Below, piece by piece: positions 1 to 64,000 of a stretch of DNA of 64,000 bases. This DNA comes from Curtobacterium sp. VKM Ac-2865. Lineage in GTDB: Bacteria; Actinomycetota; Actinomycetes; Actinomycetales; Microbacteriaceae. The translations under genes were made by a program, and so were the position numbers. The first letter of the stretch is position 1. Every line of letters begins with the position of its first letter. Location: assembly GCF_015350905.1 (NCBI RefSeq), contig NZ_JADKRZ010000003.1, forward strand, positions 186,001 to 250,000. Reading direction: 5' to 3'. Under the pieces are notes generated by a model. That model worked only from the letters and a program-made list of their open reading frames with translations. It ran no database searches and had not been told where the DNA came from.

Positions 1-816
1 TCCCTGCGACATCTGCACCACGGGCGACACTGCCGAGGCAAACTGCCGCTGGACTTTGTCGAAGACCGCGTAGACCGGCAAGGCAGCGGGAGCGATCAAC
101 CCGACGAGGATGACCGGGAGCGCAGCGAAGCTGGCAGACGCTCCCGCAGCGACCATGCCGTGTGACTGATCACGGAGGACGCTCAGGGTGCGCGGCCAAC
201 TCACTGAGATTCGAGCTCCCCCGGCCTGTCGACGGATGGTGAGTGTGGCGACCACCAGACCGACTCCGATGCCGGTCAACTGTGACACGAATGCAAAGCC
301 GGTCGGCAATCCGAGATGCAGCAGCAGGATGCCCAAGGCCGTGCCCATCACCCGCGGGATCGTGTCGATCACGATGAGGGTCCAGGGGCGAGCCACGCCG
401 ACGTAGAACCAAGCCGGGCTGAGTGCGACTGCTGCTGTCGTCAACAACGCCAGGATCGGAACGAGAGCCACCCGGTCGATGACGAGCGAGAGGACAACTG
501 CACCGACCGGCAGCATCACGATGCCCACCAGCGCACGTCCTCGCAAGGACTCCGCGTACCTCAGTGCCCGAGTCCTGGGGTCGGCACGCGCGACGTAAGC
601 GGGGCCTGCCAAGCCCCAGCCGTAGCCGGTGATGACCCCGCAGAACCCTCCGATCGCTTGGGCGACCGCGATGTCCGCCCAATCACGGGGTCCGACTGTG
701 GCGATCAGCGCCGGTATGAGTGCAAGGCCCGCGACCGCGAGGGCCACCATGTTCGTTCCGTACCCGACGCTCAGCGATGCGTGCCGGCTCAGCGGCGATC
801 GACTCGAGGACGGCAT
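1..816 (-). CDS. Wzx-like polysaccharide flippase, 3' part outside window
   Basis: The visible 272 N-terminal residues, translated from the minus strand, form a chain of long hydrophobic segments (for example MVALAVAGLALIPALIATV and LVGIVMLPVGAVVLSLVI) separated by short basic loops, as in the MATE/Wzx polysaccharide exporter families. Such proteins flip lipid-linked repeat units across the cytoplasmic membrane. The start ATG at 816-814 overlaps the TGA of the upstream glycosyltransferase by one base (TGATG), which implies translational coupling and membership of the exopolysaccharide operon. The stop codon lies beyond the left edge. The family call rests on topology and operon context; no diagnostic motif is visible, so another polytopic export protein is possible. 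Confidence 0.72.
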   Translation of the reverse strand, partial: MPSSSRSPLSRHASLSVGYGTNMVALAVAGLALIPALIATVGPRDWADIAVAQAIGGFCGVITGYGWGLAGPAYVARADPRTRALRYAESLRGRALVGIVMLPVGAVVLSLVIDRVALVPILALLTTAAVALSPAWFYVGVARPWTLIVIDTIPRVMGTALGILLLHLGLPTGFAFVSQLTGIGVGLVVATLTIRRQAGGARISVSWPRTLSVLRDQSHGMVAAGASASFAALPVILVGLIAPAALPVYAVFDKVQRQFASAVSPVVQMSQG

Positions 817-2030
817 CAGTGGTCCGTCCGAAGTCGGAGACGATCTTCGATCCCGGAGATCACAGCGGCCGTGTAGGTGCCCCAGCTGTGAACGTCGCCC
901 GAAGCGACCCGGTCCCGGAATCGGCCTGCCCGCGTCCTCCGGTCGGACAGACTTAGTTCCGGTATCTCCTGGAGAGATTTGCGAAGTCGGTCCACGTCAC
1001 CAGCCTCCAGCACGACGCCATCAACGCCCTCCATCACCTCGGAAGCGCCAGTTTGGCGCGTGGTGATGACGGGCAAGCCCGAAGCGAGGGCTTCCGTGAC
1101 CACCAAGCCGAACGCGTCCTCCACCGACGGAAGGATGAACGCGTCTGCCTGAGCGAAGAGCGTCGTGAGATCCGCGTTGGAGACAGTTTCTCGATATCGC
1201 ACGTTGACCGGGAGATTCCGGATGAGTTCGGGGGCGATCAACGGACCCACGAGATCGAGAACGAAGTCACCTCTCCGGCACGCCTCCACGAGGAAAGGGA
1301 TTCCCTTGCGATAGCTGACCTGGCCGACGTAGAGCAAACGGCGAGGTCCCGGCTGGCGCTCGGAACCCGGGGCCTGGAATCGATCGACGTTGACGCCATA
1401 CGGAACGTGGAAGAGCTTTCGTGGATCAACAGCCGCGTGGATGAGCTGCCGTCGAACGGCCTCCGATGGGACGAGCACGACCTCTGCGAGATCGAGTTCA
1501 CGTCGGATCCCGTCCGACAGCGGGACGGGAACCAACTCACGTCGCGCACGCTCACCGAACACGGCCAGAGCTTCGTTCCGAGCATCCGGATGTCCGTCGA
1601 CTTGGTGGAGGACGCGGTACGCGTCACCACCTGCGAGGAAGCTTGTCCGCGTCGCCCCTGGCATGCCCAGGAGAACGTCCCCTACGCCGTGCTGCCGCCG
1701 CCGGCGAGCCACAGCACGATCGAACGGCTGTCTCACCGCGCGCATCGGGTCAGCAGCCCCACCCGGTGCGAGCCCGACCCGAGCCAGCAAGCGCAAGCCC
1801 TCCAGCACCGGACCGACTTCTGAGGGTAGAGGCCCGTGGTCAACGGAGAGGTACCTCTGTCTTCTCGCGCCGGACGGCAGGACGAGGGAAGCGAAACGAG
1901 CGGCGGATCGAGTTGCCCGGCGACTCGGCATCACCAATTCTCGGAGGCTGCCACGAGTGTGAAGCGCAGCTGCAAGTTGCATCACAGCACCCTCCGGGTA
2001 CGGGGCAGCGACGGTCCACGCGGCCGGCAT
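816..2030 (-). CDS. GT4-family glycosyltransferase of the exopolysaccharide operon
   Basis: This 404-residue protein has the two-domain GT-B layout. The C-terminal nucleotide-sugar domain begins around residue 225 with RRLLYVGQVSYRKGIPFLVE, and the acidic donor-site motif EDAFGLVVTEALASGLPVI lies near residues 305-323. These are features of retaining GT4 enzymes that transfer a sugar from a nucleotide sugar to a lipid-linked acceptor on the cytoplasmic face. The donor and acceptor cannot be read from sequence. The gene starts exactly where the preceding sugar transferase stops (one-base overlap at 2030) and is itself coupled to the flippase gene downstream. Length and motif spacing look intact. 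Confidence 0.87.
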   Translation of the reverse strand: MPAAWTVAAPYPEGAVMQLAAALHTRGSLRELVMPSRRATRSAARFASLVLPSGARRQRYLSVDHGPLPSEVGPVLEGLRLLARVGLAPGGAADPMRAVRQPFDRAVARRRRQHGVGDVLLGMPGATRTSFLAGGDAYRVLHQVDGHPDARNEALAVFGERARRELVPVPLSDGIRRELDLAEVVLVPSEAVRRQLIHAAVDPRKLFHVPYGVNVDRFQAPGSERQPGPRRLLYVGQVSYRKGIPFLVEACRRGDFVLDLVGPLIAPELIRNLPVNVRYRETVSNADLTTLFAQADAFILPSVEDAFGLVVTEALASGLPVITTRQTGASEVMEGVDGVVLEAGDVDRLRKSLQEIPELSLSDRRTRAGRFRDRVASGDVHSWGTYTAAVISGIEDRLRLRTDH

Positions 2031-3496
2031 CAGTACGCCCCTTCCCGAGCGACGACAGCTCGTCCGGTCTTCCAGAGGATGACGAGGTCGCCCATGGTGG
2101 ACCAGTTCTCGACGTAGAACAGGTCAAGTCGCACGGAGTCCTCCCACGACAGGTCGGAACGGCCGCTGACCTGCCAGAGCCCGGTCATGCCGGGCTTCAC
2201 CAGGAACCGACGATGAACGTGCGAGTCATAGCGGTCGACTTCACGTCGCAACGGTGGGCGCGGACCGACGAGGGACATGTCGCCGACCAGCACGTTGAAG
2301 AGCTGCGTCAGTTCATCGAGGCTGAACCGGCGCATGAACGAGCCGACTCGCGTGACACGTGGATCGTCTCGCATCTTGAAGAGGACGGCGTTGCCCTCCG
2401 CGCGGTCCAGTGTGCTCAACTCTTGCAACCGCGTCTCGGCATCGACGACCATCGATCGGAACTTGATCATGCGGAAGGTGCCGCCGTTGAGGCCGACCCG
2501 CTCCTGCCGGAACAGCACAGGTCCAGGCGAGCTGAGCTTCACCGAGATCGCGAGCACTGCGAGGACCGGCGAGAGGACCGCGATGAGCAAGGCCGACCCG
2601 ACGACGTCGAACGCCCGCTTCGTGTAGAGCTTCCGCCCCGAGTACGTAGGCGTCTCGACGTGGATCAGGGGAAGCCCCTGCACCGGTCGGGTGTGGATCC
2701 GTGGGCCACCGATGTCTGTCAGGCTCGGAGCGACGACGAGGTGCTGTCGACCGGGCTCCAGGGACCAGCTGAGTTCACGGACGCGCTCTGGCGGCAGGTC
2801 GTCCGAGCTCGTGATGACGACGGTGTCTGCACCGCTGGCGGCGAGCGCGTGCCCCACGTCGTCGAAGCCGCCGAAGCTGTTGATCGTCGACCCGGGGAGC
2901 GTGCCTCGGTGTCCGGTCGACACGGTCGCGCCGATCACGCGGTAGCCGGCCTCCGGTGACCGTGCGAGTTCGTTGGCGATGTGCAGGACGCTGGCGGGGG
3001 AACCGACCAGCAGGACCTTCGCCGAGTAGTGCCCGCGCTTCCGCTGCGCCACCAACCACTGTCGCCACATCCACCGGGACACCAGGAGGACGAGGATCCC
3101 GACGGGGAAGGCGATGAGGACATACCCACGAGCGAGGTCGACGTGGAAGAGGAAGGCCGCGATCGCGAGGAGCCCGAACACCCGGACGCTCGAGTCGGCG
3201 ATCAGCCGGTACTCCGTGCTGCCGACGCCGATGACGCGAGCACCGCGTGTGTCGTAGATCGCGAGCGCGGCCATCCACACGATGATCACGACGATCGAGA
3301 TCCCCGTGTAGCTGAGGCGGAGGTCGGCCGTGTCCGTGGCCAGGTTCGAGCTGAGACCGAGCCAGGCGATCTGCACCCCGAACACGACCCAGATGAGCGC
3401 GAGCAGGTCGGTGATCAGGACCCGCCGCGAATAGGTACGGCTCCACTCTGCGGTGGAGCCGGTCGACCGCGGCAGACGGACCGCGCCGGCGGTCAC
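2030..3496 (-). CDS. Polyprenyl glycosylphosphotransferase (priming sugar transferase)
   Basis: A 488-residue initiating enzyme that would load the first sugar-1-phosphate onto undecaprenyl phosphate. The N-terminal half carries several transmembrane segments (VLITDLLALIWVVFGVQIAW and following) and a Rossmann-like central domain (LLVGSPASVLHIANELARS). The C-terminal third is the bacterial sugar transferase domain, with LFRQERVGLNGGTFRMIKFR, SLVGPRPPLRREVDRYD and KPGMTGLWQVSGRSDLSW. I chose the GTG at 3496-3494 because it has GGAG about seven bases upstream and begins just after the previous stop at 3510. The open frame extends further upstream but overlaps that gene out of frame. Substrate (glucose or galactose phosphate) is not determinable. 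Confidence 0.9.
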   Translation of the reverse strand: MTAGAVRLPRSTGSTAEWSRTYSRRVLITDLLALIWVVFGVQIAWLGLSSNLATDTADLRLSYTGISIVVIIVWMAALAIYDTRGARVIGVGSTEYRLIADSSVRVFGLLAIAAFLFHVDLARGYVLIAFPVGILVLLVSRWMWRQWLVAQRKRGHYSAKVLLVGSPASVLHIANELARSPEAGYRVIGATVSTGHRGTLPGSTINSFGGFDDVGHALAASGADTVVITSSDDLPPERVRELSWSLEPGRQHLVVAPSLTDIGGPRIHTRPVQGLPLIHVETPTYSGRKLYTKRAFDVVGSALLIAVLSPVLAVLAISVKLSSPGPVLFRQERVGLNGGTFRMIKFRSMVVDAETRLQELSTLDRAEGNAVLFKMRDDPRVTRVGSFMRRFSLDELTQLFNVLVGDMSLVGPRPPLRREVDRYDSHVHRRFLVKPGMTGLWQVSGRSDLSWEDSVRLDLFYVENWSTMGDLVILWKTGRAVVAREGAY

Positions 3497-3509
3497 CGTG
3501 ACGCTCCGG

Positions 3510-4466
3510 TCACCACGTGACGCCACCGTCCGACGACACGGCCACGGACTTGCCGGCCCACAGCCACACGTGCTCACCGTTGCGGGCAACGGTCACCGGG
3601 CCGTCGGTGTCCGCATCGGCATCGCAGCCGACGGCGGTCGCGGTCGACGTCGGGGTGACCTTCGCGGCGCCGACGGAGGCGATCTGCACGCCGGAGCAGT
3701 CATCAGCGCCGACCAACGCCACCGTGTAGTTGTCGCCGGCGTCGGCGAGCGAGCGGATCCCCTTCATCGGGGCCTCGACCCACGCACCCGTGCCGGAGCG
3801 CCACTCCAGGACGTCCTGGCAGATCACTGCGGTCGTGTAGTCGCCCTGGAACACCTCGGTCGGGTCCGAGCACGGCGGATCGACGGTGCCGGACTTCAGG
3901 ACGAGCCCGTCGGGGCCGATCCCGGCGCCGGCAGCACCAGCGGTGCCGGCACTCCAGGTGGCTCCGTCGTCGGCGCTGGTGCGCACGACGACCTCGCAGT
4001 CGGGGCCGGCGGCCACGAGCATGGAGATCGAGGTGGCGGAGGCTCGGAGCGCGAGGATCGACTCGACGTCCTCGCCGAGGCGGACCGACTGCCAGCTCGC
4101 CCCACCGTCGGTGGTGTGCTGCAGCACTTCCCCGGAGCCGCCGCAGACACCCGCCGACGCACGCCAGGCCGCTGTTCCGTCGACTGCGGTCAGCAGGTGG
4201 CGGCCGGACGAGGACTGCATCGCTCCGGCGGGCGCAGACGGGGCAGCAGTGCTGGTCGCCGTGGCGGTCGGCCGCGGGGACGGGGGGCTCGTGAAGGTCG
4301 GGATCGGGCCGGACTCCCCCGAGTCCTGGGGAGCGGTGCGCGACAGCGCCAGCGCGACCAGGACCACGTCGATGACGACGAGCAGCACCACGACCGCCGC
4401 GACCCAGAGCAGGGCGTTGCGCGACAGCGAACCTGCGAGGCCTCGGGCCCCCCGGCCTGATGACAT
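3510..4466 (-). CDS. Membrane-anchored Asp-box (BNR) repeat protein in the exopolysaccharide operon
   Basis: The 318-residue product has one N-terminal membrane anchor (LLWVAAVVVLLVVIDVVLVA), a Ser/Thr/Pro/Ala linker (residues about 45-80) and an extracytoplasmic domain with three Asp-box-like motifs, TTDGGASWQ, SADDGATWS and SSDGGVTW, the last ending the protein. Asp-box repeats sit at blade turns of sialidase-like beta-propellers, but only three are visible and no sialidase catalytic arginine triad is recognisable, so a hydrolase call is not justified. Several cysteines suggest disulfides outside the cell. It lies between the chain-length kinase and the priming transferase, so a structural or glycan-binding role in polymer export is an inference. 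Confidence 0.7.
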   Translation of the reverse strand: MSSGRGARGLAGSLSRNALLWVAAVVVLLVVIDVVLVALALSRTAPQDSGESGPIPTFTSPPSPRPTATATSTAAPSAPAGAMQSSSGRHLLTAVDGTAAWRASAGVCGGSGEVLQHTTDGGASWQSVRLGEDVESILALRASATSISMLVAAGPDCEVVVRTSADDGATWSAGTAGAAGAGIGPDGLVLKSGTVDPPCSDPTEVFQGDYTTAVICQDVLEWRSGTGAWVEAPMKGIRSLADAGDNYTVALVGADDCSGVQIASVGAAKVTPTSTATAVGCDADADTDGPVTVARNGEHVWLWAGKSVAVSSDGGVTW

Positions 4467-4479
4467 CAGGTCGACACCC

Positions 4480-5922
4480 TCACCGCTCTGCGCGACGGAG
4501 GATGCCGAGCTTGGCGCTCCGCTTGTCCGGCTTCACACGGGCGTCGTCCTCGTCGGTGCCGTACCCGATGCCGTATCCGTAGCCGTAGCGCCCGTAGCCG
4601 TACGCCCCGGGGCCACGTACAGGCATCATCGTCATGACGAAGCCGGCGATCGGGGCGCCGACGTTCTCGAGCGCGGCGACGGCACCGGCGAGCTGGCCCT
4701 TGTGCGTCTTGCCCGAGGCGACGGCGACGATGGCACCCGACGCCTTCTTCGACAGGATGGCGGCGTCCGTGACCGGCAGGAGTGGCGGTGCGTCGAACAG
4801 CACGTAGTCGAACTCCGACTCGAGTCGCTCGATCAGCTTCTGCATCGCCTGCGAGCCGAGGAGCTCGGAGGGGTTCGGCGGGATCGGTCCGGCGGGGAGC
4901 ACGACCATGTTGCCGCGACCCCAGGGGTGGGCCACGTCCTCGAGCTCGGCACGACCGATGAGCACGTCGGTCAGGCCGGCGTTGCTCTCGACGTCCATGT
5001 ACTCGGCCACGCGCGGGCGGCGGAGGTCGGCGTCGATCAGGATGACCCGGAAGCCGGCGCTGTCGAGGGCGATCGCCAGGTTCGCGATCGTCGTGCTCTT
5101 GCCCTCGGACTGGACCGACGACGTCATCACGAACGTGCGCGACTTGCTGCCGATGTCGAGGAACTGGATGTTGGTGCGGAGCGTACGGAAGGACTCGGCA
5201 CGCGGGCTGCGCGGGTCGACCTGCACGATGAGCGGGCGCTCGGCTGCCTTGTTGTCGAAGGCGATGCCGCCGACCACGGGCTTCGCGCTGATCTTCTCGA
5301 CGTCCAGCTCGGTGCGGACGCGGGTGTCGAGCGTCTCGCGGAGCACGGCGATGCCGACGCCGAGGGCGAGCCCGATGAGTAGTCCGAGCACGACGTTGAC
5401 CGGGACGTTGGGGCTGACGGGCTTGCTCGGGACGTCAGCCTGCTTCACCCGGGTGAGCTTGACGGTGCTCTGTCCGTCCGCGTCCGTCGCCTCGATGTTC
5501 TGCACGACGTTCGTCAGACTCTGGGACGTCGCGTTCGCGATGTCCGCCGCCTGCACGGGATTGGTGCCTTCGACGCTGATGGCGATGAGGGTCGTGCTCG
5601 TCGGCGCGGTGGACGTGATCATGCCCGCCAGCTGGTCCGTCGTCATGTCGAGCTTCAGGCTCGAGATGACCGGCAGGAGCACGATCGGCGTGGTGACCAG
5701 GTTCGAGTAGGTCAGCACCCGCTGCTGCGTGAAGGCGTTGCCCTGCGCCAGGTCGCTCGCGCTGCCGCTCGTCTGCGTCGAGACGAACACCTGCGCCGAC
5801 GTGGAGTACACGGGCTTCTTCAGCAGTGAGTAGCCCGCGGCCGCGGCCACCCCGATCAGTGCCAACACCAGGATGAGAGCCCATCCCTTGCGCAGCACCG
5901 TGATGTAGTCGCGTAGTTCCAC
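4480..5922 (-). CDS. Polysaccharide co-polymerase / bacterial tyrosine kinase (Wzz-Wzc type)
   Basis: A 480-residue fusion of a chain-length (Wzz) domain and a BY-kinase domain. The Wzz part has TM1 at about residues 14-32 (WALILVLALIGVAAAAGYSL) and TM2 near residue 180 (VVLGLLIGLALGVGIAVL). The kinase domain has Walker A SSVQSEGKSTT, Walker A' LIDADLRRP and Walker B YVLFDAPPL. The C terminus is rich in tyrosines (GAYGYGRYGYGYGIGYG), the usual autophosphorylation cluster. GTG at 5922 has GGAAGG nine bases upstream. As first gene of the operon it probably sets polymer length together with the flippase and transferases downstream. Confidence 0.92.
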   Translation of the reverse strand: MELRDYITVLRKGWALILVLALIGVAAAAGYSLLKKPVYSTSAQVFVSTQTSGSASDLAQGNAFTQQRVLTYSNLVTTPIVLLPVISSLKLDMTTDQLAGMITSTAPTSTTLIAISVEGTNPVQAADIANATSQSLTNVVQNIEATDADGQSTVKLTRVKQADVPSKPVSPNVPVNVVLGLLIGLALGVGIAVLRETLDTRVRTELDVEKISAKPVVGGIAFDNKAAERPLIVQVDPRSPRAESFRTLRTNIQFLDIGSKSRTFVMTSSVQSEGKSTTIANLAIALDSAGFRVILIDADLRRPRVAEYMDVESNAGLTDVLIGRAELEDVAHPWGRGNMVVLPAGPIPPNPSELLGSQAMQKLIERLESEFDYVLFDAPPLLPVTDAAILSKKASGAIVAVASGKTHKGQLAGAVAALENVGAPIAGFVMTMMPVRGPGAYGYGRYGYGYGIGYGTDEDDARVKPDKRSAKLGILRRAER

Positions 5923-6069
5923 GCGGCCCGCCTTCCCCGACGATGAGCCGCATCCCTGTTCTGTCCCGAGAACAGGCACACCGGGGTTGTCCCAGCGAGC
6001 GGCATGGAAATAGTGCCACACGAATGAGTCCGCCTCGGCTGTATTCCGTGATGTGGTCCCAGAGTCCTC
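5923..6069. other. Divergent intergenic region upstream of the exopolysaccharide operon
   Basis: About 150 bases with locally lower GC content separate the divergently transcribed polysaccharide operon (minus) and CPBP protease (plus). It must hold the operon promoter, but I could not pick a convincing -35/-10 pair for the minus strand. No small gene is supported here. Confidence 0.5.
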
Positions 6070-6081
6070 TACGGTGTCGCC
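6070..6081 (+). promoter_or_regulatory. TACGGT -10 box of a probable leaderless promoter
   Basis: TACGGT at 6070-6075 lies six bases before the ATG at 6082, and no Shine-Dalgarno sequence is present. Transcription would start at or next to the A of the start codon. No clear -35 element is visible. Confidence 0.5.
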
Positions 6082-6804
6082 ATGAGCAGCGCCCCTGACC
6101 GGACGACCACCGATGTCGAGACCGCCCGCCAGCGTGACCTCTTCACCCTGCTCGTCGCGGTCGGGGTGGCGGTCGTGCTGGCGCGGTTCGTGACCGGCTT
6201 CGCGCGGGGCGGCGGCATCCCCGCGCCGGTCCTGCAGGTCCTGGCCGCGGACCTGGCGGTGTGGGTCCCGCTCACCGTCGGCGCCCTGTGGGTGCTGCGC
6301 CGAGCCTCCAGGCCGAACGTCATCAGCCGCCTCAGCCTCGGCTGGGGCGACGCCATCGTCGCCGTCGGCATCGTGATCGTGTCCCGCGCCGTGGACGCAG
6401 CCATGTCGATCTCGTTCTTCGGCACCTCTGGCCTGCGTCCGGCGCCCACCCTCGGCCAGGTGGACGTGGTCCTGCTCGTCGTGTCCGCGATCGGGGTGTG
6501 CGTGGTCAGCCCCGTGCTCGAGGAGGTCGTGTTCCGCGGGCTGTTCCAGCGCCGGCTGGCCGACGCGTTGACGCCGCGCACCCGGTTCCTCGCGGTCTTG
6601 CTGACGGCGTTCCTGTTCGCGCTGCTGCACGTCTTGATCAGCAGCCCGGCGTCGTCGCTGGTCGGCTTCGAGGTGTTCACCACCACGTTCCTGCTCGGCC
6701 TGCTCACCGGCGCGCTCGTGGCGATGACCGGTCGCATCGGCGGAGCGATCCTGGCGCACGTGCTGTTCAACACGGTCGCGGTCGTCCTCACCTGGCCGCG
6801 CTGA
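6082..6804 (+). CDS. CPBP-family intramembrane metalloprotease
   Basis: A 240-residue polytopic membrane protein with the CAAX protease/bacteriocin-processing (CPBP, ABI) signature: EEVVFRGLFQRRL at about residues 150-162, LLHVLISS around 180 and a final HVLFNTVAV. The paired glutamates and the histidines are the zinc-ligand and catalytic positions of the family. These enzymes cleave membrane-embedded or prenylated substrates; no substrate is predictable here. The gene stands alone, divergent from the polysaccharide operon. At codons 72-76 it carries a copy of the 15-base core CCGAGCCTCCAGGCC that otherwise recurs in spacers of this window. Confidence 0.88.
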   Translation: MSSAPDRTTTDVETARQRDLFTLLVAVGVAVVLARFVTGFARGGGIPAPVLQVLAADLAVWVPLTVGALWVLRRASRPNVISRLSLGWGDAIVAVGIVIVSRAVDAAMSISFFGTSGLRPAPTLGQVDVVLLVVSAIGVCVVSPVLEEVVFRGLFQRRLADALTPRTRFLAVLLTAFLFALLHVLISSPASSLVGFEVFTTTFLLGLLTGALVAMTGRIGGAILAHVLFNTVAVVLTWPR

Positions 6805-6905
6805 CCGGCGGCGAGCAGCAAGCAGCCCTCGGCAAGCGGCCGCAACCGGCCCAGACCGGCCCCCGAAGAGGGGCCAACGCCGACACTGACGGTCCCTAGA
6901 CTTCA

Positions 6906-8204
6906 GTGAGCATGCCCAACCGCGCCAGCATCTACGACAACCCGCTGGTCCGTCAGGCCCCGATCAGCGCGTTCGTCGCACTCTCCGCGTTGCTCACCGT
7001 GGCGCTGCCGGTCCTCGAGATCACGCAGCCCCATGCCTTCCTGGCGAGCTTCGTGGTCACGGCGATCGCGACCCTGGTGGCAGCGACCGCGGCCGGCCTG
7101 CCCCGGCTCGTGCTGCTCGGGGCGGTCCTGCCCGCCATCGACTTCATCGCCGTCGCCCTGCTGCGCGCCGGCACCGGCAACGGCTCCTCGGTGTTCACCT
7201 CGCTCGTGATCCTGCCGGTCGTGTGGGCGGCGTCACGGCCCGGCCGGTGGAACATCGTCTACGCCGCGGTCGGTGTCGCGGTCGTGATCCTGACGCCGTT
7301 CGCGATCAACCCCGCGCAGCCGCCGGCCGGCAGCGAACTCGTCCGCCTGGGGATCACCGTCGTCGTCTTCGGCATGGTCGCCGTCATCGTCCACGAACTG
7401 GCACGGAACGCGCGTCGGAGCGTCGCGGCAGCGCGGGGCAACGAGGACGCCGTCCGGGCCGAGATCGACCGGGCCGCGACCGTGCAGCGCTCACTCCTGC
7501 CGAGCACCGGCCTGGACGCCGGCCACTCGGTCACGATCGCCGGTGCCTGCCTGCCGGCGAAGACCGTCGGCGGCGACTTCTTCGACTGGTACCCGACCCC
7601 CGGCGGCATCGCCTTCAGCCTGGGCGACGTGATGGGCAAGGGCGTCGGAGCCGGCCTCATCGCCGCCGCCGTCCGATCGACGCTGCGCAGCGCCCGCACG
7701 GTGGACGACGCGTCCGAGGCGCTCAAGCGTGCGTCCGACGGCCTGGCCGCCGAGACCCTGAGCTCCGAGGTGACCTTCACCACGCTGTTCCACGCCCGTG
7801 TCTCCGACGAGGGCGTCCTGCAGTGGGCCGACGCCGGCCACGGCCTCAGCTCGATCATCCGCGCCGACGGCCGGGTGGAGCGGCTGCTGTCGGGCGACCT
7901 GCCGCTGGGCCTCGGACTCGAGCTGCTGAACGCGTGGCGCACGACGAGCACCGTCCTCGAGCCGGGCGACGTGCTCGTGACCTTCAGCGACGGCGTGCTC
8001 GACCTGTTCGACGACGATGCGGTCGACGCGGTCGCGGCACTCACCCGCGAGCACCGCGACCCGCAGGCCCTGGTGCAGGCGCTGGCCGCGCGAGCGGGCG
8101 AGGTCCCGCACGACGACGACGTCACGGTCGTCGTGCTCCGGCGCGAGGCAGCGCAGCTGCCCGCCGTCGCCACCATCGAGGGCGTCGCGTCCCGCGCCGT
8201 CTGA
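6906..8204 (+). CDS. Membrane PP2C/SpoIIE-type serine phosphatase
   Basis: The N-terminal 170 residues hold five or six hydrophobic segments. The C-terminal part (about residues 195-420) is a SpoIIE/RsbU-type PP2C phosphatase, with AATVQRSLLPS at the regulatory linker, GGDFFDWY and FSLGDVMGKGVGAGLIAA as metal-binding motifs, and FSDGVLDLFDDD near the end. These phosphatases usually dephosphorylate anti-anti-sigma factors and so control general-stress sigma factors, but no such partner lies nearby. The start may be GTG 6906 or ATG 6912. A TAGACT box at 6897-6902 would favour leaderless initiation at the second. It is followed by the 44 bp palindromic repeat at 8217. Confidence 0.85.
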   Translation: MSMPNRASIYDNPLVRQAPISAFVALSALLTVALPVLEITQPHAFLASFVVTAIATLVAATAAGLPRLVLLGAVLPAIDFIAVALLRAGTGNGSSVFTSLVILPVVWAASRPGRWNIVYAAVGVAVVILTPFAINPAQPPAGSELVRLGITVVVFGMVAVIVHELARNARRSVAAARGNEDAVRAEIDRAATVQRSLLPSTGLDAGHSVTIAGACLPAKTVGGDFFDWYPTPGGIAFSLGDVMGKGVGAGLIAAAVRSTLRSARTVDDASEALKRASDGLAAETLSSEVTFTTLFHARVSDEGVLQWADAGHGLSSIIRADGRVERLLSGDLPLGLGLELLNAWRTTSTVLEPGDVLVTFSDGVLDLFDDDAVDAVAALTREHRDPQALVQALAARAGEVPHDDDVTVVVLRREAAQLPAVATIEGVASRAV

Positions 8205-8216
8205 CCGGCGGACCAC

Positions 8217-8260
8217 CGGACGGGAGGCTCGGCGCCAGCTGGCACCGGGCCTCCCGTCCG
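8217..8260. repeat. Palindromic element P44, copy 1 (probable terminator)
   Basis: Arms CGGACGGGAGGC and GCCTCCCGTCCG with an inner GCCAGCTGGC centre form a near-complete 44-base palindrome 13 bases after the phosphatase stop codon. It is one of at least six full copies in the window. Position after a gene and the strong stem suggest transcription termination. Confidence 0.75.
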
Positions 8261-8322
8261 TCATCGGGTCGTGCCACGGCGGTACGGTGACGGGGATCCG
8301 TGTCGTTCCGAGAGGACCCGCC

Positions 8323-9294
8323 GTGCGCCAGCTCCACCCACCGCTCGAACCCACCCGCTCCGGCATGCTCGACGTCGGCGACGGACAGCAGGTGTACTGG
8401 GAGGAGTGCGGCTCGCCCGACGGCAAGCCGGTCGTGTTCCTGCACGGCGGACCGGGTGCCGGGTGCTCGCCGGACCACCGCCGCCTGTTCGACCCCGCGC
8501 GCTACCGGATCGTGCTCTTCGACCAGCGGAACTGCGGCCGCAGCCTGCCGCACGCGGGCGACCCCGCCACGGACCTGTCGGCGAACACGACGTGGACCCT
8601 GGTCGACGACATGGAGCGGCTGCGCGAGCACCTGTCGATCGACGCCTGGCAGGTGTTCGGCGGATCGTGGGGCTCCGCGCTCGCCCTGGCCTACGCCGAG
8701 ACGCACCCGGAGCGGGTGACCGAGCTCGTCCTGCGCGGGATCTTCACGCTGCGGCAGAGCGAGGTCGACTGGTTCTACGAGGGCGGTGCCGCGAACGTGC
8801 TGCCCGACCTCTGGGAGGGGTACCTGGCTCCGGTGCCGGAGGACGAGCGGCACCCCGGCGGACTGGTCCGCGCGTTCGAGCGCCTGCTCGCCGACCCGGA
8901 CCCCGCCGTGCACGGGCCGGCAGCCGTTGCGTGGGCGAGCTGGGAAGCGGCCTCGATCACGCTCCTGCCCCGGCCCGACCTCGTCGCTCGGTACGCCGAT
9001 CCGACGTACGCGCTGGCATTCGCCCGGATCGAGAACCACTACTTCACGCACGACGGCTGGTTCGAGGACGGCCAGCTGATCCGCGACGCCGCTCGGCTCG
9101 AGGGCATCCCGACCGTCATCGTCCAGGGGCGCTACGACCTCTGCACGCCGGCGGTCACGGCGTGGGACCTGCACCGGGCGCTGCCCTCCGCCGAGTTCCG
9201 GATGATCGACGACGCCGGGCACGCGTTCGACGAGCCGGGGATCCTCGACGCACTCCTCGAGACGACGGACCGGTTCGCGGGCGCCGCGGGCTGA
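8323..9294 (+). CDS. pip: Proline iminopeptidase
   Basis: A 323-residue alpha/beta hydrolase of peptidase family S33. HGGPGAG (oxyanion region), DQRNCGRS, the nucleophile elbow GGSWGSALAL, the acid region QGRYDLCTP and the histidine in DAGHAFDEPG are all present in the family order. It removes N-terminal proline from peptides in the cytoplasm. Start GTG at 8323 is preceded by AGAGGAC nine to ten bases upstream, and TACGGT at 8283 gives a plausible -10. The length matches the family's usual 310-320 residues. Confidence 0.93.
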   Translation: MRQLHPPLEPTRSGMLDVGDGQQVYWEECGSPDGKPVVFLHGGPGAGCSPDHRRLFDPARYRIVLFDQRNCGRSLPHAGDPATDLSANTTWTLVDDMERLREHLSIDAWQVFGGSWGSALALAYAETHPERVTELVLRGIFTLRQSEVDWFYEGGAANVLPDLWEGYLAPVPEDERHPGGLVRAFERLLADPDPAVHGPAAVAWASWEAASITLLPRPDLVARYADPTYALAFARIENHYFTHDGWFEDGQLIRDAARLEGIPTVIVQGRYDLCTPAVTAWDLHRALPSAEFRMIDDAGHAFDEPGILDALLETTDRFAGAAG

Positions 9295-9303
9295 CCGACG
9301 CGG

Positions 9304-9747
9304 TCAGGTGCGGTCGTCGGCGGTCGCCGTCGGGGTCTGCTCGTCGCGGACCCGCTCGACCTCGGCATCGACGGCACGTCGCCGGTGCCGGATGGCCGCC
9401 ACGAGGAGACCGAGAGCGCCGAGGACCATCATCACCCCGCCGAGCACCGCGCCCGGGACCACGCTGTCCGTGCGGTCGTCGTTGCTCAGACCAACCGCCC
9501 CGAGGACCAGCGACAGGCCGACGCCCAGCAGCACCATCGAAGCGGACAGCCACCAGAACACCGGGCGCCGCACGTCGATCCGCCGGCGGTCCGTGAACGA
9601 GACCGCGGCGAACACGGCCCAGCCGATCGACGCGGTGGACGTCACGCGGAACCACGGTTCGAGCAAGACCACCGCTGCGATGCACACGACCGCACCCCCG
9701 ACGGCCCAGAGCCACCAGCCCCTGGTCCCTGTCTGCCGTTCCCTCAT
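9304..9747 (-). CDS. Small four-segment membrane protein of unknown function
   Basis: The 147-residue product has about four hydrophobic segments (WLWAVGGAVVCIAAVVLLE, FWWLSASMVLLGVGLSLVLG and VLGGVMMVLGALGLLVAAI among them), then a charged C-terminal tail with RHRRRAVDAEVERVRDEQ. I recognise no family. It converges with the iminopeptidase (nine bases between stops) and diverges from the NERD gene. Confidence 0.7.
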   Translation of the reverse strand: MRERQTGTRGWWLWAVGGAVVCIAAVVLLEPWFRVTSTASIGWAVFAAVSFTDRRRIDVRRPVFWWLSASMVLLGVGLSLVLGAVGLSNDDRTDSVVPGAVLGGVMMVLGALGLLVAAIRHRRRAVDAEVERVRDEQTPTATADDRT

Positions 9748-9832
9748 GCGCTCACCGTACCGACGGCGGCGGCGAGGGGACGCGCCGACGCGGGACGAGC
9801 CTCCAGGCCCGTCCGCGTGGTGGGGTGGTCCC

Positions 9833-10810
9833 ATGACCAGCGCCATCGTGCCGTGGGTGGTCGCCGGGGGGCTCGCCGTCGTGGTGGTCGTCCTGGTGCT
9901 CCTCCTGCAGCGCCACCGATCCTCTGCCCGCTCCGCACTCGAGGCCGCCGAGCAGGCCCGCCGCGACGAACTCGCCCGACGTGAGTCGGAGCACCGCGAG
10001 GCGACCGCCCGCGTCGAGGCGGACCGCGACCGGCAGGTCGCCGCGGCCGATGCCGAACGGCGTGACGCGCGCACCGAGGCGGAGCAGAGCCGCGCCTTCG
10101 CCCGCAAGGGCATGCAGTGGGAAGCCGGGTCGGAGCAGGCGATCCTGCAGGCCTGCCGAGGCGCTGGCGTCAACGGCGTGCTGATGACCAACGTCGTCTT
10201 CATGCCCGTCGGCGAGACGGAGTCGGGCTCGTATCGGCAGTTCGTCGCGCAGGCGGACCACGTGCTCGTCTCGGAGTCCGGCCGCGGGCTGGTCATCGAG
10301 AGCAAGCGCTGGGGCGGCATCGTGTTCGACGGCCGCAAGCCGAGCGCGGTGCACCCGGCGTTCCGCTCCCTGGTCGACGAGTCGTCGCTCGTGCCGCCGT
10401 TCGCCGTGCAGGTGCAGAGCCGGAAGGTCCTCAACCACGAGGAGGAGGCCGAGAACTGGTGGCGCGTCCGGGTGCAGGCGAAGGGGGCATCACCCGCGCA
10501 GCAGGTCCGGACCCAGGCCCGGCGGCTCGCGAAGTTCGTCGACGAGCACACCGGCACCGCCCGCACGTGGTTCGACACGTGCGTCTACTACTCGTCGCCG
10601 TCGGCCACCGCGTTCGTGCAGTCCGAGGACCGCAGCGGCACCGTCACGACCCGCGTGGTGACGAACGACCACGAGCTGCAGTCCGCGCTGGCGGCGTGGG
10701 CGGCGAAGGACTCGGTGCCGAACCGTGCCCGGGCGGACGCCGTCGTCCGGGTCCTCGCCGGGCAGGGTGCGCACGCGGTCACGGTCGGGTCGTACCGGCT
10801 GCCCGAGTGA
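9833..10810 (+). CDS. Membrane-anchored NERD-domain protein
   Basis: This 325-residue protein starts with one transmembrane segment (VPWVVAGGLAVVVVVLVLLL), then a basic/acidic coiled-coil stretch (residues about 30-95, rich in A, E and R) and a NERD domain. Visible NERD motifs are GMQWEAGSEQAIL, ADHVLVSESGRGLVIESKRW and QVRTQARRL; the D...E-x-K pattern resembles the restriction-endonuclease fold. NERD means nuclease-related, and activity is unproven for most members. Start ATG 9833 follows a G-rich stretch acting as ribosome site. The spacer before it holds a GAGCCTCCAGGCC half-copy of the P44 repeat. Confidence 0.82.
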   Translation: MTSAIVPWVVAGGLAVVVVVLVLLLQRHRSSARSALEAAEQARRDELARRESEHREATARVEADRDRQVAAADAERRDARTEAEQSRAFARKGMQWEAGSEQAILQACRGAGVNGVLMTNVVFMPVGETESGSYRQFVAQADHVLVSESGRGLVIESKRWGGIVFDGRKPSAVHPAFRSLVDESSLVPPFAVQVQSRKVLNHEEEAENWWRVRVQAKGASPAQQVRTQARRLAKFVDEHTGTARTWFDTCVYYSSPSATAFVQSEDRSGTVTTRVVTNDHELQSALAAWAAKDSVPNRARADAVVRVLAGQGAHAVTVGSYRLPE

Positions 10811-10867
10811 CGGCGTCGCCGACGGGGTGGCCGGGCCACGTCGGCGACGCGGCCCGGCTCGGCTCGG

Positions 10868-11481
10868 CTAGCTGACCGCCCGGAGCGCGTCCGCGATCGT
10901 CGCCAGGGCGGAGTCGATCTCGTCGGCGACCCGCTCGTGGGTGGCCTCGGAGCGGCGGTAGGGGTCGTCCACGTCGTCGTCGGCGGGATCGGCGGGCGGC
11001 GGCACGACCCCACGGAGCCGGGCGACCCGGTCGACGAGGTCCTGCGGGGAGTGCACGTCCGCCAGGTCGCCGGGTTCCAGCCCGTCGAGCACCCGGGCGA
11101 ACTGCTTGATCGTGAACGTCCGACGCGAGGCCCGCGGCGCGAGCGTCACGACGGCCGCGCGGTGCGAGCGCTCGGCCGTGAGCACGAGGTCCGCACCCTC
11201 CACGATCCCGGCGGTCAGGTACCGGGAGCGGTGGGCCGACGGGTCGCCACCGAGCCGACGGGACTGCGCCGCGGCGGTGTCGTCCATCGCGGCACCGTCG
11301 TCAGCGATGGTCCCAGCGGACTCGACGACGAAGCCGGACGCAGCACCGGAGCCGGACGCAGCCCCGGACCCGGACGCGGCCCCGACCGCAGCCGGTGCGC
11401 CGGATGCCAGCCGGGCCTCCAGGACCTGCGCGCCGAGCGGCGACCGACAGATGTTGCCGCTGCAGACGAACAGGACGCGCA

Positions 11482-11482
<1 letters not shown>
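10868..11482 (-). CDS. Low-molecular-weight protein tyrosine phosphatase with a Gly/Ser/Ala insertion
   Basis: The N terminus MRVLFVCSGNICRSPLGAQV is the LMW-PTP phosphate loop (C7-X5-R13), and VDDPYRRS near residue 172 carries the general-acid aspartate in a DPY context. At 204 residues it is longer than the usual 150-170. The extra length comes from a repetitive stretch (ASGSGAA repeated, residues about 28-50) and an expanded region before the acid loop. It overlaps purA by one base (TGATG) and is co-transcribed with it. Family members often reverse BY-kinase phosphorylation in capsule systems; the tyrosine kinase 5 kb away makes that attractive, but it is only an inference. Confidence 0.88.
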
Positions 11483-12780
<1,298 letters not shown>

Positions 12781-13159
12781 CTGGTTCTCCTCACGTTGGC
12801 GGAGGACCTCACACGGCGTCGGGCCGGTGGTCCACCCGAGTCTATCGGACGTCCATCTCCGCGTCACCGGGACGACCGACGGACCCGGGGCGCTCCGCGG
12901 ACCGACGGCAGTCCGCGAACCGCACCACGCCGGAGCACGCTGACCCCTGTGGCCCCCAGAACGGGGGACAATCCGTTCCGAGTCGGAACGATCCCGCGGT
13001 TTCGTCGTAGTGTTCGATCGGTGTCGTTCAACTGACGATGCCTCGGGGTTTCCCGCCCCAACTTCCCGGTGCCTCATCCGTGCGGCATCGACCGGTGGTC
13101 ACCCGAGCACCGGAGCCCGATCGCCGTGCCATGTGCAGCACGGAGAGAGCAGTTCATCG
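12781..13159. promoter_or_regulatory. 379-base divergent promoter region between purA and the secreted repeat protein
   Basis: On the minus strand TAGACT (12844-12839) with GTGACG seventeen bases upstream is a reasonable purA promoter. On the plus strand a perfect 15-base palindrome GTTCCGAGTCGGAAC (12975-12989) sits upstream of TAGTGT (13008-13013), which may be the -10 for the secreted protein, giving a leader of about 140 bases before ATG 13160. A small CCCCC/GGGGG hairpin lies near 12953-12965. No gene is supported. Confidence 0.5.
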
Positions 13160-14449
13160 ATGAACAAGTCCTTCTGGACCAAGAAGGCCCTGGCCCTGCC
13201 GGTCTGCGCCGCGATCGTCCTCGGCGGCGTCGCCATCGGCACCGTTCCCGCCATGGCCGACCCGGCCGACCTCAAGGTCACCAGCCAGACCGTCACCGGC
13301 GGCGTCCTGACCCTCAAGGGCCTCGGCACCCCCGGCGAGAACGTGATCCTGCAGAAGGGCTTCCCGGCGGAGCGCTTCCCGATCGCCGCCGACGGCACCT
13401 GGACGATCACCTACACGCTCCCCGACACCGCGGCGCACACCTACGAGCTCGACCAGCAGAACGGTCTGAACTCCGACGGCAGCACCACGATCACCGTCGC
13501 CGCGCAGGTCGCCTTCGCCATCACGAGCCACACGGTCTCCGGCCGCACGATCACGGCGTCCGGCACCGGCACCCCCGGCAACACGGTGCAGATCGACCCG
13601 CAGTCGGCCCCGATCGCCCGCACCCGCATCGACGGCAACGGCAACTGGTCCTTCACGTACGAGATCCCCGCGAGCGCCGGCACCAGCACGGTGACGTACA
13701 ACGTGCTCGAGGAGAACAACAACTTCCAGGTCCAGGCGCAGGGCAGCTTCACCGCCGCCGCCGAGGCAGCGACCCCGGCCGCGCAGTTCTCGCTGACCAC
13801 CCCGAAGAACGGCACGACCGTCGGGTCGCGCACCGTCACCTTCACGGGCACCGGCACCCCCGGCGACCTGGTCAACACCCTGAACGCCGCGGGCGACCGC
13901 GTCGCGCCGCAGGTGCTCGTCGCGGCCGACGGCTCATGGACCACCACGGGCACCTTCGCCGACGACGCGCCCGTCGTGCAGAACCTGTCCGTCAACCAGG
14001 TCGGTGGCGGCCAGGGCCAGGGCACCGTGTCCTTCACGATCACCCTGCCGGCAGCGGAGACCGCCCCGGTCGCCACGCCCCTGACGCTGGTCACCCCGAC
14101 CGACGGCTCCAAGGTCGCGTCGCGCACCGTGACCTACTCGGGCAAGGGCACCCCCGGTGACGCGATCGCCGTGGTCAGCTCCGCCGGTGACGTCGTCGCC
14201 CCGGCCACCATCGTGGCGGCGGACGGCTCGTGGACCACCACGGGCACGTTCTCCGACTCGGCGGCGACCACGCAGGACCTGACGGTCGGAGAGGTCGACG
14301 CCGACCTCACCGTCGTCGACTCGATCGACTTCTCGATCATCCTGCCCGCCGTCGCGACCGGCACCACGCCGGGTACCGGCACCGGCACCGGCACCGCGCC
14401 GGTCACCGGCACCCGTCCGGCCGGCACCCTCCCGGTCGTCGCAGGCTAG
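13160..14449 (+). CDS. Secreted protein with four tandem Ig-like repeats and LPVVAG C terminus
   Basis: A 429-residue exported protein: signal peptide about residues 1-34 (basic start, hydrophobic core, cleavage after PAMA). Four repeats of about 95 residues follow, each with a GTGTPG-type turn and a DGxWTxTxTxxD strand (DGTWTITYTLPD, DGNGNWSFTYEIP, DGSWTTTGTFADD, DGSWTTTGTFSDS). They resemble bacterial Ig-like adhesive domains. A Thr/Gly/Pro-rich tail ends TRPAGTLPVVAG, with no membrane anchor after it. RBS GGAGAGAG precedes the ATG. It is followed by a terminator and a cell-wall L,D-transpeptidase. Function unknown; a surface or wall-associated role is likely. Confidence 0.85.
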   Translation: MNKSFWTKKALALPVCAAIVLGGVAIGTVPAMADPADLKVTSQTVTGGVLTLKGLGTPGENVILQKGFPAERFPIAADGTWTITYTLPDTAAHTYELDQQNGLNSDGSTTITVAAQVAFAITSHTVSGRTITASGTGTPGNTVQIDPQSAPIARTRIDGNGNWSFTYEIPASAGTSTVTYNVLEENNNFQVQAQGSFTAAAEAATPAAQFSLTTPKNGTTVGSRTVTFTGTGTPGDLVNTLNAAGDRVAPQVLVAADGSWTTTGTFADDAPVVQNLSVNQVGGGQGQGTVSFTITLPAAETAPVATPLTLVTPTDGSKVASRTVTYSGKGTPGDAIAVVSSAGDVVAPATIVAADGSWTTTGTFSDSAATTQDLTVGEVDADLTVVDSIDFSIILPAVATGTTPGTGTGTGTAPVTGTRPAGTLPVVAG

Positions 14450-14468
14450 TCACACCAGATCCGCAGAC

Positions 14469-14495
14469 GGGGGCACGACCATCGGTCGTGCCCCC
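14469..14495 (+). terminator. Intrinsic terminator hairpin
   Basis: A perfect 12-base stem (GGGGGCACGACC paired with GGTCGTGCCCCC) with a three-base loop lies 20 bases after the stop of the secreted repeat protein and just before the transpeptidase. There is no U-tract, which is normal for high-GC actinobacteria. Confidence 0.85.
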
Positions 14496-14523
14496 GTTCG
14501 CGTTCCATCGAAGGAACCACCGC

Positions 14524-15402
14524 ATGCCCCGCACCCGCACCGTCCGGGTGGCGAGCACCACGCTCGCCGCCGCGCTCCTGCTCACCCTCGGGCTGACCGC
14601 CTGCACCGCGCAGGACACCACGACGAGCACGAAGCCGACGACGACCCGGAGCGCGACGCCGACGGCGGACCCGTACCGAGCACCGAGCGCGGCGGTCGTC
14701 TCGACTCTGCCCGAGGCGGCGTACAACGCCGTCATCGGCGGACTGCTCCCCTACTACGACGCCAAGATCCCGAAGACCGCGGACGAGTCCTACACGATCG
14801 CCGCCGACGCGCCGCTCTACGGCGACGACCGCACGAAGCCGGTCGCGCGGCTCGCGGCGAAGAACTTCCTGGGTGACCCCACGGTGGTCGTCCCCGTCCA
14901 GGTGTCCGGCGCGTGGGCGATGGTGATGACGCCGGCACGCCAGGCGCTCCCGTCAGCCGTGAAGTCCGGCGCCGCAGCGCAGAGTGCCGCGTGGGTCCGC
15001 CGTGACCTGCTGACGAAGAAGACCTCGCTGCAGGACCACGTCGTGATCTCGGTCGGCAAGCAGACCGTCGCGATCGTGGGGTCGGACGGCAAGACCGTCA
15101 AGGAGTTCCCGGCCGGTGTCGGTGCGGGCGGCACCCCGACCCCGACGGGCGTGATCGGGTACATCCAGGCCCGCTACCTCGACCCGGCGCAGAACCAGAC
15201 GGTGCACCCCATCCAGCTGACGACGCTGCACTCGTCGGCGGCCGACGAACCGTACGGCGGCAACGACGGCGGTCTGATCGGCGTGCACTACGAGTCCGTC
15301 GCCCGCGGTGCGGTGTCGCACGGGTGCGTCCGACTCGACGGTGCCGCCGTCGACGCGGTCAACGCCCTGCCCCTCGGCACGGTCGTGCAGATCGTCGCCT
15401 AG
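14524..15402 (+). CDS. Lipoprotein L,D-transpeptidase (YkuD family)
   Basis: 292 residues. The signal peptide ends in the lipobox LGLTAC, predicting lipidation at Cys26 or so, followed by a Thr-rich linker. The C-terminal YkuD domain (about residues 170-292) has HVVISVGKQTVAIVG at its start, GTPTPTGVIGYI and the catalytic SHGCVRL motif. Such enzymes make 3-3 peptidoglycan cross-links or attach proteins to the wall from the outer face of the membrane. RBS AAGGA lies upstream of ATG 14524. Its neighbour upstream is the exported repeat protein, which could be a wall protein. Confidence 0.93.
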   Translation: MPRTRTVRVASTTLAAALLLTLGLTACTAQDTTTSTKPTTTRSATPTADPYRAPSAAVVSTLPEAAYNAVIGGLLPYYDAKIPKTADESYTIAADAPLYGDDRTKPVARLAAKNFLGDPTVVVPVQVSGAWAMVMTPARQALPSAVKSGAAAQSAAWVRRDLLTKKTSLQDHVVISVGKQTVAIVGSDGKTVKEFPAGVGAGGTPTPTGVIGYIQARYLDPAQNQTVHPIQLTTLHSSAADEPYGGNDGGLIGVHYESVARGAVSHGCVRLDGAAVDAVNALPLGTVVQIVA

Positions 15403-15491
15403 CGATCGGCCCCGTCGCCCGACGCTGGACCCACTCTCGGCATCCGACGAGCAGCGTTGGCCTCCCAGACCCACGACGACAAGGAGCACCA

Positions 15492-15665
15492 ATGAGTGAC
15501 CTCGGTGACAAGGCGAAGGACTTCCTGGACAGCGACAAGGGCGAGAAGGCGACGGACGCCGGTCTCGACAAGGCCTCGGACGCGGCCGACAAGGCCACCG
15601 GTGGTGGCCACGGCGACCAGATCGACAAGGCGGCGGACGCCGCCGACGGCAAGATCGGTCACTGA
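15492..15665 (+). CDS. MT0933-like antitoxin-family small protein, no adjacent toxin
   Basis: 57 residues starting MSDLGDKAKDFLDSDKGEKA and containing the TGGGHGDQIDKAADAADGK tail. This charged, Lys/Asp/Ala-rich sequence matches what I know of the MT0933-like antitoxin family (also called Rv0909-like). RBS AAGGAG is well placed. No toxin gene is next to it, so an antitoxin role is doubtful here and it may act as a small stress protein. It ends just before a perfect P44 palindrome. Confidence 0.75.
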   Translation: MSDLGDKAKDFLDSDKGEKATDAGLDKASDAADKATGGGHGDQIDKAADAADGKIGH

Positions 15666-15679
15666 CCGGCACGACGAAC

Positions 15680-15719
15680 GACGGGAGGCTCCCCACCAGC
15701 TGGTGGGGAGCCTCCCGTC
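15680..15719. repeat. Palindromic element P44, copy 2 (perfect 40-base palindrome)
   Basis: GACGGGAGGCTCCCCACCAG is followed directly by its exact reverse complement. It lies 15 bases after the stop of the small antitoxin-like gene and before the convergent 56-codon gene, so it probably terminates both. Confidence 0.85.
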
Positions 15720-15738
15720 TGTGCTCGTGGTTCCTGGA

Positions 15739-15909
15739 TCAGCCGCGGAAGAAGTCGGCGTAGCTGGGGTCGCCCACCGGCTGGTTGTGGCCCGGCTGCG
15801 CGAGGCGCTCCTCGACCATCGCCTGGATGACGTCCGGCGGGGTGAGCCCACGGCGGCGCCACTCGAGGGGGTTCTGACGGAGCTGCATCAGGGGGTTCGT
15901 CGCTGCCAT
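15739..15909 (-). CDS. Small basic/acidic protein of 56 residues
   Basis: An ATG at 15909 opens 56 codons on the minus strand: it begins MAATNPLMQLRQNPLEWRR and ends PVGDPSYADFFRG. The residue mix is balanced and unlike the Arg/Pro-rich translations of non-coding frames in this genome, and the C-terminal palindrome serves as its terminator. I do not recognise the family; similar short proteins with an NPLxWRRRGLTPxDV pattern may exist in relatives. No ribosome site stands out (GGAGCC is four bases before the ATG). Confidence 0.55.
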   Translation of the reverse strand: MAATNPLMQLRQNPLEWRRRGLTPPDVIQAMVEERLAQPGHNQPVGDPSYADFFRG

Positions 15910-16015
15910 GGCTCCACCGTGGCACCGTGTCGCTAGTTTGTCTAACTACCTGTCCGAGAGCCGCACTCAGAGGTCCCCCGGGGCGGTCCGGGTGCGTTCA
16001 CGGGACAGGGACGCG

Positions 16016-16076
16016 ATCGAGGGAGCAGCAATCGTCGGGCCCGGGGGTGCGACCCGACGATTCCTGCTCCCTCGAT
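16016..16076. terminator. Large hairpin terminator after the subtilase gene
   Basis: Two 24-base arms, starting ATCGAGGGAGCAG and ending CTGCTCCCTCGAT, pair with a single mismatch around a 13-base loop. The hairpin starts 20 bases beyond the subtilase stop codon (minus strand), where a terminator is expected. Confidence 0.8.
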
Positions 16077-16095
16077 GTGGAGCGAGCGTTTGGTG

Positions 16096-19000
16096 CTAGC
16101 GCTTGGCCACCACTGCGGTCTGGGCGGAGGTCGCCGAGCCGTTCTGGTAGCCCTTCGCCGACGCGGTCACCCGGACCTGGAAGCGGTGTCCCGCGTCCGA
16201 GGAACCGAGCTTGTACGTCTTCTCGTCGGCACCCTCGACGGCGACGCCGTCACGGAGCCACTGGAAGGCGTACGTGACACCGCGGGCGTTCCAGTCGCCG
16301 GGCTTGGCGGTCAGCTTCTTGCCGACCGTCGGTGTGCCCGACACGGTCACCGCGCTGCCCTCGCGGAGCGCCAGGACCGGTGCCGCGACCGAGGTCGACA
16401 GCACGTCCGCCTGGTCGCCGACCGCGTTGTGCAGGTGCAGCAGGAGGACCCGGGGGGTCGTCGTGCTGTCAGCGGCACGGGTCACCTGGAGCGCACCGGT
16501 GTCGGAGAACAGCACGCCGGCAGTCCCGCCCTGGGCGAACGCGAGCCCGGGTGCGGACGGGTCGAACGTGGCCGTCGAGGTCTCGTCGACCACCGCCGAA
16601 CCGCTCGTCGCCTGGGCCGGTGCGTACGCCGACTCGGTGAGCACCGAGTAGTCGAACGCTCCGGTGACGCCGATGGCCTGCTGCGAGACCGTCAGCACCT
16701 TCACCGCGCTGTCGAACGTGTTGACGTCCTGCCCGGGCGCCCCGCCGTTCAGCGGCTGCGCGTCGAGCGTCTTCCCCGTGGCGAGGTCGATCGTCGTCGC
16801 GAGGGTGGCGTCCACCGCCGCCGACTTGGCGTCGTACAGCAGGTAGTCCGGCGTGCCGTCGCGGTTCGCGTCGATGAGCACCTCGACGTTGGTCACGGCG
16901 CCGGGGTTGGCGTCGGGACCGGCCGTCTGCACGCCGAACGCGAGCGTGCCGTCAGCCGCACTCGCACCGAACGTGCGCACGTCGGCCGCCTGCAGCGACT
17001 GCTTCGCCGAGCCGTCCGGGAACGACTCCTGCGGGTCGGTGCCGCCGAGGACGAACGGGGCCACGAGGGCACCGTTGACTCCGCGACCGGCCAGCTCGAG
17101 GTCGGCCGTCGACGATGCCGCAGCGAAGGTGACGTCCGAACCGTGCACCGCGCTGACCGCCTTCGGGGCTGCGTAGGTCGCCAGGCGCAGCGGGTTGTAC
17201 CGCTTCTCCGTCGGCGTGAACGTCACGAGACCGGTGGCCGCGGCGACGAACTCCCGCTGGTAGCCCTGCTCGACCGACTCCTGGGTGGGGTCGATCGTGC
17301 GGGACAACTTCGTCGGGTCGGCGATCGTCATCGTCAGGGTGACGGTGGCGGTGCCGTGCGGGACGACCGTGACGCGCGGCTTGTCGACCGAGAACGCGAC
17401 GCCGCCCTGGGCGACGCGGGACTCGTAGGCCACGTCGTACGTGTGGGGTCGGCCGTCGGTGTTCCGGATCTGCAGGGTGCGCTTCTCGGTGGTCGGCGAG
17501 GCGACCTCGACGACGCCGAACGACGCCGTGACGAGCTGGTCGTTCTCGACGCTCCGCACCGTGGTGCCGGCGGTGACCGCCTGGAGCGCGTCGACGCGGC
17601 CGGTGCCCTGTCGGAGCAGCGTGGCGGTGCCGTCACCGTCGCGGACGTCGTGCGTCGCCGTGTTCATCAGTGTCGCCTTGACGTCGGGAGCCGACCACGT
17701 CGGGTGGGACTCGAACGTGAGCGCGGCGATGCCCGCCACGTCCGGCGTCGCCATCGAGGTGCCGCTCATCGACATGCGGCCGTCACCGGTGCCGTTGGCC
17801 GCGGAGATCACGTTGACCCCGGGGCCGGCGATGTCCGGCTTGACGATGTCGTCGAACGAACCGTGGACACCACGGCTGGTGAACTGCGCGAGCGTGTTCA
17901 CCGCGTCGGCGTCGGTCGCGAGCTGGAAGCCCTTGAGCTCGTCGGCGAACTGCACGTGCAGGGTCCCGGCCTGGGCAGCGGCCTGGAGGCTCGCCGCGCT
18001 GTCCTTGGTCAGTTCGGCACCCGGGATGGTCGTGTTCCCCGCGATGCCGCTGTCGAAGGTGTTGATCGTCCCGGCGAGCAGGACGCCGACACCGCCGGCG
18101 GCCTGGACGTTGTTGAACCGGACACCGGAACCGCACTCGAGGGCGCCGTCCGTCCACTTCAGCCAGACGACCTTGCCCGTGACGGCTGCGGCGTCCGCGG
18201 CACTGAACGCGGCACACCCGTCGATGTTCGTGGTCGGGACGACGACGTCGCCCTCGACCGGCAGCGTGCCCTGGTAGTTCTGCGAGTACTGCGCGGCGTA
18301 GGTCTTCGCGACGTCCGCCGGGGCGGTCGCGCGGACACCGTCGAACAGGCTCTGGCCGGTGGCGCTCGCGGCGACCGTGAGGGCGCCCTCCGCGTTGCCC
18401 GGCGAGCCGCCGATGTCGGTGAAGTCGTCGGCGTTGCCCGAGGCGATCACGGGCAGGACACCGCGGGCGGTGAGCGCGTCGATCTTCGCGTTGTCGGGGT
18501 CGTCCGGTGCGCCGTAGTCGGAGCCGAGCGACAGGTTGAGGACGTTGATGTCCTTGCCCTCGGTGAGCGCCTGGCCCACCCAGTCGAGCGCGGCGCCCGT
18601 GACGTCGGTCGAACCGCCGGCGTCACCGAAGACCTTGAGGGCGTAGAGGCCGGCCTCGGGCGCGGTGCCCGGACCGATCCACATGTCCTGGACCTTCTGC
18701 GCGGTCAGCTTCTTGTAGCTGCCCGTGAAGGTCGCCTTGTCGGCGGTCAGGCCGTAGCCGGCGATGGTGCCGGAGACGTGCGTGCCGTGATCGCCGCCCT
18801 TGCCGTCGATGGGGTTCTCGTCCGGCGCCGGGGTCGGGTCGTACGCGGGGCTCGACGGGTCGGCGTTGTACGTGGGGCCGGCGAAGTCGTGGCCGCCGAG
18901 GAACTTGTCGGCGTCGAACCAGCTGGGGTCCGGCGCACTCGTGCTCGCCAGTGCCGCGTCGTAGGCAGCCGCCGTGCCGGGGCCACCGAAGTCGGCCTGC

Positions 19001-19695
19001 GTGTAGTCGAGGCCGGTGTCGAGCACGGCGACGTTGACGCCCTTGCCCGTGTGGCCGGTCTGCTGCCAAGCGTCGAGCGAGCGCGTGTAGATGTCGCTCG
19101 CCGCGTTCTTCGGGGCGACGCCGTCGACGCCGGGCTCGACCGCGTCGGGGTCGACGCCGCTCGGGGTGGAGCCGGCGGCCTCGGTGCTGGTCGGGTCGAC
19201 GATCTTCTTCGGCGTCAGCGGGATGACGCTGGCGACGTCGGACCGCTCGGCGATCTCCTTGAGCGCCGAGACGTCCGCGACGACGGCGACACCGGGGACG
19301 GTGTACTCGGTCGCGTAGAGCTCGGTCGCGTCACCGTCGGCCTGCTTGACCGCGGCGCGGACCTTCGCGACCGTCGAGGTCACCGCGGACAGCCGCTGCT
19401 TGGCTGCCGTCGACGGGGTCTTCGAGCGGGTGAGGTCACCGCCCTTGGCCTTGGCGTCGACCGCCAGGACGCCCTCGCCGGTGGTCCGGACGAAGGCGGC
19501 GACGGTCTTCTGGGGCTTCGCGTCCCGCAGCGGTGCCGCGAGCTTGAGGTCGGCGACCGACAGGCCGGTGGGCGCGGCCGAGGCCGTCCCGCCGAGGGCC
19601 AGGCCGCCGCACGTCAGCGCGCCGGCCGCGACGAGCGCGACCGTGATCCTGCTGATGCTGCGGCGTCTCGGGTCTGGTGAAGTGGGTGGGCGCAC
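16096..19695 (-). CDS. Giant secreted subtilisin-like serine protease
   Basis: 1199 residues. Signal peptide 1-40 (cleavage after TASA), an inhibitor-I9-like propeptide to about 165, then the S8 catalytic domain with Asp226 in VAVLDTGLD, His306 in GDHGTHVSGTIAG, oxyanion Asn420 in ASGN and Ser646 in SMSGTSMATPDVAG. A PA-type insertion lies at about 490-600 between the histidine and serine blocks. Fibronectin/Fn3-like regions follow, and a C-terminal domain with VSGTPTVGKKLTAKPGDW and YAFQWLRDG matches an actinobacterial cell-surface repeat. Start GTG 19695 has GGAG eight bases upstream. It degrades extracellular protein. No neighbour suggests a specific target. Confidence 0.95.
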   Translation of the reverse strand: MRPPTSPDPRRRSISRITVALVAAGALTCGGLALGGTASAAPTGLSVADLKLAAPLRDAKPQKTVAAFVRTTGEGVLAVDAKAKGGDLTRSKTPSTAAKQRLSAVTSTVAKVRAAVKQADGDATELYATEYTVPGVAVVADVSALKEIAERSDVASVIPLTPKKIVDPTSTEAAGSTPSGVDPDAVEPGVDGVAPKNAASDIYTRSLDAWQQTGHTGKGVNVAVLDTGLDYTQADFGGPGTAAAYDAALASTSAPDPSWFDADKFLGGHDFAGPTYNADPSSPAYDPTPAPDENPIDGKGGDHGTHVSGTIAGYGLTADKATFTGSYKKLTAQKVQDMWIGPGTAPEAGLYALKVFGDAGGSTDVTGAALDWVGQALTEGKDINVLNLSLGSDYGAPDDPDNAKIDALTARGVLPVIASGNADDFTDIGGSPGNAEGALTVAASATGQSLFDGVRATAPADVAKTYAAQYSQNYQGTLPVEGDVVVPTTNIDGCAAFSAADAAAVTGKVVWLKWTDGALECGSGVRFNNVQAAGGVGVLLAGTINTFDSGIAGNTTIPGAELTKDSAASLQAAAQAGTLHVQFADELKGFQLATDADAVNTLAQFTSRGVHGSFDDIVKPDIAGPGVNVISAANGTGDGRMSMSGTSMATPDVAGIAALTFESHPTWSAPDVKATLMNTATHDVRDGDGTATLLRQGTGRVDALQAVTAGTTVRSVENDQLVTASFGVVEVASPTTEKRTLQIRNTDGRPHTYDVAYESRVAQGGVAFSVDKPRVTVVPHGTATVTLTMTIADPTKLSRTIDPTQESVEQGYQREFVAAATGLVTFTPTEKRYNPLRLATYAAPKAVSAVHGSDVTFAAASSTADLELAGRGVNGALVAPFVLGGTDPQESFPDGSAKQSLQAADVRTFGASAADGTLAFGVQTAGPDANPGAVTNVEVLIDANRDGTPDYLLYDAKSAAVDATLATTIDLATGKTLDAQPLNGGAPGQDVNTFDSAVKVLTVSQQAIGVTGAFDYSVLTESAYAPAQATSGSAVVDETSTATFDPSAPGLAFAQGGTAGVLFSDTGALQVTRAADSTTTPRVLLLHLHNAVGDQADVLSTSVAAPVLALREGSAVTVSGTPTVGKKLTAKPGDWNARGVTYAFQWLRDGVAVEGADEKTYKLGSSDAGHRFQVRVTASAKGYQNGSATSAQTAVVAKR

Positions 19696-19811
19696 GTGTT
19701 GCTCCGTCCGGTGAGCTGGGGGAATGCCTCTGAAGCTATGTGGCTCCTCTCAGGGCAGGGAGTCGGCACTTTGGGGGACGGCACCCGAACGGGGCACATG
19801 AATCCGTTAAG

Positions 19812-19846
19812 TTGCACAGGTGTGTGCAGGTTATTAGGCTGGGGAC
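19812..19846 (+). promoter_or_regulatory. TetR promoter with overlapping operator palindrome
   Basis: TTGCAC (19812-19817), a 17-base spacer and TAGGCT (19835-19840) form a good promoter ending six bases before the ATG, so the message should be leaderless. The inverted repeat TGCACA-GGTG-TGTGCA (19813-19828) overlaps the -35 and spacer and is a likely autoregulatory operator for the TetR protein. Confidence 0.65.
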
Positions 19847-20500
19847 ATGACCGGATCCGAGACACCCCTGCGGGCTCCGCGCCGCGACGCCACCGAGAAC
19901 CGGGCAGCCCTGATCGAGGCCGCGAAGACAGCACTGCAGCGGGATCCGGACGCCTCGCTCGAGACGATCGCGGCCGACGCCGGGCTCTCCCGACGTGCCG
20001 TGTACGGGCACTTCCCCTCGCGTGACGACCTCGTCCGAGCCGTCGTGACCGCGGGCGCGGCGCGGATCCTCGCCGCCATGCCGACCACGACCGACCTCGG
20101 GGAACTCCCGCCCGCAGCGCGCATCGCGGCCATCGCCGTCACCCTCTGGTCCGAGGTCTCCCACGTCCGGTCGATGGCGCGCATCGCCGTGCGGGACCCG
20201 TTCGGCGCCTCCGTCGCCGAGGTCTTCGCGCCGCTGCGGACCCAGGTGCGCGAAGCGTGCGCACTCGGCATCGCCGACGGTTCGATGCGCTCGGACGTCG
20301 ACGCCGCCACGCTCGGACGCCTGGTCGAGGGCGCGTGCATCGCGGTGCTCGACGAGGCCACCCGCTCCGGCACGTCCGACGAGGACGGCCGCCGCATGGT
20401 GGTCGTCTCGGCCCTCGGCATGGCGGGCATCGACTGGCGCACCGCGATGCTCACCGAACCCGTCAGCTCCGTCAGCTCCGTCTCCGAGGAGTCAGCATGA
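19847..20500 (+). CDS. TetR-family regulator of the YhgE/Pip operon
   Basis: 217 residues. The N-terminal helix-turn-helix is typical of TetR: ENRAALIEAAKTAL, then LETIAADAGLSRRAVYGHFPSRDDLVRAV. The C-terminal ligand domain is divergent, as usual. Its TGA overlaps the ATG of the next gene (ATGA), so it is the first gene of a three-gene operon and probably represses it through the palindrome upstream. The inducer is unknown. Confidence 0.9.
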   Translation: MTGSETPLRAPRRDATENRAALIEAAKTALQRDPDASLETIAADAGLSRRAVYGHFPSRDDLVRAVVTAGAARILAAMPTTTDLGELPPAARIAAIAVTLWSEVSHVRSMARIAVRDPFGASVAEVFAPLRTQVREACALGIADGSMRSDVDAATLGRLVEGACIAVLDEATRSGTSDEDGRRMVVVSALGMAGIDWRTAMLTEPVSSVSSVSEESA

Positions 20501-21192
20501 CCACCATCGAGATCGACCGCGCCGGCATCGGCGACGAGCCGGGCGCACCGCTCCCCGTCGTCTCCGCCGTCGCCGGCCCGCACCGCCCGGGCATCCTGGC
20601 CGTCGAGACCGAGCAGGCCCCGGTGCTCGCCTCGCTCGTCGCCGGCGGGCGGATGCAGCCGGACACCGGTCGGGTGCTGGTCGACGGACACGAGGACGCC
20701 GCTGCGCTCCGCCGCGTCGTGGCCCTCGTCGACACCCCGGGGATCGCCGAGCCCTTCCCGGTGATGACGCTCCGCCGCATCGTGCGCGAGGAGCTGGCGT
20801 TCGCCGGACGGCGCCCCTCCCGAGAGCACGTCGACACCGTGCTCGACGAGCTCGGCATGTCCGCGTACGCCGACACCCACGTGCAGCGGGTGCCCACCGA
20901 CGTGCGGGTCCGGCTCCTCGCCGAGCTCGCCCTGCTCCGCGAGGACGTGACCGCCCTGGTCATCACGTCGCCCGAGCGCCACGGTGGCGTCGTGGCCGAC
21001 TGGTTCGCCGTCGTCCGTGACGTCGCAGCGCGCGGCGTCACCGTCGTGCTCGTCACCTCGAAGGCGGCAGCCGAGACGGCAGCGCAGCTCCTGGCGACCA
21101 TCCCCGTGCCGGCCGACCCGAGCCTCCCGTCCGATCCTGTTCCCGACCCCGACGCAACCGCAGCAACCGCTCCCCTGGAGACCAGCTCGTGA
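20497..21192 (+). CDS. Degenerate ABC-ATPase-like protein lacking Walker motifs
   Basis: 231 residues that align in outline with an ABC nucleotide-binding domain: MQPDTGRVLVDGHE matches the conserved segment after the P-loop, then RRVVALVDTPGIAEPFPVMTL corresponds to the Q-loop region, and a helical block precedes VTALVITSPERHGG at the Walker B place. Yet the Walker A (GxxGxGKS) is replaced by LAVETEQAPVLASLVAG, the LSGGQ signature by VPTDVRVRL, and the Walker B glutamate by proline/glutamate out of register. It should not hydrolyse ATP. It overlaps both neighbours by four bases, so it is made with the YhgE/Pip protein and may be its cytoplasmic scaffold. The family call is mine, from pattern alone. 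Confidence 0.65.
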   Translation: MTTIEIDRAGIGDEPGAPLPVVSAVAGPHRPGILAVETEQAPVLASLVAGGRMQPDTGRVLVDGHEDAAALRRVVALVDTPGIAEPFPVMTLRRIVREELAFAGRRPSREHVDTVLDELGMSAYADTHVQRVPTDVRVRLLAELALLREDVTALVITSPERHGGVVADWFAVVRDVAARGVTVVLVTSKAAAETAAQLLATIPVPADPSLPSDPVPDPDATAATAPLETSS

Positions 21193-23420
21193 CCACCACC
21201 TCGCTCGTCCGCGCCGAACTCGCGCGACTCACCGCGACCCCGCTCGCACGCCTGGCGTTCATCGCGCTCATGGTCGTGCCGCTGCTGTACGGCGGTGCCT
21301 ACCTCTGGGCCAACCGCGACCCCTACGCCAAGCTCGACCAGGTCCCGGCGGCGATCGTGGACCAGGACGCCGGCGCCACGCTCGACGGCCACACCGTGGA
21401 CTACGGCAAGGACGTCGCGAAGCGTGCGATCGACGGCGACGCGTTCAAGTGGGAGCGGGCCACGGCGGCCGAAGCGCGCTCCGGCGTGCGGAACGGCACC
21501 TACGACTTCGTGGTGACGATCCCGCACGACTTCTCCGAGTCGCTCGTCTCGGCGCAGTCCGACGACCCGAAGCGGGCACGCCTCGTGATGACGACGGCCG
21601 ACACGAACTCCTACCTCGCCTCGACGATCGCGGAGCAGGCCGGCAAGACCATGCGCACCGCGGTGGCCGAGCAGGTCGGGAAAGAAGCCGCCAAGACCCT
21701 GCTGGTCGGGCTCGCCGACGTGCGGGACAGCCTCGGCGACGCCGTCGACGGTGCGGGCACGCTCGCGTCCGGTGCAGCGTCCGCGTCGAACGGTGCGGAC
21801 CAGCTGGCGTCGGGCACGAGTGCGCTCCGGGACGGCGCGGCACAGCTCGCGACGGGTACGAAGGCGCTGCCGGCACAGACCACGAAGCTGAACGACGGTG
21901 CGCAGCAGGTCGCGACCGGGGCGGCGTCGCTGTCCTCGGGGCTGTCGACGCTGCAGGAGCAGACGGCGACCCTGCCCGCGCAGACGAGCCAGCTGAACGA
22001 AGGTGCCGACCAGCTGCAGTCCGGGCTGCACCAGCTGCGGGACCAGACGGCGACCCTGCCCTCGCAGTCCGCCACGCTCGCGCAGGGCGCGTCCCGCGTC
22101 GCGGACGGCAACGCGCGACTCGCTGACGAGGCCGCGCCGTTCATCACCGGTGTGCAGCAGCTCGCTGCGGACTCCCCTGCCTTGGCGGCGCAACTGAAGC
22201 CCGTCGTCGAGGCCTCGGCGCTCCCCGCTGACCAGAAGACGGCACTGCTCGCGACGCTCGACCAGCTCGCCGCGTCGGGGCAGCAGCTCGGGACGGGAGC
22301 GGCGGCGCTCTCCGGCAACCTCGGCGCGCTGAAGACCGGCAGCGCGCAGGTGGCGGCCGGGGCGTCGGAGCTCGCGACCAAGGCACCGGGCCTGACCTCG
22401 GGCGCGAAGCGGCTCTCCGACGGCTCGGACGCCCTGGCCGCCGGCACCGGCAAGCTCGCCGCCGCGGCACCCGCCCTGTCGAACGGCATCGGGACCGCCG
22501 CCTCGGGTGCGTCCACGCTGTCGAGCGGCGCCGCGCAGGTCGCCTCGGGAACGTCGACGTTGGCCGCCTCCGCGCCGACCCTGACGAACGGGGCGCAGTC
22601 GCTCGCGACCGGGACCGCCACGGCGGACGACGGCGCGCAGAAGCTCGACACCGGGCTGCACTCGCTCAAGGACGGCTCGTCGAAGCTGGCTGACTCGCTC
22701 GACCAGGGGCGGACGAAGATCCCCGCGTCGACGGCGTCCCAGCGTGAGTCGCAGGCGTCGGTCATCTCCGACCCGGTGCGGGTGGGCGACGACAACGTGG
22801 CTGCGGCCGACAACTACGGCGCCGGCCTGGCCCCGTTCTTCATCTCGCTCGCGGCGTGGATCGGCATGTACGCGCTGTTCCTCATCCTGCGACCGATCTC
22901 GAAGCGCGCGATCACCGCGGTGAAGAAGCCCGTGCAGATCGTCCTCGGCGGGTGGCTGACGCCCGTGGTGCTCGGCGTCGTGCAGATGGTGGCGCTGTTC
23001 TTCATCGTGCGGTTCGCGCTCGACCTCGGCGTGCAGTGGCCCGCGGCGACGATCGGCGTGATGGTGTTGGCCTCGGCGACGTTCGCGGCGATCCTGATGG
23101 CGCTCAACGTGCTGCTCGGGTCCGTCGGGCAGTTCCTCGGCCTCGTCCTCATGCTCGTGCAGCTCGTCACGGCCGGCGGGACCTTCCCGTGGCAGACCCT
23201 GCCGGGGCCGTTGGCAGCGCTGCACTTCGCTCTGCCGATGTCGTACTCCGTCGACGCCCTGCGCCAGACGATGTACGGCGGGTCGACGGGTGCGGTGTGG
23301 TCGGACGCGGGCGTCCTGCTGTGCTGGATGCTCGGCGCGCTGCTGGTCACCTTCGTGGTGGCTGCTCGCCAGGGTCGCTCCCGCACGCTCCGCGATCTGC
23401 GCCCGAGCCTGATCGGGTAG
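21189..23420 (+). CDS. YhgE/Pip-family membrane protein with long coiled extracytoplasmic repeat domain
   Basis: 743 residues. TM1 near residues 20-40 (ARLAFIALMVVPLLYGGAYL), a large outer domain, and five or so C-terminal TMs (GLAPFFISLAAWIGMYALFL onward), the layout of the YhgE/Pip phage-infection-protein family and ABC-2-type permeases. The outer domain contains about twenty imperfect repeats of a SGAxxLxxGTxxL type (for example LASGTSALRDGAAQLATG), which predict a long helical stalk. Related proteins occur in Firmicutes as phage receptors and with type VII secretion. GTG start overlaps the previous stop. The adjacent pseudo-ATPase suggests a transporter-like complex without its own ATP hydrolysis. 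Confidence 0.88.
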   Translation: MTTTSLVRAELARLTATPLARLAFIALMVVPLLYGGAYLWANRDPYAKLDQVPAAIVDQDAGATLDGHTVDYGKDVAKRAIDGDAFKWERATAAEARSGVRNGTYDFVVTIPHDFSESLVSAQSDDPKRARLVMTTADTNSYLASTIAEQAGKTMRTAVAEQVGKEAAKTLLVGLADVRDSLGDAVDGAGTLASGAASASNGADQLASGTSALRDGAAQLATGTKALPAQTTKLNDGAQQVATGAASLSSGLSTLQEQTATLPAQTSQLNEGADQLQSGLHQLRDQTATLPSQSATLAQGASRVADGNARLADEAAPFITGVQQLAADSPALAAQLKPVVEASALPADQKTALLATLDQLAASGQQLGTGAAALSGNLGALKTGSAQVAAGASELATKAPGLTSGAKRLSDGSDALAAGTGKLAAAAPALSNGIGTAASGASTLSSGAAQVASGTSTLAASAPTLTNGAQSLATGTATADDGAQKLDTGLHSLKDGSSKLADSLDQGRTKIPASTASQRESQASVISDPVRVGDDNVAAADNYGAGLAPFFISLAAWIGMYALFLILRPISKRAITAVKKPVQIVLGGWLTPVVLGVVQMVALFFIVRFALDLGVQWPAATIGVMVLASATFAAILMALNVLLGSVGQFLGLVLMLVQLVTAGGTFPWQTLPGPLAALHFALPMSYSVDALRQTMYGGSTGAVWSDAGVLLCWMLGALLVTFVVAARQGRSRTLRDLRPSLIG

Positions 23421-23462
23421 CGGGGCCCGGTGCCCGGTGCCCGGGCGGGCCGCGCGCTCTCG

Positions 23463-24263
23463 TCAGGAACGGGGGCGGCCGAGGGCGTCGACGGCCATGG
23501 ACCCACCGAGCCAGCGAGTGTCCTCGTCGGGGAGCGCGTCGACTTCGTCGGCGGTGAGGACGGTGCGCGCGTCGTCGACGGGGTGGAAGCCGATCACCTC
23601 ACCCGCGGCGAAGTCGGCCGGGGACCCGCTGTTCCGCGACAGCGCCCACACGACGTGGTGGCCCGGCTCGGTGAGGTCGACCGTCGTGCGCACCAGCCGC
23701 GCGAGGTCGTCGGCCGAGGTCCACATCAGCAGTGCCCGGCGCGACGAGGGTCGTTCCCCGAAGGCGCCGATCCGCGCGGAGACGATCGACATGCCGTAGC
23801 GGTCGGCGAACAGGCTGCCGAGCAGCTCCATGCCGGCCTTCGTGACGCCGTAGTAGCAGTCCGGGCGCGGCAGCCGGTCACCGGGGACGCTCCCCGCGGG
23901 GACGTCCTCCGCGACCCGACCGACCGCGTGGATGGAGCTCGCCTGCACCACCCGGAGCACGCCGTTCTCCGCCGCGCGTTCCAGGACGTTCTTCGTCCCC
24001 GTGAGGTTCGCGGTGACGAGGGCGTCCCAGTCGTCCTCGGACGGGATGCCCGCCAGGTGGACCACCGTGTCCACACCGACGAGCGCGTTCTCCAGGGCGT
24101 CGAGGTCGTTGACCGACCCGAGCACCAGCCGCTCCCCCGCGACGACCGGGTCGTCGGGCGTCCGTTCGTCGAGCAGCACGAGGTCGTGTCCGGCGGCACG
24201 GAGCCGGGGGCGCAGGGCCGTCCCGATCCGCCCGGCCGCACCGGTGATGAGCAGCGTCGCCAT
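23463..24263 (-). CDS. NAD-dependent epimerase/dehydratase (uronate dehydrogenase-like)
   Basis: 266-residue extended short-chain dehydrogenase. The nucleotide-binding GAAGRIG is at residues 8-14, VVHLAGIPSEDDW at about 68-80, and the catalytic YYGVTKAG (Tyr-x-x-x-Lys) at about 139. The short length and the HLAGIPSEDDW block resemble uronate dehydrogenases that oxidise glucuronate or galacturonate to the lactone, but other sugar dehydrogenases share this. It converges with the YhgE/Pip gene and has a 226-base spacer upstream containing tandem 9-mers and one 48 bp hairpin. Confidence 0.8.
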   Translation of the reverse strand: MATLLITGAAGRIGTALRPRLRAAGHDLVLLDERTPDDPVVAGERLVLGSVNDLDALENALVGVDTVVHLAGIPSEDDWDALVTANLTGTKNVLERAAENGVLRVVQASSIHAVGRVAEDVPAGSVPGDRLPRPDCYYGVTKAGMELLGSLFADRYGMSIVSARIGAFGERPSSRRALLMWTSADDLARLVRTTVDLTEPGHHVVWALSRNSGSPADFAAGEVIGFHPVDDARTVLTADEVDALPDEDTRWLGGSMAVDALGRPRS

Positions 24264-24308
24264 GCCGCGGAGGCTACGCGGACCTCCCGAGCAGCGCCGC
24301 CAGGAGCT

Positions 24309-24344
24309 CCAGGTGCGCCAGGTGCGCCAGGTGCGCCAGGTGCG
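24309..24344. repeat. Four tandem copies of a 9-base unit (CCAGGTGCG)
   Basis: The unit CCAGGTGCG is repeated four times without change and followed by a partial copy. It lies in the spacer upstream of the dehydrogenase gene. Nothing else is recognisable between 24264 and 24387. Confidence 0.9.
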
Positions 24345-24387
24345 CCAGGGCCGAGCGTCGTCCCGGAGCGGTCCTCGCCCCGCGCGA

Positions 24388-24435
24388 TGACGGATCTGGT
24401 TCACGGAACTCGGGGCGAGAGAACCAGATCCGTCA
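24388..24435. repeat. 48-base hairpin H48, solitary copy
   Basis: Arms TGACGGATCTGGTTC and GAACCAGATCCGTCA enclose an 18-base loop. The same 48-base unit appears four more times in an array at 30.28-30.80 kb. Here it lies between the dehydrogenase start and the end of the sugar porter gene and may terminate the latter. Confidence 0.8.
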
Positions 24436-24489
24436 CCGACGCAGACGAACTCCGTCGCTCCGCAGCCACCGCGGAGATCGCATCCGCGC

Positions 24490-25941
24490 CTACCCGTGCG
24501 CCTTCTGCGTGTAGATCGCGCCCGTGGAGAAGTCCTCCTCGAGCTGCTCCAGCGAGCGGCCGTTCGTCTCCGGCACCTTCGTGATCGCGAAGACCAGTGC
24601 CAGGGCGTTCAGCACCGCGAAGATGAAGAACGTCGTGGAGATGCCCGTTGCGCTCACCACGATCGGGAACAGCGTCGACACCGCGAAGTTCGTCAGCCAG
24701 AGGATGAGCACCGTGAGCCCCATGCCCACGCCGCGGAGCTTGAGCGGGAAGATCTCGGAGAGCATCAGCCAGACGAGGGGTCCGATCGTGCCCTGCATCG
24801 TGCCGACGAAGCAGATGACGAACACGAGCACGACGACTGCACGCAGTGTGCCCTCGGGCAGGACGAGTGACGACAGCCCGATCAGCAGGTGGAACACCGT
24901 CGTGCCGGTGAACCCGAAGATCAGCATCGAGCGACGCCCGAAGCGGTTGATGACGCGCAGGGCCACGACCATCGCGAGCACGGCGATGATGCCCGACCCG
25001 ACGTTGGCGATCAGGGCCGTCGAGCCGGAGAAGCCGGACTCGGTGAGCACCTGCGTGCCGTAGTACATGATCGAGTTGATGCCGGTGAGCTGCTGCGCGA
25101 CGGCCAGCCCGATCCCGATGAACAGGATCTTCCGGAGCCACGGCGCCGCCAGCAGGTCGCTGATGCGGGCGCGCTTGGCTTCGGCCTCCTGTGCCGCGAG
25201 CTCCTCGACCTCGGCCATCTCGGCCTCGGCCCGGTCGGCTGCGCGTATCTGCTTCAGCACGGCGAGTGCGTCCTCGCGCCGGCCCTTGCCGAGCAGCCAC
25301 CGCGGGCTCTCGGGGACGGTGAACATCCCGATGAACAGGGCGATCGCCGGCAGCACCGCGACGGAGAGCATGTAGCGCCAGACGTTGCCGTCCTCGCTCC
25401 AGATCGTGCCGATGACCGCGTTGATCGCGAAGGCCGCGAGCTGCCCGGCGACGATCATCAGCTCGTTGCGGCTGACCAGCCCACCGCGGTTCTCGGTGGG
25501 GGCGAGCTCGGCGAGGAACACCGGCACCGTGACCGACGCTCCGCCGACCGCGACGCCGAGGAACAGCCGCGACACCATGAGGAACTCCCACGACGGCGCG
25601 AGCACACAGGCCACCGCGGCGAAGAAGAACAGCACGGCCAGGGTGTTGATCGTGGGCTTGCGGCCCCAGGCGTCGGAGATGCGTCCGATGAAGAACGCCC
25701 CGATCGCCGCGCCGATCAGGATGGACGAGGTCATGAAGCCCTCGGCCGTGGCGTTCGGCACGAAGCCCGAGTCGAGCATCGGCTGCAGGGCACCGTTGAT
25801 GACGCCGGTGTCGTACCCGAAGAGCAGCCCGCCGAAGGTCGCGATGACGGCGACGACGCCGAGTCGCTTGGTGTGCGGGCCGTTCACGAGCGGGGGCAGT
25901 GCCCCCGTGCTGGATGCTGGGCCGGTCTGCGCGGTTGCCAC
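24490..25941 (-). CDS. MFS sugar porter (sugar:H+ symporter)
   Basis: 483 residues with twelve hydrophobic segments and the sugar-porter signatures: GGLLFGYDTGVINGAL in TM1, GRISDAWGRKPT and VINRFGRRSML in the 2-3 and 8-9 loops, PESPRWLLGKGRREDA after TM6, and PETNGRSLEQLEE after TM12. GTG start at 25941 has GGAGG seven bases upstream. A LacI-type regulator is divergent, so sugar-controlled expression is likely. The sugar is not deducible; the dehydrogenase downstream is only loosely associated. Confidence 0.93.
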   Translation of the reverse strand: MATAQTGPASSTGALPPLVNGPHTKRLGVVAVIATFGGLLFGYDTGVINGALQPMLDSGFVPNATAEGFMTSSILIGAAIGAFFIGRISDAWGRKPTINTLAVLFFFAAVACVLAPSWEFLMVSRLFLGVAVGGASVTVPVFLAELAPTENRGGLVSRNELMIVAGQLAAFAINAVIGTIWSEDGNVWRYMLSVAVLPAIALFIGMFTVPESPRWLLGKGRREDALAVLKQIRAADRAEAEMAEVEELAAQEAEAKRARISDLLAAPWLRKILFIGIGLAVAQQLTGINSIMYYGTQVLTESGFSGSTALIANVGSGIIAVLAMVVALRVINRFGRRSMLIFGFTGTTVFHLLIGLSSLVLPEGTLRAVVVLVFVICFVGTMQGTIGPLVWLMLSEIFPLKLRGVGMGLTVLILWLTNFAVSTLFPIVVSATGISTTFFIFAVLNALALVFAITKVPETNGRSLEQLEEDFSTGAIYTQKAHG

Positions 25942-26129
25942 TTGTCCTCCGTTGGTCAAGGAAACGGTCTCACGTCGGGCAGCAGTGCTGCGCCGCCGCG
26001 GGCTCATGTCATGACAATAAGACCAACTCGCCGAAAAGGAAAACCCCCGATCAGCGTTGGAGCGCGCCATCGGCAACGGGACGACCCAGGAGGCACCGCT
26101 ACGATCGAACCACCCGAGCCGAGAGGTCG
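25942..26129. promoter_or_regulatory. Divergent control region of the sugar porter and its LacI regulator
   Basis: The 188-base spacer contains a GTCATGAC palindrome (26008-26015) in an A/T-richer stretch that ends GACAATAAGACC, a candidate operator/promoter. On the plus strand TACGAT at 26100-26105 is a plausible -10 for the regulator, whose ATG is preceded by GAGAGG. Confidence 0.45.
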
Positions 26130-27137
26130 ATGATGACTGTGGGAGACGCCAGACCAGCGACGATCTACGACGTCGCCGCCCGAGCAGGGGTGTCGAAGTC
26201 GCTCGTCTCCCTCGTGCTGCAGCGGTCCCCACGAGTGAGCGACCAGCGTCGAGCGGCCGTGCTCCAGGCGATCCAGGAGCTCGACTACCGCCCCTCCACC
26301 GCGGCCGTCTCGCTCGCGGGCACCCGCAGCCGGACCATCGGCGTCGTGCTCGACGACTTCCGCAACCAGTGGTTCGTCGACCTGCTGACCGGGCTCCGCG
26401 AGTCCCTGCAGGACCAGGGCCACCGCCTCGTCGTCGCCGACCGCTTCCTCAACACCGGACTCGACGCCTCACCCGTCGAGGGCTTCCTCTCGATGCGCGT
26501 CGAGGGCATCGTCATCGCCGGCGAACCCGACACCGACCTCGCCGTCCCCGCGTCCACCCCGATCGTCATCGCCGGCGGCCGTGCGGCGATCCCCCGCGCC
26601 GACACCGTCGCGAACGACGACCGCGCCGGCGGTCGGATGGCCGCCGAGCACCTGCTCGGCCTCGGCCACACCACGCTCGGCTTCGTCGGCGCGCGGTCAG
26701 CAGCCGCCGTCGAGCGGCGGGCCGGGTTCGAGGCCGGGGTCGCGGACGGCCGCACCGGCGCGACGGTCGCCACCACGATCCTCCCGGAGGAGCTGACCGA
26801 GGACGCCGGCATGCGCGCCGCCCGCGCGCTCTTCGACGAGCACCCCGACGTCACCGCGGTCTTCGCGGCCAACGACGTGATGGCGCTCGGCGCCATGTCG
26901 GAGCTGGCCGCTCGCGGCCTGCGCGTGCCCGAGGACGTCTCGGTCATCGGCTACGACGACACCCCGATCGCCGCGACGCGCTTCGTCGGCCTGACGAGCA
27001 TCGACGACCGCAGTGTCGAGATCGGCCGCGGGGCCGGCGAGCGCCTGCTCGCCCGGATCGCTGACCCGGGCCTGGTCGCCACCGAGGTCCTCGTCGAACC
27101 CCACCTGGTCGCGCGCCGCACGACCGCCCCGCGCTGA
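26130..27137 (+). CDS. LacI-family transcriptional regulator
   Basis: 335 residues. The N-terminal DNA-binding region ATIYDVAARAGVSKSLVSLV (residues 10-29) and hinge LDYRPSTAAVSLAG are typical. The periplasmic-binding-protein-like core follows, with TIGVVLDDFRNQWF, TDTVANDDRAGGRMAAEHLL-type segments and VFAANDVMALGAM, FVGLTSIDDRSVEIGRGAG. Divergent from the sugar porter, it presumably represses that gene until its sugar binds. Two adjacent ATGs (26130, 26133) are possible starts. A half P44 repeat follows at 27147. Confidence 0.93.
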   Translation: MMTVGDARPATIYDVAARAGVSKSLVSLVLQRSPRVSDQRRAAVLQAIQELDYRPSTAAVSLAGTRSRTIGVVLDDFRNQWFVDLLTGLRESLQDQGHRLVVADRFLNTGLDASPVEGFLSMRVEGIVIAGEPDTDLAVPASTPIVIAGGRAAIPRADTVANDDRAGGRMAAEHLLGLGHTTLGFVGARSAAAVERRAGFEAGVADGRTGATVATTILPEELTEDAGMRAARALFDEHPDVTAVFAANDVMALGAMSELAARGLRVPEDVSVIGYDDTPIAATRFVGLTSIDDRSVEIGRGAGERLLARIADPGLVATEVLVEPHLVARRTTAPR

Positions 27138-27203
27138 CCCACCCCCGGCCTGGAGGCTCGGCTGCGGCCCGCCCCGCCGGCTCCGGCATCCGACGTGGCC
27201 GGG

Positions 27204-27848
27204 TCAGGGCGTCGCGTGCCGGACGATCCAGGTGTGCATGACGATCGCGGCGGCGGCCGAGGCGTTGATGCTCCGCGTCGAGCCGAACTGGGCGATCTCG
27301 AGGTGCCCGTCCGCGCCGGCGACGGCCTCGTCGGTCAGCCCGGGGCCCTCCTGCCCGAACAGGAACACGCAGCGCTCCGGCACCTCGGCGGTCTCGATCC
27401 GATCCGCGCCCGGGGTGTTGTCGATCGCGATCACGGGGCGGCCCTCGGCGCGCATGGCCTCGAGGAACGCGGCCACGTCCGGGTGGTTCCGCACGTGCTG
27501 GTACCGGTCGGTGACCATCGCGCCGCGGCGGTTCCAGCGACGGCGCCCGATGATGTGCACGGTGCCGGCCAGGAACGCGTTGGCGCTCCGCACGATCGAC
27601 CCGATGTTCAGGTCGTGCTGCCAGTTCTCGATCGCCACGTCGAACCCGTGCCGGCGGGTGTCGAGGTCGGCGACGATGGCCTCCATCGACCAGTACCGGT
27701 AGGCGTCGACGACGTTGCGGGTGTCGCCGAGCCGCAGCAGCTCGGGGTCGAGTCGGGGGTCGTCCGGCCAGGGCTCCGGGTGCGGTCCGACCCCGTGCGT
27801 GGTGCGCTCGTGCGAGGGCTCGGGCGCTGGCGCGGGCTGGTCGGTCAC
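27204..27848 (-). CDS. SpoU/TrmH-family RNA 2'-O-methyltransferase
   Basis: 214 residues. SPOUT-fold motifs 1-3 are clear: NWQHDLNIGSIVRSANAFLA, CVFLFGQEGPGLTDEAV and GSTRSINASAAAAIVMH. These form the knotted S-adenosylmethionine site for ribose methylation of tRNA or rRNA. The N-terminal 45 residues are Pro/Glu/His-rich and variable. Start GTG 27848 has CGGAG upstream and overlaps the TetR stop codon by four bases, so it is translated with that regulator. The RNA target cannot be assigned. Confidence 0.9.
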   Translation of the reverse strand: MTDQPAPAPEPSHERTTHGVGPHPEPWPDDPRLDPELLRLGDTRNVVDAYRYWSMEAIVADLDTRRHGFDVAIENWQHDLNIGSIVRSANAFLAGTVHIIGRRRWNRRGAMVTDRYQHVRNHPDVAAFLEAMRAEGRPVIAIDNTPGADRIETAEVPERCVFLFGQEGPGLTDEAVAGADGHLEIAQFGSTRSINASAAAAIVMHTWIVRHATP

Positions 27849-28534
27849 GACTCCGAGGGTACGGCGGCCGGGGAGCCCACGGCGGCCACGCGGGCCTCGA
27901 TGCCCGCGAGCAGGATGTCGAGCCCGAGCGCGAAGCGGTCGTCGTACGAGTGCTCGCCGAGGATCTCCCCCACGAGCTGCTGCCGCTCCGGGCGCCCGGC
28001 CTCGGAGTCGCCGCGCCCGACCTGGACGCCCGCGTGGCCCACCACGAAGTCGTAGACGACGAAGAACGTGTACATCGCCTCGGCGTCGGGCAGCCCCGCG
28101 GCACGCAGCGCCTCCACCACGGTGGCGAGGACGACGTCTGACTCGCTCGACACCAGCGGCGCCCGGCGACTGTGGGACTCGAGCACGAGCGGGTGTGTGG
28201 TCATCAGCTCGCGGAAGGTCACGGCGAAGGTCCGCACGACGTCCTGCCACGCGTCCGGCCACACGAACGTGGCGGTGAACTCGTCCACGGTGCGGCGGAC
28301 GAGCTCGGCGTGCAGGTCGTCGAGGCCGCCGATCGTCCGGTGGACGGTCATCGGGGCGACGCCGAGTCGGAGCCCGAGCGCGCGGAAGGACAGGCGGTCG
28401 AGGCCGTCCTCGTTCGCGATGGCGGTCGCGGCGTCGACCACCTGTTCGCGGCTCAGGACGTTCGGGCGCCCGCGACGACGCGGCTGGGTCGCGGGACCGG
28501 GGGACGTGGCCGTGGCGGTCGGGTCGACGAGCAC
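27845..28534 (-). CDS. TetR-family regulator
   Basis: 229 residues. The helix-turn-helix is at about residues 28-75: LSREQVVDAATAIANEDGL, LSFRALGLRLGVAPMTVHR. The C-terminal domain (ELMTTHPLVLESHSRRAP and following) resembles the TetR_C-type domain of tetracycline-repressor-like proteins. GTG 28534 has AGGAGGAG six bases upstream. It is co-transcribed with the RNA methyltransferase, an odd pairing with no obvious regulatory meaning. The target genes are unknown. Confidence 0.88.
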   Translation of the reverse strand: MLVDPTATATSPGPATQPRRRGRPNVLSREQVVDAATAIANEDGLDRLSFRALGLRLGVAPMTVHRTIGGLDDLHAELVRRTVDEFTATFVWPDAWQDVVRTFAVTFRELMTTHPLVLESHSRRAPLVSSESDVVLATVVEALRAAGLPDAEAMYTFFVVYDFVVGHAGVQVGRGDSEAGRPERQQLVGEILGEHSYDDRFALGLDILLAGIEARVAAVGSPAAVPSES

Positions 28535-28616
28535 GAGCTCCTCCTCGGATCGGGACTGTCCGGAAGACCCTAGCGAGGTCGGTCTCGACGCACCTGAGCG
28601 TGGCAGGGACGGCCAG

Positions 28617-28629
28617 TAGGGTGAGCCCC
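28617..28629 (+). promoter_or_regulatory. TAGGGT -10 box of a probable leaderless promoter
   Basis: TAGGGT (28617-28622) ends seven bases before the ATG at 28630. There is no normal ribosome-binding site in the gap, so the transcript probably begins at or beside the start codon. Confidence 0.5.
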
Positions 28630-29427
28630 ATGGCATCCCGCGACGAAGTCGAGTGCTGGCTGACGGACATGGACGGCGTGCTCGTGCACGAGAACCACGC
28701 ACTGCCAGGAGCACCCGAGCTGATCCAGCAGTGGCTCGACGAGGGCACCGAGTTCCTGGTGCTCACGAACAACTCGATCTTCACCCCGCGCGACCTCAGC
28801 GCCCGGCTCCGCTGGTCCGGCATCGACGTGCCCGAGGACCGCATCTGGACCTCCGCCCTCGCGACGGCCGACTTCTGCAAGTCCCAGATGCCCGGCGGCT
28901 CCGCGTTCGTGATCGGCGAGGCCGGCATGACCACCGCCCTGCACGAGGCCGGCTTCATCATGACCGAGACCTCCCCCGACTACGTCGTCGTCGGCGAGAC
29001 GCGGAACTACTCGTTCGAGGCGATCACCAAGGCCGTCCGGCTGATCCGCGACGGTGCCCGCTTCATCGTCACCAACCCCGACGCGACGGGCCCGAGCGCC
29101 GAGGGCGTCCTGCCGGCCACCGGGGCCATCGCCGCGATGATCGAGAAGGCCACCGGCAAGCAGCCCTACGTCGTCGGCAAGCCGAACCCGATGATGTTCC
29201 GCTCGGCGATGAACCGCATCGGCGCCCACTCGGAGAACACCGGCATGATCGGCGACCGGATGGACACCGACGTGCAGGCCGGCATCGAGGCCGGGCTGCA
29301 CACCGTGCTCGTCATGACCGGCATCAGCGACCAGGCCGAGATCGACCGCTACCCGTTCCGCCCGAGCGAGGTCATCTCCGGCGTCCACGAGCTCGTCCGC
29401 GCGGAGCCCATCGAAGTCGAGATGTAG
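28630..29427 (+). CDS. HAD-IIA phosphatase (NagD-like)
   Basis: 265 residues with the subfamily IIA order: motif I LTDMDGVLVHEN (residues 11-22), motif II FLVLTNNS, the large cap domain, GKPNPMMFRSAM and motif IV MIGDRMDTDVQAGIEAG. NagD-type enzymes hydrolyse nucleotide or sugar phosphates. The methyltransferase that follows starts four bases after the stop, so they are probably one transcript. The substrate is not predictable. Confidence 0.92.
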   Translation: MASRDEVECWLTDMDGVLVHENHALPGAPELIQQWLDEGTEFLVLTNNSIFTPRDLSARLRWSGIDVPEDRIWTSALATADFCKSQMPGGSAFVIGEAGMTTALHEAGFIMTETSPDYVVVGETRNYSFEAITKAVRLIRDGARFIVTNPDATGPSAEGVLPATGAIAAMIEKATGKQPYVVGKPNPMMFRSAMNRIGAHSENTGMIGDRMDTDVQAGIEAGLHTVLVMTGISDQAEIDRYPFRPSEVISGVHELVRAEPIEVEM

Positions 29428-29431
29428 GACG

Positions 29432-30238
29432 GTGCGCTGGGACCCAGCCCGCTACGCGGCCTTCACCGACGAGCGGTCACGGCCGTTCCACGACCTGGTC
29501 GCCCGCATCAGTGGTCCCTTCCAGGACGGCCAGGAGGCTCCCCGTCGCGTCGTCGACCTGGGCTGCGGTCCCGGGGCCCTCACGGCCACCCTCGCCGACC
29601 GCTGGCCGACGGCCCAGGTCGTCGGGGTCGACTCCTCGGCGGAGATGCTGGCGGACGCGGCACCGCTGGCCGATGACCACTCCCGGCTGTCGTTCGAGCT
29701 CGGCGCCATCGAGGACTGGACACCCGGCCCCGAGGACGACGTCGTCGTGACGAACGCGGCGCTGCAGTGGGTCCCGTCCCACACCACGATCCTGCCGCAG
29801 TGGCTGGAGGCGATGCCCGACGGCGCCTGGTTCGCGATGCAGGTGCCCGGCAACTTCGACTCCCCCTCGCACGCGCTCATGCGGGCCGTGGCTTCCGAGG
29901 GCCCGTGGGCGTCGGCGCTCGACGGCGTGCTGCGTGCCGACCCGGTCCTCGACGGTGCCAGCTACCTCGACCTGTTCGAGTCGGCCGGCTTCGCGACGGT
30001 GGCGTGGGAGACCACGTACCTGCAGCTGCTGTCGGGCGAGGACCCGGTGCTCGCCTGGGTCCGGGGCACGGGACTCCGACCGGCCCTCGCCGCGCTCGAC
30101 ACCGCCGACCCCGAGGGCGGGCTGACCGCCGCGTTCGAGGACGCCTACGCCGCCCGACTCCGGCAGGCGTACCCGAGCGGCCCCCACGGCACGGTCTACC
30201 CGTTCCGCCGCGTGTTCGCCGTCGGCCGCAAGCGCTGA
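29432..30238 (+). CDS. tam: Trans-aconitate 2-methyltransferase
   Basis: 268 residues, close to the family's usual 255-260. MRWDPARYAAFTDERSRPFHDLVARI matches (in shorter pieces) the conserved WDPxxYxxFxxxRxRPxxDLL start of Tam. VVDLGCGPGALTATLADRWP is the S-adenosylmethionine loop, AALQWVPSH the post-I motif, and GTVYPFRRVFAVGRK a conserved end. Tam methylates trans-aconitate, an inhibitor of the citric acid cycle. Start is GTG 29432. Confidence 0.9.
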   Translation: MRWDPARYAAFTDERSRPFHDLVARISGPFQDGQEAPRRVVDLGCGPGALTATLADRWPTAQVVGVDSSAEMLADAAPLADDHSRLSFELGAIEDWTPGPEDDVVVTNAALQWVPSHTTILPQWLEAMPDGAWFAMQVPGNFDSPSHALMRAVASEGPWASALDGVLRADPVLDGASYLDLFESAGFATVAWETTYLQLLSGEDPVLAWVRGTGLRPALAALDTADPEGGLTAAFEDAYAARLRQAYPSGPHGTVYPFRRVFAVGRKR

Positions 30239-31019
30239 CCGGACGCCCCTCGGCCTCCTGAGCGGTTTCCTCCCGGCGCGATGACGGATCTGGTTCACGG
30301 AACGCGGGCCGAGACCACCAGATCCGTCACCGCCGAGAACGAAGACCGTCCCGCGTCGACGACGCCGACGGCGCTGCGGAGGGGACGGGGACAGCCATGG
30401 CAACGGCAACGGCGGAACCCACCCGTTTCCTCCCGGCGCGATGACGGATCTGGTTCACGGAACGCGGGCCGAGACCACCAGATCCGTCACCGCCGAGAAC
30501 GAAATCCGTCCCGCGGCGCCGACGGCGACGGCGACGGGGACGGGGACGGGGACGGGGACGGGGACGGCGGAACCCACCCGTTTCCTTCCGGCGCGATGAC
30601 GGATCTGGTTCACGGAACGCGGGCCGAGACCACCAGATCCGTCACCGCCGAGAACGAAATCCGTCCCGCGGCGCCGACGGCGACGGCGACGGGGACGGGG
30701 ACGGGGTCGGCCACTGCAACGGCGGAACTCACCCGTTTCCTTCCGGCGCGATGACGGATCCGGTTCACGGAACGCGGGCCGAGACCACCAGATCCGTCAC
30801 CGCTGAAAACGAAGTCCGCCCTCGCCCTCGCCGTCGACGGCGGGTGGCGGTAGCGGTGGCGGTGGCGGTGGCGGTGGCGGTGGCGGTGGCGGTGCGAGGG
30901 TCGCGGCGGTGAGGCCACGCTCGCTGGCGCGGTCCCGTGCAGGCGAGTCGCGCCTCCTGGCCGGGTGGGCCGGCACCAGCCGACCGACGCGAGGTGCGCG
31001 TCGGTCGGCTGGTCTCTGC
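30239..31019. repeat. Non-coding repeat array: four H48 units in 155-160 base tandem blocks plus hexanucleotide tracts
   Basis: Blocks begin with GTTTCCTCCCGGCGCGATG at 30265, 30425, 30580 and 30735 (steps of 160, 155 and 155). Each opens with the 48-base hairpin (30282-30329, 30442-30489, 30597-30644, 30752-30799; arms TGACGGATCTGGT and ACCAGATCCGTCA) followed by CACCGCCGAGAACGAA and a low-complexity tail. Tails include GGGGAC hexamers (30534-30567) and, after the last unit, GGTGGC hexamers (30843-30893). The step is not a multiple of three and reading frames change between copies, so it is not a protein repeat. Confidence 0.9.
30975..31013. terminator. Perfect 17-base-pair hairpin terminator
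   Basis: ACCAGCCGACCGACGCG pairs exactly with CGCGTCGGTCGGCTGGT around a five-base loop. It sits seven bases beyond the stop codon of the PAP2 gene (minus strand) and is its terminator. Confidence 0.88.
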
Positions 31020-32591
31020 TCAGCCGCTGACGACGGGCAGGTGGACGCCGGTCGGGACGGTGCCCGCGGTGCCCGGGTCCGACACCGGAGCCGGTGCGAC
31101 CGGGGTGCCGGGCGTGACCGGAGTCGGGGTCGGCGTGGGGGTGGGCGTCGCCGCAGGGGCGAGGACGCGTGCCTGACCACCGGTGGAGACGACCTTCACG
31201 GAACCGTCCTGGGCGACGGCGACCGTCGCGCTGGTGGCGGCGGCGAGGTCCAGGCGCTCCCACGACCCGTTTGCGGACCCGGACTGATCGAGCGGGAAGC
31301 CCGACGCGATCTCGGTCTGCGCGAGCACCGCGGTGCGCTGGGCGGCAGTGAGCGTCGGGAACGTGGTGAGCAGCAGGTTCTCGGCGCCGGTGGGGACGCT
31401 GGCGGGCAGGCCGGTGGTGCCGGTCTTGGCGAAGCCGTAGGTCAGGCGCTCCTGGTAGACCTTGACGGCCGAGGCGCGGTCCGTGACGACCTGCGCGGTG
31501 CCACCCGGGATCGCTGCCCCGCCGTAGGGGTCGTCCTGGTACGGCTTCTCGGCCGTGATGCACTTCGAGAGCGTGGTGCCGCAGGCGGTCTCGAGGTAGC
31601 TGACGAGCTCCTTGCGGGCCGGCTCGAGGACAGCGGTGCGGTACGACGCGTCGGACCAGCGGGCGGCGAGTGCAGCCTCACCGTCGATGCGCCCGCCCAT
31701 GATGTCGAGCGGGTAGTGCACGCCGAGGACGATGCGGTCGTTGCCGGCCTCGGAGGTGCGGGCCAGGATCTCGGGCGCGAGCTCGGGCACGAGCGTGGCG
31801 AGGGTGATGCCCGCCTGGTACGCGGTCGTGGTGTGGCCACTGGGGAACGAGCCGCCCGTGCAGATGCCCTTCGTGCCGTAGCCGGCGTCGAGCACGACGT
31901 CGTTCGGCGAGAACTCCTTCGTGGTGTCCGTCTGCGGTGCCACGCGGGTGACGTCGAGGCTGCCGTCGGCGCTCGCGTACGCCTTGCCGACGCGGTTCGG
32001 TGCGACCGAGGAGCTGTTCACCGTCGTGGGCGCACAGCCGACCTGGTCGTCGCCGGCGGGCAGCGTGGCCGTCGTCGACGCCGGCAGGTACGGCCGCGGG
32101 TAGCTGAAGTGCGCCTTCGCGGTGCCGGTGCCGACGTAGGCGCCCGACGTGCCGTTCGAGCTGTTGATCAACGCGCTCGTCAGGGGGAGCGCCCCGGACG
32201 CGCGGCCCTGGACGTAGGCCTTCTCGAGCACGTCGCCGAGCCCCTGCGACACGGTGGACGACTGGTCGTACGCAGTGTTCGTCGCGTTCTCGTACTCGGA
32301 GTCCTGGAGCGCCTTGAACTGCTGCGCCGCGGTGGCGTGCTGGTTGATCCAGGACGTCAGTGCGTCGTTCTGGGCGAGGGTCGCGGGCCCGACGACGGTG
32401 CCGTGCAGGTCGTTCGCCCCGCTGGACTGCCAGAAGGAGTCGTAGCCGCTCAGCAGCGAGACGAGGTCAGGCGGGGTGCTGTCGCTCGGGTAGGTGGCGG
32501 CGGAGGCCGCGAGGGGGTTGCCGACGACCAGGGAGGTCGCGATCGCTGCGACCGTCACCCCGGTGGCGATCGCGCGTGCAGATGAACGCAT
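31020..32591 (-). CDS. Secreted PAP2-family acid phosphatase with LPVVSG C terminus
   Basis: 523 residues. Signal peptide 1-32 (cleavage after AASA), then the vanadium-haloperoxidase/PAP2 core with the three phosphatase motifs KAHFSYPRPY, SFPSGHTTTAYQAG and RIVLGVHYPLDIMGG. A further domain of about 170 residues follows, then a TPTPTPTPTPV-rich linker ending TVPTGVHLPVVSG at the very C terminus. It is exported and has no second membrane segment. It likely releases phosphate from extracellular organic phosphates. The tail resembles that of the secreted repeat protein at 13.2 kb. Confidence 0.9.
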   Translation of the reverse strand: MRSSARAIATGVTVAAIATSLVVGNPLAASAATYPSDSTPPDLVSLLSGYDSFWQSSGANDLHGTVVGPATLAQNDALTSWINQHATAAQQFKALQDSEYENATNTAYDQSSTVSQGLGDVLEKAYVQGRASGALPLTSALINSSNGTSGAYVGTGTAKAHFSYPRPYLPASTTATLPAGDDQVGCAPTTVNSSSVAPNRVGKAYASADGSLDVTRVAPQTDTTKEFSPNDVVLDAGYGTKGICTGGSFPSGHTTTAYQAGITLATLVPELAPEILARTSEAGNDRIVLGVHYPLDIMGGRIDGEAALAARWSDASYRTAVLEPARKELVSYLETACGTTLSKCITAEKPYQDDPYGGAAIPGGTAQVVTDRASAVKVYQERLTYGFAKTGTTGLPASVPTGAENLLLTTFPTLTAAQRTAVLAQTEIASGFPLDQSGSANGSWERLDLAAATSATVAVAQDGSVKVVSTGGQARVLAPAATPTPTPTPTPVTPGTPVAPAPVSDPGTAGTVPTGVHLPVVSG

Positions 32592-32694
32592 TCGTGGTGG
32601 CCGCCTGCGACGCAGGCGACGCTCCTCTCTGTGGACCGACTGGGATCCCGGCCATGGTGCGGAGACCCGGTGTCCAGCAGGCGAACAGTCCCCG
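32592..32694. other. Short spacer between the PAP2 gene and the upstream CPBP gene
   Basis: 103 bases separating two genes in the same direction. It should contain the PAP2 promoter and ribosome site (AGGCGG about eleven bases before the ATG); I see no clear -35/-10 pair. Confidence 0.4.
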
Positions 32695-33624
32695 TCAGGC
32701 GGGTGAACCGGCCGGGGTGTCTGTGGGGGTTCGCAGACCGTTCCACGCCGGAACGACCTCGGATGCGGGGAGCGGATCGGCGTCGGGGTTCCGCGGGACC
32801 CCGCGCCAGCGTCGACGGAGCCGCCGCGGACGGTCGTCGCGCCAGGCCACCATGCCGCCGGCGACGATGCCGAACGCCAGGACCGCGAACGCGAACAGCC
32901 CGATGCCACCCGCCGCGATGAGGTCACCGGCCCCCTGCCGCACGGTGGCGGAGACGGCGATCGAGCCGAAGTCCCAGAAGGCGTGGAGCAGCACGGGCAG
33001 CAGCAGACCGCGGCTCAGGCGTCGCGCGACGTAGAGCGTCGACCCGAACGACGCGGCGAAGACGACCTGGACGACGGTGACGCCGATGCCCGCGCCGGCG
33101 AGCGCGTTCAGCAGGTGGAGCAGCCCGAAGAGCACGCAGGACACGATCCAGACGCCGAACTCGGGCAGGCGTCGGCGCAGCCCCACGAGCAGCACGCCGC
33201 GGGTCATCAGCTCCTCGAACACCCCGACGAACAGCACCCCGAGCGCGAGCAACGCGAAGTAGTGCCACGGCAGCGCACCCCACCCGACGAGCGGCAGCCG
33301 GACCAGGCACACGACGGCGATGAGCGCCGGGGCGATCCAGGCCCAGCGCGGACGCCCCCTGGTGGCGTCGACCGTCGCGATGCGCCACCACCCGAGCCCG
33401 GTGACGATGACGGCGAGCACGAGCGCCGCGATGCCCTCGGGAACGACGAGCGCGGAGACGACGCTGTCGACCGTGAGACCGAGCGAGGGGTAGTCGTCGC
33501 TCGGCCGGGCGCGCCAGGCGCTGATCGCCGCGAAGAGCACGAGCGGGGCCAGGCCGACCAGGAGCGAGGGCGGGACGGGCCACCGACGACGGCGACGCCG
33601 GGTGGTCGTGGGATCGACGGGCAT
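32695..33624 (-). CDS. CPBP-family intramembrane metalloprotease
   Basis: 309 residues with eight or so hydrophobic segments. Family motifs are VGVFEELMTRGVLLVGLRRR (paired glutamates and arginine), VLFGLLHLLNALAG and HAFWDFGSI. The basic N terminus (TTRRRRRRWPVP) and the Arg-rich C-terminal tail sit in the cytoplasm. It is the second CPBP protein in the window and differs from the first in length and tail. It diverges from a DtxR-type regulator only 21 bases away, which may control both. Confidence 0.87.
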   Translation of the reverse strand: MPVDPTTTRRRRRRWPVPPSLLVGLAPLVLFAAISAWRARPSDDYPSLGLTVDSVVSALVVPEGIAALVLAVIVTGLGWWRIATVDATRGRPRWAWIAPALIAVVCLVRLPLVGWGALPWHYFALLALGVLFVGVFEELMTRGVLLVGLRRRLPEFGVWIVSCVLFGLLHLLNALAGAGIGVTVVQVVFAASFGSTLYVARRLSRGLLLPVLLHAFWDFGSIAVSATVRQGAGDLIAAGGIGLFAFAVLAFGIVAGGMVAWRDDRPRRLRRRWRGVPRNPDADPLPASEVVPAWNGLRTPTDTPAGSPA

Positions 33625-33633
33625 GCCTGTTTG

Positions 33634-33645
33634 TACCATTGCCGT
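33634..33645 (+). promoter_or_regulatory. TACCAT -10 box of a probable leaderless promoter (extended, TGTACCAT)
   Basis: TACCAT at 33634-33639, preceded by TG, ends six bases before the regulator's ATG. No Shine-Dalgarno sequence occurs between them. The 21-base gap to the divergent protease start means this promoter overlaps that gene's translation start region. Confidence 0.5.
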
Positions 33646-34335
33646 ATGCGCCTCCCTCCGCTCTCCACCATGGCGGAGGACTACGTCAAGCTGATCTGGA
33701 AGGCCGCCGAGCGCGGCGACCCGGGCATCGCGACGCGGGACATCGCCGCTGCGCTCGGGGTGTCGGCATCGACGGTGTCCGGCAACCTGCGGAAGCTCGA
33801 CCGCGACGGCCTCATCGAGCACACCCCGTACTACGGCGTCGTGCTGACCCCGCTCGGGCACCAGGTCGCCGTGGCGATGGTCCGACGGCACCGGCTCATC
33901 GAGTCGTTCCTGGTCGACCGGCTCGGGTACTCGTGGGACGAGGTCCACACCGAGGCCGAGGCGCTGGAGCACGCGGTGTCGGAGACGTTCCTCGACCGGG
34001 TCGACGCCGACCTCGGGCACCCGACGCACGACCCGCACGGCGACCCGATCCCCCGCGCCGACGGGTCCCTGCCGTCCTCGCCGGGCGCCCTGCTCACGAC
34101 GGTGGTGCCCGGAGCGTGCGGCACCGTCGACCGGGTCTCCGACGACGACCCGTCCCTGCTGCGGTACTTCGACGAGCTCGGCGTGGGGCTCGGCACCCAC
34201 CTCCGCGTGGAGCAGGTCCGCGACTACGCGGGCGTGGTGGCCGTGGCGCGCCGGGACGCCGACGGTACCGAGTCGCTCGTCGACCTGCCGGCAGCGGCGG
34301 CCGCGGCGATCTGGCTCGCGCCGGACGACGACTGA
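33646..34335 (+). CDS. DtxR/MntR-family metal-dependent regulator
   Basis: 229 residues with the three-domain DtxR layout. The winged helix has MAEDYVKLIWKAAERG and IATRDIAAALGVSASTVSGN; the dimerisation and metal domain includes VRRHRLIESFLVDRLGYSWD, HTEAEALEHAVSE and the HPTHDPHGDPIP segment; a C-terminal FeoA/SH3-like domain follows (LRYFDELGVGLGTHLRVEQV). Such proteins repress metal uptake when iron or manganese is bound. No transporter gene is adjacent, so its regulon lies elsewhere; the divergent CPBP gene is a possible target. Confidence 0.93.
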   Translation: MRLPPLSTMAEDYVKLIWKAAERGDPGIATRDIAAALGVSASTVSGNLRKLDRDGLIEHTPYYGVVLTPLGHQVAVAMVRRHRLIESFLVDRLGYSWDEVHTEAEALEHAVSETFLDRVDADLGHPTHDPHGDPIPRADGSLPSSPGALLTTVVPGACGTVDRVSDDDPSLLRYFDELGVGLGTHLRVEQVRDYAGVVAVARRDADGTESLVDLPAAAAAAIWLAPDDD

Positions 34336-34399
34336 CGCCAGACGCTCGCCGCGCGCACGGCGCACGGCGCCCAGCGCTCGCCGCGCGCCCGGCGCCCGG

Positions 34400-35044
34400 T
34401 CAGCCCTTCGCGGACCGCGTGCGCCCGAGGGCGACCTCGCGACGAGCCCGCTCGAGCGCCAGCGCGGACCCGGCGTCCGGGTCGTGCAGCAGCCGTTCGG
34501 TGTCGGCCGCGTGCTCGCGGACGTCGGGGTTCCGGTGCTCGGCCGCCGCGTCGAGGACGGGAGCTGTGACCTCGGCCCCGAGTCCGGCGAGCGCCCGGCT
34601 GAGGGCGAGCCGCGTCTCCCGGTCGCCCTGCCCGAGCTGCACCGCGAGCGACGCCGCCAGCGAGGCACGGGCCGCATCCGGCACGAGCACGACGGCGGCA
34701 CGCCAGGCGGTGCGGACGACTCCGGGGTCCAGGTCCTCCAGCCGGGCTGCGACCTGCGGGTACACCGACCCGTCGCGGATCTTCGACAGGGTGTGCAGCG
34801 CCTGGCTCCGCGCCTGCGGCTCCGGACGGTCGAGCTCCCGGAGCACCCGCGGCACGACGACCTCCGCGGGCAGCCGCAGCAGCGCCCACGTGAGCATCTC
34901 CCGCACCTGCAGGTCGGGCTCGTGCGCGCACTGTTCGACCAACAGCTCGAGGTCGTCCGTCGACGGTTCGGTGCCTGCTGCCATCACCGCCCGCAGGCGC
35001 ACGGCGGGGTGGGGGTCGGCGAGGTACGAGGCAAGCGTGGTCAT
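34400..35044 (-). CDS. HEAT-repeat protein
   Basis: 214 residues made of tandem two-helix HEAT-like repeats, for example DPHPAVRLRAVMAAG, EPDLQVREMLTWALLRLP, RPEPQARSQALHTLSKI and NPDVREHAADTERLL. There is no signal peptide, membrane segment or catalytic motif. Such proteins act as scaffolds; in actinobacteria some are linked to MerR-type regulators, but none is present here. Its start at ATG 35044 has only a weak ribosome site (GGACCGGG). Divergent from the aldo/keto reductase gene. Confidence 0.8.
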   Translation of the reverse strand: MTTLASYLADPHPAVRLRAVMAAGTEPSTDDLELLVEQCAHEPDLQVREMLTWALLRLPAEVVVPRVLRELDRPEPQARSQALHTLSKIRDGSVYPQVAARLEDLDPGVVRTAWRAAVVLVPDAARASLAASLAVQLGQGDRETRLALSRALAGLGAEVTAPVLDAAAEHRNPDVREHAADTERLLHDPDAGSALALERARREVALGRTRSAKG

Positions 35045-35135
35045 GTCCCGGTCCACGACACCCTGACGCTGCGACGTTGTCAAGCGCACCGGCCTAGCGT
35101 GGACGACGAACCGTTCCGACCTGAAAGGAATCCGC

Positions 35136-36089
35136 ATGCCCCGCATCGGCAGCAGCGACCTGCACGTGTTCCCCCTCGCCCTCGGCGGCAACGTCTTCGG
35201 GTGGACCGCGGACGAGTCCACCTCGCACCGGGTCCTCGACGCCTACACGGCCGCCGGCGGCGACTTCATCGACACCGCCGACGTGTACTCCGCCTGGGCC
35301 GACGGCAACTCCGGCGGTGAGTCCGAGACCGTGATCGGCTCGTGGTTCGCCGCGTCCGGCAAGCGCGACGACGTGACGATCGCCACGAAGGTCTCCCAGC
35401 ACCCCGAGTTCCCCGGGCTGTCGGCCGACAACGTCGCGAAGGGTGCCCGCGCGAGCCTGCAGCGCCTCGGCACCGACCGGATCGACCTGTACTACGCGCA
35501 CTTCGACGACCAGGACACCCCGCTCGAGGAGACCGTGCGCGCGTTCGACCAGCTCGTGCAGGAGGGCCTGGTCCGGTACACCGCGATCTCGAACTACTCA
35601 CGCGAGCGTGCCGCCGAGTGGATCCGCATCGCCGAGGCGAACGGCCTGGCCCGACCCGTCGCGATCCAGCCGCACTACAACCTCGTGACCCGCCAGCCGT
35701 ACGAGTCGGAGATCGCCCCGCTCGCACACGACGCCGGCCTCGGAGTCGTGCCGTACTTCTCGCTCGCCGCCGGGTTCCTCACGGGCAAGTACCGCACCAA
35801 GGACGACTTCGCCGGCAAGGACCGCGAGGGCCAGGTCTCCGGCTACTTCTCCGACGCCGGGCTCGCGGTCGTCGACGCGCTCGAGGGCATCGCGACCGCA
35901 CACGACGTCGAGATCGCCACGGTCGCGCTCGCCTGGCTGCAGGCCCAGCCCGACGTGGTCGCGCCGATCGCGTCGGCGCGGAACACCGAGCAGCTGCCGG
36001 CGCTCCTCGCCTCGGCCGACCTCGAACTCGACGTCGAGGAGCTGCAGACGCTCGCCGACGCCTCCGCGAAGGTGCCGACCGCGGTCTGA
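35136..36089 (+). CDS. Aldo/keto reductase
   Basis: 317 residues, the standard TIM-barrel length. The catalytic tetrad is visible: Asp and Tyr in FIDTADVYSAW (near 50), Lys in VTIATKVSQH (near 85) and His in YYAHFDDQDTP. The NADPH-binding SARNTEQLPALLASADLEL end is also typical. It resembles the YajO/general-stress AKR11-12 group that reduces sugar or small aldehydes. AAAGGAA precedes the ATG. A perfect P44 palindrome follows. Confidence 0.93.
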   Translation: MPRIGSSDLHVFPLALGGNVFGWTADESTSHRVLDAYTAAGGDFIDTADVYSAWADGNSGGESETVIGSWFAASGKRDDVTIATKVSQHPEFPGLSADNVAKGARASLQRLGTDRIDLYYAHFDDQDTPLEETVRAFDQLVQEGLVRYTAISNYSRERAAEWIRIAEANGLARPVAIQPHYNLVTRQPYESEIAPLAHDAGLGVVPYFSLAAGFLTGKYRTKDDFAGKDREGQVSGYFSDAGLAVVDALEGIATAHDVEIATVALAWLQAQPDVVAPIASARNTEQLPALLASADLELDVEELQTLADASAKVPTAV

Positions 36090-36104
36090 CCGCGGCCCGT
36101 GACG

Positions 36105-36145
36105 GACGGGAGGCTCCCCACCGGTCCGGTGGGGAGCCTCCCGTC
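36105..36145. repeat. Palindromic element P44, copy 3
   Basis: Two exact 20-base arms (starting GACGGGAGGCTCCCCACCGG) around a single central base, 15 bases after the aldo/keto reductase stop and 14 bases before the convergent stop at 36160. A bidirectional terminator role fits. Confidence 0.85.
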
Positions 36146-36159
36146 TGTCCTGGGGCTGG

Positions 36160-37818
36160 CTACGCCGTCGAGGCGGGTGGACCGCCCGTGGTGACCATCG
36201 CTGCCGCCGCCGGTGACTTCGTCGGGGTGAGCTGCTCGTCGAGGGTGTTCGACCGGATCCACAGCGAGATGAGGACCACCGCCAGGAGCATCAGGAGGAT
36301 GATCACGACCGCGCCGCCGATGAGGAGCTGCTTGCCGCGCTTCCCCTCGCCGCGCAGGCGGGCGAAGCCCTCGTTGATGAAGTTGCCGCCGTCCGCTGCC
36401 GAGGGCGCTGTCGGAGCTGCCTGGGACGGCGACCGGGCCGGCGTCGGGGCCGGGGTGTGGACGGCGGGCATCATCTGCGTGCCGGTGTCGTGCGGGTCGT
36501 ACCCGGTGGAGCCGAGCTGGTTGACGGCCTGGGTGCCGAAGAGGTCCTTGATCGCGCTCGTGTCGCTGGTCTCGCGGCCGTCCCACTCGGACTGGTCGAG
36601 CTCGTCGAGGTCGAGCCGTGCGGGCGGGGGCGTGACGGGGCGCTCGGGCGGGGCCTGACGGTCGACGGGCGGGGCCTGGTGTTCCACGGGCGGGGCCTGG
36701 TGCTCGACGGGCGGCGCCGGGCGCTCGGTGTCCATCGTGTCGCCGGGGAAGACCTCGCCGGTACGGGCGGCGTCGTCGCTGAGGGACCAGCTGCCGGCGT
36801 CGTCGGAGTCGATGGTCTCCGGTACGGGCAGTGCCGACGCGGGGACCGGCGGCGTGGGGACGGACATCGCCACGGTCGCAGGGCCCACGGGCTCGTCGTC
36901 GATGACGGCGTCGTCGTCGGCCTCGTCCGCCAACGACCACCCGCCGCCGAGCGTGGTGGTGTCGAACGAGTCCGAGGTCAGCGTGGTCGGGACCTCGCCC
37001 GCGTCGTCGTCGTGGACGGCCCAGTCGAAGGGGCGTCCCGCGTCGGGGCGTTCGGCACCGTCACCGCCGGGCAGGCGCAGGAGCTCGGTGAACGTCGGCG
37101 GCTCGTCGCTCGGCGGCAGCGCGTTCCCCACGCCGAGCGGCTGCTGTGCGAGGGGACCGGTCGGGGTCGGGCGCGAGCCGGTGGCGCGGCCGAGGAAGTC
37201 GACGTCGTCACGGCCGAGCCCGAGGGGGTCGGTGCGTCGGCGCTCGTCCTCGATCGCCTGGGTCTCCGCGGCGCGCTGGTCGCGGTTCGTCTGCGCGAAC
37301 GGCAGCTGGATCGAGCTGGGGTGCGGCGCGGTGGTGCTCGGCGGGACCGCGGAGGCCGGCGGGATGCGACCGCTCAGCAGTGACCGGTCGGGGTCGGAGG
37401 CCGGGTGCGAGGGGGCCGCGAGCTGCTCGGGCATCGAGATGGCCTGGGTGGCGTCCGCGTCGAGCGGCGCGCGTGCGGGCTCGGGTGCCGGCGCCGAGGC
37501 GGGTTCGGCGTCCGCCGGTGTGACGGGCTCGGGTGCCGGCGCGGTGGCGGGCTCCGCGTCCGGCAGGGTGGCGGGCTCGAAGGGCTCCGGGAGCGGTTCG
37601 CCGGTCTCGGCGGCGGCGCGCTCCGCCTCGCGACGTTCGCGGCGCGAGGGCCACTCGTCGGCGGTCCGCGGCGCACCGAAGATGTCGGCGGCACTGCGGA
37701 GTCCCGGGAAGCGAGCGTCCGTGGCGGGAGCGGGCGGGGCCTCCTGGCCGTCTGCCCCGTGCTCGGGGCGGGCGGCGTCGTCGGGCTCGCGCGCGTCGTC
37801 CGGACGCTCCGCGGTCAC
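36160..37818 (-). CDS. Long disordered protein with single C-terminal membrane segment
   Basis: 552 residues, of which about 500 are Pro/Ala/Asp/Glu-rich and probably disordered. Recognisable local features are RFPGLRSAADIFGAPRTADE near the start, repeats of APEPxxxADAEPA and of APPVEHQ, two GGWSLADEADDD / GSWSLSDDAA segments, and a single membrane helix at about 512-533 (LLIGGAVVIILLMLLAVVLI). The N-terminal part is therefore probably cytoplasmic with a short outer tail. I recognise no family. It overlaps pyrE by four bases (ATGA), an unexpected coupling. Confidence 0.7.
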   Translation of the reverse strand: MTAERPDDAREPDDAARPEHGADGQEAPPAPATDARFPGLRSAADIFGAPRTADEWPSRRERREAERAAAETGEPLPEPFEPATLPDAEPATAPAPEPVTPADAEPASAPAPEPARAPLDADATQAISMPEQLAAPSHPASDPDRSLLSGRIPPASAVPPSTTAPHPSSIQLPFAQTNRDQRAAETQAIEDERRRTDPLGLGRDDVDFLGRATGSRPTPTGPLAQQPLGVGNALPPSDEPPTFTELLRLPGGDGAERPDAGRPFDWAVHDDDAGEVPTTLTSDSFDTTTLGGGWSLADEADDDAVIDDEPVGPATVAMSVPTPPVPASALPVPETIDSDDAGSWSLSDDAARTGEVFPGDTMDTERPAPPVEHQAPPVEHQAPPVDRQAPPERPVTPPPARLDLDELDQSEWDGRETSDTSAIKDLFGTQAVNQLGSTGYDPHDTGTQMMPAVHTPAPTPARSPSQAAPTAPSAADGGNFINEGFARLRGEGKRGKQLLIGGAVVIILLMLLAVVLISLWIRSNTLDEQLTPTKSPAAAAMVTTGGPPASTA

Positions 37819-38366
37819 GCGGACAGCCCCAGGTCGGCCAGTCCGATCGCCGCGAAGTACGGGTACCCGGCTGCCTCGATCGTCTCCTTGGCGCCGGTGT
37901 CCCGGTCGACGACGACCGCGACGCCCACCACGATCGCGCCCTCGCGCTCCAGGGCCTCGGCGGCCTTGAGCGGGGAGCCGCCGGTGGTGGAGGTGTCCTC
38001 GAGGACGATGACGCGCTTGCCGCGCAGGTCCGGGCCCTCGACCTGCTTGCCGCGGCCGTGGTCCTTTGGCTCCTTGCGGACGACGAAGGCGTCGTACGTG
38101 CCGCCTCGCGCTGCCGACTGGTGGAGCACGGCGGCGGCGATCGGGTCGGCGCCCATCGTGAGCCCGCCGACGGCCGAGACGTCGGGCACACCGGCGATCA
38201 GGTCGGTCATGACCTGGCCGATCAGCGGGGCGACGCGGTGGTCCAGGCTGACCTTGCGGAGGTCGATGTAGTACGTCGCCTTCTTGCCGCTGGTCAGCGT
38301 GAAGTCACCGTGGAACACGGCCTCAGCCGTGATGTGGTCGATCAACTGCTCGCGCGCGTCCGTCAC
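37815..38366 (-). CDS. pyrE: Orotate phosphoribosyltransferase
   Basis: 183 residues. It converts orotate and PRPP to OMP in pyrimidine synthesis. The PRPP-binding motif VIVLEDTSTTGGSPLKA is intact, as are GDFTLTSGKKATYYIDLRK at the N terminus and VVRKEPKDHGRGKQVEG in the flexible catalytic loop. I chose GTG 38366 (VTDAREQL); a TTG at 38375 is also open. TACCCT ends eight bases before the GTG with no ribosome site, so translation may be nearly leaderless. Confidence 0.95.
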   Translation of the reverse strand: MTDAREQLIDHITAEAVFHGDFTLTSGKKATYYIDLRKVSLDHRVAPLIGQVMTDLIAGVPDVSAVGGLTMGADPIAAAVLHQSAARGGTYDAFVVRKEPKDHGRGKQVEGPDLRGKRVIVLEDTSTTGGSPLKAAEALEREGAIVVGVAVVVDRDTGAKETIEAAGYPYFAAIGLADLGLSA

Positions 38367-38429
38367 AGCGCACAAGGGTAGTCGGTCCCGCCCACACGGC
38401 GCTCATCGGAGCTGTCGGGGAGGCGTCGG

Positions 38430-38442
38430 TACGCTGCCTGGT
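38430..38442 (+). promoter_or_regulatory. TACGCT -10 box of a probable leaderless promoter
   Basis: TACGCT (38430-38435) ends seven bases before the GTG at 38443, and the gap carries no ribosome-binding site. This sits in a 76-base divergent spacer with pyrE. Confidence 0.45.
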
Positions 38443-40149
38443 GTGTCCCTCGAACGCCCGTCGCGTCCAGCGGCCGGCGGGTCCCGTCGTGCCGGGGCCG
38501 ACCGCGGGCGCGACCGTGAGCTCGACCGTGGGCGGTCGCCGCGGGACCGCGTCGGCGCGGTCGGTCGCGAGGCCCTCGGCGCCCTCGTCGCGGTCGCCCT
38601 CGCCGTCATCGCCCTCCGTCACGTGCTCGCCTCGGCCCGGGTCTCGTTGCTCTGGTACGACGGCGACTCGGTGCTGCTGCCCCTGGTAGTCCGGTCGATC
38701 CGGGCCGGGGAGCCCTTCGAGTGGGCGATGTCACCCGCGCTGTTCTTCTTCCCGGAGCTGCCGGTCTACCTGCTCTGCTCGGTCGTCACCGCCACGCCGC
38801 AGCAGGCACTGGCGCTCAACGGCGTGCTGGTGCTCCTCGGCGTCTACGCGCTCGTCCGTGCGGTCGCCAACGAGCTGATGCCCTCCGCGCGTCGGTCGGC
38901 GCGGATCGCCGTCGCCGTGCTGGCCGTGGGGTTCCTCACGCTGCAGGTCCTGACGGAGTCCTCGGCCTCGGCGACGTCGCTCGAGCTCACGTCGCTGCTC
39001 CTGACCACGACGTACTACTACGGCGTCGTGCTGGCGCTGCTCGCCACGGCGGCGCTCGTGCTCCGTGCGGTCCGGGTCGGGCGGGCGTCCGTGGCGGTCC
39101 TCGTCACGCTCGGCCTCGTCGCCGCGTGCACGACGGCGTCGAACCCGCTGTACGTGCCGTGGTCCGGTGGGCCGGTCGTCGTCACGCTGCTCCTGGTGGC
39201 GCTGCTGCGCCGGGTGCCGTGGCGGCCGGCACTGTGGCTGTCCGGCGTCGTCGTGGCCGGCGCGGTCGTCGGGTCCCTGGTGCGCATCCCGCTCCGGCCG
39301 TTCGTGTCGCTCGACCCCTCGTCGTACGTGCACCCGTCGCGCGCGGCGTCGACCCTCGGGTTCTTCGCGTCGTTGACCGACGACCGCGCGGGGTCCGGCG
39401 AGGGCGACGTCGGGCTGTTCCTGATGCTCGTCGGGGTCCTGCTCGCGGTCGGCGGGACGGTGTGGGCCTGGCGGGTCCGCACTGCCAGGACCGTCCTCGT
39501 GGCGTCGCTGCTGCCCGCGGTGACGATCGCCGCCGTGTCCGTGGGGGTCGTCGTCGCCGGGTCGGACACCCCGCGCTACCTCGAGCCCGTCGTGGTCGCG
39601 CCGCTCATCGCCCTCGTCGCCGTCTGCGAGCTCACGCGCACGGCCGTCCGACGCACGCGGCTGCACCAACCGGTCCGGGGCGTCCGGGTCGCGCTCGCAC
39701 TCGGCACCGCCGTCGTGCTGGCCGCCGGGGTCGCGGTCGCGCCGAGCACCCTGCGGGCCGTGCGAACGGCCGCGTACACGCCGGCCAGCTGCCTCGACCG
39801 CTGGGCGGACGGCCGCGACGTCGTCGGGGTGGGCCAGTTCTGGACGGTGCGGCCGCTCGCCACCTACGCGTCGACGAACGTCGACCTGCTGCAGGTCCGC
39901 GACTCGTTCCAGGTGTACCCGTGGCTCGTGGACCTCGGGGCCTACCGCGACGCCGACCCGACGTTCGTGGTCGTCGGCTCCGGCGACGTGTGGCCGACGC
40001 CCGTGGAGGACCTCCTGGGACGCCCCGCCGCGGTCACCCACTGCACGGGGTTCGACGTCTGGGACTACGCGGGGACGGCCGGTGCGGCCCGACTGCGGAG
40101 CGACGTCGTGGGCAGCGCGGACGAGGTCCGACGCGAGCGCGGGTTCTGA
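38443..40149 (+). CDS. Polytopic membrane protein, GT-C-like architecture
   Basis: 568 residues: an Arg-rich N-terminal tail of about 45 residues, then roughly eleven hydrophobic segments and a C-terminal outer domain of about 140 residues (from SCLDRWADGRDVVGVGQFW). An acidic WYDGDSVLLPL motif sits in the first outer loop, as in many GT-C lipid-linked-sugar glycosyltransferases and related actinobacterial membrane proteins. I cannot name a family. The gene lies between pyrE and an M23 peptidase, so an envelope role is an inference only. Confidence 0.68.
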   Translation: MSLERPSRPAAGGSRRAGADRGRDRELDRGRSPRDRVGAVGREALGALVAVALAVIALRHVLASARVSLLWYDGDSVLLPLVVRSIRAGEPFEWAMSPALFFFPELPVYLLCSVVTATPQQALALNGVLVLLGVYALVRAVANELMPSARRSARIAVAVLAVGFLTLQVLTESSASATSLELTSLLLTTTYYYGVVLALLATAALVLRAVRVGRASVAVLVTLGLVAACTTASNPLYVPWSGGPVVVTLLLVALLRRVPWRPALWLSGVVVAGAVVGSLVRIPLRPFVSLDPSSYVHPSRAASTLGFFASLTDDRAGSGEGDVGLFLMLVGVLLAVGGTVWAWRVRTARTVLVASLLPAVTIAAVSVGVVVAGSDTPRYLEPVVVAPLIALVAVCELTRTAVRRTRLHQPVRGVRVALALGTAVVLAAGVAVAPSTLRAVRTAAYTPASCLDRWADGRDVVGVGQFWTVRPLATYASTNVDLLQVRDSFQVYPWLVDLGAYRDADPTFVVVGSGDVWPTPVEDLLGRPAAVTHCTGFDVWDYAGTAGAARLRSDVVGSADEVRRERGF

Positions 40150-40215
40150 GGGAGTTCTCCACAGCGGTGCGTCGGCGTCGCGGCGGATCTGTACGGATGT
40201 ATAGGCTCGCTCCCG

Positions 40216-41619
40216 ATGACTCGCTCTGCCCCCCTCTCCTCGCGCCCGCTGTCCGGTCGACGTCCGGGGCTGCTCCCGCGGCTGCGCCAGCGGCTGGAGC
40301 TGCGCCTGGGTCTGCGGCTGGCGGTCACCGGTGTCGCCCTGCTCGGGTTGACCGGCACCGTCGTGCTCGACGCTCCCCCGGCACAGGCGGCGACCTACCC
40401 GTCGTGGGACGACGTCCTCGCCGCCCGCGGGCAGGAGTCGCAGAAGAACAGCCAGATCTCCGACATCCAGGGCCTCATCGGGCAGCTCGAGTCGACGGCC
40501 AGCGCCGCTGCGACCGAGGCCCAGGAGCGCGGCAACGACTACTCCGACGCCCAGCGCAAGGCCCAGCGTGCGGCGGAGAAGGAACAGGCACTCCGCGCCG
40601 ACGCCGAGGAGCACGCCGAGGTCGCCGAGCAGAGCGCTGCCCAGGCCGGCCGGTTCGCCGCGCAGATGGCTCGCTCGGGCGGCACCGACGTCTCGACCAG
40701 CGTGCTCACCGGCGGTGAGGCCTCCCGCGACCTGCTGTACGACCTCGGTGCGCTGAGCAAGCTCTCCGAGCAGGCCGAGCGCGTGGAGACCGCCGCGAGC
40801 GCCGATGCCTCCGTCGCCCGGGCCCTCACCGGGCAGGCCGACCGCGCGGCTGCGGCACTGGCCGACCTCGCCAAGGCCGCACAGGACCGCATGGCCGAGG
40901 CCCAGGCCGCGTCCGACCGCGCCCAGGCCGCCTACGACGAGCAGCAGGACAACAAGGCGCGGCTGCAGGCCCAGCTCGCCACGCTGACGTCCGGCCGTGT
41001 CCGGACCGAGGCCGAGTTCGCCGAGGGTGAAGCCGTCCGCAAGGCCGCTGCCGAACGGGCCGCGCGGGAAGCCGCCGAGGCCGCCCGTCGTGCCGCGGCG
41101 GCCGCTGCGGCAGCTGCCGCGAACGCCGCCGCGCACAACAACAGCGGTGGCAGTGGCGGCGGCGGCGGCGCACCGGTCGGCGGGTCACCGTCGGTCGGCA
41201 CGGGTTCTGGCAGCGGATGGGTCCGGCCCGCCGGTGGGTACATCTCGAGCTCGTACGGCTACCGCGTGCACCCCATCACCGGCAAGGGGAGCTTCCACGA
41301 CGGCATCGACCTCGGCAGCGGCTGCTCCACCGCGATCGTCGCCGCGTCGGCCGGCACCGTCGAGTACGTCGGCTGGTACGGCGGCTACGGCAACTACGTG
41401 CGCATCAACCACGGCAACGGGGTCGCGACGGCGTACGGCCACATCGTCAGCGGCGGGTTCCGCGTCACCCCCGGGCAGCAGGTCGCCGCGGGCACGCTCG
41501 TCGCGCTCGTCGGGTCGACCGGCAACTCGACCGGGTGCCACCTGCACTACGAGACCCACGTCGGGGGCGGTACGACCGACCCGGTCGGCTTCATGGCGGC
41601 CAGGGGCGTGGGCTTCTAG
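40216..41619 (+). CDS. Secreted M23 peptidase with coiled-coil domain
   Basis: 467 residues. Signal peptide ends near residue 59 (PPAQA-AT). A long Ala/Glu/Gln-rich coiled coil spans about 70-300, followed by a Gly/Ser linker and a LytM domain. The zinc ligands are in YRVHPITGKGSFHDGIDLG (His and Asp) and CHLHYETH (HxH). The layout is that of EnvC/RipA-associated amidase activators and peptidoglycan endopeptidases. TAGGCT at 40202-40207 ends eight bases before the ATG. Its stop shares the palindrome CTAG with the convergent gene's stop. Confidence 0.92.
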   Translation: MTRSAPLSSRPLSGRRPGLLPRLRQRLELRLGLRLAVTGVALLGLTGTVVLDAPPAQAATYPSWDDVLAARGQESQKNSQISDIQGLIGQLESTASAAATEAQERGNDYSDAQRKAQRAAEKEQALRADAEEHAEVAEQSAAQAGRFAAQMARSGGTDVSTSVLTGGEASRDLLYDLGALSKLSEQAERVETAASADASVARALTGQADRAAAALADLAKAAQDRMAEAQAASDRAQAAYDEQQDNKARLQAQLATLTSGRVRTEAEFAEGEAVRKAAAERAAREAAEAARRAAAAAAAAAANAAAHNNSGGSGGGGGAPVGGSPSVGTGSGSGWVRPAGGYISSSYGYRVHPITGKGSFHDGIDLGSGCSTAIVAASAGTVEYVGWYGGYGNYVRINHGNGVATAYGHIVSGGFRVTPGQQVAAGTLVALVGSTGNSTGCHLHYETHVGGGTTDPVGFMAARGVGF

Positions 41620-42488
41620 TCCCCGGCGACCGGGTCGGTGCTGCGGCCGTCGCCGCTGCGGCCGTCGCCGCTGCGGCTGTCGCTGCTGCGGTGGTCGCTG
41701 CTGCGGCCGTCGCTGACGATCCCGTCGTCGTCCAGGTTCCACAGCGCGCGGTACCAGGCGGTGCGTTCCTGGTCGGCCGGCAGCCCGTACGCCTCGTGGA
41801 ACAGCGGCTCCCACCCGGGGCCGAGGTTCCACCCGAGCGCCATCGTGGCGACGGCCAGGTCCGCCCAGCGGTCGGCGACACCGAGCGCCCCGAGGTCGAC
41901 GTGGCCGGCCCAGCGCCCGTCCGCACCGATGAGCGTGTTCGGCGTGCACGCGTCACCGTGGCAGACGACGAGCAGGTCGGTCGCGGGCTCGGGCCCGAGC
42001 CGGGACGGGTCAGCCCCCGCCGCACGGCCCCGTTCCGCCCGGTCCTCGCTCGACCACACGAAGGGGCACTCGGCCACCGGGAGCGTGTCGTGCATCGCCC
42101 GCAGGCCCTCCCCGACGGCGATCGCCGCGGTCCGGGGTTCGTCGCGCCAGCGGGGATCGACGGCACTCCACGCGGGCAGCGCTCGGGTCACGAGCCAGGC
42201 GCCGTCCTCGTCGGCACCGTGGTCGACGACCTCGGGTACACGGAGCCACCGGCCGGCCCAGGCGAGCCGCGCGGCCTCGGCGTCGATCCACGGCCGGTAG
42301 GGCGCGGGCACCCACTTCACGTACTCGTCGGCGCTGTCGGCGTCGGTGCCGCCGATCCGGAAGGTCTTCCCGCCGATCGCGTTCACCCACACCGGGACCA
42401 CCGCTCGGGCGCCGATCACCGCGGCCACGGCGTCCGGCACGGCGACCTCCCCGTGCGGCAGTCCCCCGAGCGACACCGGTGCCGCCAC
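41616..42488 (-). CDS. Aminoglycoside phosphotransferase (APH)-family kinase
   Basis: 290 residues. The catalytic loop VVCHGDACTPNTLI and metal-binding HVDLGALGVADRWAD identify the APH/choline-kinase fold. The N-terminal beta-lobe has KTFRIGG and YVKWVP with the ATP-binding lysine. It starts one base after the stop of the AmaP-like gene, so it ends the Asp23 operon. The C-terminal 30 residues are an Asp/Arg/Ser/Gly repeat tail (SDGRSSDHRSSDSRSGDGRS) encoded by repeated CTGCGGCCGTCG-like DNA and look added. Antibiotic resistance is possible but not implied; the real substrate is unknown. Confidence 0.82.
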   Translation of the reverse strand: MAAPVSLGGLPHGEVAVPDAVAAVIGARAVVPVWVNAIGGKTFRIGGTDADSADEYVKWVPAPYRPWIDAEAARLAWAGRWLRVPEVVDHGADEDGAWLVTRALPAWSAVDPRWRDEPRTAAIAVGEGLRAMHDTLPVAECPFVWSSEDRAERGRAAGADPSRLGPEPATDLLVVCHGDACTPNTLIGADGRWAGHVDLGALGVADRWADLAVATMALGWNLGPGWEPLFHEAYGLPADQERTAWYRALWNLDDDGIVSDGRSSDHRSSDSRSGDGRSGDGRSTDPVAGD

Positions 42489-42489
42489 G

Positions 42490-43086
42490 TCAGCGCACCC
42501 GGTCCGGCCGCGAGGACCCGGCACCGCCACGGGCGATCTCGAGCAGCACCGGCAGCGGTCCGCCGAGCAGGACGTCGAGGTCCGCGACGATCTCCTCGAC
42601 GCGCGTCGTGATCTCGCGCGGTGACGCGCCCTTCCGCGGACGGACCCGGATGCGCAGGGCACGGCGTCCGCGGACCCGGTACACGTCGACGGCGAGGGAC
42701 GCGACTGCGGGCAGCGCGCCGACCGCGGACGACAGGGCGTGCTGCGCGGCAGCGGCGTCGACGCGCACGACCCCGGGGAGCCCGGCGGCGCTGCCGTCGT
42801 CCTCGACCACGGTGCCGACACCGCCACCACCCAGGCCGCTCAGCACGACGAGTGCCAGGACGCCGAGCAGCACCGCGCCGCCGAGCACCCACGCCCATGC
42901 CATCGCGGAGGCCTCGTGGGACGCGTCCGCTCCGAGGTCCCCGAGCGCGCCCCGCGCGGCGTCCTGCCAGCGGTCGGCGGCCCAGGGCACGGTCTGCACG
43001 AGGACGGTCGCGACGCCCAGGACGAGCAGTGCCAGCCCCGTGACGACCAGCGCGACACGGTTGAGCGCGCGGTTCGTGGCGTTCAC
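42490..43086 (-). CDS. AmaP-like membrane anchor of the Asp23 operon
   Basis: 198 residues. Two transmembrane segments (VALVVTGLALLVLGVATVLV and AWAWVLGGAVLLGVLALVVL) are followed by a small alpha/beta domain (VYRVRGRRALRIRVRPRKGA). This is the pattern of AmaP, which anchors Asp23 to the membrane in Firmicutes. GTG start 43086 overlaps the previous stop (GTGA). Sequence similarity to AmaP itself is not verified. Confidence 0.72.
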   Translation of the reverse strand: MNATNRALNRVALVVTGLALLVLGVATVLVQTVPWAADRWQDAARGALGDLGADASHEASAMAWAWVLGGAVLLGVLALVVLSGLGGGGVGTVVEDDGSAAGLPGVVRVDAAAAQHALSSAVGALPAVASLAVDVYRVRGRRALRIRVRPRKGASPREITTRVEEIVADLDVLLGGPLPVLLEIARGGAGSSRPDRVR

Positions 43087-43667
43087 CCGTCGACCCGTGC
43101 CGTCGGCTGGACCCGCACGCGCGCGTGCACCGCCGGCGCGACGTCGATCTCCGCGAACTCCCGGTCGACGGCGTCCTTCGCGGCGACCGCCGGCACGTCG
43201 ACCCCGGCAGCTGGTCGGAGCACGACGTCCACCGTCCGCCGTCCGACGGTCCCCACCGTGGCGTCCGGACCGAGTCGCGTGGCTCCGCGGGCGGCACGCG
43301 CCGCAGCGGAGGCGAGCACCTCGTCGTCGACCACGACGGCGAGGCGGCCGGAGGGCATGGTGTGGCGCGGACGACGCCCGGGCAGGACGCCCTTCGCGAG
43401 CAGGACGAGACCGACGAACGCCACGACCGCCCCGACGCCGACCACGACGGTCGGGTCGAGCCCACGCGGGGCAGCGACCGCCGCGTCGACGACGTCGCGC
43501 GGGTCGATGCCGAGCACCCGCTGGTCGAGGAACACGAGGACTGCCGCGAACACCGCGGCAGCGGCGACGACCAGGAGCAGGAGCATCGCGACCACGGTCG
43601 ACACCGACCGGGACACGTGGGTCTCGCGGCGCAGGACACGGCGTGCGAAGGCGTCGTGCTCGGTCAT
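43083..43667 (-). CDS. DUF6286-type membrane protein of the Asp23 operon
   Basis: 194 residues with two hydrophobic segments (VSTVVAMLLLLVVAAAAVFA and TVVVGVGAVVAFVGLVLLAK) and a C-terminal globular part (RTVDVVLRPAAGVDVPAV, VHARVRVQPTARVDG). DUF6286 proteins accompany Asp23 genes in actinobacteria. The ATG overlaps the stop of the preceding gene by four bases. Molecular function is unknown. Confidence 0.72.
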   Translation of the reverse strand: MTEHDAFARRVLRRETHVSRSVSTVVAMLLLLVVAAAAVFAAVLVFLDQRVLGIDPRDVVDAAVAAPRGLDPTVVVGVGAVVAFVGLVLLAKGVLPGRRPRHTMPSGRLAVVVDDEVLASAAARAARGATRLGPDATVGTVGRRTVDVVLRPAAGVDVPAVAAKDAVDREFAEIDVAPAVHARVRVQPTARVDG

Positions 43668-44107
43668 CGCACCCGCCTCGGAGTGTCGACGACCGACGAG
43701 GTGAACGTGACGTCGACGCGCTGGACCTGGCGCCCGGTGATCGCGCTCATCCACTCGGCCACCGTGGCCCGGGCGCGGTGGGTGCGCGCGACGACGGACT
43801 CGGTCGTCGCGGTGGTGTCGGCGCCCGACGTCTCCGCCGCGTCAGACGCATCCGACGCACGCGCTCTCGCTCTCGCTCTCGGGGCCGAACGCGCCCCGAG
43901 GGCGGGCATCACGAGCGGCGCCGTGACGGTCACGGCCAGGGCGCCGCGTCCGTCGTCGGCCACCCGCGCGCGGACGTCCCGGACGGAGCTCCCGAGCGCC
44001 TCGGCCGCCACCACCTGGGCGGTGTGCACGAGTGCCGCCGTGCCGATCCGATCGGACCCGGGTACGCGGTCGGCGGGCGCGGTCGTCGCGTCGGCCGCAC
44101 CGCTCAC
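43664..44107 (-). CDS. Asp23-operon protein, Asp23-like fold possible
   Basis: 147 residues. The N-terminal half includes TAALVHTAQVVAAEALGSSV and VAVTVTAPLVM-type strands resembling half of an Asp23 domain; the middle is an Ala/Arg/Ser/Asp-rich insertion; the end has RVDVTFTSSVVDTPRRVR. Likely a divergent Asp23/Gls24 relative. GTG start overlaps the upstream gene by four bases. Confidence 0.6.
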   Translation of the reverse strand: MSGAADATTAPADRVPGSDRIGTAALVHTAQVVAAEALGSSVRDVRARVADDGRGALAVTVTAPLVMPALGARSAPRARARARASDASDAAETSGADTTATTESVVARTHRARATVAEWMSAITGRQVQRVDVTFTSSVVDTPRRVR

Positions 44108-44295
44108 GACGAGCTCCGGCGTCCGCGCAGCACGTCGAGCAGCCGGTGGGCGTCGACGTCCCCGGAGACGACCCGGGCGACGAGGGCCCCGAGCGCCATG
44201 CAGACCGCGACGACCAGGACGGCCCAGAACCCGAGCGTCAGCGCGACGACCGCCAGCACGGCACCGACGCCCATGCCGACGACGGTCGACGTCAT
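44104..44295 (-). CDS. DUF2273-like small membrane protein
   Basis: 63 residues with two hydrophobic segments (VVGMGVGAVLAVVALTLGFW and VLVVAVCMALGALVARVVSG) and a basic C terminus. DUF2273 small membrane proteins are regular members of Asp23 operons. It overlaps both neighbours by four bases. Confidence 0.72.
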   Translation of the reverse strand: MTSTVVGMGVGAVLAVVALTLGFWAVLVVAVCMALGALVARVVSGDVDAHRLLDVLRGRRSSS

Positions 44296-44747
44296 CGGAC
44301 GCGGCCGTCGAGGTCGCCGGTGGTGCCGTCGAGCGCGGGGATGTTGACGTCGTTGATCGCGATGTTCACCTCGGTGACCTGCAGCCCGACGAGCTCGGTG
44401 ACCGCGTTGGTGACCGCGGTCCGCACGGCCGAGGCGACCTCCATCATCGGCGTCGGGTAGTCCACGACGATCGTCAGGTCGACGGCGACCTGGGTCTCGC
44501 CGACGTCCACGCGCACGCCCTGCCCGAGCGCGTTCGACCCGATCGCGTCGCGGATGGCCCCGAAGGCGCGGGCAGCGTTGCCGCCGAGCGCGTAGACGCC
44601 GGGGACGTCCCGTGCGGCGATGCCGGCGACCTTCGCGACGACCTGGTCGTCGATGATCGTCCTGCCGGCGCCGGTCACCTGTGTCGTGGTGGTCCCGGCC
44701 GTCACGGTGGCTGCGGTGCCGTCCACGCGGTTGCTCGTCGTTGCCAT
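44292..44747 (-). CDS. Asp23/Gls24-family envelope stress response protein
   Basis: 151 residues. The Asp23 core is clear: GRTIIDDQVVAKVAGIAARD, VPGVYALGG, VRVDVGETQVAVDLTIVVDY, VASAVRTAVTNAVTELVGLQ and VNIAINDVNIP. A Thr-rich N-terminal stretch precedes it. In Gram-positive bacteria Asp23 is an abundant membrane-tethered protein linked to envelope and alkaline stress. It is the first of six overlapping genes (to 41616); ATG 44747 has GAGGAG eight to nine bases upstream. Confidence 0.92.
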   Translation of the reverse strand: MATTSNRVDGTAATVTAGTTTTQVTGAGRTIIDDQVVAKVAGIAARDVPGVYALGGNAARAFGAIRDAIGSNALGQGVRVDVGETQVAVDLTIVVDYPTPMMEVASAVRTAVTNAVTELVGLQVTEVNIAINDVNIPALDGTTGDLDGRVR

Positions 44748-44892
44748 GGTGTTGCTCCTCACGGTGGGCTGGACTCCTGGTTCCAGGGAACACCATCGTG
44801 GCGACGGCCGCTCGGAGTCCGCGGTGGCCGCGCGGAGTCCCCGGCCGCTCGCAGCCCCTGGCCGCTCGGAGCCGTCGGTCGGTGGCGACCGG

Positions 44893-44906
44893 TAGGTTCG
44901 TGTTCC
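44893..44906 (+). promoter_or_regulatory. TAGGTT -10 box of a near-leaderless promoter
   Basis: TAGGTT (44893-44898) ends eight bases before the exonuclease ATG at 44907; no good ribosome site is present between them. Confidence 0.42.
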
Positions 44907-45743
44907 ATGCGCGTGGCGACCTGGAACGTGAACTCCGTCCGCACCCGAGTGGCCCGGGTGGTCGACTGGCTCGTGCGAGAGGACGTCGACGTCCTCGGCA
45001 TGCAGGAGATCAAGTGCAAGCCGGAGCAGTTCCCGGTCGACGCGTTCGAGGCCGCCGGCTACCACGTCGAGGCCCACGGGCTGAACCAGTGGAACGGCGT
45101 CGCGTTCGCCAGCCGCCTGCCGATGGACGACGTCACCCGTGACTTCCCCGGCCAGCCCGGCTTCCTCAAGGGACACGAGGGGCCCGACCTCCCGGTGGAG
45201 GCCCGCGCCATCGGCGTCACCGTCGACGACGTCCGCCTGTGGAGCCTCTACGTCCCCAACGGGCGCGAGGTCGGCGACCCCCACTACACGTACAAGCTCG
45301 ACTGGCTCGCCCAGCTGGCCGACCGCACCACCGAGTGGCTGCAGGCCGACCCTGACCTGAAGCTCGCGCTGATGGGCGACTGGAACGTCGCACCGCTCGA
45401 CCAGGACGTCTGGGACATGCGCGTCTTCGAGGGCGCGACCCACGTCAGCGAGCCCGAGCGCACCGCGTTCCGCACGTTCGAGACCCGCGGCCTGCAGGAC
45501 GTCGTCCGCCCGATCGTCCCCGACGGCTACACGTACTGGGACTACAAGCAGCTGCGCTTCCCCCGCAACGAGGGCATGCGCATCGACTTCGTGATGGGGT
45601 CCCAGGGCTTCGCCGACGTCGTCACCGGCGCGTCGATCCACCGCGACGAGCGCAAGGGCGACGCCCCGAGCGACCACGTGCCCGTCGTCGTGGACCTCGA
45701 CCTCGACACCGCCCTCGACGACGACCGCCCCATGATCTTCTGA
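44907..45743 (+). CDS. xth: Exodeoxyribonuclease III (AP endonuclease)
   Basis: 278 residues, within the usual 255-280. Family motifs: MRVATWNVNSVRTRV (catalytic Asn), LGMQEIKCKPEQFP (metal Glu), YVPNGREVGDP, MGDWNVAPLDQDVWD (catalytic Asp/Asn), RIDFVMGS and APSDHVPVVVDL (catalytic Asp-His). It repairs abasic sites and 3' blocks in DNA. It is monocistronic, and followed by the repeat cluster 45.77-46.10 kb. Confidence 0.96.
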   Translation: MRVATWNVNSVRTRVARVVDWLVREDVDVLGMQEIKCKPEQFPVDAFEAAGYHVEAHGLNQWNGVAFASRLPMDDVTRDFPGQPGFLKGHEGPDLPVEARAIGVTVDDVRLWSLYVPNGREVGDPHYTYKLDWLAQLADRTTEWLQADPDLKLALMGDWNVAPLDQDVWDMRVFEGATHVSEPERTAFRTFETRGLQDVVRPIVPDGYTYWDYKQLRFPRNEGMRIDFVMGSQGFADVVTGASIHRDERKGDAPSDHVPVVVDLDLDTALDDDRPMIF

Positions 45744-46149
45744 CCCGGACTCCCCCCTCCCGCGCCTGAGATCGCACTCCGTGTCGCCTCGCCGGGCGCG
45801 GACCCGACACCAACTGCGATCTCACCGGTCACGACACCCCGCTCACGTCCGCCGAGCGGTCACCATCCGTCGCTGGCGCTCCGGCCGACCGACAGTCCGC
45901 GACCACTCGCCGCCACCCCGCCGGGGTGTCCCGCCCACTCGCGCCCCCGCGAGGCGCCGGTCCGCACCCCCACCGGCCTGGAGGCTCCCACCGGCCCCGC
46001 CCCGAGCCTCCCGTCCGCCCCGCCCACCGTCCCGACCCCGCTGAGATCGCACTCCGTGTCGCCTCGCCGCGCGCGGACCCGACACCAACTGCGACCTCAC
46101 CCACAGCACGCGCGCCAGCAGCGGCGCCGCCGCGGCCCCCGCGCCGCCG
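45744..46149. repeat. Composite repeat block A: H58, E110, P44, H58
   Basis: The 406-base spacer is filled with repeats: H58 hairpin at 45767-45824 (starts TGAGATCGCACTCCGTGTCG), the 110-base element E110 at 45827-45936 (ends GGTCACGACACCCC and GGGGTGTCCCGCCC), a degenerate P44 at about 45974-46018 (CCTGGAGGCTCCC then GAGCCTCCCGTCCG), and a second H58 at 46042-46099. No gene is supported. Confidence 0.85.
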
Positions 46150-47082
46150 CTACGGGTGCAGCAGCGCGGCGACGAGCACCAGCACGGGCACCGCGCCGAT
46201 CGTCGAGATGAGCACGACGTCCCGCGCGACGGGGACCGCGGCGTCGTACCGCTGCGCGTAGTTGAAGACGTTCTGCGCCGCGGGCAACGCACCGAGCGTG
46301 GTGAGGACGAACACCTGCTGGTCGTCGAGCCCGAACACGAACCGGGCGAACACGAAGGCCACGGCGGGCATCACGACCAGCTTGACGGCCGACGCCACGA
46401 TCACGTCCGTCCGGATGGACGGGTCGCGGAGCGGTGCCGACCCGTGCAGGCTCATGCCGAACGACAGCAGCACGACCGGCACGGCGGCAGCCCCGACGAG
46501 CGCGAAGGGCTCGAGCACCGGATCCGGCAACCGGACGTGCAGCGCCGAGCACAGCAGTCCGAGCAGCGACGCGATGATGAGCGGATTCGTGACGGGTCCG
46601 AGCAGCCGGCGCTTCCAGCCGCCTCCCGACGCAGTCGCCGCGTCGAGGATCGTCAGCGCGACCGGGGCGAGCAGGACGAGCTGCAGCAGGATCACCGGCA
46701 CGACGGCGGTGGCCTGCCCGAGGACGTAGACGGCGACCGGCAGCCCGATGTTGTTCGCGTTGACGTAGCTCGACGCCAGTGCCCCGACCGTCGTCACGGT
46801 CAGCGACCGACGCAGGACCAGGCCGAACACGAGCGCTGCCCCGACGGCGACGGTGACCGCGCTGAACAGCGACACCCAGAGCATCGGGGACACCAGCGAC
46901 GCGATGTCCGCCGTCGCGATGGTGTGGAACAGCAGGCACGGCATGAGGACGAAGAAGGCCAGCCGGCTCATCACGAACTGGGCGTGCGGTCCGAGCAGCC
47001 CGACGCGCCCGACGAGGTACCCGGCCGCGATGATCGCGCCGATGATCGCGAAGCCGATCAGAACGCCACCCATCGAACCCAT
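46150..47082 (-). CDS. AEC-family transporter
   Basis: 310 residues with about ten transmembrane segments in two halves, as in the auxin efflux carrier family: GFAIIGAIIAAGYLVGRVGL, SRLAFFVLMPCLLFHTIAT, ASSYVNANNIGLPVAVYVLG (conserved NxxNxGLP) and the second half ending RYDAAVPVARDVVLISTIGA. They export or import small organic acids or similar solutes. Start may be 47082 or the in-frame ATG 47073; the latter has a weak AGGATGGG. Divergent from the nitroreductase. Confidence 0.88.
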   Translation of the reverse strand: MGSMGGVLIGFAIIGAIIAAGYLVGRVGLLGPHAQFVMSRLAFFVLMPCLLFHTIATADIASLVSPMLWVSLFSAVTVAVGAALVFGLVLRRSLTVTTVGALASSYVNANNIGLPVAVYVLGQATAVVPVILLQLVLLAPVALTILDAATASGGGWKRRLLGPVTNPLIIASLLGLLCSALHVRLPDPVLEPFALVGAAAVPVVLLSFGMSLHGSAPLRDPSIRTDVIVASAVKLVVMPAVAFVFARFVFGLDDQQVFVLTTLGALPAAQNVFNYAQRYDAAVPVARDVVLISTIGAVPVLVLVAALLHP

Positions 47083-47218
47083 CCTGGCAGGTGTCGATGC
47101 CCACCCGCGACCTGGCCGGCCTGCCCCGACCACGACGCGCCGTGTGTCATCAGTGGTTCCACCGGGATCTGGGCTCCGAGTCGGAATTGCGGACGCATCG
47201 ACCGACGTTGTGCTGGAC

Positions 47219-47812
47219 ATGACCGATGCCGCGACCACGCTCTCCCGTTCCACCGACTCGAGCCAGCCCCTCGTCCCGCTGCTCGAGGAGCGCTGGAGCC
47301 CGCGTTCCTACGACGAGACCGCGACGATCTCGGACGACCAGCTCGACGCCGTCCTCGAGGCCGCGCGCTGGGCCGCCTCCGCGCAGAACTCGCAGCCCCG
47401 TCGCTTCATCGCCGGCCGCCGCGGCACCGAGACGTTCCGGAAGATCAACGAGCACCTGCTCGGCTTCAACCAGACCTGGGCACACCGGTCGAGCGTCCTG
47501 GTCGTCGGCGTGCTCGAGAACGTGACCGAGGACGGCGACGCCCGCCCGTTCGCGCAGTACGACCTCGGGCAGTCCCTCGCCGCCCTCACGGTGCAGGCGC
47601 ACGCCGAGGGCCTGCACGTGCACCAGATGGCCGGCATCGACGCCGCGGGCCTCGCCGCGGCGTTCGACCTGCCCGAGCGCTTCCAGCCGTTCACGGTGAC
47701 CGCGATCGGCACGGTCGCGCACCCCTCGCAGCTCGAGGAGAAGGCCGCCCAGCGCGAGGTCGCCCCGCGCACCCGCCTGCCGCTCGACGAGGTCGTGCTC
47801 GTCAAGGAGTGA
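47219..47812 (+). CDS. Nitroreductase-family oxidoreductase
   Basis: 197 residues. FMN-binding features of the family: ERWSPRSYDETATISDDQLD, AARWAASAQNSQPRRFIAG (the SxxNxQPWxF-like block), QYDLGQSLAALTVQAHAEGL and VTAIGTVAHPSQLEEK. NAD(P)H-dependent reduction of nitro compounds, quinones or enones is the usual activity; the natural substrate is unknown. Monocistronic, followed by a hairpin terminator. Confidence 0.9.
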   Translation: MTDAATTLSRSTDSSQPLVPLLEERWSPRSYDETATISDDQLDAVLEAARWAASAQNSQPRRFIAGRRGTETFRKINEHLLGFNQTWAHRSSVLVVGVLENVTEDGDARPFAQYDLGQSLAALTVQAHAEGLHVHQMAGIDAAGLAAAFDLPERFQPFTVTAIGTVAHPSQLEEKAAQREVAPRTRLPLDEVVLVKE

Positions 47813-47833
47813 GGCGGGCGACTGACCCCGCCC

Positions 47834-47874
47834 GGGTCCAGCCGACCGGCTTCCCGCAAGGATCGGCTGGACCC
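47834..47874 (+). terminator. Hairpin terminator after the nitroreductase gene
   Basis: GGGTCCAGCCGA pairs perfectly with TCGGCTGGACCC (12 base pairs) around a 17-base loop, 21 bases after the stop. Confidence 0.7.
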
Positions 47875-47921
47875 CGCACCCGTCCGGCTGCGGGGACATG
47901 TCGCATGACACAATCGTGCGC

Positions 47922-48692
47922 ATGACCGCACCACGCCTCGTCGCCTTCGATCTGGACGACACCCTCGCCCCGTCGAAGTCCTCGCTCGACCCCCGCATGC
48001 TCGAGACCTTCGCCGCGCTGCTCGAGACGGTCCCCGTCGCGGTGATCTCCGGCGGCAACTTCCAGCAGTTCGAGCAGCAGCTGGTCACACCGCTCAGCCA
48101 GCGCGCCGGCCTGACCCTCGACGACCTGCACCTGCTGCCCACCTGCGGCACGCGCTACTACCGCTGGGCCGGGGACGACTGGGCGCTGCAGTACGCCGAG
48201 GACCTCACCGACGACGAGAAGGCCCGCGCCCTCGCCGCCGTCGAGGCCGTCGCGAAGGACGCCGGCTACTGGGAGTCCGAGACCTGGGGCGACATCCTCG
48301 AGGACCGCGGCTCCCAGATCACCTTCTCCGCTCTCGGCCAGGCCGCCCCGGTCGACGTCAAGAAGCAGTGGGACCCGACCGGTGCGAAGAAGGACGACCT
48401 GCGTCGCCGCGTGCAGGCCGAGCTCCCCGACCTCGAGGTCCGCTCCGGCGGCTCCACCAGCGTCGACATCACCCGCAAGGGCATCGACAAGGCCTACGGC
48501 ATGCAGCGCCTGGCCGAGATCACCGGCATCGCGCTCGACGACGTGCTGTTCGTCGGCGACCGGCTCGACCCCGAGGGCAACGACTACCCCGTGAAGGCCC
48601 TCGGCGTCCCCTGCCACGCGGTGGAGGGCTGGGAGGACACCGACGCGTTCCTCACCGAGCTCATCCCGACGCTCCGGGTGGCGTCCGTCTGA
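47922..48692 (+). CDS. HAD-IIB hydrolase (phosphomannomutase/sugar phosphatase-like)
   Basis: 256 residues. Motif I FDLDDTLAPSKSSLD (residues 9-23), motif II VAVISGGNF, the IIB cap, a lysine in SVDITRKGIDKAYGM and motif IV FVGDRLDPEGNDYP. The GIDKAYGMQRL block resembles eukaryotic-type phosphomannomutase and sucrose-phosphate phosphatase relatives. It probably acts on a hexose phosphate. CACAAT ends seven bases before the ATG and could be the -10 of a leaderless promoter. Confidence 0.88.
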   Translation: MTAPRLVAFDLDDTLAPSKSSLDPRMLETFAALLETVPVAVISGGNFQQFEQQLVTPLSQRAGLTLDDLHLLPTCGTRYYRWAGDDWALQYAEDLTDDEKARALAAVEAVAKDAGYWESETWGDILEDRGSQITFSALGQAAPVDVKKQWDPTGAKKDDLRRRVQAELPDLEVRSGGSTSVDITRKGIDKAYGMQRLAEITGIALDDVLFVGDRLDPEGNDYPVKALGVPCHAVEGWEDTDAFLTELIPTLRVASV

Positions 48693-48765
48693 CGAACGCG
48701 GGTCGCGTCCGTCGCGTCGGTCTGGCGGTCGCCGCCATCCGGCCTGGAGGCTCGGCCCGGCTCCG

Positions 48766-49389
48766 TCAGGGCAGGCTGCGGACCGCCTCGACGAAGGCCC
48801 GGATCCTGGCTGGGTCCTTGACCCCGCGCTCGGACTCGACGCCGCTCGACACGTCGACACCGTCCGGGTCGAGGCTCTCGACCGCGGCGACGACGTTGGC
48901 GGGGGTGAGCCCGCCCGCGAGGATCCAGGCCTCGTCGATGCCGTCCGCCAGCGTCGCGGGGTCGATGAGCCGACCGCTGCCGGGCACGGTCGCGTCGAGC
49001 AGCAGCAGGTCGTGGTCGTACGCGGCGCGTTGCTCGGGGGTCTCGGCGAGGTAGTCCTCGGCCGCGACGGCGCGGATCGTGAAGAAGCCGGCGTCCCGCG
49101 CGCGGGCGAAGTCCGTCGCGGACTCCTTGCCGTGCAGCTGCAGCGTCGTCAGCCCCACGGCCGAGGCGATCCCGACGATCTCGTCGATCTCCTGGTCGCG
49201 GAACACCCCGACGGCGTCGACCCCGTCGGGCACCCGCTCGACGAGCTCCTTCGCCAGGTCGGCGGTGACGGTGCGGGGGCTGCCGGCGGCGAAGACGAAC
49301 CCCACCGCGTCGGCACCGGCGTCGACCGCGACGTCCACGGTCTCCGGCGTCGACAAGCCGCAGATCTTGATCCATCGCTGGTCGCTCAT
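48766..49389 (-). CDS. trpF: Phosphoribosylanthranilate isomerase
   Basis: 207 residues, a single TIM barrel as expected. It isomerises PRA to CdRP in tryptophan synthesis. Key elements are KICGLSTPETVDVAVDAGAD (catalytic Cys), GFVFAAGSPRTVT, LQLHGKES, LLDATVPGSGR (catalytic Asp) and LAGGLTPANVVAAV with GVDVSSGVESERGVKDPARI at the phosphate site. It stands apart from other trp genes. Start at 49389 follows GGATGGAGG. A half P44 repeat lies just downstream at 48741-48755. Confidence 0.96.
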   Translation of the reverse strand: MSDQRWIKICGLSTPETVDVAVDAGADAVGFVFAAGSPRTVTADLAKELVERVPDGVDAVGVFRDQEIDEIVGIASAVGLTTLQLHGKESATDFARARDAGFFTIRAVAAEDYLAETPEQRAAYDHDLLLLDATVPGSGRLIDPATLADGIDEAWILAGGLTPANVVAAVESLDPDGVDVSSGVESERGVKDPARIRAFVEAVRSLP

Positions 49390-49434
49390 GCCCTCCATCC
49401 TGCCCGAAACGACCGACGGACGGGCAGTGCCGGC

Positions 49435-49905
49435 TCAACCCTGCGCGTCGTCGACGTCCTGGGAGAGCAGGGCCGCGGTGAGCTTGTCGAGCGCGGGGGC
49501 CGTCCGCGCGAGCACCGCCCGCTCCTCCGGGGTGAGCGCCGTCTCGGCCGCCGCGAGCACCCGGCTGGCCCGTCGTGTCCGGGACTCGGCGATCACCGCC
49601 GAACCGGCGGGCGTCAGGGAGACCAGCACCCCGCGGGCGTCCGACGGGTCCGGCGCCCGCTCGACCAGCCCCTGGGCCTCGAGGTCGGCGACCGTCACCC
49701 GCATGCTCTGGTGCCGCACCCGGCGCAGCCGAGCCAACGTCGCGATGCTGTGGGCACCGTCCCGCGCGAGGAAGCCGAGCGCCTCGATCTGCCCCTCCGG
49801 CGTGGTCTCGGACCGTCGGACCGCCCGCACGCTGTCGCCGATCGCCCGCCGGAGCGCGTTCGCGTCGTCGAGGGTGAACACCGGGTCCTGGTCGCGGGAG
49901 TCCAT
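49435..49905 (-). CDS. MarR-family regulator
   Basis: 156 residues. Winged-helix region: EALGFLARDGAHSIATLARL, RVRHQSMRVTVADLEAQGLV, ERAPDPSDARGVLVSLTPAG (the wing), then a dimerisation helix. It is divergent from a beta-lactamase-fold hydrolase with just 36 bases between start codons, and probably represses both genes through the TGTACA boxes there. The ligand is unknown. Confidence 0.92.
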   Translation of the reverse strand: MDSRDQDPVFTLDDANALRRAIGDSVRAVRRSETTPEGQIEALGFLARDGAHSIATLARLRRVRHQSMRVTVADLEAQGLVERAPDPSDARGVLVSLTPAGSAVIAESRTRRASRVLAAAETALTPEERAVLARTAPALDKLTAALLSQDVDDAQG

Positions 49906-49941
49906 GACGAAACTGTACAGGTGCGCTGTACACTTCGGAGC
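49906..49941. promoter_or_regulatory. Divergent leaderless promoters sharing paired TGTACA boxes
   Basis: The 36-base spacer contains two TGTACA hexamers (49913-49918 and 49927-49932) seven to eight bases apart. On the plus strand TACACT (49929-49934) ends seven bases before the hydrolase ATG; on the minus strand TACAGT ends six bases before the MarR ATG. Each -10 overlaps one TGTACA box. A MarR dimer bound to both boxes would shut both promoters. Confidence 0.65.
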
Positions 49942-50577
49942 ATGCAGCTGACGAAGCACACCCACGCCACCGTCGTCCTCCGTGACGGCGACCGCTCCCT
50001 CGTGATCGACCCGGGCGCCTACACGCCGAACTCCGCCGACCTCGTCGCCGGCACCACCGCCGTCCTCGTGACGCACGACCACCCGGACCACTTCGACGCC
50101 GACGTCCTGTCCGCCGCGCTCGACGCCCAGCCCGACCTGCGCGTCTGGGCCCCGGCCGACGTCGTCACCGCACTCGGTGCGCACGACGGCCGCGTCACGG
50201 CGGTCGCGCCCGGCGACACGATCCAGGCGGGTGGCTTCGCGGTGCAGGTCCACGGCGGGGACCACGCGGTGATCCACGCCGACCTGCCCGCGATGAGCAA
50301 CGTCGGCTACCTGGTCGACGGTCGCCTGTTCCACCCCGGCGACTCGTACTCGGTCCCCGACACCGCGGTCGAGACGCTGCTCGTGCCGACCTCCGGCCCG
50401 TGGGCGAAGCTCAGTGAGCTCGTCGACTTCATCCGGGCGGTCGGGCCGACGCGTGCGGTGCAGGTCCACGACCTCATGCTCAGTGAGGCCGGCCGCGGCA
50501 TGTTCGCCCAGTACAGCGGCCAGCTCACCGGCATCGAGCTGCTGACCCTGCAGGACGGCGAGTCGATCGAGGTCTGA
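49942..50577 (+). CDS. Metallo-beta-lactamase-fold hydrolase (UlaG-like)
   Basis: 211 residues. The zinc motif VTHDHPDHFD is at about residues 44-53, with further ligands in HGGDHAVIH and LFHPGDSYSVP, and a C-terminal HDLMLSEAG. The short length and LVIDPGAYTP start resemble UlaG-like and related metal-dependent hydrolases. Substrate unknown; control by the divergent MarR protein suggests response to a small molecule. Confidence 0.9.
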   Translation: MQLTKHTHATVVLRDGDRSLVIDPGAYTPNSADLVAGTTAVLVTHDHPDHFDADVLSAALDAQPDLRVWAPADVVTALGAHDGRVTAVAPGDTIQAGGFAVQVHGGDHAVIHADLPAMSNVGYLVDGRLFHPGDSYSVPDTAVETLLVPTSGPWAKLSELVDFIRAVGPTRAVQVHDLMLSEAGRGMFAQYSGQLTGIELLTLQDGESIEV

Positions 50578-50610
50578 CCGGGTCGTCCCATCGCTGCCGA
50601 CGGGGCCGGA

Positions 50611-51663
50611 TCAGTGCAGCGTGCCCGCGACGTAGCTCAGGGTGCACGCGAGCAGCACCCCGGCGGCGGCGACGGTCCCGGTCACGATGTTGCGTCGACG
50701 CCAGCGGTTGACCGCCTCGAACGTGCCACGCCGCGCGTGCCGGTGTGCCGCCCGGTGCATGCGGTGGTCGCGCTGGTGGGCCAGGCGTTCCGGACCGAGC
50801 GGCACGGGCCCGGTGACCTGCATCGAGCCACCGCGGAGCGCCCGGGCCACGGCGACCGCGGTCGGACGGCGGGCGGGGTCACGATCGGTCATCCGGAGCA
50901 GCAGGTCCTGCCAGTCACGGCCGACCTCGTCCGGGATCTCCGGGCTGCGACGGAGGCGCGCCAGTGCTGCCTCGATGAGCGTCCCGGAGTACTCCTGCTT
51001 GCCGGTCAGGGCCTCCAGCAGCACCAGCCCGAGCGAGTACACGTCGGTGGCGTAGCTGATCGGCTCGCCGGCGACCTGCTCGGGGCTGAGGTACGCGGCC
51101 GTGCCGATCACGGTGCCGTCGTTCGTCAGGCGTGAGCCGTCGACGAAGTGCGCGACACCGAAGTCCGTGAGCTTGACCGTGCGGGCGAACCCGGAGGAGC
51201 CCTCGTCGCTGATCAGGATGTTGGCGGGCTTGACGTCGCGGTGCACGATCCCACGGGAGTGCACGTACGCCAGGGCGTCCGCGAGCTGGGCCCCGAGGTC
51301 GGCGGCCTCGTAGTTGTGCAGCGCGCCTTCGGCCAGTCGGCGGAGCAGGGTCGTGTCGGCGATGAGCTCCATCACGATGAACCGGTGGGGCCCGTCGGGG
51401 AACTCGTGCGTGCCGGCGTCGTAGAGCGGGATGAGCCCCGGGTGCGACAGCATGCTGAGCAGCCGGATCTCGCGCTCCTGGCGCACCCGGTCGGCCGTCG
51501 TCATCGCGTGCGGCGTCGCGAAGAGCTTCACGGCGACCAGGCGGTAGGTGTGCTCGTCGCGGGCCTCGTAGACGGACCCCATGCCCCCGGTGCCGATGAG
51601 GCGCGCCAACCGGTAGCGTCCGGAGAGCACCGTCTCCGTGCGGGTGTTGTCGACGAGTGACAT
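50611..51663 (-). CDS. Membrane Ser/Thr protein kinase without extracellular sensor
   Basis: 350 residues. Hanks-type kinase domain at about 14-280: glycine loop IGTGGMGSVYEA, VAVKLFATP (ATP lysine), HRDVKPANIL catalytic loop, TDFGVAHF, and GTAAYLSPEQV. A basic juxtamembrane stretch (HRMHRAAHRHARRG) leads to one transmembrane helix (NIVTGTVAAAGVLLACTLSY), and only about five residues follow. So unlike PknB it has no PASTA or other outer sensor. ATG 51663 has AAGGATCG about 13 bases upstream. Targets are unknown. Confidence 0.93.
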   Translation of the reverse strand: MSLVDNTRTETVLSGRYRLARLIGTGGMGSVYEARDEHTYRLVAVKLFATPHAMTTADRVRQEREIRLLSMLSHPGLIPLYDAGTHEFPDGPHRFIVMELIADTTLLRRLAEGALHNYEAADLGAQLADALAYVHSRGIVHRDVKPANILISDEGSSGFARTVKLTDFGVAHFVDGSRLTNDGTVIGTAAYLSPEQVAGEPISYATDVYSLGLVLLEALTGKQEYSGTLIEAALARLRRSPEIPDEVGRDWQDLLLRMTDRDPARRPTAVAVARALRGGSMQVTGPVPLGPERLAHQRDHRMHRAAHRHARRGTFEAVNRWRRRNIVTGTVAAAGVLLACTLSYVAGTLH

Positions 51664-51879
51664 CAGGGTGGTTCGATCCTTCGGGGAGCCATCGGGGGCG
51701 AGCGTTGCTCGTGCGCGACTCGCCGACAACGGTACGCTCCGCACGCTCGATCCGGGTGGGCGTTATGACATCGTGACGCACCCGACATCCCTGGAACCAC
51801 GCGGATCGGCGGGGTCTAGCGTCTCGGGGTACAGGTCGCGGATCCGACGCGAACCGGACACCACGGAAGGGGACATGCA

Positions 51880-52083
51880 ATGGCACTGTCGAAGGGCGAC
51901 GAGGTCCACTGGAACACCTCGCAGGGGACGACGACGGGCACGCTCGTCGAGCAGCGCACGGAGGACTTCGAGTTCGACGGTCAGCACTTCAAGCCGACGG
52001 ACGACGACCCGTACTGGATCATCGAGTCGGAGAAGTCGGGCAAGCGCGCGGCGCACAAGGAGTCGGCGCTCACCAAGGCCTGA
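51880..52083 (+). CDS. DUF2945 (HVA1/TUDOR-like) small protein
   Basis: 67 residues beginning MALSKGDEVHWNTSQGTTTG and including KPTDDDPYWIIESEKSGKRA and a final KESALTK. This matches the DUF2945 hypervirulence-associated TUDOR-like family, a small all-beta fold of unknown function. AAGGGG precedes the ATG by four to eight bases. The convergent DedA gene ends 19 bases away. Confidence 0.85.
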   Translation: MALSKGDEVHWNTSQGTTTGTLVEQRTEDFEFDGQHFKPTDDDPYWIIESEKSGKRAAHKESALTKA

Positions 52084-52101
52084 TCAGCGGTCCGGCGCCG
52101 G

Positions 52102-52848
52102 TCAGTCCCCGGTCGTCTCCGCACGACGACGACCGTGGACGCCGGCGGCGGGCGCGTGGTCCTGCGCGGCAGGAGCGTTCCGCTCGGCACGTCCGCGGCG
52201 GACTCGACGGACGACGAACACGACGACCACCACGACGATCGCCGCGTACATCGCCCGGTCGATCCACTCCGTGTAGCCCTCGACCTTGTCGTACTGCGTG
52301 CCGAGGGCGGCACCGCCGAGCACGAGCACGCTGTTCCACAGGCCGGAGCCGAGGATCGTGAACAGCGAGAACGACGCCAGGTTCATCCGGTCGGCGCCGG
52401 CGGGCAGCGAGATCAGGCTCCGGACGATCGGCACCAGGCGGCCGAACAGCACGGCGCTGCGGCCGTGGCGGTGGAACCAGGCGGCGGCCGTGCGGAAGTC
52501 GTCCTCGTCGACGAGCGGCAGCTTCCCGAGCCAGCGGACCGTGCGCTCGAAGCCGATGACCCGACCGAGCCAGTACAGGACGAGCGCCCCGACGTACGAC
52601 CCGAGGGTCGCGAGGACCAGCACGAGCACCAGGTTCATCCGTCCGGCACCGGCGAGGAACCCCGCGAGCGGCAGGATGACCTCGGACGGGATCGGCGGGA
52701 AGACCGTCTCGACGAAGAGCATCAGCGCGACGCCCCACTCCCCCAGCGCCTCGATGAGCTGCAGCACCAACCCCGAGAGCCCGCCCATGTCGGCGTCCGG
52801 GGACGAGGAAGCGGCGCGGGTGGCGGTCGTCAGAACGGCGGTCGTCAT
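52102..52848 (-). CDS. DedA-family membrane protein
   Basis: 248 residues. The DedA/SNARE-associated motifs are FVETVFPPIPSEVILPLAGF (residues 46-65), LYWLGRVIGFERTVRWLGK, FHRHGRSAVLFGRLVPIVRS (with the conserved arginines) and LISLPAGADRMNLASF, then a final TM and an Arg/Ala-rich tail. DedA proteins are lipid (undecaprenyl or phospholipid) transporters or scramblases needed for envelope homeostasis. Monocistronic as far as visible. Confidence 0.92.
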   Translation of the reverse strand: MTTAVLTTATRAASSSPDADMGGLSGLVLQLIEALGEWGVALMLFVETVFPPIPSEVILPLAGFLAGAGRMNLVLVLVLATLGSYVGALVLYWLGRVIGFERTVRWLGKLPLVDEDDFRTAAAWFHRHGRSAVLFGRLVPIVRSLISLPAGADRMNLASFSLFTILGSGLWNSVLVLGGAALGTQYDKVEGYTEWIDRAMYAAIVVVVVVFVVRRVRRGRAERNAPAAQDHAPAAGVHGRRRAETTGD

Positions 52849-52903
52849 CCCGCGATCATCCCTGAACACCCTGACAGGTGCCGGAGTGCGCGCTGTCGCT
52901 CCC

Positions 52904-54052
52904 TCAGCCCAGGCCCATGTGCGACGTCCGCACGTGCGTGAGCGACCGCGCCAGCGCTCCCCGGGCGACGGCGTCCCGCCCGACCGACGACGGCACGATC
53001 GCCACCGGGTGCCGCAGCAGCGGCGCGACGGCGTCGGCCAGTGCCGCACAGAACACCTCGGCCGCCGGCAGGACCTCGCCCCCGACCACCACGACCTCCG
53101 GGTCGATCGTCAGGACGAGCTGGGCCACGCCCGGCGCGACGTCCTCGGCGAGCGCCCGGATGACGCCCTGGGCGGCAGCGTCGCCCTGCCCGGCCGCCAC
53201 GATGACGGACTCGAGGTCCGCGCCGGGCGGGATCCGGGCCTCCAGTCTGGCCGGTGCCTCGGGCCACCCGGTCGACACCAGGCCGCCCATCTCGCCCGCC
53301 GCGCCCCGTGCGCCGCGGGCCAGCGCGCCCTCCACCAGGAAGGCGGCGCCGATCTGACGGCCCATGACCAGGTACAGGCCGTCGCGGACCCCGTGGAAGC
53401 CGCCCCACGTCGTCTCGGCCGTCGCAGCGAGCTTGGCGTCGTTGTCGAAGAACGTGACCGCGCTCGGCAGCAGCTCCTGGATGCGTCCTGGCACCCGTCG
53501 CTCGACCCACTCGGGCACGGCGACCGTGTAGTCGATCTCGCCGCTGCGGTCCACGACCGCGGGGACGCCGAACGTGGCGGCGAGGAGCCGGCCCGGGTCG
53601 ACGTGCGAGGTCAGTCGGTGGACGACGTCCTGCACGCTCGACCATGCCTGATCGGCGGATGCGAGGTCCGTGTAGACCTCCTCCACCCGGGCGAGCTCGT
53701 CGCCGCGGAGGTCGGCGAGCACGCCGACGATGCCGTGCAGCCCGAGGTCCACGCCGAGCACGGATCCTGCCCCGGCGTCGGCCCGGAAGCGCTTCGCGCG
53801 GCGACCGGCCTTGTTCGGCGTCGCGATCGCGTCGGCCTCGCGCACCCAGCCGGCGGCCACGAGGTCGGCGAGCGCCGCCTCGACCGTCGGGCGGGACAGG
53901 CCGACCCGGCGGCTCAGCTCGGTGACGGTGGACGAGGACTCGTCGCGGAACAGCTCGTCGAGGAGCGCGCGGGAGTTCAGGAGCCGGAGGGTCGCGGGTG
54001 AGCTCCCGTCGACCCCGCTCGGGATCGTTGACAGGGATTCGCTCACGGCCAT
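52904..54052 (-). CDS. ROK-family transcriptional regulator
   Basis: 382 residues. N-terminal winged helix: RLLNSRALLDELF, SSTVTELSRRVGLSRPTVEA, LADLVAAGWV. Then the ROK sugar-kinase-like fold: GVDLGLHGIVGVLADLRGD, TFFDNDAKLAATAETTWGG and GARGAAGEMGG. The usual ROK zinc motif (CGxxGCxE) is not apparent, so it may sense sugar without it. ATG 54052 has GGAGG six bases upstream. It diverges from the GH20 gene by 30 bases and so likely represses hexosaminidase expression until an amino sugar is present. Confidence 0.9.
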   Translation of the reverse strand: MAVSESLSTIPSGVDGSSPATLRLLNSRALLDELFRDESSSTVTELSRRVGLSRPTVEAALADLVAAGWVREADAIATPNKAGRRAKRFRADAGAGSVLGVDLGLHGIVGVLADLRGDELARVEEVYTDLASADQAWSSVQDVVHRLTSHVDPGRLLAATFGVPAVVDRSGEIDYTVAVPEWVERRVPGRIQELLPSAVTFFDNDAKLAATAETTWGGFHGVRDGLYLVMGRQIGAAFLVEGALARGARGAAGEMGGLVSTGWPEAPARLEARIPPGADLESVIVAAGQGDAAAQGVIRALAEDVAPGVAQLVLTIDPEVVVVGGEVLPAAEVFCAALADAVAPLLRHPVAIVPSSVGRDAVARGALARSLTHVRTSHMGLG

Positions 54053-54082
54053 AGCCTCCACATTACGAAAGATCATTGAGGA
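54053..54082. promoter_or_regulatory. Short divergent control region, ROK regulator and GH20
   Basis: Thirty bases, A/T-rich for this genome, with CATTACGAAAGATCATTGAG forming an imperfect inverted repeat around GATC (CATT...AATG outer ends). A candidate operator. GAGG precedes the GH20 ATG 54083 closely; ATG 54098 has better spacing. Confidence 0.4.
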
Positions 54083-55783
54083 ATGGTGGACGCCGACATG
54101 CTCATCCCCCGCCCGCGCCTGTCGACACCCGGTGTCGGCTCGTTCGAGATCACCCCGTCGACCCGCATCGCTGCCGACGCGCCGAGCGAACCGGTCCGAC
54201 TGTACCTGCAGCAGACCCTCCGGGGCTCGACCGGGCTGCCGGTCCGCGATGCCGACCGATCGGAGGATGCGGGGATCTCCCTCCGTGTGGACGAGTCGGA
54301 CGACACCCTCCTGACCGGGCCCGACGGCGACCGGTCCGAGTCCTTCCGGCTGGTCGTCGACAGCGACCACGTCGAGGTCGTCGGCGGGGGTCCGGCCGGG
54401 GTCTTCTACGGCGTGCAGGCGGTCCTGCAGCTCCTGCCCGCGGACGTGTACCGGAAGGGCCGTGTCGGCACCGGCCCCTGGACCGTCCCCGCGCAGCAGG
54501 TCGAGGACGCCCCCGCCTTCGCCTGGCGCGGCGTGATGCTCGACGTCGCCCGGCACTTCCGCACCAAGGCCGAGGTCCTCCGGGTCATCGACCAGCTCGC
54601 GGCGCACCGGGTCAACCGCCTGCACTTCCACCTCACCGAGGACCAGGGCTGGCGCATCGAGATCCGGAAGTACCCGCGGCTCACCGAGATCGGGGCGTGG
54701 CGTGCCGAGTCGCAGGTCGGCGCGCACGTCGAGGGCCCGGACGGCATCCTCCGACCGGACGGTTTCGACGGCCGACCGCACGGTGGGTACTACACGCAGG
54801 ACGACATCCGCGAGATCGTCGCCTACGCCACGGACCGGTTCGTCACGGTCGTCCCCGAGATCGAGACCCCCGGGCACGTCCGCGCCGCCCTCGCCGCCTA
54901 CCCGGAGCTCGGCGTGCACCCGGAGTCCCCGGTCGACGTCTGGACCGAGTGGGGGATCGCAGACGACGTCCTGAACGCCGACGACAGCACGATCGCGTTC
55001 TTCAAGGACGTCCTCGACGAGGTCGTCGAGCTGTTCCCGAGCGCGTACATCGGCATCGGCGGCGACGAGTGCCCGAAGGTGCAGTGGGAGACCGACCCCC
55101 GCACGCAGGAGCGCATCCGCGAGCTCGGCCTTGCCGACGAGGAGCAGCTGCAGGCCTGGATCATCGGGCAGCTCGCCGCGCACGTCGAGTCGCACGGGCG
55201 TCGCGCCTTCGGGTGGGACGAGATCCTCGAGGGCGGGACGCTCTCCCCCTCCGCCACCGTGCTGTCCTGGCGTGGACTGCAGGGCGCGGTCACGGCCGCG
55301 CGTCGCGGGCACGACGTCATCTCCGTGCCGGACGACCAGGCCTACCTGGACTACCGCCAGAGCGACCTGCCGAACGAGCCGATCCCGGTGTCGATCGTGC
55401 TCACCGTCGACGACGTCTTCGCGTTCGACCCGGTGCCGGCGTCGCTGACCGAGGCCGAGCGCGCCCACGTCATCGGCGGCCAGGGCAACATGTGGACCGA
55501 GCACGTGGACACCGTCCGGAAGCTCGACTACCAGCTCTTCCCCCGGGTCACCGCCCTGGCCGAGGCGCTGTGGTCCGCTGACGTCGCCGGGCCCCGCGAC
55601 CTGGACGACTTCCGCGGGCGACTCGTGGAGCACCTCGCCCGGCTCGAGGCCATGGGCATCGAGTACCGCCACGAGTCCGGTCCCTTCCCGTGGGAGGAGC
55701 GCCCCGGCGTCCCCGGCCGCCCGAGCTCGCGCGAGGAGCGTGCCGCCTACATCGACGCGGTCACGGCCAACATCGCCGACTGA
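54083..55783 (+). CDS. Beta-N-acetylhexosaminidase (GH20)
   Basis: 566 residues. An N-terminal GH20b domain (to about 140) precedes the catalytic barrel. AWRGVMLDVARHF and LHFHLTEDQGWRIEI are the substrate-site strands, IETPGHVRAA continues, and IGIGGDECPK carries the catalytic Asp328-Glu329 pair. WRGLQGAVTAARRGHDVI and GGQGNMWTEHV complete the site. There is no signal peptide, so it appears cytoplasmic and may cleave imported chitobiose or muropeptides. Start 54083 or the in-frame ATG 54098. Confidence 0.95.
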   Translation: MVDADMLIPRPRLSTPGVGSFEITPSTRIAADAPSEPVRLYLQQTLRGSTGLPVRDADRSEDAGISLRVDESDDTLLTGPDGDRSESFRLVVDSDHVEVVGGGPAGVFYGVQAVLQLLPADVYRKGRVGTGPWTVPAQQVEDAPAFAWRGVMLDVARHFRTKAEVLRVIDQLAAHRVNRLHFHLTEDQGWRIEIRKYPRLTEIGAWRAESQVGAHVEGPDGILRPDGFDGRPHGGYYTQDDIREIVAYATDRFVTVVPEIETPGHVRAALAAYPELGVHPESPVDVWTEWGIADDVLNADDSTIAFFKDVLDEVVELFPSAYIGIGGDECPKVQWETDPRTQERIRELGLADEEQLQAWIIGQLAAHVESHGRRAFGWDEILEGGTLSPSATVLSWRGLQGAVTAARRGHDVISVPDDQAYLDYRQSDLPNEPIPVSIVLTVDDVFAFDPVPASLTEAERAHVIGGQGNMWTEHVDTVRKLDYQLFPRVTALAEALWSADVAGPRDLDDFRGRLVEHLARLEAMGIEYRHESGPFPWEERPGVPGRPSSREERAAYIDAVTANIAD

Positions 55784-56003
55784 GCTCTGCCCGGCCCGTG
55801 CGGCCCGAGCCGTCGGCCCGACCGGTCACGACTCCCCGCTCACCTCCGCCGACCGGTCACAGCCCGTCGATCCGGCGCCCGCCGGGCGACGGATCCCGAC
55901 CACTCGGCCCCGCGCCGCCGGGGTGTCGTGACCGCTCGGCGCACCCCGGGGCGGACGGGAGGCTCGGTACCAGCTGACACCGAGCCTCCAGTCCGCCAGG
56001 CGG
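55784..56003. repeat. Composite repeat block B: E110 followed by P44
   Basis: E110 copy at 55824-55933 (110 bases; ends GGTCACGACTCCCC and GGGGTGTCGTGACC, 13 of 14 paired), then a P44 at 55951-55996 (GCGGACGGGAGGCTCGG, centre CCAGCTG, right arm CCGAGCCTCCAGTCCGC). Same order and spacing style as block A. Confidence 0.88.
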
Positions 56004-56275
56004 TTGCCCCCCCCCCCCCCCCGCGAGACACCCCCGTCTGCACCAGACGCCGGCGGCAGCAGGCCCTCGCGCCCCCGAGACACCCCCGTCTGCGCGAGAC
56101 GCCCTCTCGGACCCGAGACACCGCCGTTTCCAGCGGTGTCTCGAGGGCTTCGGGGCGTCTCACGGAGACACCGGCGTCTCAGCCCCTCCAACACCCCGCC
56201 ACACAACGAAACGCCGGCGTCTCGAGAAGACACCGGCGTCTCGCGCCCTCACCGAACTCGGCGGAGCAAGCAGCC
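56004..56275. repeat. C16 tract and cluster of GAGACACC palindromic repeats
   Basis: A run of sixteen C (56007-56022) is followed by at least eight copies of a GAGACACC or GAGACGCC core in both orientations. They form small hairpins, for instance GAGACACCGC with GCGGTGTCTC (56115-56142) and GAGAC-ACCGGC-GTCTC near 56165 and 56230. The cluster reaches the fruA stop codon and may terminate it. Open frames crossing it are low-complexity and not credible. Confidence 0.8.
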
Positions 56276-58390
56276 CTACGCAGCCACCGGCGCCCGCTGC
56301 CCGACCGTCTCGCCAGCCACGGCAGCCTGGTCCGCCGCGGCAGCATCCGCAGCCGCGTCGCCGGCCGGAGCCCGACGCACCCACTTCTTCAGCGCGACCA
56401 GCACGAGCGCCGACACGACGGTGCCGACCAGGATCGCGAGGATGAACATCCAGATGCCCCCGATCGCGAAGAACACGAAGATCCCACCGTGCGGTGCGCG
56501 CGAGGTGACCCCGGCAGCCATCGAGATCGCACCCGTGACCGCGGCACCGACCATCGACGCCGGGATGACCCGGAGCGGGTCGGCAGCGGCGAACGGGATC
56601 GCGCCCTCGGAGATGAACGAGGCGCCGAGCAGCCACGCGGCCTTGCCGTTCTCGCGCTCGGGCTTCGTGAAGCCCTTCCGGTACAGCACGGTCGAGGCGA
56701 GGGCCAGAGCCAGCGGCGGCACCATGCCGGCGGCCATCACCGCGGCCATGATCTCGAACGGCACGACGTTCGTGGCGGTGCCGGCACCGAGCCCGGCGAC
56801 GGCGAACGCGTAGGCCACCTTGTTCACGGGGCCTCCGAGGTCGAACGCCATCATCAGGCCGAGGATGATCCCGAGCAGCACCGCCGAGGCACCGGACAGC
56901 GAGTTGAGGAACTCGGTCAGCTGCGTCATCAGCCATGCGATGGGCCCACCGAGCACGAGCAGCATGAGCCCGGAGGCGATGATCGACGCGAACAGCGGGA
57001 TGATCACGACCGGCATCAGGCCACGCAGCCAGCGCCAGGTCGGGATGCGCCCGATCCAGTAGGCGGCGGCACCGGCGATGAGGCCGCCGACCAGACCACC
57101 GAGGAACCCGGCGTTCATGAACACGGCGATCGACCCGGCGACGAAGCCCGGCGCGATGCCCGGCCGGTCGGCGATGGCGTAGGCGATGTACCCGGCGAGC
57201 GCGGCGACGAGGAACCCGAGCGACACGGACCCGATCTGGAACGCGGCGGCGCCGAGGTAGTACCCGAGCCCCTGCGGCGGCAGGTCGACGAGGGTGAAGT
57301 TCGTCAGCGTGAACACCGCGTTGTTCTGGCCGGAGTCGCCGTGCGTCAGCGCGATGCCGTACCCGGCGAGCAGGAAGCCGAGCGCGATGAGCAGCCCGCC
57401 GCCCGCGACGAACGGGATCATGTAGGAGACGCCGGTGAGCAGCCAGCGCTTCAGCGACTGCCCGAAGTGCTCGTTCGACGCGGTGCTCGTGCCGGTCTCG
57501 GCCGCGGAGCCGGAGACCCGGGCCGCGTTGGGGTCGTCGGCGGCACGGAGCGCCTCGGCGATCATCGCGTCGGGCTCGTCCACGCCGCGCTTGACCGGTC
57601 CGGAGACCAGCGGCTTGCCGGCGAACCGGCTGCGGTCGCGCACGTCGACGTCCACGGCGAAGACCACGGCGTCGGCGCGGGCGATGAGCGCGGGGTCGAG
57701 CGGCTCGACCTGCGAGGACCCCTGCGTCTCGACGTGCATCTCGGCACCCGCGCGCTGCGCAGCGGCGACCAGCGCGTCGGCGGCCATGTAGGTGTGCGCG
57801 ATGCCGGTCGGGCAGGCCGTCACGCCCACGATGACCTTCCGACCGGCGGCCGGTGCTGTGGTCGGCGCGGCCGGACTGGAGGCTCGGGGTGCGCCCGTCA
57901 CGCCGGCGTCGGCGACCTCGCCGGTCACCTCGCGGTCGACCAGGTCGACGATCTCCTGCTGCGTGGTCGCGGCACGGAGGGCGGCGGTGAAGTCCTCGCG
58001 GATGAGGGCACGGGCGAGGGTCGAGAGGACCGTGAGGTGGTCCTTGTCGGCGCCCTCGGGCACGGCGATCATGAAGACCAGGTCGGCGTCGCCGTCGGGC
58101 GCGCCGAACGGCACCGTCCTGGACAGGCGCGACATCGCGAGGGTCGGCTCGGTGACGGAGGCCGACCGGGCGTGCGGGATGGCGATGCCCCCGGGGACGC
58201 CGGTGCCGACGGACGCCTCGCGCTTGATGGCGTCGGCGGCGAGGGACTCGCCCGAGGCCGCGCGGCCACTGGCGGCGACGCGGTCGGCGAGGACGCGGAT
58301 GACGTCGGCCGAGGTGGCGCCGAGGTCCTCGTCGAGGCCGACGAGGGGGACGCTGATGAGTCCCGGACTCGTGGTTCGCTCAGCGGTCAT
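56276..58390 (-). CDS. fruA: PTS fructose transporter EIIABC
   Basis: 704 residues in the order EIIA-EIIB-EIIC. EIIA (to about 155) has the phosphorylated histidine in GGIAIPHARSASV; EIIB (about 185-290) has the phosphocysteine in VTACPTGIAHTYMAADAL; EIIC (about 330-680) has GVSYMIPFVAGGGLLIALGF and membrane segments onward. It imports fructose as fructose 1-phosphate. The ATG overlaps the fruK stop (ATGA). The EIIA-EIIB linker (RASSPAAP) contains the genome's repeated 15-base core GGCCTGGAGGCTCGG with one change (57871-57885). Confidence 0.97.
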   Translation of the reverse strand: MTAERTTSPGLISVPLVGLDEDLGATSADVIRVLADRVAASGRAASGESLAADAIKREASVGTGVPGGIAIPHARSASVTEPTLAMSRLSRTVPFGAPDGDADLVFMIAVPEGADKDHLTVLSTLARALIREDFTAALRAATTQQEIVDLVDREVTGEVADAGVTGAPRASSPAAPTTAPAAGRKVIVGVTACPTGIAHTYMAADALVAAAQRAGAEMHVETQGSSQVEPLDPALIARADAVVFAVDVDVRDRSRFAGKPLVSGPVKRGVDEPDAMIAEALRAADDPNAARVSGSAAETGTSTASNEHFGQSLKRWLLTGVSYMIPFVAGGGLLIALGFLLAGYGIALTHGDSGQNNAVFTLTNFTLVDLPPQGLGYYLGAAAFQIGSVSLGFLVAALAGYIAYAIADRPGIAPGFVAGSIAVFMNAGFLGGLVGGLIAGAAAYWIGRIPTWRWLRGLMPVVIIPLFASIIASGLMLLVLGGPIAWLMTQLTEFLNSLSGASAVLLGIILGLMMAFDLGGPVNKVAYAFAVAGLGAGTATNVVPFEIMAAVMAAGMVPPLALALASTVLYRKGFTKPERENGKAAWLLGASFISEGAIPFAAADPLRVIPASMVGAAVTGAISMAAGVTSRAPHGGIFVFFAIGGIWMFILAILVGTVVSALVLVALKKWVRRAPAGDAAADAAAADQAAVAGETVGQRAPVAA

Positions 58391-59421
58391 GGTGTGCTCC
58401 TTTGCAGTGACGCGAGTGGCGTTGCGGTGGGGGTGCTGTTCGTGTCGGTGGGGGTGCGCCGGACGACGACGATCGCGTCCGGGTCGGTGTGGTCGAGGGC
58501 GGGGACGTCGCTGCCGGGCAGGGCGGCCGCGGCGGCTCCCGTGGCGACGGCCTGCGCCAGACGTCGTTCGGGCGGTTCCCCGGCGACCTCGGCGAGGAGG
58601 TACCCCGCGAGGGCGGAGTCGCCGGCGCCGACGGTCGAGCGGGCGACGATGCGCGGGGCCGCTGCGGCGAAGACCCCGTCGGGGCCGACGAGGACCGCGC
58701 CCGCGCTGCCCAGCGTCAGCAGCACGGTCTCGACCCCGCGGGCCCGGAGTCGTTCAGCCGCGGCCACCGCGAGGTCGTGGTCGCGCTCGTAGGCGTCCGG
58801 GTCCCCGCCGACGGCCTCGGCGAGCTCCTCCGCGTTCGGCTTGAGCAGGTCGAGCCGTTCCCCGGACTGCAGGAGCGCGGTGAACGGGACGCCGGACGAG
58901 TCGACCGCGATCCGGACCGCGTCGCCGTGACGGGCACGGACGGCTCGGACCAGGACGGCGAGGGCGTCGTCGGGCAGCCCCGGCGGCAGCGACCCGGCGA
59001 TGACGACCCAGCGGGCGCGGGGGCCGGTCGCGGTGGCGTCGGCCGTGTCCGCGACGAGGGCGGCCAGGTCGTCGAGGCGTCCGGCGAGCGAGGGGCCGGG
59101 TTCGTTGAGCTTCGTCGTGGTGCCGGTCGGCTCGGTCACGGTGACGTTGGACCGCAGCGGCGCGCCGATCGGCAGCGCTGCCGTCGGGATGCCCCGGGTG
59201 GCGAGCCCGAGCAGCACGGGGTCGAGGTCGTCCCCGGGCAGCACGGCCACGGTGTCCCCACCGCTGGCGACGACGACCCGTGAGACGTTGACGCCCTTGC
59301 CGCCGGGCTCGGCCGTCGACCGGGTCGCCCGCTGCACGGCGCCGCGCTGCAGTTCGCCGGCGAGCTCGATGGTGCGGTCGAGCGAGGGGTTCGGCGTGAC
59401 GGTGACGATGCGCCCGCTCAT
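58387..59421 (-). CDS. fruK: 1-phosphofructokinase
   Basis: 344 residues of the PfkB fold. VTVTPNPSLDRTIELAGEL is the start, PGGKGVNVSRVVVASG the first PfkB signature, and ARSTVGAGDSALAGYL the second, with the catalytic Asp. It phosphorylates fructose 1-phosphate to fructose 1,6-bisphosphate. It sits between the regulator and the transporter, with four-base overlaps on both sides. Confidence 0.96.
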   Translation of the reverse strand: MSGRIVTVTPNPSLDRTIELAGELQRGAVQRATRSTAEPGGKGVNVSRVVVASGGDTVAVLPGDDLDPVLLGLATRGIPTAALPIGAPLRSNVTVTEPTGTTTKLNEPGPSLAGRLDDLAALVADTADATATGPRARWVVIAGSLPPGLPDDALAVLVRAVRARHGDAVRIAVDSSGVPFTALLQSGERLDLLKPNAEELAEAVGGDPDAYERDHDLAVAAAERLRARGVETVLLTLGSAGAVLVGPDGVFAAAAPRIVARSTVGAGDSALAGYLLAEVAGEPPERRLAQAVATGAAAAALPGSDVPALDHTDPDAIVVVRRTPTDTNSTPTATPLASLQRSTP

Positions 59422-60206
59422 GCGACGACGACCTCGACGTCGGACTCCGCGAGCGCCTCGGCCAGGTCGGCGGGCGGCTGCTGGTCGGTGACGAGCGTGT
59501 CGATCTCGTCGAGGCGGGCGAACCGCATCAGGGCCTCGACGCCGTGCTTGGCCGCGTCGGCGAGCACGACGCTGCGACGGGCGGCGAGCACGTAGGCACC
59601 CTTCACCGCCGCCTCGTACTCGTCGGGGGTGCTGAGCCCGAACCCGGCGGACAGCCCGTTCGTCCCGACGAAGGCGATGTCCGGGCGGAGCGCGCCGATC
59701 TGCTGCACGGTGGCGGTGCCGACCGCGGCGCTCGTGACCCCGCGGACGCGCCCGCCGAGCAGGTGCAGCTCGACGTTCGCGGAGTGCTGCAGGGTCGCGG
59801 CGATGGGGACCGAGTTCGTCACGACGGTGATGGTCGCCCCGGCCTCGGCGGGCTCCCACCGCGCCAGCTCCGACGCGACCGCGGCACACGTGGTCCCCGC
59901 GTCGAGGGCGATCGAGCCGGTGAACGTCGGCGGCACCAGGCGCATCGCGGCCCGGGCGATCGCGGACTTGGCGGAGCCGTGCTGCCCCTCGCGCTCGGCG
60001 ACGCTGAGCTCGACGACGCTCGACCGCCCGACGGGGACCGCTCCCCCGTGCACGCGTCGGAGCACCCCGGCGGTCTCGAGCAGGTCGAGGTCACGGCGGA
60101 CCGTCTCGGTGGTGACGTCGAAGTGCTCGGCGAGGTCGGCGACGGAGACCCGGCCGGCGTCCTGCAGGGCGGCGGCGATGGCGTCGTGGCGCTCCGTTGC
60201 GTACAT
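59418..60206 (-). CDS. fruR: DeoR-family regulator of the fructose operon
   Basis: 262 residues. N-terminal DeoR helix-turn-helix: RHDAIAAALQDAGRVSVADL, FDVTTETVRRDLDLLETAGV, LRRVHGGAVP. The C-terminal sugar-phosphate domain has ALDAGTTCAAVASEL, VTNSVPIAATLQ, LLGGRVRG and DIAFVGTNGLSAGFGL. It probably represses fruR-fruK-fruA until fructose 1-phosphate binds. AAGGAG lies nine bases before ATG 60206. Confidence 0.93.
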   Translation of the reverse strand: MYATERHDAIAAALQDAGRVSVADLAEHFDVTTETVRRDLDLLETAGVLRRVHGGAVPVGRSSVVELSVAEREGQHGSAKSAIARAAMRLVPPTFTGSIALDAGTTCAAVASELARWEPAEAGATITVVTNSVPIAATLQHSANVELHLLGGRVRGVTSAAVGTATVQQIGALRPDIAFVGTNGLSAGFGLSTPDEYEAAVKGAYVLAARRSVVLADAAKHGVEALMRFARLDEIDTLVTDQQPPADLAEALAESDVEVVVA

Positions 60207-60226
60207 GCCCGAACTCCTTCGTTCCC

Positions 60227-60269
60227 GTTGGTTTCGAGCACCATACGCTCACAACCAACACAAACGCAA
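60227..60269 (-). promoter_or_regulatory. fruR: Fructose operon promoter with flanking FruR operator
   Basis: On the minus strand TTGCGT (60269-60264), an 18-base spacer and TATGGT (60245-60240) form a promoter. The inverted repeat GTTGGTT / AACCAAC (60259-60253 and 60233-60227) brackets the -10, a good place for repression by the DeoR-type regulator. A further TTTGTGTTGGTT stretch overlaps the upstream half. Confidence 0.65.
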
Positions 60270-60314
60270 CCGTCCGTACCGATACCCACACACCCGAAGA
60301 CGCCCGCACGGCGC

Positions 60315-60372
60315 TGAGATCGCACTTCGTGTCGGGTCCCGGGGCCGGGAGCCGACACGAAGTGCGATCTCA
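60315..60372. repeat. 58-base hairpin H58, best copy
   Basis: A perfect 21-base stem (TGAGATCGCACTTCGTGTC... with its exact complement) encloses a 16-base loop. Four more copies in the window are the same length (58 bases). A P44 copy follows 20 bases later. Confidence 0.88.
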
Positions 60373-60391
60373 CCAGACGGCAGACGGACGA

Positions 60392-60435
60392 CGGACGGGA
60401 GGCGCGGTGCCAGCTGGCACCGCGCCTCCTGTCTG
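60392..60435. repeat. Palindromic element P44, copy upstream of clpP1
   Basis: ACGGACGGGAGGCGCGG, centre TGCCAGCTGGCA, then CCGCGCCTCCTGTCTGT: a near-perfect 44-base palindrome. It lies between the divergent fruR and clpP1 genes, so unlike other copies it is upstream of genes. Confidence 0.82.
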
Positions 60436-60452
60436 TTTCCCCACCACCGCAT

Positions 60453-60499
60453 TGCCGACAGCGAACAGGCGCGAAGTGCTGCGTTGCAACCGATAAGTT
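60453..60499 (+). promoter_or_regulatory. clpP1P2 promoter with ClgR-like box
   Basis: TGCCGACAGCGAAC (60453-60466) fits the actinobacterial ClgR pattern CGC-N5-GCG-WWS except for T in place of the first C. It lies about 40-50 bases upstream of the probable start (TAAGTT -10 at 60494-60499), the position expected for an activator. ClgR is a known activator of clpP operons in actinobacteria; binding here is inferred. Confidence 0.55.
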
Positions 60500-60533
60500 C
60501 GACATCAAGCGACAACTGAACGGGAGCTTTTCC

Positions 60534-61163
60534 ATGGCCGAAGCAACACTGAACCCCAGTGTTTTTGACCGCCTTCTGAGAGACCGGATCGTGTGGCTCG
60601 GCTCCGAGGTCCGCGACGACAACTCGAACGAGATCGCAGCCAAGCTGCTGCTGCTCGCCGCCGAGGACCCTGAGAAGGACATCTACCTCTACATCAACTC
60701 GCCCGGTGGTTCGATCACCGCGGGCATGGCGATCTACGACACGATGCAGTTCGTGCCGAACGACATCGTCACGGTGGGCATCGGCCTCGCCGCCTCGATG
60801 GGGCAGTTCCTGCTCTCGTCCGGCACGCCCGGCAAGCGCTACATCACCCCGAACGCCCGTGTGCTCCTGCACCAGCCGTCCGGTGGCTTCGGCGGAACCG
60901 CCGCGGACATCCAGACGCAGGCGAAGGTCATCCTCGACATGAAGCAGCGCATGGCCGAGCTGACCGCCGAGCAGACCGGCAAGTCGATCGAGCAGGTCCT
61001 CAAGGACAACGACCGCGACAACTGGTTCTCGGCGCAGGAAGCCCTGGAGTACGGCTTCGTCGACCACCTCCGCGCATCGTCCGCCGAGGTCATCGGTGGG
61101 GGCGGCACGGTCGCCGACGGCGAGACGCCGACCCCGGCGGCCGACCCCGACGCCCAGTCCTGA
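60534..61163 (+). CDS. clpP1: ATP-dependent Clp protease proteolytic subunit 1
   Basis: 209 residues. Catalytic triad Ser88 in [10 protein letters not shown], His113 in VLLHQPSGG and Asp162 in [10 protein letters not shown]; the [20 protein letters not shown] handle region is typical. With ClpP2 it forms the mixed two-ring peptidase that degrades proteins delivered by ClpX or ClpC. GGGAGC precedes the ATG. The next gene, clpP2, starts 26 bases downstream with its own ribosome site. Confidence 0.97.
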
Positions 61164-61189
61164 TCACCACCGAAGAAAAGGAAACGAGA

Positions 61190-61849
61190 ATGCATCTCCC
61201 CATGCTCGGTGGCGCGCAGAACGTCCCGGCTCCCACTGATCGGTACATCCTGCCGACGTTCGAAGAGCGCACGGCCTACGGCTACAAGCGCCAGGACCCG
61301 TACGCGAAGCTCTTCGAGGACCGCATCATCTTCCTCGGCGTGCAGGTCGACGACGCGTCCGCCGACGACGTCATGGCCCAGCTGCTCGTCCTCGAGTCGC
61401 AGGACCCCGACCGCGACATCGTGATGTACATCAACTCGCCCGGTGGATCGTTCACCGCGATGACGGCGATCTACGACACGATGCAGTACATCCGTCCGCA
61501 GATCCAGACGGTCTGCCTCGGGCAGGCTGCCTCGGCCGCGTCGGTGCTCCTCGCTGGCGGTACCGCTGGCAAGCGCCTCGCACTGCCGAACGCTCGTGTG
61601 CTCATCCACCAGCCTGCCGTCCAGCAGGGTGGCGGCCAGGCCTCCGACATCGAGATCCAGGCCGCGGAGATCCTCCGCATGCGCACCTGGCTCGAGGAGA
61701 CGCTGTCGAAGCACTCGAACAAGACGCCCGAAGAGATCAACCACGACATCGAGCGCGACAAGATCATGTCCGCGCAGGAAGCCGTGGAGTACGGCCTGAT
61801 CGACCAGGTCCTGACCAGCCGGAAGAACCTCCCCGCGCTCGTCAAGTAG
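61190..61849 (+). CDS. clpP2: ATP-dependent Clp protease proteolytic subunit 2
   Basis: 219 residues. Ser115 in [11 protein letters not shown], His140 in [10 protein letters not shown] and Asp190 in [10 protein letters not shown] form the triad. The longer N terminus ([20 protein letters not shown]) before the body is typical of actinobacterial ClpP2. AAAGGAAACGAGA precedes the ATG. Both subunits are intact. A strong terminator closes the operon. Confidence 0.97.
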
Positions 61850-61857
61850 TCGATGAC

Positions 61858-61889
61858 GAAGGCCCCGCACCGTCCGGTGCGGGGCCTTC
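61858..61889 (+). terminator. clpP1P2 terminator
   Basis: GAAGGCCCCGCACC pairs perfectly with GGTGCGGGGCCTTC (14 base pairs) around a four-base loop, eight bases after the clpP2 stop. Confidence 0.92.
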
Positions 61890-62269
61890 GTCGTGTCCGG
61901 GTCGTGCGCGGGGCCTGAGATCGCAGTTCGTGTCGGGTCTCGGTGTCGGGAGGCGACACGAAGTGCGATCTCGCCGGGATCTGTCAGCGTGCGTCGGGCC
62001 GGTGGCGCCGGCCTGGAGGCTCGGATCGACTCCGCAGCGCTGGTTCCGCCCGCCGACTGGTCGCGACACGCCGTCGAGTGGACGCCGACCGGTCAGGAAG
62101 CGTCGGTCGGCGGGCATCGGAGCGACGGTTTCCGACCGGCCGGCGGACGTGAGCGGGGTGTTGCGACCTGTCGGGCCCGGCGTTGGCGCCGAAGTCGCAC
62201 TTCGTGTCGGGTCGTCGCGGGGGGAGGCGACACGGAGTGCGACCTCAGCGGGGTCTGGTGGAGCCGGGG
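61890..62269. repeat. Composite repeat block C: H58, P44 half, inverted E110, H58
   Basis: H58 copy at 61916-61973, a P44 half unit GGCCTGGAGGCTCGG at 62009-62023, an inverted E110 at 62059-62168 (110 bases, ends GGTCGCGACACGCC and GGGGTGTTGCGACC), and a further H58 at 62190-62247. The E110-P44 pair is block A's order reversed, again bracketed by two H58. No gene is supported. Confidence 0.85.
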
Positions 62270-62944
62270 TCAGGCGTCCGGGGCGTCGGGGTCGGGGTCG
62301 TCGTCGGGGGACGGGGACGGGCGGCGACGGAGCAGGAGCAGGACGGCGACGATCGCCGCGACGACGACGATGCCCCCGGCGCCGATCCAGAGGGCGTCGG
62401 TCGCGGGGGAGTCGGCGTCGCCGGACGCCGTGCCCGTGGTGGTCTCCGACGACGACGAGCCCGCGCGGGCACACGTCGGCGGGGTGGTGGAACCCTTCGC
62501 GGGGGTGAAGCCGGCGGGTGCCTTCCACGTGAAGGGGTACTCGTCCGACACCGTGTGGCCGTCGGCGGAGACGATCTGCCACTCCACCTGGTACTTCCCC
62601 GATGCACCGAGTGCGGCGGGCGTGGTCATCGAGGGTCCGTCGATGTCGACGCAGCCGTCCTCGTAGTACTTCTTGTCAGGCCCGACGATGCGGTACGCGA
62701 ACCCCGACCCGGAGCCGCCGATGTCGAGCAGCTTGTCGTTCGTCGTGATCTCGAACGCCTTGGGCAGCGCGGTCAGGGTGCCGTCGACCTTCGGCGTCGA
62801 GGCGATGAGGTAGTTGTGGGCGTCGGCCGGACCCGCGAGGCCGAGGACGGCACCGCCCGCGATCGCGAGGACCGCGGCGGACGCGGCCACGAGCCTCCTG
62901 GCCGTGCTGGGCCGGCGCACCGCCGGACGGGTGCCGGACGTCAC
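62270..62944 (-). CDS. copC: Copper resistance protein CopC, membrane-anchored
   Basis: 224 residues. Signal peptide to about 42 (cleavage PADA-HNY), so the copper-binding histidine becomes residue 1 as in other CopC proteins. The domain has HNYLIASTPKVDGTL, VEWQIVSADGHTVSDEYPFTW (second histidine) and a C-terminal membrane helix (IGAGGIVVVAAIVAVLLLLR) with an acidic tail. GTG start overlaps the ycnI stop by four bases. It binds copper outside the cell; no copD-like permease is present here. Confidence 0.93.
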   Translation of the reverse strand: MTSGTRPAVRRPSTARRLVAASAAVLAIAGGAVLGLAGPADAHNYLIASTPKVDGTLTALPKAFEITTNDKLLDIGGSGSGFAYRIVGPDKKYYEDGCVDIDGPSMTTPAALGASGKYQVEWQIVSADGHTVSDEYPFTWKAPAGFTPAKGSTTPPTCARAGSSSSETTTGTASGDADSPATDALWIGAGGIVVVAAIVAVLLLLRRRPSPSPDDDPDPDAPDA

Positions 62945-63687
62945 TTCGTGCTGCGTCGACGGGTGGCGGCGACGGCGACGACCAGGCCGGCTGCGCCGAG
63001 CACCAGGCCACCGAGGCCGAGGAAGCGGCCGACCAGGTCGGGCTCGGAGGACGACGAGGAGGACGAGGCGGCCGGTGCCGTGGTGGCGTCGTCGTCCGTG
63101 GCGTTCGCCGCGGTCGCGTCGTCGTCACCGGAGGCGGAGGCGGTGGCTGCGGTGAGCGTGATCGACGGCGCCGGGTGCTCGGGCTCGGCCTGGCCCGCCT
63201 TCTGGGCCTGGTCCCACTCGGTCGACCCCTGCTCGCAGGTCTGCGTGACGGGGAGCGCGACCACGTCACCCGGCTTGCCGTCGGGGAGCGAGAACGACAG
63301 CGAGAAGGTGTCGCGCTCGTCGGCGGGCAGCGGGGTCTTCGCGGCGTAGGTGATGCTCGTGACCCGTTCGCCGGCGTCCTCGGCGGACTCGTCGTCGGCC
63401 GAGGCGGACGGGCTCGTGTACTTCTCGGTCGTCTTCGTGATGTCCCAGTTCGGGTTCACGGTGGGCGTGACCTCGATGATCGAGGACGGGATGTCGAACT
63501 GCAGCTTCGTGGTGGGCGAGCCGTCGCAGCCGTGCGGGACCGAGAACGTGGCGGTCGTGTAGGAGTTCGCCGCGGTCGACGTGCTCGTCGCTTCGACGTG
63601 TGCGCTGGCGGAGGCCGCCGTGCCGAGGACGATGACCGCGGCGACGCCGAGGGTCGCTGCTCCGCCGAGGGCGAGACGCTGCTGCAT
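62941..63687 (-). CDS. ycnI: YcnI-family (DUF1775) copper-binding protein
   Basis: 248 residues. The signal peptide ends ASASA, leaving AHVEATS with the N-terminal copper-binding His exposed. The Trp in NPNWDITKTTEKY (near 83) and the DKPGDVVALPVTQTCEQG-type segment match the family. A Ser/Asp/Thr/Ala-rich stretch precedes a final transmembrane helix (LGLGGLVLGAAGLVVAVAAT). It binds Cu(II) at the cell surface and is co-transcribed with copC. AAGGAA precedes the ATG. Confidence 0.92.
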   Translation of the reverse strand: MQQRLALGGAATLGVAAVIVLGTAASASAHVEATSTSTAANSYTTATFSVPHGCDGSPTTKLQFDIPSSIIEVTPTVNPNWDITKTTEKYTSPSASADDESAEDAGERVTSITYAAKTPLPADERDTFSLSFSLPDGKPGDVVALPVTQTCEQGSTEWDQAQKAGQAEPEHPAPSITLTAATASASGDDDATAANATDDDATTAPAASSSSSSSEPDLVGRFLGLGGLVLGAAGLVVAVAATRRRSTK

Positions 63688-63711
63688 GGGGTTCCTTCCG
63701 GAGGGCTACTT

Positions 63712-63724
63712 CTACAAGTTGTAG
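63712..63724 (-). promoter_or_regulatory. Palindrome upstream of ycnI-copC, candidate metal-responsive operator
   Basis: CTACAAGTTGTAG is a perfect 13-base palindrome (TACA-N3-TGTA core) 25 bases upstream of the ycnI ATG. It resembles CopY/BlaI-type operators (TACA-N2-TGTA in Firmicutes) with one extra central base. No regulator gene lies nearby; assignment is tentative. Confidence 0.5.
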
Positions 63725-63887
63725 AGACGACGTCATCACCGTAGCAGGACCGCACGCCCTGGGCGAACGCGCCCGTGGAAACGCGCTCGGGGTCGCCGGG
63801 AGTGTCGTTGGATGCGGTTAGGCTCGTCATCACGACGACCTCGTGCTCACGAGCAGTGCTGCACGTCAACCAGGGGAAGGCTCGCGC

Positions 63888-64000
63888 ATGGCACGCATCG
63901 GAGAGAGCGCCGATCTCCTCAAGTGCTCCTTCTGTGGCAAGAGCCAGAAGCAGGTACAGCAGCTCATCGCCGGTCCCGGCGTGTACATCTGCGACGAGTG
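63888..64000 (+). CDS. clpX: ClpX ATPase, N-terminal zinc domain, cut by window end
   Basis: The 37 visible codons begin [20 protein letters not shown] and continue to GVYICDEC, the four-cysteine zinc-binding domain (C-x2-C ... C-x2-C) that starts every ClpX. ClpX unfolds substrates for ClpP. GGGGAAGG lies eight bases before the ATG. TAGGCT at 63819-63824 is a plausible -10. It is separated from clpP1P2 by the opposing copC-ycnI pair and repeats, so it has its own promoter. Confidence 0.95.

Follow-up and report, generated by a model that had tools for sequence, protein, structure and literature searches.

Two unrelated exported proteins of Curtobacterium sp. VKM Ac-2865 end in LPVV[AS]G, and the gene of a YkuD L,D-transpeptidase (LDT) lies directly behind the first of them. 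We consider it probable that such tails are the C-terminal sorting tags of a dedicated subfamily of YkuD LDTs, forming a sortase-like system with a different enzyme, and we lean, somewhat less firmly, towards sortase-independent covalent display on the monoderm wall, in which a cargo ending in LPxV[SA]G-COOH is served by its own LDT, the C terminus of the cargo acting as acyl donor. Read from sequence, the pairing of unrelated tailed proteins with an adjoining LDT gene suggests an undescribed, sortase-free mode of wall attachment. The features concerned lie in one 64,000-nucleotide stretch of DNA (the window) as follows:

13160 to 14449, + strand: exported, tagged Ig-like repeat protein (ATG at 13160; signal peptide, Ig-like repeats, Thr/Gly/Pro linker, LPVVAG-stop)
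14429 to 14446, + strand: C-terminal tag LPVVAG (stop at 14447-14449)
14463 to 14501, + strand: strong RNA hairpin between the tag stop and the LDT start (-41.3 kcal/mol for 14450-14523, z -7.9)
14524 to 15402, + strand: YkuD LDT, the proposed sorting enzyme (lipobox-like LTAC, linker, unclassified N-terminal beta domain, YkuD domain with SHGCVR)
30265 to 30818, unstranded: 155-bp tandem repeat, 3.5 copies, occupying by synteny the position of the PAP2-adjacent LDT gene in relatives
31020 to 32591, - strand: exported, tagged PAP2-family phosphatase-like protein (ATG at 32591; HLPVVSG-stop)
31023 to 31040, - strand: C-terminal tag LPVVSG (stop at 31020-31022)

The initial annotation had pointed out the shared ending, a Thr/Pro-rich linker ahead of each copy and the LDT gene right after the first protein, and all three observations hold. 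Exact endings lie at 14429-14449 (+; LPVVAG-stop) and 31040-31020 (-; LPVVSG-stop) of the window, with 0 matches in 100 shuffles; the C termini read TRPAGTLPVVAG in the Ig-like protein and TVPTGVHLPVVSG in the PAP2 protein, each preceded by a Thr/Pro/Gly-rich linker. In domain searches the former matched Big_13 (Ig-like) weakly, below the cut-off, and the latter exceeded the cut-off for PAP2; relatives of the Ig-like protein keep the LPVV[AS]G ending, and those of the PAP2 protein keep HLPVVSG behind hypervariable linkers. An anchor reached by read-through or frameshifting was rejected for both genes: read by eye, the three frames past each tag stop hold no membrane helix with a charged tail, and the single hydrophobic stretch past the Ig-like gene is the LDT's own signal peptide, in a different frame. 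Across the whole genome LPVV[AS]G-stop, in a pattern covering the Leu codons CTN only, has 2 matches (reversed control, 0), where a rough composition-based estimate expects 0.003 per 3,500 proteins at the C terminus. A looser expression, LP[VIM][ATVI]xx-stop, gave 12 matches against 39 in the control: two are the known pair, four with a real stop (L035, L037, L039 and L042) were read and none was convincing, and the remaining six end in TGG and so lack a stop. As to the supposition that other exported proteins share the ending, this genome holds only these two, and its relatives supply the rest.

The neighbouring LDT, an aside in the initial annotation, proved to be the key. Its product scores above the cut-off for PF03734 (YkuD; 53.9 bits, cut-off 23.4), and the S-H-G-C and Arg of its motif are invariant across 47 alignment rows; a plasmid copy has THGC in place of SHGC. 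The predicted model (pLDDT 90.9) adopts the YkuD fold and superposes on 4a1i/1y7m with Z 16.6 and rmsd 1.9 over 108-111 residues. As modelled, the catalytic fold (Z 14-17) and the HGC motif are shared with mycobacterial LdtMt1 and LdtMt2 and with YkuD of B. subtilis, from which the enzyme differs in its 17-28% identity over the aligned part; we know of no tagged partner for any of these three. According to the available text of an LDT review, the LdtMt enzymes cross-link peptidoglycan and YkuD itself has no known role (PMC12729407). The lipobox-like site was found by a simple expression in only 24 of 57 LDTs. The genome has one LDT of this subfamily, and its other two YkuD genes have no tagged neighbour within ~1.5 kb. 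A search for phage copies of this LDT gave no match, and NCBIfam has no name for it or for the Ig-like protein.

With the LDT as bait, a pattern-based scan yielded 65 loci, six of which were left unjudged (four contig ends, two broken LDTs); a tagged partner is present at all 59 judgeable loci, adjacent in 58 and in one (L182) ~2 kb upstream of the LDT. These 59 comprise 55 in the paired set, L158, L186 and L182, and L148, whose giant partner lies downstream and which was checked once the rule had been seen, as was plasmid NZ_CP126264.1, tagged too. With the tag as bait, 14 of 16 contexts, hand-picked for fetching, have the LDT alongside (adjacent in 13, one gene away in L099), and L093 and L102 carry the tag without one beside it. 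In 16 named whole genomes, selected for having the LDT, 19/19 stop-terminated LP[VILMF][VI]xG matches fall in LDT pairs; the surveyed loci are related by phylogeny rather than independent, and the named set overlaps with the unnamed one.

Co-occurrence in 66 congeneric genomes follows the same pattern: a stop-terminated tag occurs in 32 of the 34 with the LDT versus 1 of the 32 without it (nominal p 2.5e-15). The two LDT genomes that have no tag match carry the LDT at a contig edge, and the lone match in an LDT-less genome lies in an apparently non-coding frame. The 32 LDT-less genomes yielded no close PAP2 orthologue; in five of them there is a more distant PAP2 (best score, 96 bits), which is untagged in every case. 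Tag matches outnumber LDTs of this kind in seven of the 66 genomes (G000, G006, G024, G025, G026, G053 and G059) which, together with the unpaired L093 and L102, implies that action in trans is needed. The window is a case in point: a search for an LDT remnant beside its PAP2 gene gave no significant match, so the PAP2 tag would need to be served in trans.

Partners are diverse. Tail carriers in other Microbacteriaceae include mutually unrelated exported proteins (PAP2, Ig-like, beta-propeller, amidase and DUF11 giants), and the partners form 11 BLAST groups, for which the LDT tree needs 10 changes for 11 labels. Among 57 pairs the endings are LPVVSG (35), LPVVAG (8) and variants (14); Pro and Gly at 57/57 are partly fixed by the search expression, yet a fitting partner was present at every judged locus. 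The 35 LPVVSG tails are encoded by 14 distinct DNA sequences, with Ser as AGY (29) or TCC (6), which argues for selection on the protein. PTGAS make up 75% of the 30 residues preceding the tag, versus 44% in background frames, and a home-made rule recognizes a signal-like N region in 56/57 partners versus 115/237 background frames; the tails that were read finish with stretches rich in Pro, Gly, Thr and Val and have no C-terminal helix, and the linkers vary freely among relatives while the ending is kept. Could chance, or common descent of a C-terminal domain, account for this? The tail is indeed inherited inside one partner group, and a distant relationship links two Ig-like groups out of the eleven (L020), but the others have no similarity at the threshold used, chance would yield 0.003 per genome, and the checks of L148 and plasmid NZ_CP126264.1 held; we give this explanation almost no weight. 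The alternative offered by the initial annotation, a new C-terminal sorting tag, is well supported, the same ending occurring on about ten sequence groups of exported proteins, beside one LDT subfamily or in a genome having that LDT.

Its other suggestion, a sortase site cut off before its membrane anchor, fared poorly. The tag resembles sortase/LPXTG signals in being a C-terminal LP motif on Sec-exported proteins, handled by a Cys transpeptidase and with Gly directly after the proposed cut, and differs in lacking a hydrophobic helix and positive tail, in its YkuD enzyme and in the LPxV[SA]G-COOH end. A signal that had lost its anchor with a sortase still acting on it would account for LP in the same place and for the three sortase genes of the genome. 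It is, however, highly implausible, because no relative of those sortases was found in any of 81 loci around LDTs and tags; ordinary LA[FY]TG signals with helix and Arg tail coexist in the genome (7 of 20 loci read); Val replaces the Thr of LPxTG in 56/57 tails; and every judged LDT locus has the tag. Since the tag ends at Gly in several genera, it is not a recent truncation.

In the LDT-based sorting that we favour, the cargo would first be exported by Sec, and the LDT at the membrane would then bind the LPxV stretch; its Cys would attack the carbonyl of the penultimate L-Ser or L-Ala and release the terminal Gly, which would occupy the place of D-Ala4 in a stem tetrapeptide. Gly could be the leaving group because the bond between an L-residue and a terminal, achiral Gly resembles the L,D bond cut by LDTs, and exchange of D-Ala4 for glycine by LDTs is described in the available part of PMC10434034. 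The protein thioester would be passed to an amino group of peptidoglycan, leaving the protein anchored to the wall through its C terminus; with that terminus as acyl donor, a soluble tail without a membrane anchor would suffice for sorting. Each LDT would mainly serve its neighbour and could act in trans, as this strain's PAP2 would require. We caution that canonical donor stems have a D-Glu gamma-linkage before the L-residue, unlike V-[SA]. Moreover, LDT protein attachment as described in the accessible text of the LDT review uses the protein as acyl acceptor, not donor (PMC12729407).

That acceptor chemistry, of the Lpp or proteobacterial OMP type, would have the LDT link a stem peptide to a protein amine (N terminus or Lys), the tail being a mere address. 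Although this is the known way in which LDTs attach proteins, as far as the available texts go (PMC12729407, PMC12274547), we judge it quite improbable here: no tail of the 57 has Lys at -1 or -2, which counts against it, position -2 alternates between Ser and Ala, so that a Ser hydroxyl is not required, and N-terminal attachment would need no C-terminal address. Alternatively, the tail might act as a non-covalent substrate mimic that recruits the LDT to a surface protein or keeps it inactive, with no transfer. Its likeness to a stem-peptide end and its co-encoding with the enzyme fit such docking or inhibition, which is nevertheless unlikely, since PTGAS-rich linkers and many different cargoes are typical of wall-anchored proteins, not regulators, and the catalytic Cys is invariant. 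A very improbable reading is that the LDT is a carboxypeptidase that clips the tail Gly for maturation or release, with no anchoring; water can also attack the YkuD acyl-enzyme (PMC10434034, in the part available), but trimming leaves the wall-type linker and one tag on many cargoes unexplained.

Covalent sorting of the kind proposed has partial parallels. LdtA/B/C, which act on Braun lipoprotein, and the LDTs for proteobacterial OMPs or OutB are also YkuD enzymes joining proteins to peptidoglycan, as shown there and proposed here. Those systems, in the descriptions available, are Gram-negative and use the protein as acyl acceptor through a Lys epsilon-amine or N-terminal amine, whereas here the hosts are monoderms, the tails lack a C-terminal Lys, the donor is proposed to be the protein end itself, and the genes of enzyme and substrate lie side by side. 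Exosortase/PEP-CTERM and rhombosortase/GlyGly-CTERM likewise pair a dedicated enzyme with a short C-terminal tag that is found across numerous exported proteins unrelated to one another; their tags contain a membrane helix and their enzymes are integral membrane proteins, unlike the tails described here, which have no C-terminal helix.

A literature search found no system of this kind. In the available part of a recent trafficking review, sortase is the one means named by which proteins are covalently attached to the wall in Gram-positives (PMC12445088), and the corresponding part of the LDT review places the attachment of proteins by LDTs in Gram-negatives (PMC12729407). If the proposal is correct, a six-residue, anchor-free tail read by an adjoining transpeptidase would change wall-protein prediction in Actinobacteria and might serve as the very small tag of a new ligation tool. 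These would be, to our knowledge, the first LDTs that treat proteins as donors and the first LDT protein anchoring in Gram-positive bacteria. It would also give LDTs a role in bacteria with group-B peptidoglycan, the type reported, in the accessible part of PMC5945732, as B2-gamma in Subtercola and B2-beta in Frondihabitans.

The hairpin at 14463-14501 is possibly an attenuator in this strain, in which case substrate would be made in excess of enzyme. A loose pattern applied family-wide matched in 97 of 299 genomes and is noisy, with many control matches too. Of 20 stretches fetched from that scan, nine have exported tagged proteins, three have cytosolic proteins ending in GLPVVSG (presumably rhodanese-like), which were taken for coincidence, and eight have frames that are short, unlikely or unrelated. 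The sole match of the LDT scan filed outside Microbacteriaceae is a MAG labelled Gemmatimonadetes, which is probably misbinned.

Both endings claimed in the initial annotation, each a C-terminal LPxV[SA]G tag that runs into the stop without a membrane anchor, are present in the window:

14429-14449, + strand: LPVVAG-stop, C terminus of a weakly Ig-like exported protein (ATG 13160)
31040-31020, - strand: LPVVSG-stop, C terminus of the PAP2 protein (ATG 32591)

With Leu read as CTN only, these were the two pattern matches in the whole genome (3.73 Mb, 15 contigs; reversed control, 0). The same genome holds a sortase gene just 3' of an exported repeat protein (locus L005).

The usual neighbour of the tag is a YkuD L,D-transpeptidase (LDT). 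Among 16 tag contexts, hand-chosen from the matches of congeneric and family-wide scans, genes of one BLAST family adjoin the tagged gene in 14 (13 as direct neighbours, L099 across one intervening gene; L093 and L102 are the exceptions), and this family is that of the window LDT gene at 14524-15402. A search free of tag bias, in which an LDT alignment (A1) was compared with a collection of 84,980 species and candidates were taken via two peptide patterns, yielded 65 loci, whose titles name Microbacteriaceae in every case but one, a MAG labelled Gemmatimonadetes. The nearest named relative of the window LDT, from Curtobacterium, is 95% identical, which points to this genus for the window. The motif ends the upstream same-strand gene in 55 of the 65 loci (57 pairs, three of them in L146). 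Adjacent tagged partners also occur in L158 (LPKVSG) and L186, where the LDT itself is interrupted by the contig end, and in L182 a partner ending MPRVAG lies about 2 kb upstream, separated by other genes. L148 has no tag upstream; a giant protein starts directly downstream and ran off the first-fetched locus, and its remainder, fetched with a tag expected, ends KEAHMPVVSG. With L139, L140, L144 and L168 (LDT at contig start) and L185 and L189 (LDT broken) left out as not judgeable, a tagged partner is present in 59 of 59 loci and adjacent in 58. As background, the loose expression fits 9 of 1,276 other coding-like frames of the LDT loci, 4 of which are further tags (L146, L158, L182 and L186) and 5 not. 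The MAG called Gemmatimonadetes (L185) carries an LDT of the window's family on a contig that is probably misbinned.

Tag and enzyme also co-occur across whole genomes. The ending is conserved among relatives: pattern matches were found in 35 of 66 congeneric genomes, of which 33 remained after G044 and G045 were dropped, their 'stop' being TGG (Trp). The A1 scores of the 66 genomes follow a bimodal distribution (34 genomes at 249-408 bits; all other matches <=113 bits), and a stop-terminated match is present in 32 of 34 genomes with the LDT versus 1 of 32 without (Fisher P = 2.5e-15, nominal since the genomes are related). In both misses, G050 and G065, the LDT lies at the edge of a contig (L140, L144), and the single match without LDT (L013, genome G013) lies in a frame without a coding look. 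Frames were read for 28 stop-terminated matches, the remainder being known by their matched letters only; by BLAST, the PAP2 protein of the window is matched by 20 of them and the Ig-like protein by 5. In L011 an apparent frameshift precedes a PAP2 tail (compare L151), and L009 is a Pro-rich exported protein of 204 residues. In 16 named whole genomes, selected for holding the LDT, a slightly wider pattern gave 21 matches (reversed control, 12): 2 end in TGG and 19 have a real stop, and 19 of 19 belong to LDT pairs; for 7 of them the LDT was assigned by coordinates from the pair list, since the short fetched locus did not reveal it by motif. Tails in G371 (LPTVDG, L165) and, its TGG match aside, G358 (MPVVSG) fall outside the wider pattern. 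Stop-terminated matches outnumber LDTs in 7 of the 66 genomes (G000, G006, G024, G025, G026, G053 and G059), so that the enzyme would have to act in trans there. A 155-bp tandem repeat of 3.5 copies occupies window 30265-30818, the syntenic place of the relatives' PAP2-adjacent LDT gene.

Across the 57 pairs, position -6 is L in 54, -4 is V in 44 (I, R, T, L and K also occur), -3 is V in 56, and -2 is S in 45, A in 11 and D in 1; P at -5 and G at -1 are invariant (57/57), both being favoured by the search expression. The 35 LPVVSG tails are encoded by 14 different DNA sequences that use both Ser codon families. BLAST sorts the partners into 11 groups, the largest being PAP2 (17), Leifsonia-type exported proteins (13) and Curtobacterium Ig-like proteins (9). 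Two of the 11, each of Ig-like proteins, show a distant relationship (L020), leaving about ten unrelated groups. Pfam searches of ten representatives named a beta-propeller with Ig (L137), an amidase (L172), a weak Big_13 (L135) and, in L145, a glutamyltranspeptidase match that may fall outside the gene, at the start of the stop-to-stop frame; six received no Pfam name. By a home-made rule, signal-like N regions are found in 56 of 57 partners versus 115 of 237 background frames. On a quick-method LDT tree (strong support on 15 of 53 inner branches), the 11 partner labels need 10 changes, the minimum, which argues that LDT and cargo travel together. Further exported proteins with the ending occur in other genera of the family (L064, L070, L072, L073, L074, L075, L076 and L081). 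Proteins read as rhodanese-like in another genus (L078, L079 and L080) likewise end GLPVVSG, which we take as coincidence.

The predicted LDT model (pLDDT 90.9) lies nearest to the solved folds of B. subtilis YkuD (Z 16.6, rmsd 1.9 over 108-111 residues) and LdtMt1 (Z 16.1), and carries an N-terminal beta domain in addition. SHGC and an Arg are invariant across 47 alignment rows, and 24 of 57 LDTs have a lipobox-like site ahead of the domain (LTAC in the window copy). An L-residue followed by a C-terminal Gly is a ribosomal protein's nearest approach to the L-X3-D-Ala4-COOH end cut by LDTs, and glycine is described as accepted by LDTs at the D-Ala4 position in exchange reactions (PMC10434034). 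Mimicry of that stem end would account for the extreme C-terminal place of the tag, the missing membrane anchor, the final Gly and the small L-residue before it. We infer that tagged proteins become attached to peptidoglycan, and likewise what the acceptor is. In known LDT protein attachment, as described in PMC12729407 and PMC12274547, the protein is instead the acceptor, in Gram-negatives, the opposite direction to that proposed here. The case for a system new in kind rests on its appearing to be neither sortase-type nor Lpp-type LDT attachment, the latter judged apart from N-terminal attachment. Neither 'LPVVSG' nor, in topic searches, such a tag-enzyme system was found in the literature covered, which excluded most subscription-journal papers and bioRxiv. 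Were the mechanism wrong, a new tag-enzyme gene pair would still remain.

The stretch that separates the tagged gene from the LDT gene contains a very stable hairpin (window 14463-14501), which may set the ratio of substrate to enzyme. Leifsonia sp. C5G2 (L146) carries tandem cassettes in the order tag-LDT-tag-LDT-tag-tag-LDT, the last LDT preceded by two tagged proteins. A further check of the pairing came from a separate collection, in which NZ_CP126264.1 (44% identity) was the sole plasmid to match the LDT at E 1e-10; there the LDT gene has a 4-base overlap with the preceding gene for a putative-Ig protein that ends RHLPVVSG and has, by our own reading, propeller-like repeats. Positions 1470-6702 of this plasmid locus (L225) encode signal peptidase I, an Ig-like protein, a small protein, the tagged putative-Ig protein and the LDT, a cluster that looks like a surface-structure module.
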